Translations under genes and position numbers: made by a program
Shown here: positions 1 to 64,000 of the stretch, in pieces
How positions within the stretch are numbered: the stretch's first letter is position 1
Layout: every line of letters begins with the position of its first letter
Notes under the pieces: generated by a model
Databases searched by the model: none
Seen by the model: only the letters and a program-made list of their open reading frames with translations
What the model was told of the DNA's origin: nothing
DNA from: Moniliella sp. 'wahieum'
Lineage: Eukaryota > Basidiomycota > Moniliellomycetes > Moniliellales > Moniliellaceae
Assembly: GCA_003971905.1 (NCBI GenBank)
Contig: RSEE01000107.1
Coordinates: 1 to 64,000, forward strand
Length of the DNA: 64,000 nt
Direction of reading: 5' to 3'

Positions 1-2100
1 TGATAGGAATCTTAATCACCTGTCACGTATCCCCCATAGCGGACTAGTGGGACCAAGGGTTCCGGTTACCGGCCTTACGAGAACGGCTTGAGTCTGACGC
101 CCCCCCCCCTCTTACCCCTGCGTCCTTGTCTCAGCTGACCAGGTCCTTTCGGGTGCCACGGTGGGGCTGTTTGGTAGACACTAGCATGCTGCTCTTTTTA
201 TGGCAAAAAGAAAGCATCATATGGACACCTCCCCGTGTGCCCTGTAGGCTTGTGGCTTATTTGGATGCCATTCATAGTCCAGCGTGCTCCCCCGGTAACG
301 TATTCGTGTTGTTGGTCTCAGATCTCACCATCCTCTCGCGTTCGGTAGCGCGTTCGTCCCTCCCAATTGGACAGAGGGGCAGGGTTCGTGTTCAGGACCG
401 CTGCCTGCCATCATATATTACGCGTTACGCGTTACGCCCGAGAAGCACAAAGAGGGTCCGAGAGAGAGGAGAGTGCTTGAGGAAGGTTCATGTGGAAGAG
501 GAGGATTCAATAGTCAATAGTCAATGTTTTCGTGTCCTTCGAAACCAGTGCGCCGTGTACTTCGTATCCTCGTACTGGCATACCATGTAGCCGCGCGACC
601 AACGCCGCTCCTCTATTATCTCCCCTCGAGTCCCCCGTGCATAGGTATTGACAAACCCGAGAAACGAGAGGATCGATGGAGCAACACGCGGAGCAGGAGG
701 GCTCGAATAGGTGTACCACATACCCTGGATTGGAGTCGAGCCGAGTGAGAGGGTTCAAGATAGAGGGGAGGAACGGAAACGGGAACAGAAACAGGAACAG
801 GAACACTGTACATGCGTACCGCCAACGCATCGAAGGGAAAAAATCAATGTCAATGTGAGCGTGCAGAGATTCGGACAAACGGGTGTGCAGGTGGATTAAA
901 CAGGATGAGATTGAGATTGATGAAGCCACACCAACACGAGAGAGAGAGGGTTCAAGTGTACACAAACTCATTCACCAGCTCACCAGCTCACCAGCTCACC
1001 AATGCAGCTCACCCGCAGAAAACGCACCCCAGCAACAAAAGAGGAAGAGAACTGACGCTTGCACATAACCAAAACAAGAGTCGCCTTCTCTCTATCCTCC
1101 GCTGTGCTCCGCTGTGCTCTCCGGTACTCTCCGGTACACTGCTGTCCCTTTTGAGTGTCGGTCCTCGTCCCTGCCTGCAATTGCGTTCTGGTCTTACGCC
1201 GACCTTTCACCCAAGCCCAAGCCCACGCCCACGCGACGCGACCACCCCCCGCCCCCACCGACGTGGTAAGGACCACAACGGTGTATCGGACGAGGCTCGC
1301 TCCACACGCCCCGCACCAGCACCAGCACCAGCATCCGCATCCGCATCCGCTCCCGCACTCGCTTCCCCAGCGCAGATCCCCACCGGGTCCGAAAACGACG
1401 ACGACAGCGTCGAAACCGATGACGAACCTACACGCACAGTCCGCGCCCCCCTCGACCTGGACCTAAAGCCGATGGCCCATCGGTCCCAGGTGGATCAGTT
1501 AGGTTGCTCGGGTGCGAACGTGAGGTGGGCGAGGGACTGGTCGTGTCGTGCACAAGTGCATTGGCCGTGGGTGTACCCGCTCCCAGACTGGGACTTTGGT
1601 CCTGGTGGTTGTGGTTGTGTGGCAGGAAGCGGTAGCCATCGGCCGGAAGAGTGGGCCAAGAAGAACGACTAACGTTGGTGGCTGTGATAGCTGTGGCGGC
1701 GGCACTCTTGCTCCCAAGAAGAGACAGCGGACTTAGCGAGGGAAAGGCGGTAAGCGTAGTGTCCGACGGGAGTGGAGGGGCAGCGGGACACGTCATCGGA
1801 CCAGAGTACCGGTCCCCTAACAACAACCTTCCCGTAGTACCGGCGGGACCAACGACGAATAAGGCATCCTCCACGCCCCCCCGGACGAGGCACGATCGTC
1901 TTCCGTACTCAACTCGAGCACCTCTTGCTCCGACGTACACTCCCCTCGCTTTGGCCGGGGTGGGACGAGGCCTAGTGCTGTGGTTTAGTTGAGGCCCCGT
2001 GGACGTCGTAGGATCGCACTCGCTGCCAGTCGCCTCGGAGGCTGATGGTACGGGTACTGGTGTCGGTGCTGGTACGGATGCTGGTGCGGGTGCTGGTGCG
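1..2100. other. left-edge spacer, no supported gene
   Basis: Several open frames exist here but all are low in complexity: purine tracts around 765-810, a CAGCTCAC 8-bp repeat at 974-1000, and CCAGCA/CCGCAT repeats near 1315-1350. None shows a recognisable domain or a consistent frame. The stretch 1430-2100 could hold an extension or 3' UTR of the minus-strand gene that stops at 2101. No RNA gene seen. Confidence 0.4.
418..437. repeat. palindromic heptamer array (ACGCGT+T)
   Basis: The hexanucleotide palindrome ACGCGT occurs twice with a one-base T spacer, and a third partial copy follows. It is one of many 7-bp arrays in this window built as palindrome plus one base. Confidence 0.8.
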
Positions 2101-3927
2101 TTAGAATCCGTCGAGAGAAACGGGGCGAGAGAGCCAGTGGCGATCGAAGAACGCATTGTCGAGGGTCGATGCGATCCATCCGAAAGACCGCGCGGGCGCC
2201 AGGTACCCACCGAGGTACGCGATCGCGTCAGCCGACGCAGCTGGTACAACGACCCTGAGAGAAGACGCGCCGTGTCCGAGGCCCCATTCGCCTCCTCCCT
2301 CGACTGCCGTGGTGGCGTGGCCGATGGTGGCGTAGCCGGTGGTGGCGGGAGGGCTGGGAGGCGGACACGCTTTGGGTGTGCAAGGCGTTCCTGGGTTGGC
2401 CATGTTGGTCCCAGCCGGAGGCGAAGTGGACAGGTCAGCACCGGATGAACTTTCTGCACCGCGTGGACGTACGCCCAGGCGTACAGAGAGCGTGCGGGAC
2501 ACAGAGCGGAACCGGTTCAGGGAGGTGAGGGGCATGCGGATGGGCGTGCTACGAGCCGGCTCGGTCGAGGGAGAGAGACCCGGAGAAGGGGTACTTGGTA
2601 CCGGCAGACCGGAAGCCATTACAGGTTCAGGCACAGGATTCGTAGTGAGAGAAAGGTGCGTTTCGGCACCGAAAAGCCGACGCCGACGGAACGGAGTGGT
2701 CCTCCCGTGTCCATGGGACAGGTGTTGGGTGAGACTATGTTTGAGTTTGAGCGGGGCAACGGGTCTTCTTCGACCTGGTCGAGGAACGGCATGGGAGGCA
2801 TGAGAAGATGAACGGACCAAGAACGATCCGGTTCCCGTTACAAAAGGAACTTTACTTGACGACGACGACGCCCTCTCTCCTAACCGCGCAATAAAAGGCG
2901 CAGAATGGTGAGAGGACGGATTCCAGTTCCAGCCGCGCTCGACAAAGTAGGCCACTGCCTGAGCATGGGCAATCTCAGCCGCTAAAGCATCTTCACTGTT
3001 CCCATCGGGGACGCTATGGGACCCACCCAAATCATTGGTACCCTCCTGCTCCTCCCATTCTTCCGGCCCAGCGGCCCACGACGACGACCGGTTCCCCTCT
3101 TCGTCCTCCCCAGCCCAGGGGGGGTCGGATGCGTGCATCAGGTCCGATTCGAGCCTCGGCTCATCGTCCTCGCCACCCGACACCAACGTTGAGGAGGGCC
3201 TGTCAAACAAAGACGAAGACTCTCCTGAGAACGTCCGTGGGTGCTCCTCGAGGGGTGTGGTGTTACTTTGCCCACAATCGTCGGGGCTGCTGGTCCTACT
3301 CAGGGGAAGAGGGAGCGAGGTAATCAAGTGTTCGGGGTGGGTGGTACTGCTGGGGGGGACAGAGTAGCGACACAATGAGCGTGATGATGGTGCTCCTCAC
3401 CAAGAGAGCAGGTGTGTGATCCGGATTCGCTTTTTCTTGCAAGGGTGGGGGTGGGCGTAAGACGAGCGAGACTCATGCTGGAGAGGGCGCGTTCAGACGG
3501 ACGTTCGTCAAAGGAGACGAATTGCCAGTTGATGGGAGACTCGTGCTCCGCTACTGCTGTGCTGGGTGCCGGCTGGCTTTGGTGGGTGTCCGGGCGACGA
3601 GGAGGGTCGCTGTGCTGCTGCAACGAGGCTGCATGCTGAGATGAAGCAAGGACAGCGGGTGGAGAGGCAGAAGGAGAGGGCAGCGAATGCAGGGAGCGGA
3701 GACGCGGGGTGTGGGTGGGGTGTGCTTGTACTGCGGTCTGAAGGGGAGGGAGGGAGGGTGCGGCTGGGGGGCCGTTTGGTGGGTACGGGCTTGCGGACGG
3801 GGGCGGGGATGGGCATGGTGTGGTGTGGTGGTGGGGGTGACGTTGCGGGTGAGGTGGTGGGAGGGCGCGCCGATGGGGGGGTGACGCTGGGCGACGCATC
3901 CAACGGCTGTCTGCTGGTGTCGGACAT
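2101..3927 (-). CDS. Ser/Pro-rich hypothetical protein
   Basis: I do not recognise this protein. The start chosen is the ATG at 3927 (MSDTSRQPLDASP...), and the frame that ends at 2101 closes with ...DRHWLSRPVSLDGF. The N-terminal third is Pro/Ser-rich and probably disordered. A middle part reads SPINWQFVSFDERPSERALS. An acidic, Trp-containing stretch follows (near 3000-3200), including AEIAHAQAVAYFVERGWNWN. The C-terminal segment, near 2101-2230, is more ordered (AYLGGYLAPARSFGWIAS). The coding signal moves between frames near 3650 and 3370, which I attribute to single-base indels rather than introns. A T/A-rich TATATATT sits about 90 bp upstream at 4020. Low complexity limits certainty about the exact span. 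Confidence 0.5.
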
Positions 3928-4016
3928 GTGGGGCGGCGGGCATCGGACATGGGTGGCAGCCTGAGGCCATCGCGCCGCGGTCTGTCGGCTGTGCGATCAG
4001 AGAAGCGCAAGGAGGG

Positions 4017-4029
4017 CGCGTATATATTC
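4017..4029 (-). promoter_or_regulatory. possible TATA element
   Basis: A TATATATT-containing stretch lies about 90-100 bp upstream of the minus-strand ATG at 3927, a plausible TATA position for that gene. Inference from position only. Confidence 0.3.
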
Positions 4030-4356
4030 GCAGGCTGCGACTGCCTAATCCGACCTAGCACCGCCGCACACCCGGAACCCCGCCGCACAACCGAACCCTC
4101 GCCCTCGCCCACCCACGCAGGCAGAGGCGCCGTGCCGCGTTGGCTGCCCAGACAGGTGCGCAGCAATTATAATACAACGTTGGCCCCCAAGTGCCATCGC
4201 ACCGGCTCTCACATCTCACCTATAGTAAGCTATTCTAGCACTACTCCCCGTCTCTGGCTTCGTCATCTTTCGCCCTCTTTCCCCTCTCTCTCTAAGGCCC
4301 AATCACGGCTGGGACGACAAGGGCACCGCGCCACTCCTTTTTGAGCCCCCGACCTT

Positions 4357-4374
4357 CACATGTCACATGTCACA
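4357..4374. repeat. palindromic heptamer array (ACATGT+C)
   Basis: Two ACATGT palindromes are separated by a single C, with a third partial unit. Confidence 0.8.
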
Positions 4375-4878
4375 CTGCAACCTACCACACCAGAATAGGG
4401 CACCACAACCGCAACTGTCCTTCGAGAGGATAAATGAGAGGGAACGAAATGTTACAATGCGAGCGCGCGTACCGAATCTTCGCTTACGTGACAGGGCGAG
4501 ATGGAAACGGTTGTCGCTACACCCCCAAAACGCATCCACATGTGGGGATCAAAAAAGGGGAGAGATGATACATTACCCGCTGCATGCGTTCACAGTCAGT
4601 ACAAATGGCTGAGGACCGCTGAATCCTGTTGCAGGCAGCGAGGTTGGATCGCACACATGGCATCCCGGGCGCTGTTAACGGTCGCTGGACCTTGTGCCAC
4701 GTTCCAAACGATGGTGGTGAGCAAGGGCGAATGGAGAACAGGAAACGGAGCTTCTAACCCCGCATGCGTTGAAATCGAAACAATTCTAAATGTAAGCAGC
4801 AGCGTCATACGTCACAGATCACCCATCGTCATAAAGCTGATGCACTGATGGCACTGTTGGCTGCTGCCTGCTGATGGC

Positions 4879-4908
4879 ATGCATGATGCATGATGCATGA
4901 TGCATGAT
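4879..4908. repeat. palindromic heptamer array (ATGCAT+G)
   Basis: Four consecutive ATGCAT palindromes are each followed by one G, a clean 7-bp array about 180 bp upstream of the trehalose synthase ATG. Confidence 0.9.
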
Positions 4909-5088
4909 GGCCTATCGCATCGATGTTCCCAGGGGTTACCGGTTAGGCCGCTTAGGCTGGTCTATCGTGCATCTTGCATCTAGTATCCCCATCCCCCATC
5001 TCCCGCTTCCATCGGCTGCGCCTCCTCCTTCTCTTCCTCTTCTTTTTCCTCCTCCTCCCCCTCTCCCGTCCCCTCCCCCCCCCCCAGC

Positions 5089-7069
5089 ATGGTACCCAGT
5101 GGGATCCCCCCCGCGGACCAGGAGCCGTTCAGCCCGCTCCCCCCCCCCGCTGGGCACGCGTCCGGTGCCCAGCAACCCACTTGCTGACTCACCCGCCTCA
5201 GCAAGCCAGTACGACACGCCTCGTCTCTCCTCCTCGCCCTCGGCCAGCGGCTTTGCCACGGCGGCTGCCTCCCGACACCACTCGAACAAGCCCTCGCTCT
5301 TGGGCTTCACCCAGGCCGACTTGGAGAACGACGTGCACGTCTCTACCTCGCAGCAATGGCCCGGCCATGACCCCGACCCTGACGCTGCCCTGCGTTCAGG
5401 ACACGTCCGCTTCCGCCCCTGGTCCGGCCCCTGCCGCCGCGACGCAGTCCCGCCTCTTGGTCGTGTCCAACCGTCTGCCAGTGACCATCAAGCGCGATCC
5501 TACCTCGGAGGGCGGATACACATTTTCTGCTTCTTCCGGAGGCTTGGTATCTGCCCTGGCTGGCGTTAAGAAGACCACTCCCTTCATCTGGTTTGGCTGG
5601 CCGGGATTGTCGGTCCCCCCTTCCGATCGGGCCTATGTGGAAGAAAAGTTACGGTCCGAGTACAGTTGCGAACCGGTCTGGTTGCCAGACGATGTGGCAG
5701 ATGGCCATTACAATGGGTTTTCCAACTCGGTCTTGTGGCCTCTGTGCCACTACCGCCCCGGTGAAATGAACTTTACCGAGGCGTCTTGGTTGGCTTACCG
5801 ACTGGCCAACTTGATGTTTGCCCAGCGTGTTCGGTCGGTCGCTCGGCCGGGCGATATGGTGTGGGTACAGGATTACCATCTGATGCTGCTCCCGCTCTTG
5901 CTGCGCGTACTGGTCGAGGGCAGCGGACAACAAGGACGTACCTCCCACCTCGGCTTGGAACATATTCGTCGTGGTCTCAACACCAACCTGTGCGTCGCCA
6001 CTGCTCTCGAAGAAGGGGTCGTGCCGCGCGTAGCGGACGATCCGTTGGAACAGGACGATCACCACCCTTTTTTCCCCCGTGGTGCGATCAAGATTGGGTT
6101 TTTCCTCCACACCCCGTTCCCGTCCAGCGAGATTTATCGGATTCTTCCGGTGCGGCGTGAGATTTTGGTGGGCATTCTGCATGCCGACTTGATTGGCTTT
6201 CACACCTACGACTATGCCCGCCACTTTCTCGCCTCTTGCACGCGCATTTTGAACAAAAAGGTCAGCCCCAATGGGTTGGCGTTCGAAGGACGTTATGTGC
6301 ATGTGGGCGCGTACCCGATTGGGATTGAACCCCAGTCGTTTTACCAAGCTTTGAAACGCGATCGTGTGCAACGACGCATCGCAGAGCTCAAAGCCCATTT
6401 CCACCAGAAAAAAATCATCATTGGTGTGGACCGGTTGGACTACATCAAGGGCGTACCCCAAAAAATGTTGGGCTTCGAGACGTTTTGCAACAGCACCGGG
6501 AATGGGAGGAAGCTTGTGTGCTCATCCAGGTCGCTGTGCCGTCGCGGCAAGATGTGGAGGAGTACCAGTCGTTGCGCTGCTTGGTCAATGAGATGGTAGG
6601 CAGGATCAATTCCGAGTATGGCTCGGCACTGCACATGCCCATCCACTTTCTCCATCGATCCGTGGACTTTGATGAACTGGTGGCTCTCTATGCTGCGTCA
6701 GACGCTTGCTTGGTCACCTCGACCCGGGACGGAATGAACCTCGTGTCGTACGAGTACATTGCATGCCAAGCCGAACACAAGGGCGTGATGATCCTCTCGG
6801 AATTTGCTGGCGCAGCCCAGTCGCTCAATGGAAGCTTGATCATCAACCCGTGGGACAAACAAGCAGTGGCCGATGCTATTGTCGAGGCACTCACCATGCC
6901 GCTCGAAACTCGCACGAAGAATGTAGACCAGCTACGCGCGTTTGTCGATAAACACACCGCCGCTTGGTGGGGCAATTCCTTTGTGCGCGACTTGCAGCGC
7001 ATCCGGGTAAGCAAGCTCCGCGCCTCCTCGCCCTTTGTCGGACGGCGGTCGAGCATAGCGCCACCATAG
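5089..7069 (+). CDS. TPS1: trehalose-6-phosphate synthase (GT20)
   Basis: Makes trehalose-6-phosphate from UDP-glucose and glucose-6-phosphate, the first step of trehalose synthesis, in the cytosol. GT20 landmarks appear in order: RLLVVSNRLPVTIKRD, GGLVSAL, WFGWPG, NGFSNSVLWPLCHY, WVQDYHLMLLP, FFLHTPFPSSEIYRILPVR, GAYPIGIEP, GVDRLDYIKG, VAVPSRQDVEEYQ, TSTRDGMNLVSYEY and LSEFAGAAQSLNGSL. The start chosen is the ATG at 5089, after a pyrimidine-CAG tract. A disordered Ser-rich N-terminus of about 110 residues precedes the catalytic domain. The frame shifts at the C-runs near 5140-5150, again near 5380, and near 6486, where one T is missing from a T-run. Compared with yeast Tps1, about 50 extra residues lie between WVQDYHLMLLP and FFLHTPFP. 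The stop at 7069 is followed within ten bases by a satellite. The identity is certain; the N-terminus is less so. Confidence 0.95.
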
Positions 7070-7076
7070 TAACAAC

Positions 7077-7175
7077 AAGTACCAAGTACCAAGGACCAAG
7101 GACCAAGGACCAAGGACCAAGGACCAAGGACCAAGGACCAAGGACCAAGGACCAAGGACCAAGGACCAAGGACCA
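7077..7175. repeat. 7-bp satellite (GGACCAA)n
   Basis: About thirteen nearly perfect copies of the heptamer GGACCAA start directly after the TPS1 stop codon, so they are probably transcribed in its 3' UTR. The first two units carry a T variant (GTACCAA). The reverse complement of this heptamer is the first third of the 21-bp repeat at 11161-11250. Confidence 0.95.
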
Positions 7176-8114
7176 GATGGAACACGAACTCGTTCCCCCG
7201 CTCCGAAGGCGGGGAGGAGGGGACGCGTGAGCAGTTACTTTACTTCCGTATGCAATCCCCCATTGTCGATGCACTCTACGATGGAAGCCGGCTCCGACAG
7301 AGATGGCAGTTGCTGGGGGCGGGTAAGAGAGTTGGATGAGCGCGAGCAGCAGTCACTGTGACATGTGCATGTGACATGTGACTTGCCATCAGTACTCAGT
7401 TTCACCTGCCGCGGTGGACGTGGGCCGTGGATAGAAGACATCACCCGTACTAACCGAAACTAAGCCCCACCTGCAGAGGGGCAGTGATCCAGGCGTGTGG
7501 ATAACTTGCTGGGAGTGGATACTGTCCCCGTGGCACCACATCGATCATCACCTATCGCCCATCACTAGCATGCATGCATCACTTGCACCACTGCTCACCG
7601 GTCACCGGTCACCGGTCACCCCTGCTCTTCATACTCTCTTGCTCCGTCACCGGGTCACCGCGTCAGTCCCCAATCATCAATCACCGGCCGCCGCCACTCG
7701 TCTCCACCCTTGTCCACCTCTGCCGCCACCGTCCCAGCGTTCTCTGCCGTCGTCCATCGTCCACCCGTGGAGACTTTGGGATGGAGCCATGGTGCGATGG
7801 CACGCACGCGGCAGCAGCAGCCGCACGAGGACGTTATGCGCGGAGAGTGTTCTCCTTGTTTCCACACGGCCCCTCCCTTGTCTAGCCTCGCAAAGAGCGA
7901 CGCCACCCGCTTCTACGACGACAGTTTTGTCTTATAGACTCTCGACGGCAGCTCTCCCCTCTTTGGGCACCGGGCTTCGTCGGCCTTCCTTCGTGCTTTT
8001 TTTGGCTCTTCTGGTCTGCTGCCACTCCTCCTACTACTACTGCTACCACTACCCTCCCCGCCCTCCGCATCCTTTCTTGCACGCGCTCGGCTCTCCCCAC
8101 CGTGGAACAACATC
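7176..8114. other. spacer between TPS1 and the YTH gene
   Basis: No gene supported. It contains ACATGTG repeats at 7361-7381 and a perfect ACCGGTC array at 7596-7620, then pyrimidine-rich sequence likely to be promoter and 5' UTR of the YTH gene. Confidence 0.4.
7596..7620. repeat. palindromic heptamer array (ACCGGT+C)
   Basis: Three perfect ACCGGT palindromes are each followed by one C. A related array with a G spacer lies at 38290-38307. Confidence 0.9.
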
Positions 8115-10738
8115 ATGAGCCCCCCCGGCCGGGGAGCCATGATCCGGTCCAGGGTGTGGCCACCCACAAGGCGCCACTCAGACACTCTGCGCCTTCCCCG
8201 TGGACCAAAAGGTACCCCTGCCACCACCAGACTGCAGGTGCGTTGTCCATCGTACGCGTTCATGCGTCCATACTATGGGCATCTCCTAGTTGGTGGCATT
8301 TTCCCCCCTCGCTCTTCCTTTTACGGCCTTCCCCTGACCCCTACCCCGCCCTCTTCCCAGGAAAAGGCACAGAGTTGGATCATGATCTCATCAAGCCAAA
8401 CTCCCCGCTTGGCTCTTCCTCTGCTTCTTGTGGCGACACACCAGGACCACTGCAAAGTGTAGGAGGAGGAGGAAGAGTGCTTCATCCCCACCCGGCCCGT
8501 CCCATCACGAACTGGACTTGGGGCCCGCCCCGCCGCCGCTGTTCTTCCTCCTTCTCAACGATCAGACTGGCCGGCTGTCCCTGGGCCCCAACACTTTCAG
8601 CGTCAATGCCCGAACCAGCGCCCGAACCAGCACCAGAACCAGCAGCAGAACCAACACCAGAACCAGCACCCGAACCGGAGTCGCGTCCGGAACCGGAACC
8701 AGAATGTGCCTGTGCACATGCGCAGTCCGGGTGGGAGGTTGGCCCGTCAAGCACTGGCAGGGCAGCCACTGCCCCCGGTTGGAGAAGCGTTGGGTAATAC
8801 CCCTCCCCCTCCTTCCCCCTTGAACCGGGCCCGTTCGACCAGCCATTCGACCAGCCAGCTATTCGAATAGCCCTTCAACCAGACCTGATCGCGCTCTTGA
8901 CTATTCCCTTCCCAACTGGGAGGAGGCGGGACAGTTGCCATCCGGATCTGGACCGCTGGTCCATCCGCCCACTTCCGTTTCGGTGAAGGGAGGGCAACGG
9001 ACTGAGGAACATGTACTGTGGGTGGGCAACTTGCCCAAGAACGTCCCGACTCGGGCCGGCGGGTCTGCCCCGTCGGATTGGGACCCGTGGCGGAACCAAC
9101 CCGGTGCGGGAGGGCAGGAGGGGGGTAGCATCACCGCGCTCCAGCTGTGGCATTTCCTCGAAGAAGGCGTCGTACCGCCGTTGCTGGTGCCGGTCGATGC
9201 GGGTCGTGGTGGTGGTGCAAGTGGTGGAGGTGGTAGACCAGGTCAAAATAAGTGCTCGGTGCCAGGTACGGACCATGTGCTGGTCCAAGAGGGCACCCAG
9301 CCGTCTCGCTGGGTTCCCAAGCCGGGGGGAGGGCGAGCGAGATTGTTCGCATCTCTGTTATCAAGGGTACGAATTGTGCGTTTGTCAATGTACGCACGCA
9401 TGAGGCGTTGCAGCGCATGGTTACGCGGTTGGATGGCGTTCGCCTACTCCCTCCGGTCGAGAAAGACCAGGCGCCGTTGGTGGTGCGCGTGCGCTCGAGG
9501 GAAGAGGAGGTGGATGCTTCGGTGCTGGATCAACGCAATAAGGGCCTCCACCAAGCGTTTGTGCGGGATTACGATCGTCGTCTTTGTATGGACGAGTGCG
9601 AGACGGCGTACCCTCCCCTTGGCCAGATGGAGACGGACACCGGAGGAGTGGGGGGGGATGACGCCGGCTTGGTCTCCGCAGAGGGGCAAGGAGGAGCAGG
9701 AGGGGGAGGAAAAGGGTTGCACTCAGACCAAATCGAAGGGACCGTTCGGGACCCCATCTTGGCCCATCCTGCGTTGTACCAACGGTTTTTCATTCTCAAA
9801 TCCCGTACCGTCGCTGATCTGCACCGCTCGGTCCAGTCGGGCCTCTGGACTACCCAGCGCCACAACGAGCACGTGCTGGACCAAGCGTTTCGTCACTCGA
9901 AACAGGTGTATCTGTTCTTCTCGGCCAACCAAGTGGGAGAATGGTTTGGCGACGCTCGTCTTGCTTTCTCCCTTGTCCCACTAGAGAGGAGGAGCAGGCC
10001 GAGCAGCAGGCGAATGACAGTCCCCTTGATCATATTGCCCCTTCCCCCACTCTCACTGCCACCTTGGCGACACCGACCACAGCCCCCAGTCCCGAAGGGA
10101 AAGTGACCTCTCCGCCGCTGGCCGCGCACCTTGGAGATGAGCGCCCCAAGGGCCGACGGTGCAAAGTTCCTCGGACGACGTATGCCTCGACGGCGTGCAG
10201 CGAAGAAGGAACCCAGATGAGTTGGCGTGGCGCTCCGCCCGTGCAGATGGGACAGCCGTTCCGAGTGGAATGGGTCCAGGTCGGTAGCATGCCATTTTAT
10301 GAGGCGCGCCAGCTGCGCAACCCTTGGCGTGACAACAAGCCAATCAAAGTGTCGCGCGATGGGACCGAGCTGGAACCAACGGTAGGTCGACGGTTGAAAA
10401 TGGTCATGGACACGTATGCTACCTCACCATCCTCCTCCTCCTCCGTCTCACCACCTTCTCCACCTTCTCCACCACCGCCCCTTGGTACTCCCCCAAACGC
10501 CCATTTGCACGTGCTGCCGACCCAACCCTCGCGACCTCTGTTGCGCCCTATCGTGTCTGCCACTCTTACTTCCTGCCCCAGCTCCACTTCGATGTCCACT
10601 TCGACTTTCACATCGGCTTCGACATCGGCTTCGACTTCGACTTCGACTTCAGTTTCAGCTTTATCGTCGCCTTCGCCTTGTCTCCCGTCCATGTGTCGCA
10701 CAAGTTCCTCTTCCACCCCTGCCTGCCTCTCGCGGTAG
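8115..10738 (+). CDS. RRM and YTH domain RNA-binding protein
   Basis: Predicted nuclear reader of N6-methyladenosine or of specific RNA motifs, of the YTHDC1/Mmi1 class. An RRM-like domain lies at about 9010-9450 (RNP2-like HVLWVGNLPKNV, RNP1-like GTNCAFVNVRT). The YTH domain runs from about 9775 to 10420: FFILKSRTVADLHRSVQSG, LWTTQRHNEHVLDQAF, VYLFFSANQVGEWFGDARL, FRVEWVQVGSMPFYEARQL, NPWRDNKPIKVSRDGTELEP. The Trp of LWTT and a Trp in MSWRG match the aromatic-cage Trps of YTHDC1. About 70 low-complexity residues split the YTH fold between DARL and the second cage Trp. The N-terminus is disordered with Pro-Glu-Pro-Ala repeats (8610-8700), and its exact start and any intron (a possible GTGCGT donor near 8240) are unresolved. 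Frameshifts occur near 8800, 9345 and 9960. The C-terminus is a Ser/Thr-rich tail to the stop at 10738. Confidence 0.85.
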
Positions 10739-11160
10739 CTTTCCACGGGGATGCCAAGCTGCGTGGCCAGTACGAGCTGGACCCAGCCCGCATATGAGAC
10801 TGCCAACAATGTTGCGGTCAAGATTGAGGGGGACCGCTGAGGCAAATACTGAGCCCCGTTTTCCGCGCCTCGTCATCGTCGTCGTCTTTTATCAGCGAAA
10901 ACCGAACCTCGCCCCTCACTCTCGTAGCCCGACAAATTTGCTTTGTTTTGCTTTCGAGGAACTTGGCTGTGCCAGGACAACGGGAACGGTATCCACACCC
11001 CGGCACTGAAGAGCGCGGGCGCGGACAGGTGAATTTATCGATTTCTATATCCATCTACTATATCTCGGGATGGGGCCGTATTAGCCAGGTCGTCCACTAC
11101 TTGTGCACTTGTATGCATGGAGACGGGTCCAGCGCGGTTGGATTCAGCCTTCCCACCTCG

Positions 11161-11250
11161 TTGGTCCTTTGTCCTTCGTCGTTGGTCCTTTGTCCTTCGT
11201 CGTTGGTCCTTTGTCCTTCGTCGTTGGTCCTTTGTCCTTCGTCGTTGGTC
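11161..11250. repeat. 21-bp minisatellite
   Basis: Four full copies plus six bases of a 21-bp unit made of three heptamers: TTGGTCC, TTTGTCC and TTCGTCG. The first is the exact reverse complement of the heptamer after TPS1. It lies between the convergent YTH and chitin deacetylase genes. Confidence 0.95.
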
Positions 11251-11579
11251 TGTCATCCAGTTCGATTATTAGCACCGAGCCTGGCTCGGCATTCAAGTGA
11301 AAGAACGGATGGATAAAAAACAGCTACAACATAACTCGAAAAAAGAGGGAGCTAAGTGCAAACAACCCCTTACAGTCTGAAAAACAAGGAACGGAGACCA
11401 ACCCCCTGAAACGGCAGGGAAAACAAGGACACCCAAGAAGGAGGACAAGGGCGGATTGGATTGGTGCAGAATGCTGTTCGAAGAGGGAGGGAGAAGGTGA
11501 AGGATGAGGAGCGGGATGAGTAGGATGAAATGAGCAGGAGTTGGAGTATAGGAGTAGGAATAGGAGTAGGGACGCGGGA

Positions 11580-11740
11580 ACCAGAACAGGAGAAGGACCG
11601 TAGCCAGAACAGGACCGTAACCGGAGCAGGACCGTAACAGAAACGAGAACAGGAGAGGGGGGAGAGGAGGGAGGCAGAAACATAAGTAGAGACAGAATCA
11701 GAATCAGAATCAGAATCAAGATCAAGATCAAGATCAAAGC
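11580..11740. repeat. short tandem repeats near the chitin deacetylase 3' end
   Basis: Imperfect ACAGGACCGTA units at about 11585-11645 are followed by CAGAAT and CAAGAT hexamers at 11693-11737. Probably in or near the 3' UTR of the minus-strand chitin deacetylase. Confidence 0.7.
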
Positions 11741-11851
11741 AGAAGCTCGACAATAAAAAGGAGGGACAACAGGGACAAGAGACGACAAGGGAGTTGTTGA
11801 GCTCAACTCAGGTCCACAAGGTACCACCCACCCAAGGCGAGGTTGATTGGA

Positions 11852-13316
11852 TTAGATCAACAAGGCAGCTGCACCGCCTACCGCCGCGAGCGCCGCCGAG
11901 CCCGCTGCAGCAAGCGGGAAGGTCCCCGCGGCAGCCCCCTTTTTGTCATGGGCGCTGCTGCTCGACCTCGACGCAGCGGCCGAGGAAGAAGCAGCGGCCG
12001 AGGAAATAGAAGAACTGGCCGAGGAAGCAGGCGACGACGAAGCAGGCACCGAAGAAGAGGAACCGATGCTAGCGCTCAACGTGGCTTGCGAACTGGCGGA
12101 GACAATGCCGACTTGGACCGAAGCGACCGGGGAGGCGGTAATGTTAGTGGCAGAGGGCAGACCACTGGGCATGGTGTTGCCAGCGATGTACTGGTCAAAG
12201 GTAGGGTACACGTAATTGGCTTCGTGGTAGGGCTGAGTCTTGTTACGGCACACGTCGACGGGTACAAGGTACTTAAAGGCCTCTACGATCGTCGGGTACT
12301 CGCTCTGGAACATGGCCATCGTGTTCCCGTTGATCTCGTGGGTGAGCACCACCACACCCCTCGTAGCACCGGCACCATTGCTGCCCTTGCTGATGATCGA
12401 CGCGTAGTTGGCTTGGATGGCCGAAGTGGCGGCAGTGCCTTGGGGCTGAATGTTCCAGTCGTTCGTGTCGTCGGTCCAGATGACCGTGTCAAGACCGAGA
12501 CCGTAGGCAATTGCACGCACACGGTCGTCCACATCGCCATAGGGAGGACGCCAGGCAGTGACCGTGACGCCAGTCACCCACTTGATGGCCTTGACCGTGT
12601 GTAAAACAGCTCGGCAAAGACTTGGGTGTTGGTCAGCGCGGTCATGTAGCGGTGGGACCAGGTGTGGGCGCCGATCTGGTGACCGTCCGTCAAGCCACGC
12701 TGGGCCTGCAGCGGCCAGTCCATCACGTTGGACCCAATGTAAAACAGGGTGGCCTTTTGGTTCTTGGACTTGAGGAAATCATAAAACGCATTGTGCGTGC
12801 AGTTAGGGCCATCGTCAAACGTCAGGCCCCAGGTCTCGGGCTCGTTACAGGTGTACACGTCGGGCGGGATGCCGGCGGCCTTGGGATGGACACACTTGGT
12901 CTCGGTCCACCAACAGTCAGGGTCCTGGGCGATGTTGTAGGTGGTGCCCTGTTGGGAGCTAAAGGGCTGGCCCTTGGGAGCAATGTTGGGGATGGAGACC
13001 TGTTTCTGCAGGTTGGCCCAGACGGCGTTGGCCTCCTGGTCAGTGTGGATGATGTCGGCGATCTGCCAGATAGGGGGGAAGGCATTGAAGAAGCCCGAGG
13101 AGGGGGCGTAGTTGTAGGGGGTGCACTCCTGGGAGGGCACGGTGACCGACTGCCAGGTCTGGTCGTTGTAGGCGGCCTGGCGGCGCTGCATGCCGCGTTG
13201 GCGGCGCGTGCTTGGAGGGCGGAGGGAAGGCGGCCAGGGAAGCCGGCGCCGAGATGGGCGGCGGTGTGGCCAGCGAGCAGGCCGCCAACAAGCACAAGCG
13301 AAGCCAGATGGGGCAT
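11852..13316 (-). CDS. GPI-anchored chitin deacetylase (CE4)
   Basis: Removes acetyl groups from chitin to give chitosan at the cell wall or plasma membrane. The start at 13316 gives a signal peptide (MPHLASLVLVGGLLAGHTAA). The NodB domain has all five motifs: LTFDDGPN, GAHTWSHRYM (HxxxH), WRPPYGD, IWTDDTNDW and VVLTHEIN, so the metal-binding Asp-His-His set is present. The tail is a long Ser/Ala-rich stalk with a hydrophobic end (SAALAAVGGAAALLI), as expected for a GPI signal. About 480 residues, like Cryptococcus Cda proteins. The frame shifts near 13200, just after the signal peptide, and near 12600 between FYT and VKAIKWVTGV; both fit one-base indels. Downstream (11160-11850) are repeats. 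The start and stop are well supported. Confidence 0.93.
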
Positions 13317-15315
13317 GGTGACAAGAGGCAGGCCGAAGCGAGGGTGGGCGTGGGGGGTAGGGGGGGGGGGGGGGTGGACGAGGAGAGGCAGGCGAGGGTG
13401 CTGTCTGGGGCCAAGCGCTAATCCAAGAAGAGACCGGCGGCCGTCTCAGCGGGCCGAACGCCGCTGGCCACACTGGCGCCGCGCCGTGGGGGGACGATCG
13501 GCCGGCGGGGGCCCGCACAGCCGCAATGCAGGTACCGGCCGTTGCTGGCCCCGTGCGTGCCTGTCCGCCATTGACATATTGACATGTGACAGGTGCTGCG
13601 GCGTGCTGCGGTGTGGTGCTGCGCGGTGCCGTACGACATGGCGTGCGGGCGGGGGTGGGGCGACAGACTGGGCACAGCGAACCAGTGCGTGTGCCTGCGT
13701 GAGCTCGCCCTCGAGGCACTCAACGGCTCAACGTCAACTTCAACGTGCGTCAACGTTCAACAAAGACGAACGGCCGAGCCACGCCAGGCTCCCGCCGTGT
13801 GCTGAGCTCTGGATGCGAAGGCACTAGGCAGCGCGCTGCAGTGCCCCGCCAGCGCCAGGACCACCCACTGGCCTTCCACGACGCAGCTTCGTTCCTGCCC
13901 CCAGCTGTTGCCCTGCCCCGCTGGCCCCACGCCTTACGGAGGCACGAGGGTGGCAGGCAGCCTGCCCAGTGCCGGCCCCCGGGCTTCCGCCCTGGGGCCT
14001 GGTGCGCCCTGGTGGGGCTGCCAGCGGCTGCTGGCCCCTGCCTGCCCATCCACAACCTCCATCCTCAAACCGCGATCATCGATCACCCACCTCTCACCCA
14101 TGCTCTACTCCGCACACAGCGATCCACTGCATTGCGGGCGGCTGGGCCCGTCCCCACAGGCCTGTGTCTGTCTCAGTCCCAGCAGATCCCGGCCGCGGCA
14201 CCGCCCCCCCGCCTGCACCCGCGCGCTCCTCAGCCGGAGCGCTCACCTCGCGTCTCAGATGCTTCGCATGCCGCACTAGCCCGCACCCGCGCTCACCTTT
14301 GGAACCGACCGTTTGACGTTTAACGTTTGACGTGCTTTAACGTTGTGCAAACTCGAATCTTCTCCTGCGCCCTATCACGCGTCACGGTGTCGTATGCCTG
14401 TCGTTAACACGTTCGGATCAGCGCAAGGAGCATCTCGAGTGGCTGCTCCAACCGCAAGATGGACTTGAAAGTTGTTTGCAGTCGGTCGTCGATGACGGTG
14501 AGCTGGAGGGGCAGCTTGAGTGTCCCTTCAAGAAAACAGAAGCAACACAGTTGCTAAGTATACACCCCAATAGTTCTTCCGTGCGTGTGATGGAGCCGCA
14601 ACGCGAGCGCGTGAGCGCGTTAGCAGGGATGAACGCGAACGAGATGATCTCTCGAAAGAACGATAATTCCGATAATTCTACGCCCACTGAGTATGAGTGT
14701 ACTGAGTACTGTAGTCTCAGTTCAGAGTCCACCTCACAACCTCATCACTGCGCCTCATCGCGTGGAGTGGGACAGGATCGATGTCAGCGATCTCATTAGC
14801 GTCGTGTTATGCGGTCAGATATGCACCTGAGTACACCGAGTGGTACACTGAAGAACGAACTGGGTGATGCGCGAGGATCCTTTGAACGTTTTGAACCAAC
14901 ACACCGGCACCTTCTAATTTCAATCCTACAAAAAGGAAGGGGGGGCAGGACTGAAATTAGTCAAACCTGAGGCCAGAGGTTGTATAGCTCAACCACAACT
15001 ACTTTGTCACAGGGCGCGCGGAGAGAAGAGGAGAGACGGATGCGCAGGTGGAATCGCGGGGTGGCACGTGACCTGCCGGGCGACATGCGATAGTCGATAG
15101 GCGACGCCGCCTGCCAGCGTGGCACGCAGACGCAATGAAATGTTGCATTTCCACCTGGTCCGGCCTGGGAGGGGGCAGTGTGACGTGGTGGCGGCGAGAT
15201 GCGGCGCACAGATCAAGGCCGCACCAGGGCAGTGTGGCTCCACCGTGGTTGCCGGGCCGGGCGCAGGCGCAAGAAGAACGGGCCAACGGGAGACGAACGC
15301 CTTCTTCTCACCACC
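13317..15315. other. 2-kb divergent promoter region
   Basis: No gene supported between the chitin deacetylase and the C9-methyltransferase starts. Open frames here are GC-rich and lack domains. AACGTT-type motifs cluster at 13720-13765 and 14310-14345. Confidence 0.4.
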
Positions 15316-17100
15316 ATGTCGACTCTGCCCACTGGTGCTGCTGGTGCTGCTGGTGCTGCTGGTGCCGATGGTGCGTCGGCCCCTGTGCCCCGCTCCCGGC
15401 CGCCCTGCCCACTTGCCCAGATCCTCGCGCAGGCCAACCCGTCGCTCAAGTTTGCGCCCGGAGGCAAAGTGCGCCTGACGGACTATGTACGTCCTCCTCC
15501 TCCTCCGCTGGTGCATCGGAGCTGCTGTAGCTGCCCGTGCCTGGTACACAACCTGACCACAGGGATGCTGACCACCTGGCCTATCCAGCCGACCATTGCC
15601 AATGCTCTTCTCCCGGCCGAGGGCAACGGCTACTTCTCCAACTACCAGTTGGCAGCCGTCATCCTCCTCGTCCCGGCTGTGCTGTTGCGTCTGCTGCCGT
15701 TTGTCAGTTTCTCCTCCGTCTCGTGGACTGGGTACTTCTTCCTTGTGGCCCTGACTGGGTGCCGTCCGCGATCGCTTACTGGACCATCATGAGCATCTAT
15801 GGCCCGCGAAGAACACCAAGGTTGATATGCTGGCCGTACGTGTAGTTCTCTGGTGACGATCGGGCGGCTGCCGTTGGAATTGTTTTCCCTCGTTTTCTGT
15901 TCTGACCATCTCCCAGGCCCGATTGAGGACTACATCACCATCCACGACCCTGCCCTCAAGGCCAAATACCATGGCCACAAGAAGATCCCGATGCAGACGT
16001 TCCACGATGCCTACTTTGAGGGCAAGATTGATGTCAACGGAGATATGCTCGAGGTATTGGAGTACCGGTGGGACTGGGCCGACATGCGGTTCACCTGGAC
16101 CATTTAAAGATGTGTTGTTCCGCTTTATCCCCGATGTGATTATGCATACCGAGAAGCAAGATGAGGAACAGGTGCGCGACCACTACGACCGAGGCGATGA
16201 CTTTTACTCCTGGTTCCTCGGCCCGCAGATGATCTACACCTCGGGCGTGTCTCGGACCCGACTAAGAAGGAGACGCTGGAAGAACTGCAGGACAACAAGT
16301 TGGCTCTCGTGTGCTCCAAGTTGGGCTTGACCAAGGACGACCGTGTGTTGGACATTGGCTGTGGCTGGGGCACCTTGTCGGCGTACGCGGCCAAGAACTT
16401 TGGGTGCGACGTGACGGGCGTGACGCTTTCCCGCAACCAGACTGCCTTTGGAAAACGAACGAATTGCGCTCAATGGGGTGGACCCGGCGCGCGCGCGCAT
16501 CTTGACCAAGGATTACCGTGAGATTGGCGTGGTCCCGGGCCATTACACCAAAATTGTGTCGTTGGAGATGGCGGAAACATGTGGGCATCCGTCACTACTC
16601 CAAGTTCCTTCGCAACGTTTACAACTTGTTGGACGACGATGGCACGCTTGTCTTCCAGGTCGCTGGGCTGCGGCCGCAGTGGCAGTACTGGGATTGATCT
16701 GGGGCATGTTTATGAACCGCTACATCTTCTGGTGCCGATGCCAGTTGCAACTTGGGCTGGGTGATCAACAGCTCGAAGACCTGGGTTCGAAGTGCGTTCG
16801 GCCGATGTGCGGGCGTGCACTACTGGCCACCATCTTGCGCTGGAGAGAACTGGAAGTCGAACGAGAGCAAGGTCAGGCCAAGTACGGTGAGAAGTGGTAC
16901 CGCATCTGGATCTTCTTCCTTGCCTCGGCCGTCATCATTGCTCGCGAAGGCGGTTCGTCCGTCTTCCAGATCACTTGCACTAAGAACAGAACCTCAATCC
17001 CCACCGCATCGAGGGCGTCTTTTCCCATGGCAACCTCCACCCCACCCCGCCGCGCACGTTTGAGAGCGTGTACGCCAATGGTCCCGCTGTCAAGGCGTAA
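15316..17100 (+). CDS. sphingolipid C9-methyltransferase
   Basis: SAM-dependent enzyme of the cyclopropane-fatty-acid-synthase family that adds the 9-methyl group to the sphingoid base of fungal glucosylceramide; membrane-bound, endoplasmic reticulum. The start at 15316 is followed by an Ala/Gly repeat. A hydrophobic N-terminal region (LAAVILLVPAVLLRLLPF) matches membrane spans. The catalytic part shows QDEEQVRDHYDRGDDFYSWF, GPQMIYTSGV, the SAM motif VLDIGCGWGTLSAYAAK, GVTLSRNQTAFG and EMAE. A likely intron with a GTACGT donor starts at 15487 and another lies near 15838-15917. At least ten single-base indels break the frame (near 15765, 15812, 16107, 16253, 16455, 16577, 16697, 16733, 16770-16810, 16985), nearly all in short homopolymers, while the encoded motifs stay intact. 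The stop at 17100 follows ESVYANGPAVKA. It converges on the sphingoid-base kinase gene 359 bp away. Confidence 0.9.
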
Positions 17101-17459
17101 AATACGAATCTTGTCACTCTCGCCCTTGCTCCCCCCCTCCCCCTCCCCTCTCCTGCCCATCCTCTCTCCTTCCCCATTTTCAGTGTGCAGCGGCTATGAC
17201 CTAAAGGATACTCTCAAGAAAGTCAAGCTGGGTACCTTTGCTATGCTGCGCTCAACCTCGTCCAATGCATGCCGTTTGCGCTTGCGATCGCTGCTGGGTC
17301 CTCGCCCACTGTTAGATGTCCCAGCCCAGACACTGCAAGGTACAAAACACCATGACGTTAGCGTTTGAGAATCGTATGCAGTTGGTATATGTGGGGATGG
17401 AGTTGGATACAATTGGGGGAGGGGTGCGTTCCTTCTCCCAAGAGGTACTTGTGTACGCG

Positions 17460-19595
17460 TTACGCCTCTCCCCCCGGGTAATGGTGTTCCATGAAGAAGT
17501 TGCAGTACAGAGACAAGGTCCGTAGCTGCGTATCTTTCGCCACTTCGACCTGAAACGGGAGCATAGGGAACTCGTTCCCCATCATCGAGATAATCCACCC
17601 TTTTTTAGCGACCTGTGCCCGGCAGGAAGAGTGGGCGTGATACGGAGTGCTTCGATTTGCAGTAGGCCATGCTCTCGTCGTACACTTCTTCCCCCCTCTC
17701 TGCCCCTGGATGATCCGAAGCTTGCTCATTCGCCCCGCCTCATGCAACATCACTGCCACATCCAGCCAACTTGTCCCCAGCCACAGCAAACGGAAACTGC
17801 AGTAGATCCGTCCCACGTACGGCAACTTGCCCGCATACAAACTCGAGATGGGCTTGCCGCAACCGCGCCCAGCCGCCGCGGCGCCCTCTGCCGCAGCTTG
17901 AGGCGGACCTTGCAAGTACTTCTGCGACGGTGGCCAAGACGGATCAACCAGGTCGAGCGAAGGCAGGGCCTCGTCCCCAAGCCAATCCAGTACGGTGCCA
18001 TGAGCGAGCGTGAGCATGCTCTGTTTCGTAGACGGCATTGGGTCGGACGTACCCCTCCGTCGTTCCTTCTCGTTCTCCTCCTCCAACTCGGGCCAAGAGT
18101 GGTGCTGATGCACCGTGTCACGTTGGTGCGCCTCCACCCGTTTCCGCATCTCCGCCCGATTCACCGTCCCTTTCGGGCCGAGCTTCACGTCGACCGTGAC
18201 TGGAGTACGGACGTTGAAGAGCGTACCGTGCAGGTACCCATACACGAACCGCGTATCCCCCAGCAAACGAAGATGTTCCGTACCAATATCCAGGTCGGCC
18301 ATTAACCCAACGCTTGAGACAGAAAGGAATAGTACCGTACAAACCCCTTTTCTCATCCACCTCCACCCGCCTCGCTCCATTCACTCCTTGGGTTGACCGG
18401 ACCAGATCCAGCATCGACGTCAGATGCGGCGAGCTTGGGCGGCCAAAGCGGGTTGGGTAACGATGCAAATGTCCAAATCGAGCCAATGCCCTTGATTGCA
18501 TTGAGCGCCGCTTGGGCCAAGTTGAACCCTTGGGCCGGACCGAGCAGACTGACACTGCTCGCGTTCCCACTGCCCGTTGGAATAGCCACCACAGCAATAT
18601 CGTCCAACACTTGTGCCGCATCTTCCCGCGCTGCCAACCCATTCAAGATCTCGTGCATCATCCCGTCCCCCGACACACTCAAGATCGCATCGTACTTGCC
18701 CCAACCCAGGCTCAGACATGACAATTTCCATCCCGTCGTTCCGATGCGACGTGACCGTCGTGGTCAATTCGCACCCGGCCGCCTCAAGGATCGGACGCAC
18801 AGTTTGGTTCCATTCTTGCTCGCCTTGGCCCGTCCCCCTGCGGATTGACCAGCACACGCAAGCTCCGGTACGGCTGAATCGCTTAGCTCGTCACGGGCGA
18901 GACGTACGCGCGGGCAAACATGTAGCGGCAAACGTACGCGCTGCTTCGACCTCAGCCTCAACCTCGGCCTCGGACGTACCCACAGCCACGCGCGCTTCGA
19001 TCGTGTGCAAGTGCAGCTCAGCAAATGGACCCGTGAGCAGCTGGCGTACCCGCTCGTCTCCTGTCCAGAGCACGTGGGACGAATTGGAAGAGGGCAAAGA
19101 TACACCGGAAGGGGGATGAGAACCTAGTGTCTTGGTTTGCAACCAACTGAGGAACGCACTACTTTTGACGGGCGGAACCAACGTCCGAATCCTCAGTTTC
19201 CCCATCCGTCTTGTCCGTCTTGTCCACATTGTCCACATCCGTCTCCACCGACGCGTTGAGCACCAAAAAGTGCGGCACCGCGATCGTTACCTGGTCCAGC
19301 AACGATTCTACCAAGGCGAAATTAGGCTTGTACATGATCTTGGTAGCAATCGGGGAAGGAGGGGGGAGGGGGAGGGCGTACCGTTCCAGGTGAGCTCGGG
19401 AAGTAACGTTGACAGTGCCGGCAAAGAGGTAGAGCAGCTCGTCATCCAGCACCAGCTGAGCCGGCTTGCCATCTACCTGCACCTGGACCGAGCAAAGCGC
19501 TCTCAGTGGGTCCGCTGAGGCAGAGGAGGTGCATCTGGAGCTCCAGTGCCGCTCGCTTGGTTGAGAGAAGCTGGAGAGATAGCGTCGGCGGCCAT
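17460..19595 (-). CDS. sphingoid long-chain base kinase
   Basis: Phosphorylates sphingosine-type bases (DAG-kinase catalytic fold; Lcb4/Lcb5 family). The start at 19595 (MAADAISPASLNQ) leads, after one indel, into VQVDGKPAQLVLDDELLYLF. The catalytic core shows GEQEWNQTVRPILEAAGC, the ATP-site motif ILSVSGDGMMHEILNGL, and AVVAIPTGSGNASSVSLLG. The Lcb4 C-lobe follows: LSVSSVGLMADLDIGTEHLR, LGDTRFVYG. Near the C-terminus GNEFPMLPFQVEVAKDTQLR matches the 'DGE..P..PIQVEV' end of the family, although here the Asp before G is read as Met, possibly from an indel. Frameshifts near 19520, 19160, 18850, 18700 and 18380. Membrane-associated in yeast. It is the convergent neighbour of a sphingolipid methyltransferase. 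Confidence 0.88.
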
Positions 19596-19708
19596 ACGGG
19601 GCGGAGAGTCAGCGGTGAGGTGGAGGTACGGGAGGTACCTGGGGGATCTGCGGGGGCCGCAGGGTCGCAACCTACAGGACAGCCAGCCGACGACGGCTAA
19701 ACGTTCGT

Positions 19709-19727
19709 TGAACGTTGAACGTTGAAC
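19709..19727. repeat. palindromic heptamer array (AACGTT+G)
   Basis: Two AACGTT palindromes are spaced by one G, with flanking partial units. About 115 bp upstream of the sphingoid-base kinase start. Confidence 0.8.
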
Positions 19728-19880
19728 TGAACGTTGACGCAGACGATCGATCTCGATCATTATGCGTTAATGTCATGATGCATGAACATGGATGAACATG
19801 GATTACTGAACGATTGGTTGGACGTTGGTTGCGTTGAAGAGGGCAGATGACAGGGTCATTATATGTCACCGTGCCGGGGA

Positions 19881-19911
19881 CACGTGACACGTGACATGTG
19901 ACATGTGACAG
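19881..19911. repeat. palindromic heptamer array (CACGTG+A passing into CATGTG+A)
   Basis: Two CACGTG units, each followed by A, pass directly into two CATGTG+A units. The latter read as ACATGT+G in the neighbouring register. The 7-bp phase is unbroken although the core base changes. Confidence 0.9.
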
Positions 19912-20344
19912 GCGAGGGAAAGAGTTGCGAAGAGGCGGCAGGCGCTGCGCATTTCGAGAATTTCCAACCGGTGTGGTCGATGATCGATGACTTTCATGAC
20001 GAGACTCTACTAGTGACTGCGCTGCCATGGCGAAGGCTTCGCGCTTAGCCTAAGCGCCTAAGCTTACAAGTCAAGCCTGATATTCGCTTGACAAGAGGGA
20101 CGAGGAGCTCAGCTGAGCTCAGCGCGGCTGAGGCTGAGCTCAGGCTGAGGCCCAGGCACGGCACGCTCAGGCGGGGCGGTGGAACCTCGCTTGTATATTC
20201 AGCTTGAGAACTTGTTGAGCACTTTTGAGCACGAGGGCTGGCCTCAGCGCCTCATCCGCGCTTCAGCGCCTCAGCAGAACCCGTGTAGTGTGGCGCGCCA
20301 TGCGCGTGATTCACGCTATGGTGGATGATATGGATGAGATCGCT

Positions 20345-20366
20345 AATCGATAATCGATAATCGATA
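20345..20366. repeat. palindromic heptamer array (ATCGAT+A)
   Basis: Three perfect ATCGAT palindromes are each followed by one A. Confidence 0.9.
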
Positions 20367-20409
20367 ACCCCGATTGAGCACTGGGCAGAAGCGAAGACGA
20401 GGTTCAACT

Positions 20410-20434
20410 TGAACGTTCAACGTTCAACGTTCAA
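20410..20434. repeat. palindromic heptamer array (AACGTT+C)
   Basis: Three perfect AACGTT palindromes are each followed by one C. Degenerate copies continue to about 20455. Confidence 0.9.
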
Positions 20435-21697
20435 CTTGAACCGTTCAACGTTCGTAGTCGCACGAGGTCATCAGCCATCAGCCGCTGATGGCTCGCTGAT
20501 GGCTCAGCGAGGCCATCGAGTCCAGCCTTGTCCAGCGAGCCCAGAGGGCAGAGCGCCTGAGCGCTGAATATACGCCGCTCGCACCCTTCCGCACCCCTCA
20601 GGCCCCACGAAGCTTGAAGGGCATGTGGCACATGGGGCACTCGCACCAACGGCATACCATGCTCCTCCTGACTCCTCCGCCTTCGGCCGGCCTCATGACA
20701 AAGATGTTCATAACGTTTTCATATGGTCAAAGGCGAAAAAGGAACGAACGCAATGGTGCCACCACGTAAGGTCGGAGCTCAGCCAGGTTCTGCGTTTACG
20801 CGACAGCAACCAACGGTCCCCTGTTGCACGTTTTCTTTTGCGCAGCGCCCTCAGCCTTCAGCGCTTCAGCATCCCCTGGTTGACGGGCGCCATCAGCGAA
20901 AAAGAGCATCATACCACTGTTTTGAATCCCAGAATCAGTGTTGGAATAGCCCTTTGACCACTAAGTACTAATCATTAATCATCCTACCCTTGACCACACG
21001 ACTGTGAAAAAGGGATCTCGTTTGTGTTCGCACTAATATGCACTGCTTACTGGGCCGACTACAAGCAATCGCTTCCACAAAAGAATTTGTCAGGTTTGCG
21101 TTTTCACCGTTCATCCACAACAACCTTTCCATATTAGGTACGGCATTGAAAAGGGAGGTAACAAAGAGCCAAATCGGGATTCCATAGGGCGTACTATTGG
21201 CTATCTGAAAAGAGGTGGGGGCTGCATGTGAGCCTGTTTTAAGAGGTTTGATGTTCTAAGGCGTTGAGAATTGATGACATTGATAGGTTCATTGACATCG
21301 TTCATCGTTCATCGTTCATCGTTCTTGACGCTCGTCAGGTGGGCTTTTGGCAATTAAAAGGGCCACTAGGGCGGAGCTTACAGGATGCCTCATGAGATGT
21401 GTGGGTGTGGGCTCAGCGGAATCAGCGCTCAGAACGGAACAGAACATTCAAATGGTGGATGAATATTGAGTAGCACGGTGCAAAGGCCGACGGATATTGA
21501 AGCTTGAAGGGCTAAGAAAGTTAGAAGGAGGCCCAAGACACGGGATGGGGGATAATCGGAGCAATAAAAGAAAGTGGGGGCATCAGGAAAACATCGATCG
21601 TAAAGGATCGTAAAAGGTAGTGTCGAAGGAATAAATGCGAACGAAGGGCACAAGGGTCCCCTTATTTGGTGGAGGGAGAGAGTCACGAAAACACGTC

Positions 21698-23432
21698 TTA
21701 AGGGTTCTCTGTCGCGACCGACGAAGGCGCTTGGACCCTTTGGCTGGTGTGGGTCATGTCTTCCAGGGGGTAGGTCTGGACTGAGGGAGGTAGCGGTTTG
21801 CCATGGTCCTCTTCTGAACCTTCCAGTGCTGCTGTTTTTTCCACATCCACCGCCGGACGCGAATCGATCCGGCTAAGGCGATGTGAAGAATTAGCATTCT
21901 CCAGCGCCTCTTCAAAGTCGTACGCGGCTTCGCCACATTGGTCCACGTCCATGCCCACAATCTCGCCCAGCTCTGAAGGGCGGAAGGGGCCAATGAAGGG
22001 TGTGTGGTCAATCACAAAGAGCAGGAGGAAGGTAACGGCGCGTTCCAGCACACCGTCACTGCACACCAGGCCATCTGAAGCGGAAGCTGAACAAAGTGCC
22101 CGTCGAGCCAACCACCCTTGATCTCGAGGTAGCCATCGTTGTTGGCCACGCTCTTTTGGGCAAAAATCCAGTAAGAAGGAGACCAATGATGCCAGCCAAC
22201 GCATGCACGGCAAACACATCCATCGCATCGTCCACGCGTACCAGGTTCTTAAGCCCCGTGCACAAGTTGCAGCAAAACGCAGCCACAACTCCAATCAACA
22301 GCGCGGCTGGCATGCCCACAAAGCCCGCCGCAGGCGTGATGGCCACCAACCCAGCAATCGCACCTGTGCAAAATCCAACCACAGACCATTTGCGTTCCAA
22401 TCGGTAGTCCATCACCATCCACGTCAACCCAGCTACCGAGCCGGCCAGGTTGGTCGTCGCAATTGCCATCCCGGCACGCAAGTTGGCAGCAAACGTCGAA
22501 CCACCATTGAATCCCAGCCAGCCAACCCAGAGCAGAACAGTGCCAAGAATCACGTTGGAGACATTGTGTGGTTTGAACAGCAGCTTTTCCGTTCCGTAGC
22601 CGTACCGACGACCGAGGTAGATCGAGATGACTGTACCCGTGATACCACTGCTGATCTCAACCGGTCCACCTCCGGCGTAGTCGAGGATGCCCCACTTGAC
22701 CGCCCACCCGTTCGGATTCCAGATCCACACGGCGATGGGGTCGTAGACAAATGTAGTCCAAAAGAATGTGAAGATGAAGAACGGCCAGAGACGGGCGCGG
22801 TCGCATGCGGCCCCCAGCGCGATTGCTGGTACGAGACAGGCAAACATGAGCTGCAACATCACGTTAGCGCCATCCATGGAGAAGAAAAGGAGAGGCGCCG
22901 GCAGCGGCGGCGGTGGTGGAGAGAGGGGGAATGCGTACCTCGTACATGGAAAAGACAATATTGGGCAACTTGTTATTGGCTGCCGCGACTGGTTCTCCCA
23001 ACACATGCATAAACCCAAAGTTGGTCAACGTTCCCCAAAAGTTGGACGATTTGGAGGCAAAGACAAGAGAGTAACCCCCGAGGAACCACTGCAAACGACA
23101 CGATCGCCAGTGCCACAAATGTGATCATGAGAAGATGGAGCGCATTTTTGCGCCGGGCTAGACCCGAGTACAGGTAACCCAGCCCTGGGATCATGAGCCA
23201 CACCAGCGCGGTGCACGTCAGGATCCACGCAATGTCGCCGGGATTGTAGGCAGCAATCTGACCATCGCCGTAGGTGACAATCATGTCGGTTCCTTGAGCC
23301 GAGAGAAGACGGGATGTGTTGACCGTGCCATCGGGGGCATACAGCAGTCCGTAGCTGGAAACAAGCGGCCCAGTGTCAGTCCAGGGCTGGATGGGGTAAG
23401 AGGCAGTAGCAGACGTACGTGATGTTAACCAT
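21698..23432 (-). CDS. ammonium transporter, Mep1/Mep3-like
   Basis: Ammonium uptake at the plasma membrane (Amt/Mep/Rh family, eleven membrane spans expected). The start at 23432 encodes MVNIT. An intron at 23355-23418 (GTACGT donor) leads to YGLLYAPDGTV, and a second intron at 22851-22938 (GTACGC donor) joins NIVFSMYE to LMFACLVPAIALG. Family signatures: ALVWLMIPGLGYLYSGLARRK, WVGWLGFNGGSTFA, VDDAMDVFAVHALAGIIG (the second twin His is present). The first twin-His position reads DYAGGGPVEISSG, so Glu replaces His, as in yeast Mep1/Mep3 and unlike Mep2. The cytosolic tail has ELGEIVGMDVDQCGEAAYD. Frameshifts near 23090 (one extra G at SFQW) and near 22040-22110. GATA-type sites (CTTATC/GATAAG) lie upstream near 24070, 24652 and 24881, which would fit nitrogen control but are weak evidence. 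Confidence 0.93.
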
Positions 23433-25897
23433 TTTGGTAGTGAGGAAGAGTAAGAGGGGTAGAGTTTAAGGGTCGACGAGGTAGCGAAAGCGAAAGCGAA
23501 ACGAACTGCGGCGGCAGCAACGACAGCGACGGCGGTAGCGGCAGCGTCAACGTGTTCTGCAGAGGTCGCTTGATGACGAAAAAAAGTGGTGCAGCAAGGG
23601 CGGGATGAAGGAGAGTGGGGGCGAGATGGGCGATGGCTTATGAGGCCGGAGGCCTGAGGAATGCTTAATGAGAAATGTTGAACGCGCGCCAATGGTTTCG
23701 CAGACAGGAGAGGAGTGGGTCTGGTGGCAAGCCTTTTGCGCCTACCAGAAGCCATCAACGTTTAACTAACCATGCGCTCCACTGGTCTCCAGCCAGAGAG
23801 GGAGGACAGGACCCTGCTCCGGGAGACGCCTTGAGGCGCAAAGCTTGAAGCTTGAACCTTAGTTTGACGCTGACGTGTGAATGTGACGCCGCCCGCCGCT
23901 GCCCTGGATGGTGTCCAGCCCACCGGATTTTTCTCTGCAGCTGTGGCCCCGTGGCGCGTGGCTGGCCCCTGGGCACCAGTGTGCGGGACACAGGGCTAGT
24001 GCTAATCCCTCGAGCTTTTTTCCGGTGGCTTCCTTAGGAATTCCCCGTGACTGCTCCGTGCGCAATGGAGGGCTTATCAGTTGGACAATCGGGACAATGC
24101 GCTGACGCCCAGATAGGAATCGGCCACTGGCGCACTGGCGCTGCTTTCGGAACCCGTTGGGCCCGCCGCTCTTCTCCACTTTTCACGTCAGTCGTACATA
24201 CTGGCGGCCGTTTCTAGGTACCACCCAGTACGCCCAAACGTAAGATCTAACAGCCCCTCAGGCTCCACCCACCACAAACGTTGCCTTGGCCGGAGAACTG
24301 ACACGTGACGCGTGACGTGAAATTGGAATACGTTCTTGTACTGCCCTGCCCCCTCTTTCCCCTCGACCTTCGCCTCACGCTAGCTTCACCCACATTCCCT
24401 CTTCTTCCCTCTCGTGTTCATCATGGCGCGCCCATGTTACCAAAGAGCCGCTGCAGGGTGTTGAACGTTGACACTTCGACAACGCCCGCCCGTGCCCAGC
24501 CAATCGGGGGCTATGCCAAGCTACGTCCCATGTCCACGCGTCGCGCCAACGGTCAACCAACTTAACCACTGTCCAGTTGAGGATGAGAGCTTGTTCTGCG
24601 CCGCCACTCTATTCTGGACAACTCGAGCTGGCGCGACCACATCTTTTTTTGGATAAGTCTTGGCGCAAGGGACCAGCGCCCTATCGCCACAGCAGCGCAC
24701 CAATCCTCTAGCGTACTAGCAAAACGCGACTAGCAACGCCGTGACCGCTCCTATTATCGGGTTACCGTTGGCAGGCGTCGGCGCGTATCTGAGATCTCCG
24801 CTCTCCACATCTCTCAGCCACGCCATCGATCAAAAGACTATTGATCGACTATGGACTATCGGGGATCCTGGTAAAGCTTGATAAGAAAAGGCTGGCGTGA
24901 TTATGGTTGCTACTCTGGCACTCGTACTCCGTACTGGTGTTACATGTTACTCCACTTGGCGGGCTTGAGCTGTGGGGATTCAATTAATACTCAGTACTCC
25001 AGTACTCACGTACTCACGGTTGATGATTCGCTGCAACGAGAGACATGATAGTATGGGCGGCTTACCAGGGCATACCGCCCCCTCCCCACACCTCTATCGC
25101 GTTCAACGTTCACCGGTTCACCGTAGAGCAGATGCCCCTGAGCGGGTTTGGCAGCCCCTGTAACACGTAACACAACGTAACATACATACCATGTCGCAAC
25201 ACGCCACGCCTAATCCAGTACAAAGCTAATAGCCAACCCGATGGATCGAGCGGACAATGCAGCATTATGCATTACGTGCATTACGAGGACGCGGAGATGC
25301 TGCAGATAGATAATAGTTGCTACTTCGGCCCCACACGGAACTAAAACTATAGTCATCTCGCTCTCGCAGAAGAAGCAAGCGTTATGCAGTCTACTGGTGT
25401 GAGACCTGAGATCCAGTACTCAATTGTTGTAGTCTGTTTCCCCCCGTAACATCTAACAGATCGGGGCAGAGAGGCACACCTGCTGAGACCTAGGGCGCAG
25501 TACACTGCAACGGAGGCACAGATACAAGGAAATCCGGACCTGTAGAGAGCTCTCGGTACAGTTCTACAATAGGGCCGAGGAGAAATCTCAGATTGAATAC
25601 TTGAGAGCTGCACATACACCAGTTGTCAAGTTGTCAGTTGATTCGGGTTTGGCTATATTATGCCTAAGGCTAAGTTCATGCAGGTTATGGGAAGACCATC
25701 TCAGCCACCCCCTATCTATATACTCCGCTACAGACAATGTGCCAACGACTCGTAGAATAGATGCATAGATCAATGAGAAGGCGAAACGGATGAGAGCAAA
25801 AGACTTAACTGGGCACGGCGAGAGAGACGAAGAGAATCAATGTCATAGAAGCCATAGGTGCGAGGGGGCGGGAACTCGTTTCGTTCGCTAGCGCAAC
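23433..25897. other. spacer upstream of the ammonium transporter
   Basis: No gene supported. GCGAAA repeats lie near 23490-23515. AAGCTTG (23841-23854) and CACGTGA/CGCGTGA (24302-24320) heptamers and AGTACT clusters (24993-25010) are present. The right part lies beyond the stop of the next minus-strand gene. Confidence 0.4.
23841..23854. repeat. palindromic heptamer pair (AAGCTT+G)
   Basis: Two AAGCTT palindromes are each followed by one G. The same design recurs at 37605-37623. Confidence 0.75.
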
Positions 25898-28425
25898 TCA
25901 CACCACCGATTCCGACTCGTGGTCCGTCAACAGGTCCGGCACAGGGTCTCCCTGCACAGGCTCTTTCGGCACACGTTCTTCCGGCACAGGCTCTTCAGCT
26001 TCAGCGCGCGGGGGCACGGGCGGGGCTGGGACAGCACGCGATTCCAAGTCCGCGTACGGCCGGTAGTTGATCAACTGGGCACTGGGCATATGGGCATTCA
26101 TCGCTTTCTCCTGCAGTTCCCGTGCAACAATGTCCGAGATGCCCGGCCCATTCTCTGCCTTGTTCATCTGCTTGATCGTCACGGCCGACGCTTGGGATGC
26201 ACCGGACGCCAGGGACGCCCTTTCGTCTCCCCGCGCCGCCTTGTTGATCAGCGCCAGCTGCTCCTCGTCCAGCTCAAAGTACTTGCGCCCTGTCTGCTTG
26301 CGCTTCCACTTGACTGTCATGGGCTGCTGTTTGGTCTTGAGAGCTCCATCGAGCGCAAGTTGCGACGCCATCCGCATCTCCTTGCACGAGTCTTCAGGGA
26401 GGTACCAGAACCGGACCGTACAGTCCACCTCTTCGTACTTCTTGACCAGGTGGTCCAGCAGCAACCACAAGTCTTGGTCCGGTACATCCTCTTGTGCCTC
26501 CCCTAGCACATTGAACACCTCCGGCTCTACCCCCGTCAACTTGAACCCATTCGACTTCCACGCAAACACCTGCTCCGACGCACCGCGTACCAACCAGCGC
26601 TGCGATACCGCGATGACAATCTGGTTGAACCCTTCGCTCTCCCACTTGTTGAATTCGAGCGCAGCACAGACTGCACGCAGCTGCGCACGTTGCAGTGTAG
26701 TACGCGAGTACTCACTGGCCTTCTCTAGGCGAGGGATAGGTTCGGCTCCACCCGCCCGGGCGTACCCTGTGCGGCAAACACCGATTTCGACCCGGACGTA
26801 CCCGTCGTCCACAGCGAATCGGTATCGGATTCTAGGGCCATGTCAAGCCACGGGTCTTTCGGCGGACAAAACACCATGCCAATCCCGCTTTCGCATCGGC
26901 ATCGGCATAGCCCATCTTGATCTGCTGAATGGTGGTTTGCATTGCGCTCTGCAGCTCGGGCGTGAGCTCGTCAACACCCGCATCGTGCGCTGCTTTGGCA
27001 GCTTGCATACTAGCTGCCTGGGTCGCGCTTAGACACGCCCCGGCACACAGGAGCAAGACTTGGCGCGGGTCCGTGCGACGAACGTAGCGTAGCGGCCGGA
27101 ACGGACGAGGGTCGGGCATGAACAGGTCCTTGGGCCGCAACTGGGCCAATGACAACTTGTCACTCACCACCGTACTTGGCGCGAAACTTTTGCGATCAAA
27201 GTCGGGATCTTGGCTGATACCTACGCTACGGAGCGTATCCGTATCGGCATATACTTTGCCCGTTAGCTCGCCCAACGACGGCACAGCGCCCTTGCCGCTC
27301 TGCTCCTCGAACCTAGTGTACCCGCGATTGAGCTCGAGCAGGGTCGGACGCTCAAATTTGGGATGCGTCGAATACTCAATCTTGTTTTTCCACGGCACCT
27401 TCCCCATTGAAGGATCCGAGTTGGACGGTACCTGTTTCTGCGGCACAATCCCCGGTGTGATCGAACCGCGCTTCAATTCGCTCTTGAGCGCCGCGCGCAT
27501 CAAGTTCCCATCTTCATCTTTCAGCCCAGCCGATTGACGCTCCGACACACTCATCACTGACATCATTGAGCCGGTGGAGCGGGCTGTGGCAGTGGAAGGT
27601 GCCATCGAAGAAGGTGCAAGCGAAGAAGAGGCAAAGGAAGATCCACCGATCGAGCGGGTATCCACACCTTTGCCTTCCTCCGAACTCTCTGGCTCGTACT
27701 CACGCACCTCAGGGGTAGGGGCAAACCGCGCCGTCGGGCGCTGCGGCGCACCCGCGCCGTTCCATCTGTCTGGCCCGCGTCCGACGCAGCATCGTCCAGC
27801 GAAATCAGGTCGGGGACATTAGCCTCCTCCCCTTCCTCCGCTTCCTTCTTTTCGTGGGTCTCTGTCTGCGGCTGCGCCGACTCGTCGGGGATAGCCGGGA
27901 GCGAAAGCGATTCGTGGCCTGCGCACTGTCATTGTCCGTTGCCACGGCAGCTTTTTGCGCTGCGATCGTCGCCGCATACTTCTGGGCCTCTGTCGGTTCG
28001 TCCGGGTCAACCGAGATGGGGCAGAGACGAGGCCACGAATGCTGCCTCATCTTCTTGTTCTTCATCATCGTCGAGGGTAAAGGGGGAGTGCTTGCGTGCC
28101 TCGCGCTTCTCCTTCAGCCGCTGGGCACGCACCGTACGGATCTCGCGTCGTAGTCGTAGTCCCGTGCCTTGGCCTTGTACTCGCGGTTAGGGAGGAAAAG
28201 ACGTTTCTCCATATTGTGCACCGCGAGCGAATCGGGCGCATGCGAGTAGCCGCCGGGTGTGTCGAGACGGACATTGTACTTGTGCGAGCCGTCGCGGGCG
28301 ACGTGGTTGGCATGCTGGTCGCCGCGCAGGGGGCCGCCGTAGAGCTCCACCTTGGGCGGGCGGGGGGCAGTGGTGTTCTTCTTCCAGGCCTCGATGAAGC
28401 CGTACTCAGCGTGGGTGGTGCCCAT
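25898..28425 (-). CDS. unknown protein with degenerate RNase H-like domain
   Basis: The start at 28425 has a strong context (CCACCATGG) and encodes MGTTHAEYGFIEAWKKN. An acidic, charged region follows (TLDDDEEQEDEAAFV), then a Ser-rich stretch and VPWKNKIEYSTHPKFERPTL. From about 27090 the sequence resembles fungal RNase H-like folds: YVRRTDPRQVLLLCAGACLS, GIGMVFCPPKDPWLD, LQRAQLRAVCAALEFNKW, GFNQIVIAVSQRWLVRGAS, DQDLWLLLDHLV. Active family members have Asp in DGAC, Glu in AELRAV and Asp in ATDSEYV; here these read AGAC, AQLRAV and AVSQRW, so the three acids appear lost. An insert of about 55 residues separates the first two strands. The C-terminus is Pro/Glu-rich. Frame changes near 28140, 28040, 27890, 27720 and 26830 fit indels. 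The first 700 bp could be a separate gene. Confidence 0.6.
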
Positions 28426-28931
28426 GGTGGCCGAGGGGAAGGGAGGGGTGGCTGGTGGTGGTGGTGGTGGTGGGCGAGAACAGATGGCGGTCGCGCTGCG
28501 CGCCGCCGAAGCATTTAGCCCGACGCCACACACTGGCGGGGTGCGTGGGCTGCGCCGGCGGCGCCGGGCTGAGCTCAGCGTTCGCCCAACCAACGCTCAG
28601 CGTGTCAGCACATCCACGTTGCGCACCGGTCTTACCTAACGCGCCCTTGGCCCACGCAAGGCGCGTGCGCAGGATTACGTCACCCGTCACACGCCCTGGG
28701 CAGCGGGCACGCACACGCCCAAGCTGTCTGGCCGCCTGACAGACAAGTCGCTTCTCTCGCCGCCAGCCGCATCAGATCAGCACGCCGCCGTGTTGCATCC
28801 CATCTGGCCAGCGTCGCCCTCGCTTATGCATCGTCTCCATCCTACTAGCTAGTTCTGGCCACACACAGCCCGCATGGCCACCGGCAGCGCACAATAGCCA
28901 TTGCCCCTCGGTGGTCGTCATCGCGTCAGCG

Positions 28932-30387
<1,456 letters not shown>

Positions 30388-30553
30388 TCACCCAAAGGGG
30401 GAACGAACCCGAGTGAGGCGTTTCGGTCGGCTCTACGGACATGTGGCAAACGTGCAAATTGCGTCCTCCCCAAACCTCCTCCAAACTAAGTCTAGCGCAA
30501 CTCTCCATTCGATTCAGCGGCGGCATTTCGGGCTACAGCGGACGCACAGCCGC

Positions 30554-31766
30554 TCACGGACGCGGCGGCGGCATGTCGTCGTATCCGCGGGGGGCGGTGG
30601 CGGGCGCGCATAGTCATCGTACCGGCGCGGGGGCGGGCTGTAATCACGGTAGCCGCCGCGCGGCGGCAAGTAGTCCCGCGGCGGCGGCGGCGCGGGCCAT
30701 AGCCGTACCGGTCGTACCCGCGGCGCGGCCATAGCCGTACCGGTCGTACCCACGCGGCGGCGGGCCATAGCGGTCCATGGGAGGCGGACCCCAACCATCG
30801 TAGTCCCGCGGAGGGGGTAGTACCCGCGCGGGCGGGCCCATCGTCGTAGCCTCCTCCACGACCACCGTAGCTTCCTCCTCCGGGCGGTCCCCGGGCTAAA
30901 AACAAGCATGCATCAGTCGTGGTCACGTCAGTTGCTCGGTTACCTACGCAATGGCGCACCCGCGGGAGAAACCCAAAAAAGACGTACACTTCGGAGGCCC
31001 CCCGGTACCGTCCCGGCGTGGGCGTGCGGGCACGCGCCCGGCGCGCCCTCTGTACCACAAGGTCCGGCCCGACAGTTCCACCCCATTCATCCCTTCGATC
31101 GCTGCATCGCCTTTCGGACGTCTCAAAGGTCACAAAGCAAAACCGCGCGACTCACGCGTGTGCGGATCATACATCACCTGCGTCTTGGTCACCTAAAAAC
31201 AGGCAAGAAGCATGAGGTCAGATGGTCAGACTGCCGTGCGGAGTGTTCAGTCAACAGGAAGGAAAACCAAACAGTACCTTGCCAAACTTGAGGAACGCTT
31301 CTTCCAACTGCCCATCATCAAGCAACTTGGACACGCCAGACACATGCAAGTTGTTGCCTGGGTTCGAAACTGCTTTTTCCGCCTCATCGGACCGCGGCGG
31401 GGGGGGACGACGCTCGTCCCGCTCGTCCCGCCGGTCGTCATATTCACGACGGGTGTCACGGTCCTCATACTCACGGCGGCTGTAGCGCTGTCCTCCTGGC
31501 GCGGGAGAGGGCTCAAGCTGCGGCGCGGCGGCGAGGCGGTAGGTCCACCAGGACTCCAGGCTTCTGCAGCAGAGGCGGGCGCAGAGGCAGCGGCGGCTTG
31601 GCGGTCAGTACGGGTGAATGAGAGGGCGGGGGCGAAGGTGAGGGTGGGGGGTGGGGACGAGGTGGTGGTGCGGAGCGGAGGGCTGGGCACGGTGGGGCGC
31701 CTATCTCCCTGTGCGGGCGCTGGGGCGGGGAGGGGGGTGAACGCTGAACGTACCGTTGTCACCCAT
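30554..31766 (-). CDS. Tra2-like SR protein (RRM plus RGG/Tyr-rich tail)
   Basis: Predicted splicing regulator of the transformer-2 type; nuclear. Exon 1 (ATG at 31766) encodes only MGDN plus one base. Intron 1 is 31564-31753 (GTACGT donor), and exon 2 continues as EAWSPGGPTASPPRRSLSP then RYSRREYEDRD, a short RS-like domain. The RRM reads NNLHVSGVSKLLDDGQLEEA, FLKFGK, intron 31193-31277, VTKTQVMYDPHTRESRGFAF, VTFET, then DAAIEGMNGVELSGRTL. A Tra2-like linker (TPTPGRYRG) follows, a third intron (donor near 31000, acceptor near 30898), and a tail with RGPPGGGSYGGRGGGYDDG, MDRYGPPPRGYDRYGYG and the end RGYDDMPPPRP. The stop is at 30554. Frameshifts near 31470, 31110, 30820 and 30740 sit in repetitive codons. 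An RNPS1-like protein is the alternative. Confidence 0.85.
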
Positions 31767-32870
31767 GGCGGCAAGGTGAGGAGGAGATGGAAGCAGGAAG
31801 CGGGAAGCGGAAGCAGGAAGCGGCACGGAAGCCTGGCTGCCCATGCGCCCATTGCTGCGCTGCCACGCTGCCACTGCCCCAGCGTTCTTGGCTGCATTAC
31901 GTCACCCACGTGCCCCTTCGACCTGGTTCGACGCGGGTCCTACGTCATTACAACGTTCAACAATGCCCGCTGTCCAATTCTTCAATTCTTCACAGCAACT
32001 CTTCACCTCAAAGAACCAGCACAGGCCTGGAAGAGCAGAAGGATGGCGATTTCGCTGGCGCTCTTGTTGTCGGCCTACCATCTGCCGGGCGTGGCTATAA
32101 GCAGATGGATACCTCACATCTGTTGTGCACCTGTCTCTCGGTCCAAAGAGATGGATGCCATGGACCAAAAATCCAAATGCCACTCGCACTTTGTCTCATA
32201 TCTGTCCCTTTCGCTCTTCCCCGCTTCATGCCTTTCAACAAATCCCGCTTTTTGCCTCCACACTGCGCCCTAGACTTCTATTTTCTGGCCTTGACGCTCA
32301 TCGATTATAATCCCTTCGCCTCACAGCTTGATATCACGTCTTTCTCTGGGCCAGTCCCTCTCTGTATCTTTTGTGTTTAGCTCGAAATGCAAACTGGGAT
32401 GAACTCTGAGCAGGGAGTGCCCAAGCACACATAATAGGTTTGATATGCTACGGGTGGACAGATTGCGTAGTGGTGTCACGATGCTGTAAAGCTCTCGCCG
32501 ACGGGGATGAGCTCGTCGCTCCTCTGTCTTTTTGTTTTCTCTCAACTCGATTCTGGGCGCGTAGTTTACCCGCATTCTTTGCAAATAGGGGTAGTGTCTG
32601 CATGTTTCTGTTGTCGCCGCCTTTCGTCTCCACTGCTCTGGTAGGCTCGGGTACGGGGCTTGGCCCCAGCGATGAGAGCCGCTGTTGGGTATCATCATCT
32701 GATGGGCTGGCCTGCTGTGGCTAGTATGTTATCACCGCTATCACCATGCAATCACGCTCGGGGGCAGGATGGTGGAGGATGGATGATGGATGATGCATGG
32801 ATAGGCATCATCAAGATGCGATCGTTTAGTCTCTCTTGTCCTTTCCTTGCCGCCACACTTCTTCTCCGCC
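31767..32870. other. divergent promoter spacer
   Basis: Lies between the Tra2-like gene and the plus-strand gene at 32871. AGGAAGCGG repeats occur at 31795-31830, probably in a 5' UTR. No supported gene, despite a long plus-strand open frame that is the shadow of Tra2 exons. Confidence 0.4.
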
Positions 32871-33981
32871 ATGGGCCATCCCGCCCCAACAACGTCACCG
32901 CCGCCACCACGCCGCGCCAGCTGGAACATCTGGCGTCGCTTCTCCTCTGCCGCTGCACCCGCCGCACCCGCCGCACCCACCGCCATCCTGCCCACTGCCT
33001 CTCCTCCCGCCAGCGACGCGGGGGAGACCCCCCCCCCAATCCCCGCCCGAGTACCTGGCCGGCATTCCACATCCCAGCAGGCCATATGGCTCTCGGTTCG
33101 GCACCAGGCCCCAGTGCATCAATACACGGTTCGCTCCCAGCCGACCATCCTCCCGGCTACCATGACTATGACCTCTTCCTTCCCTTCCCAGCAAGAGTAC
33201 TCCGCAGGCGGCCGCCCGTCTACCTCCTCGCCGTTACGCCGCCTATCTGAACCTAACCCTGCGCCTCTCGATCCCCCCAATTATCTCTCCGACTTGGCTG
33301 CCATTGTGGATGAGGCTGGTCACGAGGAGGAGTTGCCTGCGTACGACCAGGACCGATTCGTACACCATGCCGTGGTCAAGCTGCAATCACCACCCAGGGT
33401 CGTCTTCGGCCCGAGGTGGTCGTCTTGGTACGTAGCTCCCTATCTGCCATGCCCACCATTCTGACCCATCTCCCAGGACAAAGAAGGAAAGCTCGTGTTC
33501 AAACCAGAAATACAGTATGACCCTTCACAAAGTACCCATCGATGGTCATTCCAAGCCCTTCCGATCACAACGTTGATCAAAGATGAGGGGCGTGCCCGCA
33601 CTATGTCTCATCCAAGGGCCCCGGGCCATGGATTTTACCGCCCGCTCTCCCTCAGCAACAGCCTCATATTTCGCCTCGCACCCAACGATATCTTCAACCC
33701 GGGTGCTCACGTTCGCTTCTCACAGCATCAGCCCTATGCGTGCCTTGACGTACAACGCACCATTCATGGCCGCTGGTCCATCCGGGCACACCCTTCGGGA
33801 CGCCTTGTGGGACTGGTGGATAAGGATGTAGGATTCGGCGCAACATGCGCGTCACGGGTACGCTCTCAAACCCCCACCCCCTCTCCCTCTCACTCTCCCA
33901 TTCTCCAAACGTCCAATAGATGCATCCGCTGACCACCACCAGTTGCGCCGGGTGAATCCTTTCTTCTTGCTACTGCCATAG
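32871..33981 (+). CDS. unknown Pro-rich protein
   Basis: Not recognised. The ATG at 32871 has a good context (CCGCCATGG). The N-terminal 110 residues are Pro/Ala/Ser-rich with one basic-aromatic patch (RRASWNIWRRF). The middle part is more structured: PPNYLSDLAAIVDEAGHEEE, LPAYDQDRFVHHAVVKLQ. After a likely intron (GTACGT donor near 33429, CCCAG acceptor at 33477) come DKEGKLVFKPEIQYDPSQ, GFYRPLSLSNSLIFRLAPND and PYACLDVQRTIHGRWSIRAH. A second intron (GTACGC donor near 33858, acceptor CACCAG near 33941) leads to a short last exon LRRVNPFFLLLP and the stop at 33981. A PPNY motif could bind a WW domain. The first splice junction does not keep the frame exactly, so an indel is likely there. Confidence 0.6.
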
Positions 33982-34609
33982 CATTGGCCATGCGAGAGCC
34001 TTGTTACTACGACATTCGACTCCCGGGACCGCTCATGCCGCACTACTAAGCCTTCTTTGGCCTCTAAGGCATCCATGGCCACCATTTCTACCTACATTTT
34101 GCTGCGATAACGTTTACCGTGTTATACTGCCCCGTTCCCCTTTCCTCGTTTGCTTTTCATTGGAGACCCCCCTTCACCTCTGTTGTTATCAGTTACCGTC
34201 TGCTTCGTTCTGTTGTATCGACACCGCACTCCAATACATTTGTGTGCCCCGGCCACCTCTATGCTTGCGGTTCTGTATATGCAATCATGTCGAGCTATGT
34301 GCGAACGTGGCTCGGGGATCTATCTCAAATGGAGGAGCTCCGGCAACTGCGGTAGAAGGGCCCAGGATGAATACGAGTTTGCATCCTGGGCTCTTATGGA
34401 CATTTTCTCTTCACTGTCGGGGCGGCAATGATTCGCATGGCTGCGGCCTACTCTCATTATTGAGGAGTAGATGTACACTGTTGTCCAACTTGTGCGCAGC
34501 ATCGATGCCACAGAGTCAAAGAAAAGAACCTGCCAACATCGCTGCTGCTACTCACAGCTATCATTAACCACATTGCAAGCGAACGTGTGCCTTATTCGGA
34601 TTATTCACA
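33982..34609. other. convergent 3' spacer
   Basis: No gene or repeat family recognised between the two convergent stop codons. Probably both 3' UTRs. Confidence 0.4.
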
Positions 34610-36604
34610 TCATCTCGTGTTGTCGTCGAGGCTTGGCGTTATGAGTATGGCACATTCCTCCGCAGGAAATGAAGGCATCGAGTCGATTGGATCCACCATA
34701 CGGCTCGTTGGTGGATTGGGTGGAGGGTGAGCATCGACCTGCTCTAGGGGCATATATATGTCAAGTGTCCGTTCGGTGTCTGGCAGTAGGTCTTCAGGAA
34801 TAAAAGGATTTGGGTTCGGGGATGGGTGGCAAAGGGCAAGAGGAGGGAGGACCCGGGCATTTGGGGACGCTCCGCCTTCCAAACGTGGATGATCGTAAAA
34901 TGCTAACAGGGGGGTGAGGAACGAGAGTGGGGCGGTGTTGGGGCCCAGTGTAAGACGCGGACTGATGGGGGGCAGATTGGTAGGACAATCACGGTTTCGT
35001 TCTGGAACAGAAAAAGATGCTCGGGATGTAGGTGTAGGGAACATTTGCAGGTCGAAATCAAGAAGTAGAGAAGTGGAGGATCTTGGTGATCCTCCATCCA
35101 AGGTGGGCGGGGAAGAAAAACAGGTATCCGCTGATGGTGCGTTCGCGGTAACGGAAGGAGCAACTTGCTATTCTCCTGTTGGCTGGTCCCACTTTGTTTC
35201 CCATGCCTTTGAAAGAAGTGTCGGTCACAGTCGTGCTGCAATGAAGTCTCTTTCCGCCCTCTACCTCTGCGGGAGTTCCACGCGGAGGCTTGCTTGGTAT
35301 CTTGTCGTCCCAATGGACGCCAATCCTCGCTCGGAAAACTTCCACTGAATCGTGCATGGAACTCGAACCCCCATCATCAGGGACAAGCGCGAATAGCTCT
35401 GTCCTTGGAGAAGAGCGCGTATCACTGGATACTGTGGATATTTCGGATTCGAGGTCCTGCGGTGGAAGAACAGCGGCAATATCGAGGTGGGTGACTCGTG
35501 AAAGGGCCATTGATGCCGCGCTTCTTCCGGCCCGTGTTTTGATGGACTTGAATTGGAGCAAGCGGGTGGGGAGAAGGGCAATGCGCTTTTTCTTTTCCCT
35601 TTGGGCGGGGCAGGGATCAAATAGACCTCCTCCATCGTTTTAGAAAGGTTCGTGGCCGCCGACGGAGCCCAAGCGGTTTGATGGGAGCGGTTTGACTCGC
35701 CAGTAAGTGTCGTTTCCGCTTCAACAACCGGTGGTGCTGTTGTAGACTCTGCCTCATTGGACATGCTTACACGAGAGCGAAAGGGCAAGTTGCGTTTGAA
35801 TCCGAACGAATGCCTAGGCCCTTGAGCTACGCCCAATGTGGTACCAGCATCCATCGACAGGGATCTCGTTTCGCTCCGGTGTTGTGACATAGACATGCGA
35901 GAGAATATATTCGGTCTGGACGAAAAGAGAGGAGTCGAGGAGGAGGTAGACATGATCTTGCGCTCTCCCGGCCGTTTCTTCTCACACTCCTTCTCCGAAA
36001 ATGTCACTGCATCCAGTGAATGAGCACGATGAAAAGAGGACTTTGAACGCTGTTCACCAGCAGGGGTCCACGCATTGCTCAGATTGGTCGGGGACGTCGG
36101 TCCCGAATCAGGACCAGAGACGATAATTGCCGGTTTCCACCATCGCCGAGAAGACCAGGGCTTTGCCTTTATGGGGGAATCAGGAGCGTTTTCCGATGTC
36201 GCAACGCCCTCTCTTTCCCCGGCCGAGTCCATCGAGGTCCGAGGCACTTCCCGACCTTTTCTGCTGGACATTCTCGATCGTAACTCATCCATCCAGCCCC
36301 CGCCGTGTGCAGATGAAGTGGTGGGTGATTGATCGGTGGCATTGGCACTCATTGATGTTTTAGATGTGGTTGGGAACCTCAGGTCGCTGATGGACTTGCG
36401 AGATCGAGAATGGTCTCGACTCGCTTGCCAATGAGACTTATTCGCAAGCGTAGGGGTTCGTTGGCCATTTTGGGATTCTTCTCCACATAGCTGTGCCGAC
36501 CGTTTCTTCATTATTGAAGGCCTCCATCCCGATATCGACTTCCTTCTTCCCCTTGTGTTTTCGAACTGGGTCTCAACACTCTGCTGTACTACAGGTTCGT
36601 CCAT
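34610..36604 (-). CDS. unknown Ser-rich basic protein
   Basis: Not recognised. The start at 36604 encodes MDEPVVQQSVETQFEN. A long uninterrupted stretch of about 350 codons is Ser/Arg-rich with many RKS/RRSS-like patches (GRRKSISGWRPS, SRKSISDLRFP, HSLDAVTFSEKE) that would suit kinase sites. Near 35620 the text runs SKTMEEVYLIPAPPKGKRKS. A frame change near 35560 continues as LQFKSIKTRAGRSAASMAL and DLESEISTVSSDTRSSPRTE. A second change near 35110 gives a Pro-rich end with DGGSPRSSTSLLLDFDLQM and FIPEDLLPDTERTLDIYMP, stopping at 34610. About 660 residues, likely disordered. The internal homogeneity argues that the two changes are indels, not separate genes. Confidence 0.65.
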
Positions 36605-37604
36605 AGTGCTTCAGCAGAGGCCATCAATGCTTGAACCTGAGAGAAATATGTTAATGGCGGCCGAAAAGCAGCAATGATGGGGCTTTCTCACTCAATATTC
36701 GTCGTAATCCCGATTGACAACTTCGATTGATCAGGCTGCCTTTCTTCGCGGAAGTGGAAACGAAGTCAGGAGCTTTCGCCGATGGCAAAGGTGTAATCCG
36801 TCGTGTAGCTTTGTTCCAGTTCGCTTGTGGTTAAAGGAGTGGTGGTGGTCGGATAACAAGAGGGGGAAAAGAGGGGATGGTGCCACGTAATTCCTAAGCA
36901 AAGGAGTGAACGACGACCGACCAATGAGATGCCTTGCTATAGTTACTCCTCATATACCCACATTGATTGATGACCATCATCGATGATGATTGATGAAATT
37001 GACGGAACAAAAACCGGCCGGCCCCAATATCACATTGCATCTCAGGGATCTCAGGGCCATCACAAGTCCTAATCATCGGCCATCTCACATGTCACATCCG
37101 ATCGATATCGCCCGATACCGGTCACCGAGGTCATCGAGGTCATCAGTGCTCAGTACCAGTGCGCTGCTCAGTACTCAGTATTACTCAGTGCCAGACCATC
37201 TGTCCCACACACTCATGCTGCATCTTTCTTTGTGCCTTGAAGCTTAGAGCTTGACAGCCTTGGCTTGCTTGCAGTGAAGCTGGGGAAGCTGGAAGCGAAG
37301 AGACTCCCAGCTCTTCCCGTCCGCTCCCCCGTGTATGTGGCCACAGCAGGCTCCCCACAAAAATTCCCCAACAAAGTGTATATATATGGTAATGGGGACA
37401 TGCTTTTTGGGGTACCAAAAGTGGTTCTCTCTCTGATGTTCATGTTTTTATTGGCGTACAGCGGCTATACAACACGTGAAGTAACAAAACGTTGAACCCG
37501 CTGCCATCACTAGGATTGTCTGTGCCCTTGGGCAAAGGAGATACCTGAGCGCATCAGCATTTCCGTATTTGTGCCTGGCGCTTCGCCATCTTGGAGACCC
37601 TTAG

Positions 37605-37623
37605 GCTTGAAGCTTGAAGCTTC
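37605..37623. repeat. palindromic heptamer array (AAGCTT+G)
   Basis: Two AAGCTT palindromes are separated by one G, with a partial unit before them. GCGCTGAGGCTCAGCGC, a longer inverted repeat, follows at once. Confidence 0.8.
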
Positions 37624-38202
37624 AGCGCTGAGGCTCAGCGCTACGACCCATGTGTGATGTACATGAGGCACAGGATGCCGGTAAGCACTTGAGGCCATTT
37701 CAGGGAAGCCTCAGTACCTCAGGGCCCGTTTGAGTGCCTGGAGCCATCATCCATTACGTGCTTCCGTCTGTCTCTGTACGGTGTGGTATACAGATAGATA
37801 CCATGACTTGTCGAAATGGGACCAAGGGGGGGCAGACACATAGTATGCTGGTCACACAATCATTAGCCACTGTCAAGTGGGAAGGGGATATGATATGTGT
37901 AGGACGTCGTATATAGCAATTAGAGCACATTCTACACAGGGGCCTCTCCCTGAACGTTGAACTCTGAGAGCTTAACCTTCTTCTTCCAGCTTCAAGCTTC
38001 GAGAGCTTATAACCTTCTGCTTCCTACAGCTTTTCAAGTTTCCTAACTTCAGCTTCAAGTCCGCCCCAATAGAAACGTATCCTACACGATAGTACTATAC
38101 AGACGTCAATATGCCACCCGTCACACTCACAAGTCACCTACTGCACCACTCGTTTTGATGTGAGATGTGAGATCTGAGAGAGTGCTCGCGCTCCAGGCGA
38201 CT

Positions 38203-38245
38203 GAGTACACCGAGTACACTGAGTACACTGAGTACACTGAGTACT
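38203..38245. repeat. 9-bp tandem repeat (GAGTACACT)n
   Basis: About four copies of GAGTACACT (one with a CC variant), ending in GAGTACTGAG. This is one of the few arrays here with a period other than seven. Confidence 0.85.
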
Positions 38246-38289
38246 GAGTTTCAGTATTGTGAGTACCTGAGTATAATACACTGAGTACT

Positions 38290-38307
38290 GACCGGTGACC
38301 GGTGACC
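38290..38307. repeat. palindromic heptamer array (ACCGGT+G)
   Basis: Two ACCGGT palindromes are separated by one G, and a partial third follows. Confidence 0.8.
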
Positions 38308-39417
38308 GACGAATCTCTGCAGGCACTACTTTCTCACATTGTGTATTGCTGGTTCCACATGTCACACCGTGCATCACCGGTCACCATTTGTATCGTTCTT
38401 AATTGTTCGGCATCCCACTGTCATAGTTTGGCTGATCTCGCTCCCATTTCCAATTTCTTCGTCTTGAGCGTCTCGCTCCTTCCCTGTTCCTTCCACTTCG
38501 CACCATGTCCTCTGTTCTTGCTTCTTCCCCACGAACGATTGCTACACCCCTTGGCCTAGTCCGATCCTGGTCTCCCTCGCCTTAGCCCCGACTGTGACAC
38601 CCACGGCGCCTGTTTACGTCGAGCACAGAGTAGCGAGTATCTGAGGACTGACTAGTGACTGACAAGGCGCACGCTTCTCTGTGCGCATTCTGAGGCGTGT
38701 TGGACCTGATCACCCTTTGGCGTCTCCCATATATTCGTATCACTCCATGAAGACTCTGTGCTCCGTGCTCTCCGCCGCTTTAGAGCGCCCAACGTACTCG
38801 ACGCCACAGCCTTTTCAGTATACTCATCGGCATGTAAGGACATATCTTGCACGGAAACGTCAGTGAGGCCGAGGCCTGACGGCGAGATCCTATGCACTAT
38901 GCCTGATTCCTTCGGCCGGACATTCGAGGACTTGATAATGTGTTGCCAAACTGTGCCTTCGTGTGTATCACGGCGCGGACCCCTGCTCGATGGGGCCGCT
39001 GCTGTGGCAAACCCTCGACAAACGAACCCATGCTGAGCGCTCAACTGGGCATACCCTAAAAAAGCCCAACGTCACGCGTCATTAATCATTATGGATGGTG
39101 TCTGCAACGTGCCTCTATCACGTGCGCGCCCTTCCTGCTATTCCGTGGCGTTACTCATCCTACGTTTCCCCCATTCTTCTCATTCCGTCCTTAAACAACA
39201 CGATTGAGTAATGGCATGTACACTCCGTTGCGTGCAAATGGATCATTTTCCCTTTCCATTACAGCCCCTTGGGAATTGAGCTTCCGGATCTGGGGTCTTA
39301 CGCCCCCGGTCCATGCGCTATACGCGTTACATGTTGCAGGCTCAATGAACCGTGACGCGTGACTAGTGACTTTCGGTATTGAATGTGGTCTATCCTTTTC
39401 CAAAACGGAGAGAACCC

Positions 39418-39434
39418 CTAAGGCCTAAGGCCTA
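39418..39434. repeat. palindromic heptamer pair (AGGCCT+A)
   Basis: Two AGGCCT palindromes are each followed by one A. Confidence 0.75.
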
Positions 39435-39494
39435 AACCGTGGGTCGGACTCCGGAAACAGTCTGGTCAACAGGTCTGGCCCCACTCCGAGATCA

Positions 39495-39530
39495 GATCGA
39501 TCATCGATCACTAGTCACTAGTCCTAGTCA
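39495..39530. repeat. composite palindromic heptamer array
   Basis: Two ATCGAT+C units run straight into two ACTAGT+C units, so the palindrome sequence changes while the 7-bp phase and the C spacer are kept. Confidence 0.85.
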
Positions 39531-39649
39531 CCATACACCAAGTGTGCGTCACATGCCACAGGACGAAGATGCGCAGCAGCCCCTGGAAAGATTTCCGTTG
39601 GTGCCGCTGTGCTGTGCTTACTAGCCTTACTACTCTCGGCTTTTGAGAT

Positions 39650-40270
39650 CAGCCAGTGCTCCGTCGCGTGCACGGGAGCTACCTTCAGCTGAGTGGTATT
39701 GCAACCGACCACAGCCTGGCCGCTTGCCTATATTGTTGCATGGCTCGCGGGCCTTTGCCTCTGTTTATATAAAGACCCGCCTCTGTCCTAAGAGTACATT
39801 GGAGGCAAAAGCGACCAATCGGCTTGTTCTAAGTCCTCATCGATCATCCCTAACAAAAAACTGTTCGACGTCCTCCCTCAGCACCGCCTTCGCTAGGGAT
39901 AGCACAAGGAGAACTACCTCAATTGTGCAAGGCAGAGGGAGCAGGGACAGCGACTCTTTGGTACGACAAGCTCGCGCTTCGTGCCTACGCCAGGTCCCCT
40001 TTGCTGAAGGAGGAGTGGAATGGAGGATGTGGTTCTGAGGAGAGGTACAGGAGGCTATGAGAAGGGTAGGGCCTTATATAGACGAGAGTACCGCGGAGCT
40101 GAGGAAGCTTCCGGGCGGATAAGAGGGGTGATGACTATCACGCAGGATGGCGTGATTGGGGCATCGCCCCAACACCCTTGACCGACGAGCCAGAGTGTTC
40201 GATTCCTCTCGGCCTCCGTCAGGTGAGGTTGTCATCGCCAGGGAGGCCACACCATTACACCGTTACACAT
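39650..40270 (+). repeat. LTR-like repeat, copy 1
   Basis: Shares blocks with 55195-55620 on the opposite strand, in the same order: GCAACxGACCAC, CGGGCCTT followed by TATATAA, GAGGCAxAAGCGACCAAT, AAGGCAGAGGGA, GACTCTTTGGTxCGA, CTCGCGCTTCG, then CCTCCGTCAG and GGGAGGCCAC before CCGTTACAC. The TATATAA element about 90 bp into the shared part suits an LTR promoter. No intact internal region adjoins it. Confidence 0.6.
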
Positions 40271-41639
40271 ATGTGGCCAAGGGCGACAGGTAGCAATGCC
40301 TTATCGGCATATTGGGCACCACAGCTCTCGCCTTAGATACTCAGAACATCGCTATATAGCAGTCGTATCATTTACAGAGGTTTTAGCTTACAACTAGTAA
40401 CTACACAATATCGGGTTGATATTACCGAAGATGCGCATAGCAGCTTGTCGAACTGCATTGGGATGTGGCATGTGATATGTGGCACAAGTGTCATGCATGT
40501 CACATCAGGAAAAGAGCCGTTCCCTTCATGCATCGTGCGTCAAAAGCGTGCCACCGCGTCATCAATGATTCAGAACCGTCAGAGATTTCAGACACGTCAG
40601 ATCGTTAGACGTCAGCGCGTCAGTGCGTCAGATCTCCAATCCATTAACAGATTTCTGAAGTACGCAACAGCAATATTCAGGCCTCAGGGGCCTCAGGGGC
40701 CTCTCAGGGGCCTCAGGCTTCAATTAATTTAAGCACCAGTTAGGCCACTTGGTAAGGACACCATGCATCAGACATCATGCATCATGGAGATCCGAGTTCC
40801 CTCTGTGGAGCAGTGCTCAGTTACTTAACCCTACAGTATGAACCAAAAATGACTGACGGGCCAATGAATAATGGCTAAGCGCTAAGCGCCAACTTAGATG
40901 TGAGGTCCGAGGCTCCCTGAGGCAGAATAATCATATCGATGATCGAGCTATATGATTGAGGCTTAATGTAACTTGATTCAATCGTCTCTCTGCTTCTTCG
41001 GCTTCGTTTGGGTCATTAATCATTGGTCAGTTACCCTCACAGAGGTCTCGAATGTTGCTCCGCCTTGTTACTCCTGATTTCGAATCGTCTAAAGGGAAAA
41101 GGATACGGGAGGCAGAGAGGGGGTGCAGAGTTGATAGCGAGCAAGGGGCGCAGCCAGCCAGTGGAACTCTTCCCCCGATAAGCGAGCGTTACCGATCAAT
41201 TTGAGGACCATGTGGGGGAACCCTATACTCACTATACCATCTTCTCACACACTGGTGAGACCGAAGACCTCGAAAAAAATTTTGTACATCAGCCAAAAAG
41301 AACTGCAATTGGTACTAAGCCACAATACCGCTTTGGTCACTAGTACTTTGTACTATCTTCGAAGTCAAACATGATACATGCATGGTGCATGACATATAGG
41401 CTTATAGCAGAGTATATACATTGAGCGTAGCCTTCGCCCCACTCTACACCCACAAACTTATTTCTTGATTGCCCGTCAGCGCGTCAGCGCGTCAGTCGAC
41501 ACTACTCAGTGGTGAAGGAATCACATTTTTGTGGGGGCGTCTCCAGGAGGGCTTGTTCAGTTGGTCCAACCCTTTACGCGTTTTTTGAATATGCAGTGGA
41601 AAAGCGCGTGGAACGATGGTGGAACGTGATCAAAATGTG

Positions 41640-41845
41640 TTGAGCTATCGTCAGTTCCTCCTCAGGCCTGGGAGTTCCGCTGTTTTCTCTCTCTGTTTTT
41701 TCTCCTTGTTCCGCAGCTTAAGCCCCTGGTGGCGGACTCTGCTGCTTGATGTTTCTCTGTAGGCGTTGATGGTTACAGTAGTAGTTAGATCACCACTATC
41801 ACCAGTGACTTGCATCACCTCGAGGACCATCAGGACTCCAGGTCT
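41640..41845 (+). repeat. 250-bp dispersed repeat, copy 1
   Basis: One of three plus-strand copies (with 46970-47205 and 59040-59285). Shared blocks: TGTTGAGC at the left end, GGCCTGGGAGTTC, TTTCTCTCTC, CCGCAGCTTA, GCTGCTTGATGT and the right end ACCATCAGGACT to CATCA. This copy lacks the GTGGCTCGTGCTTTGGCC block. Confidence 0.75.
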
Positions 41846-42149
41846 CATCAAATGCATCGTCAAAAGCTTCCTCACGCGACGACGGCTTGTTTTTCGATAA
41901 GGTTATGTTCGTCAGCAGGGACACCAATGGCCTGTAACATGTAACAAAGCGATGCTCGATGATGCAGATGATGGGCATGGTCAAACAGGACACTTCTTCC
42001 CCCAAAATTAACCCTGCAGGAAGATTGGGGAGTGATCTGAACATCAAATGTGAACATCAAGCGTACTAACGCGTAAACTATCATGCACACACAAAACATG
42101 AAAAATTGTGATTGACTGACACAGGGGAAACGATGCCATGGGGTTGGCC

Positions 42150-42910
42150 CTGGTTGGCCCGCCCGGGGGCTCGCCTGGGTTTATGTGGGGTACAATACCT
42201 TCGGAGGCGGTAGGTCGACTCACGGTAGTTTCGGTCTTGGGCTAGTTGGTGGATATGAGCGGAGCTAGGGACGAGGAGAGGCCTTTCGTGGGGCGGCTGA
42301 ACGTGTGGCAAGGCCGAGTATGCACCGGCTTGGGCTGTAGTATCTGAAGGCTGCGTGGCTTAGGGACGGGTAGAGGCAGTGGCGGAAAAACACTGCCAGA
42401 GCTGAGACTGGACAGGGACGGCTATCGAGGTGGCTGGAATGGAGCCCATGCGAGGAGCTGGCACCGGAATCGACGCGGTTGAAGGAAGGCTCGCGCGACT
42501 GGATGGATGGAGAGCTGGAGGACGAGGTCGGAAGAGGAGGTGTGGAAGCTAAGTGGAGAGGAGGCTGCCGGTACTGAATCAATTGGCTGGAAAATGGGCA
42601 GGAGCTGGACAGGATAGACGGGAAGGGACGAGAAAGGACGGGGTAAAGACGAGAGAGGACGAGAAAGGTAGATAGACGAGAGACGAGAATGGAAGATGGG
42701 GAAAATGATTCCCATCAATCAGGGGTACAGGCTGGATCAAAGGGAAAACGGATACAATAATGGGGTGTAGAAAGAAACACACGTCAAAAAAGGGGTTGGT
42801 CGTTGCAGGCGCACCGAGAAAGGAAAAGGAAGCGGTGACGGAGGCGACAGTCGCCGCAAAGATACCGAAAGTCCGATGGCCCTATTTAGGTCATCCGACT
42901 TGGACTTGGG
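42150..42910. repeat. approx. 740-bp dispersed repeat, copy 1
   Basis: Aligns by eye with 47615-48345 in the same orientation: GTGGGGTACAAT, GGAGCTAGGGACGAGGAGAG, GTGGCAAGGC, ACTGAATCAATTGGCTGGAA, AAGGGACGAGAA and GTCGCCGCAAAG blocks in the same order. A minus-strand peptide with SREPSFNRVD is partly kept between copies (AREPSFSRVD in the other), perhaps only because the DNA is shared. Confidence 0.75.
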
Positions 42911-44190
42911 CGGGGGGCGACTATGCCGCACGGATGCATCCCCTCGGGCCGCACCGTACCTGATTTAACCAACCATCATCGGTCATCACTCACACTTGGT
43001 TGCACTTCGGAGCGGGCCCTACTGGGTATGTGCATAGCACAGGCAGGATCGGACCATCTCGAATCCAACACGGCCCGTAACACGGGGTGGGGCAGGGGCG
43101 GGGGAAGGAGAAGTTGACAGCATTCCCCGCGAGTGGCACTCACTTCATAACCGTCCATCTCGGGTACTACCACCCCCCACTATGGAACCGGACAGGAGTT
43201 GTATCGACAACATCGCCCGCCTTCCTCTCTTAACCTCTTAAGGCCAACAACAATGAAAGCTCACTTCTTCTCCTTACCGCCTTTTACGTCCTCCCCCCCT
43301 CTCCCTCCCCGTGAAGGCAACATGCTTGCCTTGACGAGCATTAAATAGTAAGTCCTACTTAGTCACACAAATGGCCAAAGGGCAGTCTCGTCCCTGTTCT
43401 AGATCTTCCTCGACCCCTTCGTGTCTCTCTCCCTCTTATCACGCGCACGTCTCGTTTACCGTGTGATTGCTTCTCCTTTTCCTTTGGTATATATTACAGG
43501 CACCATTCCATGGAGCCTGAATGAATACCATCGGCATGATTCAAAGCAATCTCTTTCCTACATCAGCACATATTTTCCAGACTCTCTACGGTCGATGAAC
43601 TTGTACCAAATCTACAGCGCTGGCACTGGGTAGAGTGCCTGCTGTATGTTATTGCCCGCTCAGCTGAACCTCCGATGCTATCTCATGGTTGCGCCCCTAT
43701 CTGCATGATGAGAGGGACATAGAGGAAGTAGTGCCAGAATCCGCCAATGCTCTGAGTCAATCCTGCCATGTTTGGGTATATCAGGGCTTGTTACCGCTAT
43801 AATCCCTTCAAACTTGCTCTTCCCTTCCCCCATTGGCCTTTCCCTTGAGTTTGGCCATCGATGAGCCCAACGTGTCCATTTCGATGTGGCCTTTAGCCAA
43901 CACATAGAGGGTCCAGCAACTGCGCCAGCCCGGTGGACAACCCACACAAACGGGAGACCAAGAGCAGAAGGAAAGGCACTACACATGAGTGCATACGGCG
44001 TACACAACGATGATGGTCCACATGACGTGGTGTGGTGTGGCGCGGTCAGGCAGGCGATAGAGAGAACGACGGCTCAAAGGGGCACACAAGAGGAAAATAC
44101 GTGGGGTACAGGGACGAGCAAATGGAGATGCCGCAAGCGGCAGAAACAACAACAACAAAACATGCCTAACACGCATTGCCAAGGGCAGTG
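42911..44190. other. spacer without a gene
   Basis: Nothing recognised. Contains short unique stretches and the likely 3' flank of the minus-strand SH3 gene. Confidence 0.35.
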
Positions 44191-45734
44191 CTAGGCTTCC
44201 GCAGAAACAAAGGCGGTGGGGTACTTGTTCGCGTCTTCGTCCATCCGACTGACCGGATCCTCCTCGCCCCGTGGCGTGGCCATGGCGGAATCAGATGCAG
44301 GAACAGGATTGGAGGCACTCTCTTCTGCTTGCTCATAGTTCTCTACCCAACCTAGGTAGGACTCAGGCACCAAACCGCGCAGAAGCGCACCCTCCTCACC
44401 AGGCGCGAACTTCTCGACAATCGCCCATCCGCCTTCGAGGGAACCGACCACCAGGATGCGCTCGCCAACGAGGCAACTAAGTTCGTGCCCGCTTTCTGCC
44501 TCGAAGGGGTACATCACTTCGTATTCCCCCAGCGCGAGGGGGCAGTTGGCAGCCTCCTCGGCTGCGGCAATTGCCGCAGCCGCTTCGTTCATGGAGGTGT
44601 GCGGATCGGCGTCGTAATCTTGGTAGGATAACCTCTCGTTTTCGAGCAGTTCCAGCCGCTCGGCTTCAGCTTGCCTAGCCAGCGCTGCGACAAGATCCGG
44701 GTGGGGCTCTCCCACATGCCGCGGATCTTGCGCCGCAAACGCGAAATCACGCACGACCAATTTTTCGTCCTCCTCTTCATTTTCTTCTTCATTCTCTTCT
44801 TCCTTCTCTTCTTCATCGTCCGATTCGGGGGATGGCTGAGCGACGACCGGCACAGGGGCGGCTAAGTTGCTCGCCTGTCGTTCTGTTTTCTCGGGAGGGA
44901 GAGCATCTTCCGCGTCCAAGACAGAAAAGGTGGCAGAGTTGGTAAGGGCGCCTAGGGGATGGGGGGAGGCAGGCGAGGAAACCAAGCGGTGCACCAGCGG
45001 GGGGAAGTGGGTTTGGTGCACACTGTAATGCCGCACCAACTTCTGCGGCGCGACGCGGGGCGGTAGTGCACACACCTCCCACTTCTCCCCAGTGCCCCGC
45101 TTCGCCTCCCTGGTGGACTTGGACCGACCCAACTGCGGGGGCGGGGGGGGAGCCAAGGACGGTTCTTCCTCGGATGAGGACGGAGACCGCTCCCCCTTCT
45201 CGCCGGGGTGGGATGGGGTTAAGGGGGGAACGGCTTCCTTCTTCTGGGCAGCCTGATGTTCGTGTTCGTGTTGGCGTTCATGCACCTGCTTAAGCACCTG
45301 TCCTCGTTCTTTCTCCCGCTCCTTCTGATGGCCATGCTCCAGCTCGGGTACGGGGTTGTGTGCATGGTCAGATGCCTGCGTCTGGGCCTGTTCCTTCTGC
45401 GCCTGTTGTGCCACACGACGTGGCGGGGGGGCGGGAAGAAGGGCCCACGGGGAAGCCTGGTCGGGAGGGGGATGAATCCACCGGAGGGGCTGGGATAGGC
45501 GCGAGCAGCAGCGGCCAAGGCGGCATCGGCATCGGTTAGTGGGACATTGGGTTCGGGTTCAGGTTCGGGTGCGGGTTCGGGCTGATGCTCGGTCTCCGAG
45601 TGGGGTTGGGGTTGGGGTTGGAGGGGGGATTGAGAGCGGGGGTGGGATTGCGGATGGGGATGGCGGGGTGGAGGCGCGGGATCTGAATCCGAATGCCGGG
45701 AAGAAGAAGGGCGGGGATTGGGTGGGGGGGGCAT
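44191..45734 (-). CDS. SH3 domain protein
   Basis: A long coiled and acidic protein ending in one SH3 domain. The SH3 region (about residues 400-470) reads GEYEVMYPFEAESGHELSCL, VGERILVVGSLEGGWAIVEK, GLVPESYLGWVENY, with the ALYPF-like start, the Trp of GGW and the PESYL end. Before it lie a strongly acidic block (DDEEEKEEENEEENEEEDE) and helices with AALARQAEAERLELLENER. The N-terminal half is His/Gln/Pro-rich (HERQHEHEHQ). The start chosen is the ATG at 45734 (MPPPPNPRPSSSRHS), joined through one frame change near 45415. An upstream exon (to about 46119, with a GTAAGC site after LPLDAAE near 45975) is possible. The stop is at 44191. Likely a cytosolic adaptor for cortical actin or signalling; no closer assignment is justified. 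Confidence 0.75.
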
Positions 45735-46119
45735 GGCGCGAGACGAAGTGGGGGGGGGGGCGAGGGCGGTGGGGATGGTGGGGATGGTGGGGATGGTAGG
45801 GTTGGTGGGGATGGTAGGGTTGGTGGGGGCGGTGATGGGGGCGATGGCGATGACGGTGACGGTGGCGATGGCGGTGGCGATGGCGGGGGCCAAGGTCGGG
45901 CGGGGCTGCTAGCCGCGGGAAGCAGCTTCGCCGGCGCATGGCCGGCACCCGCTCGCGTGCGTTGGCGCGGCTTACCTCAGCCGCATCGAGGGGGAGCGCG
46001 GACTGCAGGCGGCTGCGGTGCTGAGCCAACCCTAGCGGGCGCGCTGCGGGCAGCACGGGGGCGCTGGCGGGCGGTGGGCGCCCCCTGGCATGGTGCATGG
46101 GTGCATGCGCCGCCGCCAC

Positions 46120-46969
46120 TCGGGCGTGGCTGGCGCCACGGCGGCGGCGTCAGGCGGCGGGGCGAGTGCGGCGCAGAGCGAGCAGACGCAGGCGGCTCGG
46201 CGCCCCAGCGTGAACATTTCACCGCCCCCATTCCTCTCGCGTCACACGTCGCGCCGCCCCCGCACCCGCCTGTCACGGTCCCTGTAGCTAATTAGGTAAA
46301 TCTTCGCACCGCCCTTCGCCGATCCTGCTCTCCTTGCTGCTACCAGTGCATCCGTTGCTTCCCTTGGTGCTTGGCCTCAGACTCGTATCGCCCGACTCTT
46401 ACACCGCCTGAGCCACTAAAGCAGATCGGAAATGGCCTTTCCGTACATGGTACAGCTGGCTTGCCAGGTGCAAAAGGACCCAACGGGAGACCCAGCAAAA
46501 CCAACAAACGGGTCGCAAACACACCAAGAGAGGCGCCAGAGGCAAGAGAGCCAACTACAACGCCAAGCGCCGTCTCGCTTGTCCTATTGCATAACCTTCT
46601 TTTCATGCCCAGCGGCAAAACTCAAAGCACGAGGTTCTGTTGATACTGTGTCAGGGAGCTCCGGCCCAATATGCACCTACCGATAGGGATCTACAGCTGA
46701 CGGGCGTCGCTAAGCGCAAATAGGACATGCCAATACGGACACCCCGACCAGTGAGTGACAGCGACAGTCTTCCCTATAAACTAATGTGTCACATCCGGCT
46801 TCAACGTTTGGCTCACAACCTCCACCACAATGCGGTAGGACGCTCCCTCAAGGCTCGAGACGCGTGGGGTCCGGTGCCCCTCGGATCATCATGTGAGTCC
46901 TGTCAAGTAGCAAGCAGAAATTTATTGTGAGGCCTGAGGGTTGGACTCATGCTTCAGGTAAGGCCTGTG
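46120..46969. other. spacer without a gene
   Basis: GC-rich left part (possible first exon or promoter of the SH3 gene), then sequence without coding signal up to the 250-bp repeat. Confidence 0.35.
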
Positions 46970-47205
46970 TTGAGCCATCACGTGGCTCGTGCTTTGGCCG
47001 TCACTTCAGTTCTTCCCAAGGCCTTGGAGTCCCGTTGTTTTCTCTCTCCTGATTTTCCTTCTCCCGCAGCTTAGCCCCTGGTGACGACTCGCTGCTTGAT
47101 GTCTTCACTCTATACTAAGGCGTTGCTGGTTGGATTAGACCACAACCACCGCCAGTGCGATTGCATCACCCTCGAGGACCATCAGGGCTTCAGCTTCTCA
47201 TCAGC
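46970..47205 (+). repeat. 250-bp dispersed repeat, copy 2
   Basis: Begins TGTTGAGCCATC and GTGGCTCGTGCTTTGGCC, as in the copy at 59040, and shares TTTTCTCTCTCC, CCGCAGCTTAGCCCCTGGTG, GCGATTGCATCACCCTCGAG and GACCATCAGGGC. Confidence 0.8.
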
Positions 47206-47614
47206 CTGAGGCCTCACCTGAGGGCCATGCCATGGGCCCCATCCCCACAGATGCGGTCACGCCTTTCGCATCCTGACCCCTAAACTGCACCCCGTTACAT
47301 TGAGGTCCTATCCTAGGGCCCGGGGTGCTAACGCTAAATAGACAGAACATAGAGAGCCTAGTTGATCGTTCTAGAATTGAGCTCTTGAGCTATGTAGCCA
47401 GTTAAATCTCTCTGTACGGCGAGGATGGCGTACTTCCCGAACCCACATGCCACTCAAACAATATAGGCAGCCTTGCGCTCTTACGCAAGCCAGGTTGCGG
47501 TCTACACAAACAGTGACAACGAGAGAGAGAAACGTACCAATTCAAGGGCCTTACCTATGTTGTAATATCGGGTTCTATACAGCGCAACGAGACACCCACC
47601 ACACTATAATATGT
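47206..47614. other. spacer without a gene
   Basis: No coding signal or repeat match recognised between the 250-bp and the roughly 740-bp repeats. Confidence 0.3.
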
Positions 47615-48345
47615 CACGGGCGGGCCCCGCCAGGGGGCTCACCCAGGTTTGTGGGGTACAATCCCTTAGGAGACGGAAGGCGGAGTTTCAGGCTTCGGCT
47701 ATAGTTGATGGATCCGGAGCTAGGGACGAGGAGAGGCCTTTTGGGGGGTGAAAAGCGGAGACGGATGCACATGTGGCAAGGCTGTGCACGCATCGAAACA
47801 GGCCATAATAGTAAGACGTGTCTAAAGCCTCCTGGCCTTGGGGACGGGCAGAGGCAGCGGAGGACAAGCACTGCTGGAGCAGGGACTAAACAGGCGCGGC
47901 TGTCGACGTGGTTGGTGGAAGGAACCCGCGCGATAAGCTGGTATGGGTATTAATCGACGCGGCTGAAGGAAGGCTCGCGCGCGACTGGGCGAATGGAAAG
48001 CTGGGAGAAGAGGCTGGAAGAGGATGAGGCAGCTAAGTGGATACGAAGTTGTCTGTACTGAATCAATTGGCTGGAAACGGGCAGGAGTTGGACAGGAAAG
48101 GGGGGAAGGGACGAGAATGGAAGGTGGGGAAAAGGATCCCCACCAACCAGGGGAACAGATGCTAGATCAAAAGGGAAAACGGACGCAATAGGGGTGCAGA
48201 GAGGAAGACATGTAAAAAGAGGGTTGATGGTTGCCACAGGCGCAACGGAGAAGGATCATAAAGTGGTGACCGGTGACACGGAGCGAAAGTCGTCGCAAAG
48301 GTACGGGAAATTTGGTGGCCTCAGTTAGGCCAGCCGACTTAGTTG
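47615..48345. repeat. approx. 740-bp dispersed repeat, copy 2
   Basis: Second copy of the family at 42150-42910. It ends about 15 bp from the integrase fragment that starts at 48362, and in the orientation of that element it lies where a 3' LTR would be. LTR identity is an inference. Confidence 0.75.
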
Positions 48346-48361
48346 GTGTTGTATTCGTTCA

Positions 48362-49158
48362 TTACCCATTCCAGACCTTTTGGCAGAGGAATATTGAGTC
48401 CCGCTCGTCACACACAGTGCTTTTTCCAGACCCGATTCTAAGCGCTTGACCTCCGCTTCGGCCGGAGCTTTGCCCTGTGGGTGGGTGGTACGGCAAGGAA
48501 TGCTCTAGCTGAACCCCCCGTTGGGCCAAGTATTCTTCGCTGAAGCCATGTGAGTGGAAGACGGCGTCATTGTCCCCAGTCAACACTTCCGGAGGACCGT
48601 GACTTCGGAACCAGCGCGAGTTGAGAAGTCCTATGGTTTGGGGTTGATTTGGTCACGCAGGCGCCCGCTTGAAGGTACCCGGCCGGTGGCCTGGTCCACA
48701 ACGACAAGAGACATCTTTTCGTTGCTTTGGAAGTAGAGCGGTGACGACCCCGTTATCGCTCTGCAGGGTGAGGTTCGGCTCGTTGGCAATCCAGGGCTGC
48801 ATTTGAGGACAGCGTGCGCGAGCACCGTGGCCTCGCGATGAGTCGATGCTGGTAATTTCCCTTCGGCACCCTTCCATGTGCGCGACACCATCATGGCTGG
48901 CCACAGTTTTCCCTCTCTTAAAACAAAGAGAACAGCACCCCATCCTAATTCTGAGGCATCGGATCGGATCCACAGGCGTACACCCGGACGGAGCGTTGTA
49001 AGAGCCACAACTTGTGAGACTGCGTAGCGTATACTTCTTCTCACATCTTCTCCCACTCGCCATTCCACGCTGGTTTTCGTGGGAGTCTTATCTGCCGATG
49101 GCGCATGGCAAGACGCGGCATAGAAGGGATGACTCCAGGCGACAAGGTGGCCTGCCAT
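48362..49158 (-). mobile_element. LTR retrotransposon remnant: RNase H and integrase
   Basis: On the minus strand, an RNase H part reads RLWIRSDASELGWGAVLFVL, STHREATVLAHAVLKCSP and NLTLQSDNGVVTALLP, with the Asp-Glu-Asp pattern. Immediately after, in a frame that overlaps its end, an integrase core reads MSLVVVDQATG, LTGDNDAVFHSHGFSEEYL and LEHSLPYHPPTGQ, then APAEAEVKRLESGLEKALCV, giving Asp-Asp-Glu. The RNase H-before-integrase order is that of Ty3/gypsy elements. The zinc-finger linker normally between them is missing and several stops or frame changes occur, so this is a deleted remnant. Gag, protease and most of the reverse transcriptase are absent. Confidence 0.8.
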
Positions 49159-49269
49159 CCGTGCGATGATAGCAGTGAATTGTATTTAAGGGCGAGTCCA
49201 GCTCATCATATCCCACCTGATTCATTTGAGGAAACCCAAACAATCTTTCAAGGGGGAGCACGGCACCAT

Positions 49270-49705
49270 CTCACGCAGGCTCGTCTTCCCTGTAATGCTC
49301 GTCCATCTCGAAATTCTGATATCCAGCCCCCTCCTGGCGATGAGGGAGCCATAGCCGCAGAACCTTGAGATGCATCTCCAAAATGCAACGGGAACAGTTC
49401 GTGAGCTCATCAAGGAGGTGTTTTTGATACTGATATAGTTCCTCAATGAGAAAACACTGAAGGCTGTGACATATGTGAGCACCCGGCGACGCCGATGTCA
49501 TTCGTGATCTCCATTATATCTATGTACGCACCCCGGCCCTTTTCAATGAGCCCCAGGACATCTTTGGAATTTGTGGTGCCGCTGGTCTCGCTATTGGAAT
49601 CATTGATCCCCCTCCGTATCATGGTCTCCACAGAAATGTTGATGTCCTCCCCGTCCATGATCTTCTCGAACTTCCTGATGTTTTCCCAACCATGATCTCG
49701 CCGAA
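49270..49705 (-). pseudogene. unclassified coding-like fragment
   Basis: The minus strand reads GWENIRKFEKIMDGEDINIS, VETMIRRGINDSNSETSGTT, KDVLGLIEKGRGAYIDIMEI, and after a frame change CFLIEELYQYQKHLLDELTN and CILEMHLKVLRLWLPHRQE. The composition is protein-like, but I recognise no family. It lies between two retroelement remnants and may belong to one. Low certainty. Confidence 0.35.
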
Positions 49706-49879
49706 ATCATGGATGTGTTTAACCCATCATTGATCTCCACGAAATCCTTTTTGGATTATTCAGTGTCCAGGCCATGATTTCGCTGAAATGCCTGGTAACC
49801 TCTCGGGCAGTCTGGATATCGCCGAACATGCTGATATCGCTGATACCCCAGGTCCCCTCTGGTTCCCGAGGGAGGGTCG

Positions 49880-50736
49880 CGGTGAGGGACGTCGTCGGAC
49901 ACCCTGGAATCACTGATATCAGAATGTGGGTCAGTAGTGTTGACATGCGCAGGACCAGGAACGGCCTCTGCAAGGAAGTCGGCCACCATGGACTGGGTGG
50001 GACAATCCTCTTACTGAATTGTTCCGGCCTGCACCCATTCGCGTATTGCCTTGAGCTCAACGTCTCAGTGCTCGCTGCAACCATGCAGTTCTCAGTTGCC
50101 GCCAAGTAAGCCAGAGCAGGCTGATCGTCCACTTCCAATCGTTATGCTCTTTTTGACTCATCCCAAAGTCCTTTGCGATCCTGAGCAGATGCATTTTGCC
50201 TCACGAAACCCTTCGAGGGCAGCATTGAGCTCAGCCTCGGTAATAGTAGACAGGGTCAGCTTGGTCTGTTTGCAATTTGTCCATGACACAGCAGCATCAG
50301 ACACCTTGAATACGCAGCCTCCGATGCACTTCCGATCCAACTCTTCAGGCGAGGTCTCAGTGTCCGTCCGTCATTGGATCAACTCAATCGGTTGGTGGGT
50401 GTACCCTAGCTTGAGTTGGTGACTGACCAGGTAACGAATAATCCCGTTCACGACTTTCCCATGACCGCTTGGCCTTTGTGACATTAGACTGCCCCACAAA
50501 TCCAGCAGCAAACGGTGTGTTCCTTGGGCCGCATAGTGGATTTCGAACCCACCAGTGACTGGTACTCCACCACAGAGCGCTTGGGATTGGTCCCTTCCTT
50601 TTGCTCCTCGGTCCGCTGCGCACGCAATGCACTGGCCACCAATTTGGTCACAGACAGAAACCGCGGAATCGCCCCAGTCATGCCCTTCTCCACAAGGAGC
50701 GGAGCCCACTGGCAGATTGGTCCCGATCAGCAACAC
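49880..50736 (-). mobile_element. Ty1/copia-type pol C-terminal remnant
   Basis: The minus strand encodes, with frame breaks, the end of a copia polyprotein: RSVVEYQSLVGS, KVVNGIIRYLVSHQLKLGYT, then the RNase H signature CIGGCVFKVSDAAVSWTNCK and LTLSTITEAELNAALEGF, then VDDQPALAYLAATENC and finally EDCPTQSMVADFLAEAVPG, which is the usual C-terminal block. The order and spacing fit a single element that has decayed. Neither its integrase nor paired LTRs were found nearby. Confidence 0.75.
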
Positions 50737-52490
50737 ACGATCTTATTCAACATCGAGTCCCGCAATTTGCTCAAACGGACCGAGATCCTCAACCACACAA
50801 AGATGTTGACATCCGTCCTAGGACCGCGCGGACCCTGAGTCACGTTTCATTCCTTCCGAGCTCGCACCAGTCTTCTGGACGAGTCAGTCGCAGAAGCTCC
50901 TTAGTCCAAGACGACGTTCAGTGCTCACATTCTGTGGTAGTAGCGAGGCCGACAAAAGAAATTATACAGTGCACAATGAACACGATGCAACGCGCGTCTT
51001 CACCCCTAACGGCAGCAGCAAAGTTTCTTCAACCCAGCACAACAGGCACACACTGGCTCCGGACCGTCCTTGATGTAGAGGCACTCATCGGCAAGCGAGG
51101 CATGAATAAAGGCCAGCGTGTGCAGCGCTGCCGCCAAGGTTTGTACCAGGCTTGCGCAGAAAAGAACAACCCACACCGAGCCTTCTTCAACTTGGCCACC
51201 TGGCCCGACCCATTGCAGACCCACTGGCAGCCGCACACACAGCTTGCCCAATTTCCCAATGAGAAAGGTACCTTCCACATCTCATCCCGAACGTGGTATG
51301 CTCTCGCTGAGACACAACACAGCCAGCAAGAACCGCAGAGACACACCTGTAGCTAACTAGTCGGATCCACCAACCAGCCCAAACAAGTAAATGTATTGTG
51401 TGGATCCCCCTTTGGACCCCTAAGGGACTCATTGTAACCCTTGAGCGCCCCCATGGGGCCTTCTGGTGTGCCATTACATATAGGGTAGAATCCACATTTG
51501 GACGCTAAACACGCACAAGGCTGAATGTGGCAGGGGGTTTGACAGTTTAAGTCACACAGTCGTATGATAGGACCTATATGGGAGTGATTTTCATGGCAAG
51601 GGCGATACTTTCGCATGCAGCCATGAATGTGACTGTACCAAGCCTTCACAGGCGTAATAACAAAACAACAACAACAAAAGGCAGCGGTGGCAATGGGAAC
51701 GAGCCATGCACTGGTTGCTGTTGCCAAAGACAGAACAATCGTAAGGGAGACTCAAGGGGGGGAACCACGAACTCGACACGGCCCTTGATAACAATGCTCG
51801 ACAAATGACCCCCAATAGTAAAAGATGGGATAATGGGAAGGGGATAACACCTGGCGGATAGAAACACACCATGAACACCACTACGGCATCAGTGGAGATG
51901 GTACACGTCGCGATAATTCGTCGCCGGCTTAACAGTAAGGTCTTTGTGTTACCCCGTCCTGTCAACACGTCGTTGTCCAACCAACGAATTTCCTTGTGAA
52001 GCAGTCGTTGTGGCGACATATTCTTGGGCACATTAGTATTTTGGTCCCCAATGATAATCATGAGAGACACTGGTCTTCAATCGGCTTATCGCCATCCACT
52101 ACCGCACAGTGTACTACTGCGAAATAGAGACAATTTTATCTCCCGAGCATACTCTTGACTATCTCCCGAGCGTACTATTGGCTCTTGGTGCTGACGATAT
52201 ATGGGTAATTGACCGCCTATTTGACTTTGGAGCTACATTAACAATAATGTTCTAGTATCAATTTTCTGTCATTGATAGAAACGGCTTGTGATTCAAGAAA
52301 CTGTCCCCGATTGAAAAAAGCCATGACACCGGCCACATGTTTGCGTTGCCCCCAAAGCACAATGCCTCGTAAGGTGGTCTACGATGAAAGGTAAGTAATG
52401 AGCGTGACACGGATGACATAGCGCCTGTCGCAAAAAAATGCAAACAATACAACAGGATTATTTGCGATCCATTTTCGCCTTGCTTTTAAC
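50737..52490. other. retroelement-rich spacer
   Basis: A plus-strand open frame at 50970-51356 (SPLTAAAKFLQPSTTGTHWL, KGQRVQRCRQGLYQACAEKN) is protein-like but matches nothing I know. The remainder holds no recognised feature. Confidence 0.3.
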
Positions 52491-52494
52491 AACG

Positions 52495-52790
52495 CGAGGA
52501 TACTACGGAAACAAGACAGCCGGCAAGATAATTGTGCAGTGGACGGATTTGACATGGACTCTCAATGGAGCTGGTTCACCACGTGGATGTCTACTGCGTT
52601 CATCCGTGGCCACACAGCCTTCCTGGGGTACGGGAACGGATGGCGGGCACCAGAATGTCCTGATCACCGGGCGATCACCTTGGTTTCTGAAGCGGGGTTG
52701 GCACTCCCTAAGCAGCACATGCAAGATGGACGGGTCTGTTAAGATTGTGTTTCCTTTGTGCCAGCCTTAAGCTCTGTCAAAGATATCAAT
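52495..52790 (+). pseudogene. duplicated coding fragment, copy A
   Basis: Encodes, with one frame change, GYYGNKTAGKIIVQWTDL and then DSQWSWFTTWMSTAFIRGHT, AFLGYGNGWRAPECPD, ending in QDGRVC. It pairs with copy B at 57008-57295, sharing YYG-KTAGK, SQW-WF, MST, HT-FLGYG-GWR-PE-PD and the 3' DNA block CCAGCCTTAAGCTCTGTCAA. The family is unknown to me. Conservation at protein level suggests a real former gene or element ORF. Confidence 0.55.
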
Positions 52791-55190
52791 GCGGTATAGT
52801 TGTGAGTGGAAAGTGTTATAACCAGGGTGGTTGAATGATTGCATCTGAATCCCGTCTTTTCGCCAGTACCCATAAGTCCTTCAAGCAAGCTCAAGGAAAA
52901 GAAACAAAGAGTAAGGGAAGCGATGCAAAGAAAGCAAGGGGGTTGAGGGACTGGCGCAATCAAGAGCGCAAGCGAGGGTTCACACAACCATTGCGACAAG
53001 CGCAGGAGAACACTAGCACCGTGAAACAATCCCAGTCAAATTCAGTCAAATTCTCTATTGTTTGGATCTCTAAAAGCTCACGACCCAACAAGTCAATGAG
53101 ATTGTTTGTTTCAAGGGATTCGTTCAGGGCAACTGGTGTAGTATCTTCAGCTCTGTATGGCAATAACGCCAACGAGATATCAGAATCGTTTTAAGCAGGA
53201 CGATGGTATGCTGGTTGCAGTTTATGTTCATTGTAACACTTCCTTGTGCGTGAATGAAGCAATGTAAGAATCAACGAGAGCGACCAGAATCATTATCTGG
53301 AATTTGCTTCTGCTGGAAATTGGGTAGCAATTATGTTAACCCCATGTGTTGCTTGACTTGCGTCGCTTGCGTAACGCATAGTCGGGGTGTATGTATGCCG
53401 GAGAGACTGAAAAGACACTACATTACCATCGCGTTGCACGTAAATATGAAATAATGGTAGCCCTGCGAAGATCAGGAATATGGAGCATTTTCGATGTCTC
53501 CTCACCTTGCTTACACAGGTTAGGACATGGGTGTATCTTCAATGAGATCCATGGTTTGAGTTCAGGCTGCAGCCAATACTAAACGAGTGTGAGGTTTTAG
53601 TGAAAGGAATACTTCACCCAGATAACACTATTCTACCCAAACAACACTATTCTCTTCATCGAATGTGACTGAAAGCTTTTGGTTAGTTGAAAACAGCCGA
53701 CAGGAGCGGGCCTTAATTTGACATGCGAGCAAAATTCGTCGATTGCACATTGGGCGGGAGCACGAAGCTATATACAGAATTGTGATCAGTGAAAAACGTA
53801 TCGAGGAAAGAATATTTAGCAAAAATGTTTGGTTCCTACCAAGGGAAACTATCCTGAAAGCCATCAAACCCCCCCAATTATGCTCGGTTTGGCCAGGCTA
53901 TAATAAGGCTGTCATTCGAACCCTGATGGCCAATTGATATGACAGTTCTGTCGGCCTCGCTACTGCCACAGGATGTAAGGTATTGGACTAAGCAGCTTTT
54001 GCGACTGCCTCGTTCAGAAGACTGGTGCGAGCTCGGAAGGAATGAAACTGACACAGGTGCGTCAAGGTGCGCGCGGTACTAGGAGGGATGTCAATAAGTT
54101 CGAATCGACTTGAGTACCAGAGACGCCTGAAGAAACGGGAGGCATACAACAAGAACCGCTTCGGGGCACACCTTATAACCGAAAAGAAAGGCAAGGCGTG
54201 AAAGCATATTGATATGAGCTCTGTTTTGGTCGGCGCAGTTGGATGGAATCGCCTGTGATATGTTGTGTCATCTTATCCCCTCCTGACTCTAGTACCAGGT
54301 GGTGGTTTTTTATGTAACTACCTGGGGATAGAGACGGCGAAGTAATTCTCTCGGCTCCTGCGAGTGAGAAGAAGAACTTAAATTAGAATACGCACTGGTT
54401 ACATGTCACCCAGTCACGCAGATCATTGGCACGTCACCTTAATAATTCTGCCGAACAACAACAAAATAATGAACATGGATCGATAGTCAATGTCCCGTGT
54501 TGCCACCGACCCTGCATATCCTTGGTGACGAGAGTCGCCTCTTGATGCTTGCTGCTGCCCTCTACTTCGGGACCCAACTCATTTTTGCCCCTTTGTCTCC
54601 TTGCGTAGTCTCACATTTCGGTGGCCGCTCCTCAATCTCTTGCCTTTCAGGTATGATCCACTCTGTTGAACAGTTTCCCTATAGTCAAAGGTTTGTATAT
54701 ACAGTGTGTTTTCATTCCCTGGCGGTCCATTAGTGCCTTCTGTCTCCATGTCGATTGAACATTCCAGGCAGCTTCTGCTCATGATATCGTTGTAACCCCC
54801 AGGAACCCTGCAAACTGTCTGGCGTTGTTGTAACCCTGTAAATCCTCTGACCTCATTAGCTACACTTTCAGAAAGGCACGATTTACCGTAGTCGTTTAAA
54901 CCACTCACTGGACATCATTGATTTCCCAAGGGGGTCCGTGTCGTCCCCCCATCTAGTCACTATCTAGTCACTCACACAGCTCCTATTTTCACCTCCAATA
55001 GAGTAGATGCAATTAGCGCCAGTGAAGGACGATTCACTCCGTGTCTGATGGGCTGTGGCCCCCAGACTGTGGTAGTCCACCTGGCGGTTTTCAAGGAATT
55101 CAATCGGTAGGAGAGGTCGGAAAGGTTTAGCGTTAAAAGCATTTTGGTGAATCTGAGTGGGGATAGGGTCAAGAAGAGGCCGCTTTGCAT
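52791..55190. other. spacer, possible retroelement debris
   Basis: Around 53190-53240 the plus strand reads FKQDDGMLVAVYVHCN, faintly like a copia reverse-transcriptase YVDD region with HC instead of DD. Apart from that no gene, RNA or repeat recognised. Confidence 0.3.
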
Positions 55191-55194
55191 ATAG

Positions 55195-55620
55195 CAGAAG
55201 TGTAACGGCGTAGTGGCCTCCCAGCCGAAGACTACCTTGCCTGACGGAGGTTCAAGGGGGAGCCAGCCCTCTGACTCATCGGGCAACGGGGGACCAGAGG
55301 TATAAGCCCGAAGCGCGAGCTTCGCACCAAAGAGTCATCGTCCCTCTGCCTTGCTAGCGGTAGCCTTCCTTCGCTGAGCCTTAGCGAGTCCGGTGTTGAG
55401 GGAGGACGCAAGATAAGTCCATTGGTCGCTTGTGCCTCCCATGCATTCGTACGGCGCGGGGGCGTTATATAGACAGCGAAGGCCCGTGAGCTATGCAATA
55501 GACAAACGGCATGCTGTGCAGTGGTCTGTTGCGAGGCCGGATGGTGATGCTGAAAGTAGACTGGCACGATCTGCGTGCAGATTATCGGCTGTTAGAAGGC
55601 GAAAGCGTGCGACAAACACC
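55195..55620 (-). repeat. LTR-like repeat, copy 2
   Basis: Reverse-strand counterpart of 39650-40270, with the same ordered blocks and the TATATAA element. It is shorter because about 100-200 bp between the CTCGCGCTTCG and CCTCCGTCAG blocks are missing. Confidence 0.6.
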
Positions 55621-56796
55621 CACGGTGGCAACGGAAATGTTCAGGTTACTCCTGCGCATCGCCCTATGACATTACCTCCATACTACGTTCTTGGTCGCAG
55701 AGCGCAGAACCACCTTCTCCTCACACGTCGAGGGAGGGCATACTGTTGTCCAAAGTTGATCAAGTAGTGGTATTCCGATGACTGCTCACCGTGGACGTCA
55801 TTCCCCACTCCGGGCCAGGGTGGAAGACGGGTGCCCAGCTGAACCATACGAGTCGGGTGCAGTTCCAAGACTCGATGAGAGACCTTTTTTTTCCCCTTAT
55901 TCCCCACCAAATCCTTCGTCACCTTGACGATGCAGCAGTACTGTGGTAAAAGAAAACACTGTGTCTTGCTGACCTGCCGAGCTGGGTGTACGCGGTCCAC
56001 CAGTTTGATCCTTGATGCGTCCACGCGATGAACAGTAACCCCGACATGACATTTGCCTGATGGTTGGCACTGTTCCTCAGGGTCATCGAGAACAAAGAAT
56101 GAAAATCTTTTGTCGTGGCCGGAGAATACATCCCATCATGACATGGCATGGAAGATTGGTCCAGTTGGGGGCCGTGGAAGCGACCAATCGTCGTAATGTA
56201 ATTGTATGGCAAGGCTGCGGAGGCACCGGGTCGGGAAATAGCGAGGATAGAGTGGTTGATAACAATATGGAATTGAGAGATGGAAAGCTGAGATGCGAAA
56301 TGGCCCAAATCAGAGTAGGCAACTAAAGGAGGAGTTGCCGTTGACCCAGGTAGAAATGCCATTGGTCTGAAGACGCCATTGAATGCATTTTGTATGTGAA
56401 ACCCATGAACCATCGTTGCTAAAGGCAGGGGGCTAAAGGGAAACAACACAGTAGAGGGAAAACGGGGGGGGAACGGGGAGAGATACAAGGAACAGGGAGC
56501 AGTCGCCACAAGGAGAGAATCTGGGCGGGGAACAAGAAGGAAATAAAAAGACCTGCTGCGCTCCGTATACCCACCAGGGATGAAACGTGCCAGGTATAAG
56601 AACCGTACAAATAATTAGTAAAACAGACTACACGGCTGCGCGGGTTGGTATGGGATAAACCCAAGTTCCCGGAACAAATAGCTTTAAAGCTCGGCCATAA
56701 ACTTAAATGCGCTTGGCCATTATCCATATCTCTCTACGAGGAGGACCACCGGGCCTACGGCCCGGTCGGCTGGGGCTTCGCCCCAGCTTGGTGCTG
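55621..56796. other. spacer without a gene
   Basis: Open frames on both strands lack domains. No repeat partner recognised inside the window. Confidence 0.3.
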
Positions 56797-56890
56797 CGTC
56801 GCCACCTTAGCCACCGTTCCCCCTTCGCCACCTAGCCACCGGTCCCCTTCGCCACCTTAGCCACCGTTCCACCGTCGCTACCATTCCACG
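56797..56890. repeat. approx. 24-bp minisatellite
   Basis: About three imperfect copies of a unit close to CGCCACCTTAGCCACCGTTC followed by a C/T run, just upstream of coding fragment B. Confidence 0.75.
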
Positions 56891-57007
56891 CTGGAACCCT
56901 TCCACGCTGGAGAGGCAAATAATATCACCGATACCCTGGCTGCGGGTGGCTGGGAACGTGTCCCGGGCAGCTGATGTAAAAAGTGCAGGGCAACCATCCG
57001 ATTTTAT

Positions 57008-57295
57008 TATTACGGCACCAAGACGGCGGGCAAGTTGTTCGCGCATTGGAAGGAGTTGGCTACTAAGTCTCAGTGGAAATGGTTCCTCGCTCGGATGTCA
57101 ACCACGTCCCTCCGTGTCCACACGCGCTTCCTAGGGTACGGGACCGGATGGCGTGAGCCGGAGGGTCCTGATATCCTGGCGATCCCCTGGTCCCTTGACC
57201 CTGGTGGCGCCCCCAAGTAACCCCCGCAAGATGAACGGTTAGGTTTAGACGTAGCGTTCCCCCTGTCCCAGCCTTAAGCTCTGTCAATGAAATGG
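57008..57295 (+). pseudogene. duplicated coding fragment, copy B
   Basis: One open frame encodes YYYGTKTAGKLFAHWKELAT, KSQWKWFLARMSTTSLRVHT, RFLGYGTGWREPEGPDILA and IPWSLDPGGAPK. It is the better preserved partner of 52495-52790. No start codon or domain assignment can be given, and the 5' part of any parent ORF is not visible. Confidence 0.6.
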
Positions 57296-57785
57296 ACGTG
57301 ACTTAGAGATAATAGAAGTACTTAGCTTAACCTCATGTTTGCGCCAGGGTTATATATCCGAGAAATTTGTACCTGTTTCATCCTAAGTTCGATCAAATGC
57401 ATTTTTTGGGTGGGTTAGGGTGTCCATTCTGGCCTGCGGCCACATCAACTTTCGCCATCGCGGCCTTAAACGTAGCGCTTCAAACTTGATGCCCCTTCCG
57501 CACCCAGGACTACACATCCACCATCTCTCCTGTGGCCACCTTCTGCCAAAGCAATGGGTTAGGTTAGGGGGTAGGAAGGTCATGACCAGTGTAAGCATAA
57601 AAACATACTGCCAAATCGAAAATGCGACAACGCATGGTCGACCAAGTCGGCTTCAGGAACACCGTCAACATAACTTTTGGACAAACTTTTTGTCACACGA
57701 CCGATATGGGCCAGGAGTTGTCCGGGTCAAAAGTGAACTCTTCCAGACCTCGGGGAACAAGCCGCTTGCGGACGGAAAACTAAGC

Positions 57786-58650
57786 CTAAATCCTTAATTG
57801 TTGCCGATCCTGCTCAAACCCATACCGCGAGCCATTTGTACCATTTCTGTCAGTGGCGATCCGTTCAAGGAAAGAGAAAGTGTCAGTATAGTTCAAAGTA
57901 ATCCTGGGGTGTGCGGCGAGAGCTGATGGCCCTGACCTTTTTGTGCTCCAGCAAGCGTTCGAAATACTGGCGTGGGTTGGACATGGCAAAGCCCTTGGCC
58001 AACGACTCCTGCTTCCCATTGATTGACAAAAAAGAGAACCCGAAGAGTCTTGATCTCGCATAGGCTTTCATCAATGTTGCCCTTGTAACGAGGGGATCGA
58101 TGAAATATGGATCCAATTCTCCGGCGAAAGGGCCAGAGCAGAGGGGGAATGCCAGCAAATTCGTCCTGATTAACGGAGCTCTCTTCGTCAGCGTCCATTG
58201 TACGGGGGAACAAGGTGTCAGCGTCAAGATCCAGCGCAACTTCTTCGTTGTTCATCGTCGTCGTCTGCTGGTTCAATTGACCCCGCATAATCATTTCACG
58301 AACCAACACGGGAACCAGGAGGGGGGGACTACAACGTAACTCTCGGTTCGTACTCCTCTTTTCCCTCTCCGCCTCGGAGTCGATGTCGGAATCGCTGTTG
58401 ACCCCACTGGTGCCACCAGGTGGTTCTTCAGGGGACGGTTCGTCACCTTCGAAATCAGTCTCCACCACGGGCTCCGGCTCGGGGTTGATACGTCGTGTGT
58501 TCCTCGGGCGGCGAGCGGCGTTGCTGGTTACTGGGGCGTCCTGACGGTGCGGGAGGGAGGCATTGTAGAGTGGCAGTACTGGCTCAAGAGAAAGATGATG
58601 GCGGGAAAGGTGGTGGGCGGGGGCATGCAGTTCGCCAGCTGCATTGTGGT
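57786..58650 (-). CDS. unknown acidic protein, possibly element-encoded
   Basis: Not recognised. The minus strand reads, from about 58650, MQLANCMPPPTTFPAIIF, then an acidic disordered part (DFEGDEPSPEEPPGGTSG, NSDSDIDSEAEREK), LDLDADTLFPRTMDADEESS, and a structured part GPFAGELDPYFIDPLVTRAT, LMKAYARSRLFGFSFLSING, KQESLAKGFAMSNPRQYFER, LLEHKKVRAISSRRTPQDYF, ending near 57786. Frame changes near 58535, 58130 and 57895. Its place among retroelement remnants makes a Gag-like origin possible, but I see no CCHC knuckle. It could equally be a small host gene. Confidence 0.45.
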
Positions 58651-59039
58651 CGCTTCCCCACCAGGGGTTGGATTCCCAGGGGTCGATCGAGCTGAGATTT
58701 GCGGAGCGTGATGAATGGACTGTACCACCTCAAATTGAGGCCTGGGGCCGCTGTTTCAGCGATCATCCTGCATCACCCCCAAAACAGAAGCATGGTGCTG
58801 GAGAGCATGCTGTGCTGCCCTGCGACGTGAGGGGCTGAAGCCCGTGCGGGGCAGGTCGCTCGCACGAAGCATGTTAAAGTACGTTGAACGTTAACTGCTC
58901 ACCGACGGTCACTGGTAGCCGTACAGTAACCTCAGCCTTCGGGCTCTGGCTGGCGCTCAGCGAGCGCAGCAGCCCTGCAAAATAAGACCCGCATATACTG
59001 CCTGCCATGGGGAGAAATAGGTAAACGGACAGACAGTTC
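58651..59039. other. spacer
   Basis: Nothing recognised beyond a degenerate AACGTT motif near 58880. Confidence 0.3.
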
Positions 59040-59285
59040 ATGTTGAGCCATCGAGTGGCTCGTGCTTTGGCCAATGTCCCTTCGCTCCTCCTCAGGCCTG
59101 GGAGTTCTGTTGTTTCTCTCTCCTGTTTTCCTTGTTCCGCAGCTTAGCCCACGGTGGCTACTCGCTGCTCGCTGTTCCTCTGTAGGTGTTGCTGGTTGGC
59201 TTAGGCCACCACCACCACCACCAGCGCGATTGCATCACCCTCAAGGACCATCTGGAGTCCAGGTCTCATCAGTTCAAGCCTACTT
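59040..59285 (+). repeat. 250-bp dispersed repeat, copy 3
   Basis: Starts TGTTGAGCCATCGAGTGGCT and carries CTCCTCAGGCCTGGGAGTTC, CTCTCTCCTGTTTTCC, GTTCCGCAGCTTAGCCCA, GCGATTGCATCACCCTCAAG and GTCCAGGTCTCATCA. The TG start would suit an LTR or solo LTR. Confidence 0.8.
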
Positions 59286-60141
59286 CCGGACAGAGACACC
59301 TGTTCACCTAGCTGAACTCTCTACAGCGACACCATCACCATCTCCCCAGAGAAACAAAATCTGCCAGCCGCATGCGATATCGCCAGAACCTTCCTTCAAT
59401 GGCAAGGAAACAAGAGGGTGCAATTCCTTCGCCCCCCGGTGCGCCGAATCTGATCGCTCAATGCTTGGCTGATATCAGTGCCAAAAGAACGCCTGGTACG
59501 CCCCCTCCGCAAAACATTTGGCGATTCAATAGTTGCTCGAGGCTAACCGCGCATGCATTGCCTGACAGGATATGCTACCTTCAAAGCCATCGGCATCAAC
59601 CAAATCTTGGTTTGAATCGGTACTATTCGGCATATTGCGCATCTCAAGCATGTCCTGGTGGAGTACGCATTGAAAAGCCCTCCAAAGGGCCAGAGTAACC
59701 TCAATTTGCGCCTGGGACAAGCGAGCACAGAGCAGCGCGAAGCCTACATACTGGCCCAAGTGATAGCTCAACGCCGCCAAGCTGCTGTGGGTGCGGCTCC
59801 TTCGCATACCGCCAGGAGGGCGCGAGACGGCGTAGGCCCATTACACGGACCATTCGCCGGTCCCACGCATCTGCTTTGGACGCTACCAACGAAGATGAAG
59901 AGTCTGAATAGTAATGCCTCATCAACTATGAAGCAGGTGTATGAACCACCAGCGACGAAGACAAAACTCTCACTGTTGGGTATATAGTCGAGCACTGGAA
60001 CACCAGTGGCGTTGATATTTAGTAGCTAGCATGCAAGCTATAATAACAGTGGAGATGATGTCTGCCTTGTTCGGCTTCTACCCTTTGGTTTGTGCTTTCG
60101 CAGCGGAGGCTCTGTGATCCTACAGCTGCTCCTATCGCAGC
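59286..60141. other. spacer downstream of the 250-bp repeat
   Basis: Open frames such as LVEYALKSPPKGQSNLNLRL and ASTEQREAYILAQVIAQRRQ (about 59640-59850) look protein-like but match nothing I know. They may be element debris. Confidence 0.3.
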
Positions 60142-60217
60142 TACATTGACTAGCGTAGTGGTAACGCGTCACTGACCAATCGGCGATGCCATGGGTTCGA
60201 TTCCCATTCGAGCCTCT
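60142..60217 (+). tRNA. tRNA-like element with pol III A and B boxes (degenerate)
   Basis: The A box TAGCGTAGTGGT (60151) and a perfect B box GGTTCGATTCC (60194) are correctly spaced. A D arm (GCGT/ACGC), a 5-bp T stem (ATGGG/CCCAT) and a TTTT terminator at 60219 are present. The expected 5' acceptor strand does not pair with the 3' strand TCGAGCC, and no proper anticodon stem forms. A tRNA pseudogene or the head of a SINE is more likely than a working tRNA. Confidence 0.5.
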
Positions 60218-60229
60218 CTTTTCCTCACT

Positions 60230-61742
60230 ATTTCCCCCGGGCTGTGCCTTCCCACGATGGATATTTCCAAAGCGGAGGCACTATACCGGCAAATAGATGA
60301 ATGCTACGGCGCTGATTCTGGGAAAACACTAAGGAAGTTTATATATGCCCCATAGGAAAACAACGTGCTTTAAACCCTAAGAGCCAGAACATGGAAATTT
60401 CATATACAAAGTCCGCAGCCGTGTACTCAAGTTCTCTACCTTTTGCTATCGTAACACGGATTTCGGTTTATCTACCAAACCCACAACAATCGTCTCTTCT
60501 CCGCTTGCACTCGTCTAAAATTCCAAAATACTACACATGGTTTTGACTTGGTTTCTCGCATCGTTTCTCATCTCGGGTCCGCTTTGCCCTTGACCCTCAC
60601 CTCGTCTCTCACCTCGTGCCTCGTGCTTGGTCCTCACTTCTCCCCCTCGACTCGTTCCCCTTTTCGCTGTAGACCTGTTGGCCTTTCCTTTGTTCCCTTT
60701 CTCTTCTACAAAACCTGCCTGTCCTTAGATCCAATTGTGATGGCCCAAGCGGCACACCAATCTCTTTTCCCCTCACCCTATTCTATGTGAACTCCACTCT
60801 AAAAGAACCACCTTTCTGATCAGCTCACTTACCCTCCCTCGCTCATCGGAGCTCCCCACTTTCTCATCCGGCCCCTAACGTGCAACGTCCTTGCGGACGC
60901 TGCCTGTCTCTGCCTGAAGAACAGCAAGCACTACTCGCGACCCTCCTACGTTCATGCCAGTGTTCCTTGGACTCTGGATCTGAAACGCGCTCAGTCCTCC
61001 GCGAGCCTTGTCTTCGATGGGTAGGGAAGGTCTCCGCGGCTGGGAAGCCAACAAGCCGGTTACACTCAGCTTGGGTCAGATCAGACAAGATCTGACCCTC
61101 ACGCCTTATTGGGCACATTTTCCTCGTTCCCATTCCAAAAAAGGGGAGACGCCATTGCCGTTGCGGCCATTCGACTAACCTGGAGTCGGCGTGAGGAAGA
61201 CGAAGAGAGCATGTAGGTCCAGCCGGGCCCGCCAGCCCGCTTTCGCCCGTGACACCTTCTGGTACTGGTTATGATTATGTTGCTAGGGTATTATGCCACC
61301 AACTTTTAAAGTATCGTTTTGGACACTTCTGGCCGGTGATGTGGGTAACTGAGAAGTCTGTTTTGAAGAAGGGGCTTCTCTCTTCATCAGTTCGTCCATC
61401 GTCTATCATCATTCATCGTTCACATATGTCCACACTATGCTCATCTGTAATAATTGCCAGAAAGACCCGACCTGGTGGCGACTCCAGTTCCTGCTCCATG
61501 GACGGCACACGCTGCGAGCAAGCACTGGGCGGGCGAATCTGGTGGGCGAATCTACTATTGAATAGGAACAGCGCTTCTCTGTCTTCTAATAAAGAGTTTT
61601 ACTAATACACAAGCGGAGTCAGAATGTGGGGCAAACCAAATTCGCGTTCCGCCATAAATTCCGCCCGGATGCTTCGCTTTGGGTTTTGGGGCGGATGGGG
61701 GGCGTGCGACTTGGGCGAGTTTGGTTTTACACCATCGGCCTC
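60230..61742. other. spacer without a gene
   Basis: No supported coding region. Pyrimidine-rich runs at 60590-60780 resemble promoter or UTR sequence. Confidence 0.35.
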
Positions 61743-62434
61743 ATGTCCAACGTCCAGCAAGTGCACGTCCAGCAACAGCCGCTCCAGCCCACCTTCTGGC
61801 AGAAGCTCGGGATGGGCGCTATGATGGGGGCGGGGTCGGGCTGACGATTGGGTTCATTGGTGGGTTCCTTCAGATCATGCGGTACGTCCCCTCCTCTCTC
61901 CTTCTGTCCCTGCTTGTGGCGTAGATGGCGCAGAGCTGACGTTACTTTGGGGCAGTGCTGCCCTGGGCCACGCGGGGCGATGGCCACGCTAACTCAGTTC
62001 ATGGAACGTCGGCGGCTACATTTGGGTACGTGTCTCGTTCGTGCGCAAGGGGGTGAGCAAGGGGGTGGGAGCAAGGTCAAAGTGGATGACCTGGAAGCTG
62101 ACAGTGTCATGTGGCTCGGCAGGTTTTTCATGTCGATTGGAAGTGTGATTCGGAACGAATCGGGGCTTCCTGCTGGGGCAGAGGCACAGTGGGCCACGGC
62201 AGGCAGATCGCGCCGATTGTTATGGCTCGTCGAATGCAGGCCCCGCAGGCTCACCAGGCCCTTCGCGACTATAGTTTGGTCGTGCCTCCCGCATCGTGTA
62301 TCCCTGCGTTTTCGCATTTTCCCCCGTGCCAGAGGTTCTTACGTGCGGGCAACGGCCTGCTTCCCCTTGTACAGCCCAATCATATTTGCTCTCGTTTCGT
62401 TGAGAGTACAAACATGGGTGTGCTGACACCTTGA
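61743..62434 (+). CDS. Mgr2/ROMO1-like mitochondrial inner-membrane protein
   Basis: Mgr2 is a small subunit of the TIM23 inner-membrane translocase (ROMO1 in animals). The start at 61743 encodes MSNVQQVHVQQQPLQPTFWQ, then KLGMGAMMGAG, and after a missing base LTIGFIGGFLQIMR, the first hairpin span with its Gly-rich face. The likely intron 1 is 61882-61955 (GTACGT donor), followed by CPGPRGAMATLTQFM. One G is missing before TSAATFG. Intron 2 (GTACGTGTC donor near 62027, CGGCAG acceptor near 62122) joins TFG to FFMSIGSVIRNESG, matching yeast GTFGLFMSIGSIIR. The C-terminal end is uncertain (QIAPIVMARRM in one frame; open to 62434). The family is usually about 110 residues, so the true stop may be earlier and hidden by an indel. 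Confidence 0.85.
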
Positions 62435-62451
62435 GTTCTGCGCACTCAAGT

Positions 62452-62913
62452 TTAGTTGACCGAAGTGTGGTTGGGCGAGGCAGTAGCTGCTGAAGCGGAG
62501 GCATGCGTTGATCGAGGAGCATGGAGAGGCGGAATCTGCGAGAATGTGACCAATTCGATCTTTCTTTCATCGCTGGGATCAATGAGGTCGATGAGATCAT
62601 GAGACTGATCTCCTGGGTGAGAGGTGAGAGATTTTGAGAGATGAAACGAAGCACTTTCACGTCCGAAACTTACTTGTACCTCCAAGCTTTTGTCTTGGAA
62701 GACAGGTGCGTACTCCAAATTTGGCGTGGTGAGGATGGAACAAGAGGCCACAAGGAAGGTACATCGCCAGAGGAGGCTTTGGGTAGTCCAAGAGGTAGAT
62801 GTCGGTTGGCTATGGGTGGCCATCCTTCGATAGCCTTTACACCTTGCTCCTAGTATCCACTTTACCACATCCTCGATGCAGGTTCGGCCCCCGCCTGGAA
62901 AATGGTTAACCAT
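62452..62913 (-). CDS. possible small unknown protein
   Basis: An uninterrupted 153-codon frame (MVNHFPGGGRTCIEDVVKW, FQDKSLEVQVSFGRESASFH, DLIDLIDPSDERKIELVTF) with no family I can name. It lies tail to tail with the Mgr2-like gene. No promoter or homology evidence, so it could be chance. Confidence 0.25.
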   Translation of the reverse strand: MVNHFPGGGRTCIEDVVKWILGARCKGYRRMATHSQPTSTSWTTQSLLWRCTFLVASCSILTTPNLEYAPVFQDKSLEVQVSFGRESASFHLSKSLTSHPGDQSHDLIDLIDPSDERKIELVTFSQIPPLHAPRSTHASASAATASPNHTSVN

Positions 62914-63487
62914 CCCTGTCCCATTAAAAGCAACTAGTAGCTACTTATTACTGTAGCAAGTCATCCACCACTACAAGCATGTCCACGTCATTATTTGAGC
63001 CGAGCTTGGACATGTTCCGGACCGTCGCTTGGCCCATGAACACGGACGTGGAAGACACGAGCGCGAGGAGAAAATGTGTAAGATAAAGTGTACATGATTA
63101 ATAGTGTTCGTAGTAGTGTACCGCGTTGTATAGAGACCCAGCCAGAAAAAAAACGACCCCAGATGAGGAGAAAGCAGAGCGCCTGTCCCTGTTGGATGGC
63201 ACGATCGGAGTATGGGTACGACGGAAAAGGAAGAAGACTTGAGCTGATTGAGCAGCGGATGCCAGAGTGGTGGAAACATGTGCAGAACGAAAGCGAAGCA
63301 GCGGATGTAGGATGTATGAAGCACGGCTGATGTGGCCAATGACGGATGCGGATGCGGTCGATGAGGATGGAAGAGAGAGAGAGCGAGAGCCACGGGAGGG
63401 GGGGGGGGGAAGGGGAAGGTGTTGAGGTAGGAAATGCAGAAATGACCCGCTCCCAAAAAGTCATAATTCGAAAAGACGATGAAAACG
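62914..63487. other. 3' flank of the right-edge gene
   Basis: A/T-richer sequence with GA-rich repeats at 63370-63415. No gene seen. Confidence 0.35.
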
Positions 63488-64000
63488 TTAGAGGACCGCA
63501 ACTTCATGACTCGTGTCGTCCAAGATGGACGTTTCGCCCAACTCGTCAGCCAACTGATCCAGCGCAGCAGCCCGTTCGCGTTCCCTCCGCTCTCTGCGCA
63601 GTTCGGCCTCCTCGTCTTCCGACAGGCTCATTGTATCACTTTGCAGAGGCAGGTGAAGCGGGGGGATTGCGTGACCGGGGACATGAGCATGAGACTTGTC
63701 CGAGGAATGACTGTGAGCCGGGTGAGGGCAAGCAAATGACCGCCCATTCGGGGACTCGGGAGCGTTCCCATGCTGCTGAGCTGCGAGGGCCGAGAAGAGG
63801 AGAGGCGGTGGTGCTGCGGGCGAGAGGGGGCGCGGGAATGGGCGCGGGACGCGGAAGCGGCGCGTTGTTCTCTGATCCACGCTTGGTCCCGCTGTCGCCG
63901 GCGCAGGATCGGGTCCCAAAAGTGATGTGCTTTGGTCTGCATCCCGTACGCTTGCGGGGTGATCTCCAGCACGTCGCCTTCGGGCACGTCAATGTGCGGG
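63488..64000 (-). CDS. partial unknown protein (C-terminus)
   Basis: The gene enters from the right edge, so its start is outside. The minus strand reads PEGDVLEITPQAYGMQTKAH, HFWDPILRRRQRDQAWIREQ, a Ser/Ala/Pro linker (SRAHSRAPSRPQHHRLSSSR), then after one frame change near 63770 HGNAPESPNGRSFACPHPAH, and a charged C-terminal helix SLSEDEEAELRRERRERERA and ALDQLADELGETSI, ending at 63488. The conserved-looking HFWDPILRRR part and the coiled end suggest a real gene; the family is not recognised. Confidence 0.65.

Follow-up and report, generated by a model that had tools for sequence, protein, structure and literature searches.

In the genome of Moniliella sp. 'wahieum', TNA sites (T, any base, A) have received insertions of exactly 7 bp by a sequence-directed process, and such insertions are apparently still being gained. 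In each of them, five neighbouring bases are copied forward and two of those five backward, so that a-TNA-b becomes a-TNA-(a*-a)-TNA-b or, as the mirror image, a-TNA-(b-b*)-TNA-b, with a and b being the dinucleotides flanking TNA and a* and b* their reverse complements. The unit has the form TNA-XYY'X'-TNA with N identical on both sides, and arrays appear to grow outward from a single seed TNA, repeated rounds resulting in tandem and mosaic arrays, i.e., palindrome arrays. Thirteen of the latter had been listed in a sequence-only reading of the window (the whole stretch analysed, positions 1 to 64,000 of contig RSEE01000107.1), and all of them are present within 5 bp of where they had been placed. 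As the rule is also obeyed by single units, insertion polymorphisms between haplotypes and grammar-ordered mosaics, it looks like the signature of an active mutational process rather than a set of selected binding sites. Arrays and single insertions in the window are as follows.

418..437, TTACG-CG-TTACG-CG-TTACG array, TTA core with CGCG, 2.9 units
4356..4374, TCA-CATG array, 2.7 units, one unit fewer in the other haplotype
4879..4909, CATGATG array (TGA-TGCA), 4.4 units, one unit fewer in the other haplotype
4934..4945, single 7-bp insertion GGTTA-CC-GGTTA, the two added bases CC being the inverted copy of the flank GG; GGTTA once in the other haplotype (empty allele GGTTAGG)
7595..7620, TCA-CCGG array, 3.7 units
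13750..13761, single insertion TCAAC-GT-TCAAC, not in the other haplotype
19706..19727, TGA-ACGT array, 3.1 units
19879..19910, TGA-CATG array, CACG variant in two units
20344..20367, TAA-TCGA array, 3.4 units, haplotypes differing by 14 bp (two units)
20412..20453, TCA-ACGT arrays
20960..20971, single insertion ACTAA-GT-ACTAA, not in the other haplotype
23841..23856, TGA-AGCT array, 2.3 units
37605..37622, TGA-AGCT array, 2.6 units
38280..38308, mosaic AC-TGA-GTAC-TGA-CCGG-TGA-CCGG-TGA-CC, left unit copying the left flank AC, right units the right flank CC
38374..38385, single insertion TCACC-GG-TCACC, not in the other haplotype
38649..38660, single insertion TGACT-AG-TGACT, not in the other haplotype
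39351..39371, mosaic array CG-TGA-CGCG-TGA-CTAG-TGA-CT
39417..39435, TAA-GGCC array, 2.7 units
39496..39523, mosaic TCA array, TCGA then CTAG

Insertion grammar

The conserved core is TNA, with TCA and TGA making up about four in five cases in the window and another 20 stretches of 10 kb from this genome, and it is found in 306 of 336 symmetric runs. Between TGA cores 7 bp apart, the 4-mer is palindromic in 167 of 267 cases (62%) and between TCA cores in 182 of 312 (both in 264 kb); TTA and TAA pairs show 28 of 53 and 28 of 59, respectively, against a baseline of 6.0% for all triplet pairs at this spacing. Likewise, in TNAXY repeats with a spacer of 2, 515 of 683 spacers are the reverse complement, while five other outer pairs give fractions of only 0.01-0.10. 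The inserted bases are thus the reverse complement of the adjacent strand, as fold-back template switching requires. Public loci of other organisms with one CCGG array did not show such a grammar, 23 of 719 TNA....TNA pairs being palindromic when CCGG is dropped, compared with 320 of 540 by the same measure in a 200-kb sample of this genome.

The flank predicted by the rule is present on at least one side in 140 of 170 unchained units (left only 56, right only 53, both 31); the 30 units matching neither flank count against it. With one-flank matches in 109 of the 170, the starting site was mostly not symmetric, and a pre-existing inverted repeat or quasipalindrome is not required in these units or at the empty allele GGTTAGG (window 4934). 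Of 18 mosaic arrays, one locus being entered twice as two alleles, 12 have both predicted flanks, three one and three neither.

Abundance of heptameric runs

The window has 20 places at which an identical 6-bp palindrome returns at lag 7, whereas other lags from 6 to 20 yield 0-3, except for 6 at lag 14. Period-7 runs of at least 13 bp amount to 87 versus 11.9 in a second-order Markov control, and those with dyad (odd-palindrome) symmetry to 37 versus 1.15. In the 20 further stretches, 19 of which were picked around hits of one ATGCATG array, period-7 runs number 340 versus 42.6 in the control, symmetric ones 155 versus 3.6 (about 43-fold) and identical palindromes at lag 7 133, with 0-10 at other lags from 6 to 24 except 14 (70) and 21 (33); three pairs among these stretches and the window are alleles, so that some sites enter twice. 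Independently of any choice of stretches, a whole-genome count in 69.5 Mb gave 564 matches, overlapping ones included, to TGACCGGTGACCGG, those listed being spread over contigs 1-9, but 10 to its reversed string, likewise a palindromic array of 7-bp units with AGT replacing TGA. A non-palindromic heptamer of equal base make-up has 2 matches in the genome and its reverse 1. The lag-7 excess of identical palindromes claimed in the sequence-only reading is thereby confirmed in the window and the stretches, and the genome-wide string count agrees. With one array sequence found so often over the genome and 36 of 70 window units identical at the aligned place in the other haplotype, an assembly or library artefact is a practically negligible explanation.

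Equal enrichment of non-palindromic heptamers, named beforehand as an outcome speaking against a process specific for palindromes, was encountered only in part: such runs are enriched in the 20 stretches (185 versus 39, 3.5- to 7-fold by class), yet far below the symmetric ones. This non-symmetric excess is not covered by the insertion rule and counts against it.

Differences between haplotypes

The genome is present as two haplotypes, between which sites with and without the unit segregate. For the window, 20 blocks collinear with the other haplotype (C63) were compared, the comparison being confined to these. In three compared pairs, 7 bp is the commonest indel length above 3 bp (40, versus 35 of 4 bp, 13 of 6 bp and 10 of 8 bp). 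Among these 40, 17 obey the TNA rule and two the rule with another core, while 21 lie outside it as aligned, which counts against the rule, some of them apparently having decayed or been misaligned, judged by eye. As to polarity, a gain of the unit is favoured by a 240-bp repeat family, in which one copy holds the unit L018_1449 and nine are empty, and CATCATG is found only in the C63 copy among eight copies spanning that place.

Runs extend to 57 bp, corresponding to about 8 units, and the haplotypes differ in array length, both as expected if heptanucleotide microsatellites underwent ordinary replication slippage, preferentially in units capable of hairpin formation; the enrichment of non-symmetric runs points in the same direction. 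However, slippage cannot write an inverted 2-nt copy, and single units are found, e.g., at window 4934, 13750, 20960 and 38374, opposite a lone, unrepeated TNA in the other haplotype. Moreover, the whole-unit gain from an existing repeat is not what the 40 indels show, microhomology being exactly 5 in 14 of them and at least 7 in 7. The control heptamer is nearly absent from the genome, and the most symmetric units number 3, 8, 0 and 1 at periods 5, 6, 8 and 9 versus 155 at period 7 (200 kb). Slippage is therefore quite improbable as the main explanation; it is refuted as the origin but likely as a secondary force, by which finished arrays are then probably lengthened or shortened.

Junctions and site preference

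In a joint end-state table with 294 ambiguous sites left out, a 2-nt inverted copy at one end with 2 nt missing at the other was found 78 and 82 times (0.7 and 0.5 expected). A 2-nt copy never occurred at both ends, and six cases had inverted copies at both ends when any length was admitted; this near exclusivity of one-ended copies fits a single strand folding once. Minor classes are compatible with a 4-nt loop (18 cases) and a 5-nt loop (25), and the plain 7-bp duplication is represented by 25 cases versus 0.8 expected. Adjacent TNA-TNA pairs are also in excess (212 versus 145), which is not covered by the rule and counts against it. Large P1 and plain-duplication classes proved to be mostly array-derived, with 5 and 17 remaining among 362 isolated pairs, and three of these 17 stem from one TCATCC repeat.

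Calculated without runs >13 bp and units of period 1-3, single-step events occur at 6.09 per 1000 TNA sites, followed by CNA with 0.57, and CNG shows 0.03. The rate does not depend on G/C in the copied pair (6.03, 6.48 and 5.44 per 1000 for 0, 1 and 2 G/C) and ranges from 0 to 11 across single dinucleotides. Clear site preference at 98 single-event sites without neighbouring TNA is confined to T at -1, A at +1 and a G/C centre; an extended consensus (A at -6, T at +6) vanished on dropping sites with a TNA 7 bp away (98 of 202 kept).

Origin of the insertions

Fold-back synthesis at TNA is the best explanation of the 7-bp insertion process, with an about even chance of being correct. It would be set in gap filling, nick repair or lagging-strand synthesis, where a strand just extended through a-TNA at its 3' end would leave the template, TNA folding as a three-base loop, and would copy its own two bases a, yielding a*. 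Copying would then resume on the original template where a begins, five bases back, and run through a-TNA again, the looped-out 7 nt being retained as insertion; the mirror product would result from the identical event on the opposite strand. As hairpin strength does not explain the restriction to TNA and to exactly two copied bases, we infer a TNA-preferring nuclease, polymerase or paused enzyme, which may define both the 3' end of the freed strand and its length of 5 nt. If hairpin stability governed the events, their rate should rise with the GC content of the copied bases, which is not seen, so that purely stem-stability-driven hairpins were rejected; this also counts against fold-back, as does the variation in stem and loop size of known events, whereas the process here hardly varies. 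To our knowledge, fold-back template switching that requires TNA and keeps to a fixed 2-3-2 geometry has not been described. As a tentative but possible reading, a dedicated enzyme acting at TNA genome-wide (nuclease or polymerase, perhaps a tamed transposase) may write the 7-bp duplication-with-inversion, steadily filling non-coding DNA with self-complementary heptads. If true, this would be a sequence-directed insertion mutator with fixed product, and we know of no mutational process resembling it.

Short inverted end copies, typically of 2 nt, at the junction of duplicated ends are characteristic of P nucleotides in V(D)J recombination and of hAT excision footprints. The units here resemble these in the short inverted copy where duplicated ends meet but differ in that no mobile element or recombination signal was recognised and no junction has the 2-nt copy at both ends; a literature search on such footprints found nothing. 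Cut-and-paste transposons with 7-bp TNA-centred target duplications could leave the units as excision footprints if hairpinned flanks were opened at a distance of 2 nt from the tip, with a 2-nt inverted copy (P nucleotides) kept at one end and 2 nt trimmed at the other. The end-state table is the outcome expected of 7-bp duplications with one-ended P nucleotides, the plain duplication class is present, and the event rate is independent of copied-pair GC. In addition, a symmetric core in which a single base separates T from A is reminiscent of the targets preferred by DDE enzymes, e.g., Tn10 transposase and retroviral integrase, and a 36-bp insertion in the other haplotype at window 14686-14692 lies between two copies of ACTGAGT (a 7-bp TNA-centred palindrome), although, amid ACTGAGT repeats, insertion and array rearrangement are both possible. 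On the other hand, independent hairpin ends should often both keep the copy, and there is no clear site preference beyond TNA and the G/C centre. Among 18 breakpoints between window and C63, the four large insertions with readable duplications show CCCAC and GTGAA (5 bp each), GCAG (4 bp) and AT (2 bp), i.e., none of 7 bp or with TNA, the rest being unclear, the 36-bp case aside. Exact 10-bp terminal inverted repeats gave 40 candidates in 324 kb, whose flanking repeats measure 3-6 bp and in no case 7. Harbinger and MULE domains had no match in the genome in searches with working controls, rve giving 148; searches for hAT, KDZ and Plavaka domains matched neither this genome nor any control genome. 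Weakened by the lack of a matching transposon within the sequences and domain families covered, this origin is unlikely. LTR integration was rejected as a source, two LTR-like insertions having the 5-bp duplications CCCAC and GTGAA, and LTR elements are not known to us to excise.

Indels are usually attributed to slippage or to imprecise end joining, which yield a wide variety of products. In this genome, a single product with constant length and copying rule makes 7 bp the commonest indel length above 3 bp in the three haplotype pairs; it creates palindromes and tandem repeats from single sites, and it would shift frames in genes. The process leaves a grammar that records its own history, and it provides a natural test system for fold-back synthesis on a local scale or leads to an unknown DNA enzyme.

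Comparison with known systems

A precedent for the proposed fold-back synthesis is rad27 yeast, for which the accessible part of PMC5677150 describes palindrome expansion and duplication by fold-back synthesis. As proposed here, the nascent strand folds back, copies itself and rejoins the template upstream, giving insertions with an inverted copy and a short duplication. In that part of the report, template switches account for 21 of 455 changes, and folding takes place at existing palindromes or imperfect inverted repeats, e.g., a 66-bp insertion at a 15-bp palindrome. In contrast, the geometry here is fixed (2 copied, 3 loop, 5 re-copied), TNA is required and an inverted repeat is not. Quasipalindrome correction and short template-switch mutations (accessible parts of PMC8794818, PMC7202029 and PMC3820800) also make sequence self-complementary by local copying, but convert existing near-palindromes, 4-nt loops being enriched in PMC8794818, whereas here the palindrome arises de novo, the loop has 3 nt and stem strength is without effect. 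Heptameric short tandem repeats of bacteria, as far as covered in the accessible part of PMC4692102, share the 7-bp tandem arrangement but are G-rich and able to form quadruplexes, while here many different heptamers have only the symmetry rule in common. A literature search, with most subscription journals outside its coverage, retrieved no recognised description of the process.

Binding arrays and open frames

The interpretation given in the sequence-only reading is partly supported: dyads are indeed imposed by a process at intervals of 7 bp, with no conservation of the individual palindrome. Of the 6+1 architecture held to be conserved, the fixed pitch stands and the generic 6+1 does not, since TNA core and 2-nt inverted neighbour copy are conserved, and the exceptional CACGTG is just the edge of the TGA-CATG array at 19879..19910. 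Selected binding arrays for a dimeric protein reading dyads at this pitch would agree with the fixed spacing and with 56 of 61 TNA-symmetric runs lying outside open frames of at least 200 codons. However, the low density within the latter (5 of 61 runs versus 852 of 2703 TNA sites, based on open frames, not gene models) is also expected of frameshifting insertions. Furthermore, 15 of 16 possible 4-bp palindromes are present in runs and TATA in a haplotype insertion at 25227, leaving no readable site besides TNA; in line with this, the 98 single-event sites show no conserved sequence beyond T/A at -1/+1 and the G/C centre. With junctions following the copying rule, also in single and polymorphic copies and in mosaic order, a dimeric binding protein is not needed, and selected arrays are very improbable and were rejected. 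As to the open frames themselves, PDB matches of two of them are in keeping with a fungus: one matches trehalose-phosphate synthase, with the top match 8fhw, which we take to be from Cryptococcus, and another matches an ammonium transporter, best MEP2.

Symmetric 7-bp Arrays and Their Unit

The 13 tandem arrays of "hexanucleotide palindrome plus one base" claimed by the sequence-only reading were all found in the window. Recurrence of identical 6-bp palindromes at lag 7, seen at 20 places there and at 133 in another 200 kb of the genome, is the sole clear excess besides multiples of 7. Period-7 runs with symmetry number 37 in the window compared to 1.15 in a Markov control. In the other 200 kb, the expected excess of palindromic units stood (155 symmetric runs versus 3.6 in the control), but not their exclusiveness, as non-symmetric runs are enriched as well (185 versus 39). 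Since 19 of the 20 stretches making up these 200 kb had been picked near ATGCATG arrays, whole-genome counts weigh more. Across the genome, TGACCGGTGACCGG is present 564 times. Its reversal, equally symmetric but carrying AGT instead of TGA, is present 10 times, and a control heptamer without palindrome gave two matches.

Both haplotypes are assembled at the window (positions 1-64000 of contig 107 in a eukaryotic assembly of 69.5 Mb, fungal by appearance), with contig 63 positions 112001-182000 matching window 1-64000 in reverse order. Its alignment to the window in 20 collinear blocks covers 53,974 bases with 3.4% substitutions, and there are several insertions of kilobase size; two more allelic pairs were found among other stretches of the same genome. 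Since 36 of 70 units in the window recur unchanged on the other haplotype, the window units are not artefacts.

With high certainty, the unit can be described as an odd palindrome, NN-TNA-NN, with complementary arms. T and A flank the centre in 306 of 336 symmetric runs, and the centre is G or C in 250 of these 306. Where a TNA triplet recurs identically after 7 bp, the intervening 4-mer is a palindrome in 47-63% of cases, versus 6.0% when triplet pairs of every kind are taken together. Of the pairs with 40 or more occurrences, the best one other than identical TNA is CGA..TGA (31%, 18/58), while the opposed TGA..TCA reaches 23% (10/43). When arm and loop lengths were varied over 324 kb on both strands, 2-nt arms around a 3-nt loop gave 968 cases (44 expected); 3-nt arms around a 1-nt loop (728 versus 41) and 1-nt arms around a 5-nt loop (1153 versus 53) represent largely the same units. 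Strong for its size is also a 9-bp form with 2-nt arms and a 5-nt loop (82 versus 1.3). Five 9-bp ACTGAGTAC units adjoin a mosaic array at window 38200-38244 and may be a related larger product.

Insertion Rule and Array Growth

Single-step events occur at TNA at a rate of 6.09 per 1000 sites and at every other outer pair at 0.57 or less. In 140 of 170 unchained units the copied dinucleotide is present on at least one flank (on neither in 30), hence the unit is derived from one of its flanks, converting a-TNA to a-TNA-a*-a-TNA or TNA-b to TNA-b-b*-TNA-b, where a and b are the left and right flanking dinucleotides and asterisks denote reverse complements. The GC content of the copied pair had no effect on the single-step rate, individual dinucleotides ranging from 0 to 11 per 1000, and among 98 sites, with neighbouring TNA sites removed, no clear preference besides TNA and a G/C centre emerged.

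Repeated rounds at one seed would give a-t-(a*-a-t)m-(b-b*-t)n-b, with t being TNA. Among 18 two-palindrome arrays, 12 show both predicted flanks, one of these being an allele of another (stretches L019 and L027), three show one and three neither. Examples of such arrays in the window are:

Window 38280-38308, two-palindrome array
Window 39351-39371, two-palindrome array
Window 39496-39523, two-palindrome array

Prokaryotic and viral records sharing one CCGG array do not show the growth grammar (23/719 versus 320/540). TGACCGG arrays, a single widespread heptamer, are carried in a single betaproteobacterial bin (SG8_41) by seven or more contigs (loci L040, L042, L049, L092, L095, L097, and L108).

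Junctions and Possible Mechanism

For junction scoring, pairs of like TNA triplets at a spacing of 3-15 bp were collected from 264 kb and the state of both ends was recorded, excluding 294 ambiguous sites that were mostly symmetric beforehand. A 2-nt inverted copy at one end was paired with an opposite end lacking 2 nt in 160 cases (about 1 expected), lacking 1 nt in 18 and lacking none in 25, and a 1-nt inverted copy was paired with an opposite end lacking 2 nt in 33. Plain 7-bp duplications number 25 (0.8 expected). Inverted copies of any length at both ends were seen in six cases, and 2-nt copies at both ends in none over the 264 kb. Thus, events carry nearly always one inverted copy, as would be expected of a single strand folding once. 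The TNA-TNA class with each end short by 2 nt (212 versus 145 expected) shows an excess without explanation from the rule.

The main rival explanation is transposon excision, leaving 7-bp duplications and hairpin ends, which accounts well for the core symmetry and the junction table. One further observation may lean to excision: at window 14686-14692, within ACTGAGT repeats, two copies of this TNA-centred palindrome of 7 bp enclose an extra 36 bp on the other haplotype, a putative insertion. However, excision predicts inverted copies at both ends more often than observed, and neither an element of matching kind, among the large insertions with a readable duplication and in an inverted-repeat scan of 324 kb, nor a transposase of the families searched was found, although part of the transposase searches had no working control.

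We favor, with moderate confidence, fold-back synthesis, which would account for the inverted copy and the 5-bp re-copying, for the near-exclusive single copy per event, for both mirror forms and for loops of 3 nt, at times 4-5 nt. A precedent is given by rad27 yeast, where palindromes expand and duplications form when the nascent strand, having folded back, copies its own sequence and then returns (PMC5677150). Fold-back synthesis does not account for the TNA requirement, the fixed length or the absent GC effect; we infer an enzyme with a preference for TNA, and a dedicated one is a candidate.

Activity, Direction, and Location

In the three allelic pairs, the haplotypes differ by 40 indels of 7 bp, and lengths of 4, 6 and 8 bp are represented 35, 13 and 10 times, respectively. 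The TNA rule applies to 17 of the 40 and the same rule with another core to two, while 21 do not fit as aligned. Microhomology of exactly 5 bp is present in 14 of the 40, in three 3-bp indels and in at most one at each other length from 4 to 12 bp. Hence, the process acts or acted recently, which we hold with high confidence.

A 240-bp dispersed repeat with TG...CA ends lies at window 59036-59277, 46968-47204 and 41651-41850 (across the genome, 40 out of 596 first-look candidates were scored). Within a 240-bp repeat family, unit L018_1449 (from stretch L018) occurs in a single copy, while nine others, some mutually allelic, are empty, and CATCATG is found in the contig 63 copy alone among eight copies reaching that place. 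A second L018 unit is without counterpart in the remaining copies, although an unrelated gain of 7 bp is seen in one; but the empty copies shown lack the TNA. Derived deletions were not found among five sites with at least three copies, two of these sites being unreadable. The two polarised cases together with the grammar indicate insertion rather than deletion with fairly high confidence.

Five of 61 TNA-symmetric runs fall into open frames of at least 200 codons, versus 852 of 2703 TNA sites, and three of the 61 lie between 42 and 64 kb of the window, a region holding several dispersed repeats. This distribution would fit units that build up over time where non-coding DNA is old and are purged from genes, as 7 bp shifts the frame.

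Neighboring Repeats

At window 38419-38599, a solo-LTR-like 181-bp insertion with TG...CA ends and a 5-bp duplication (CCCAC) is missing from the other haplotype; a copy in stretch L023 is 94.5% identical. Across the whole window, lag 18 shows 47 recurrences of identical 4-bp palindromes versus 14-34 at other lags except 7, an excess not seen in the other 200 kb of the genome. A longer fold-back-like structure at window 20469-20505 consists of CATCAGC twice followed by CGCTGATGGCT twice, of which the other haplotype lacks 15 bp. The heptamer array of CAAGGAC (about 12-14 units, window 7076-7175) is non-palindromic and thus of a different kind; it is 71 bp shorter in the other haplotype, and a perfect 21-bp unit is repeated 4.4 times at window 11158-11250.
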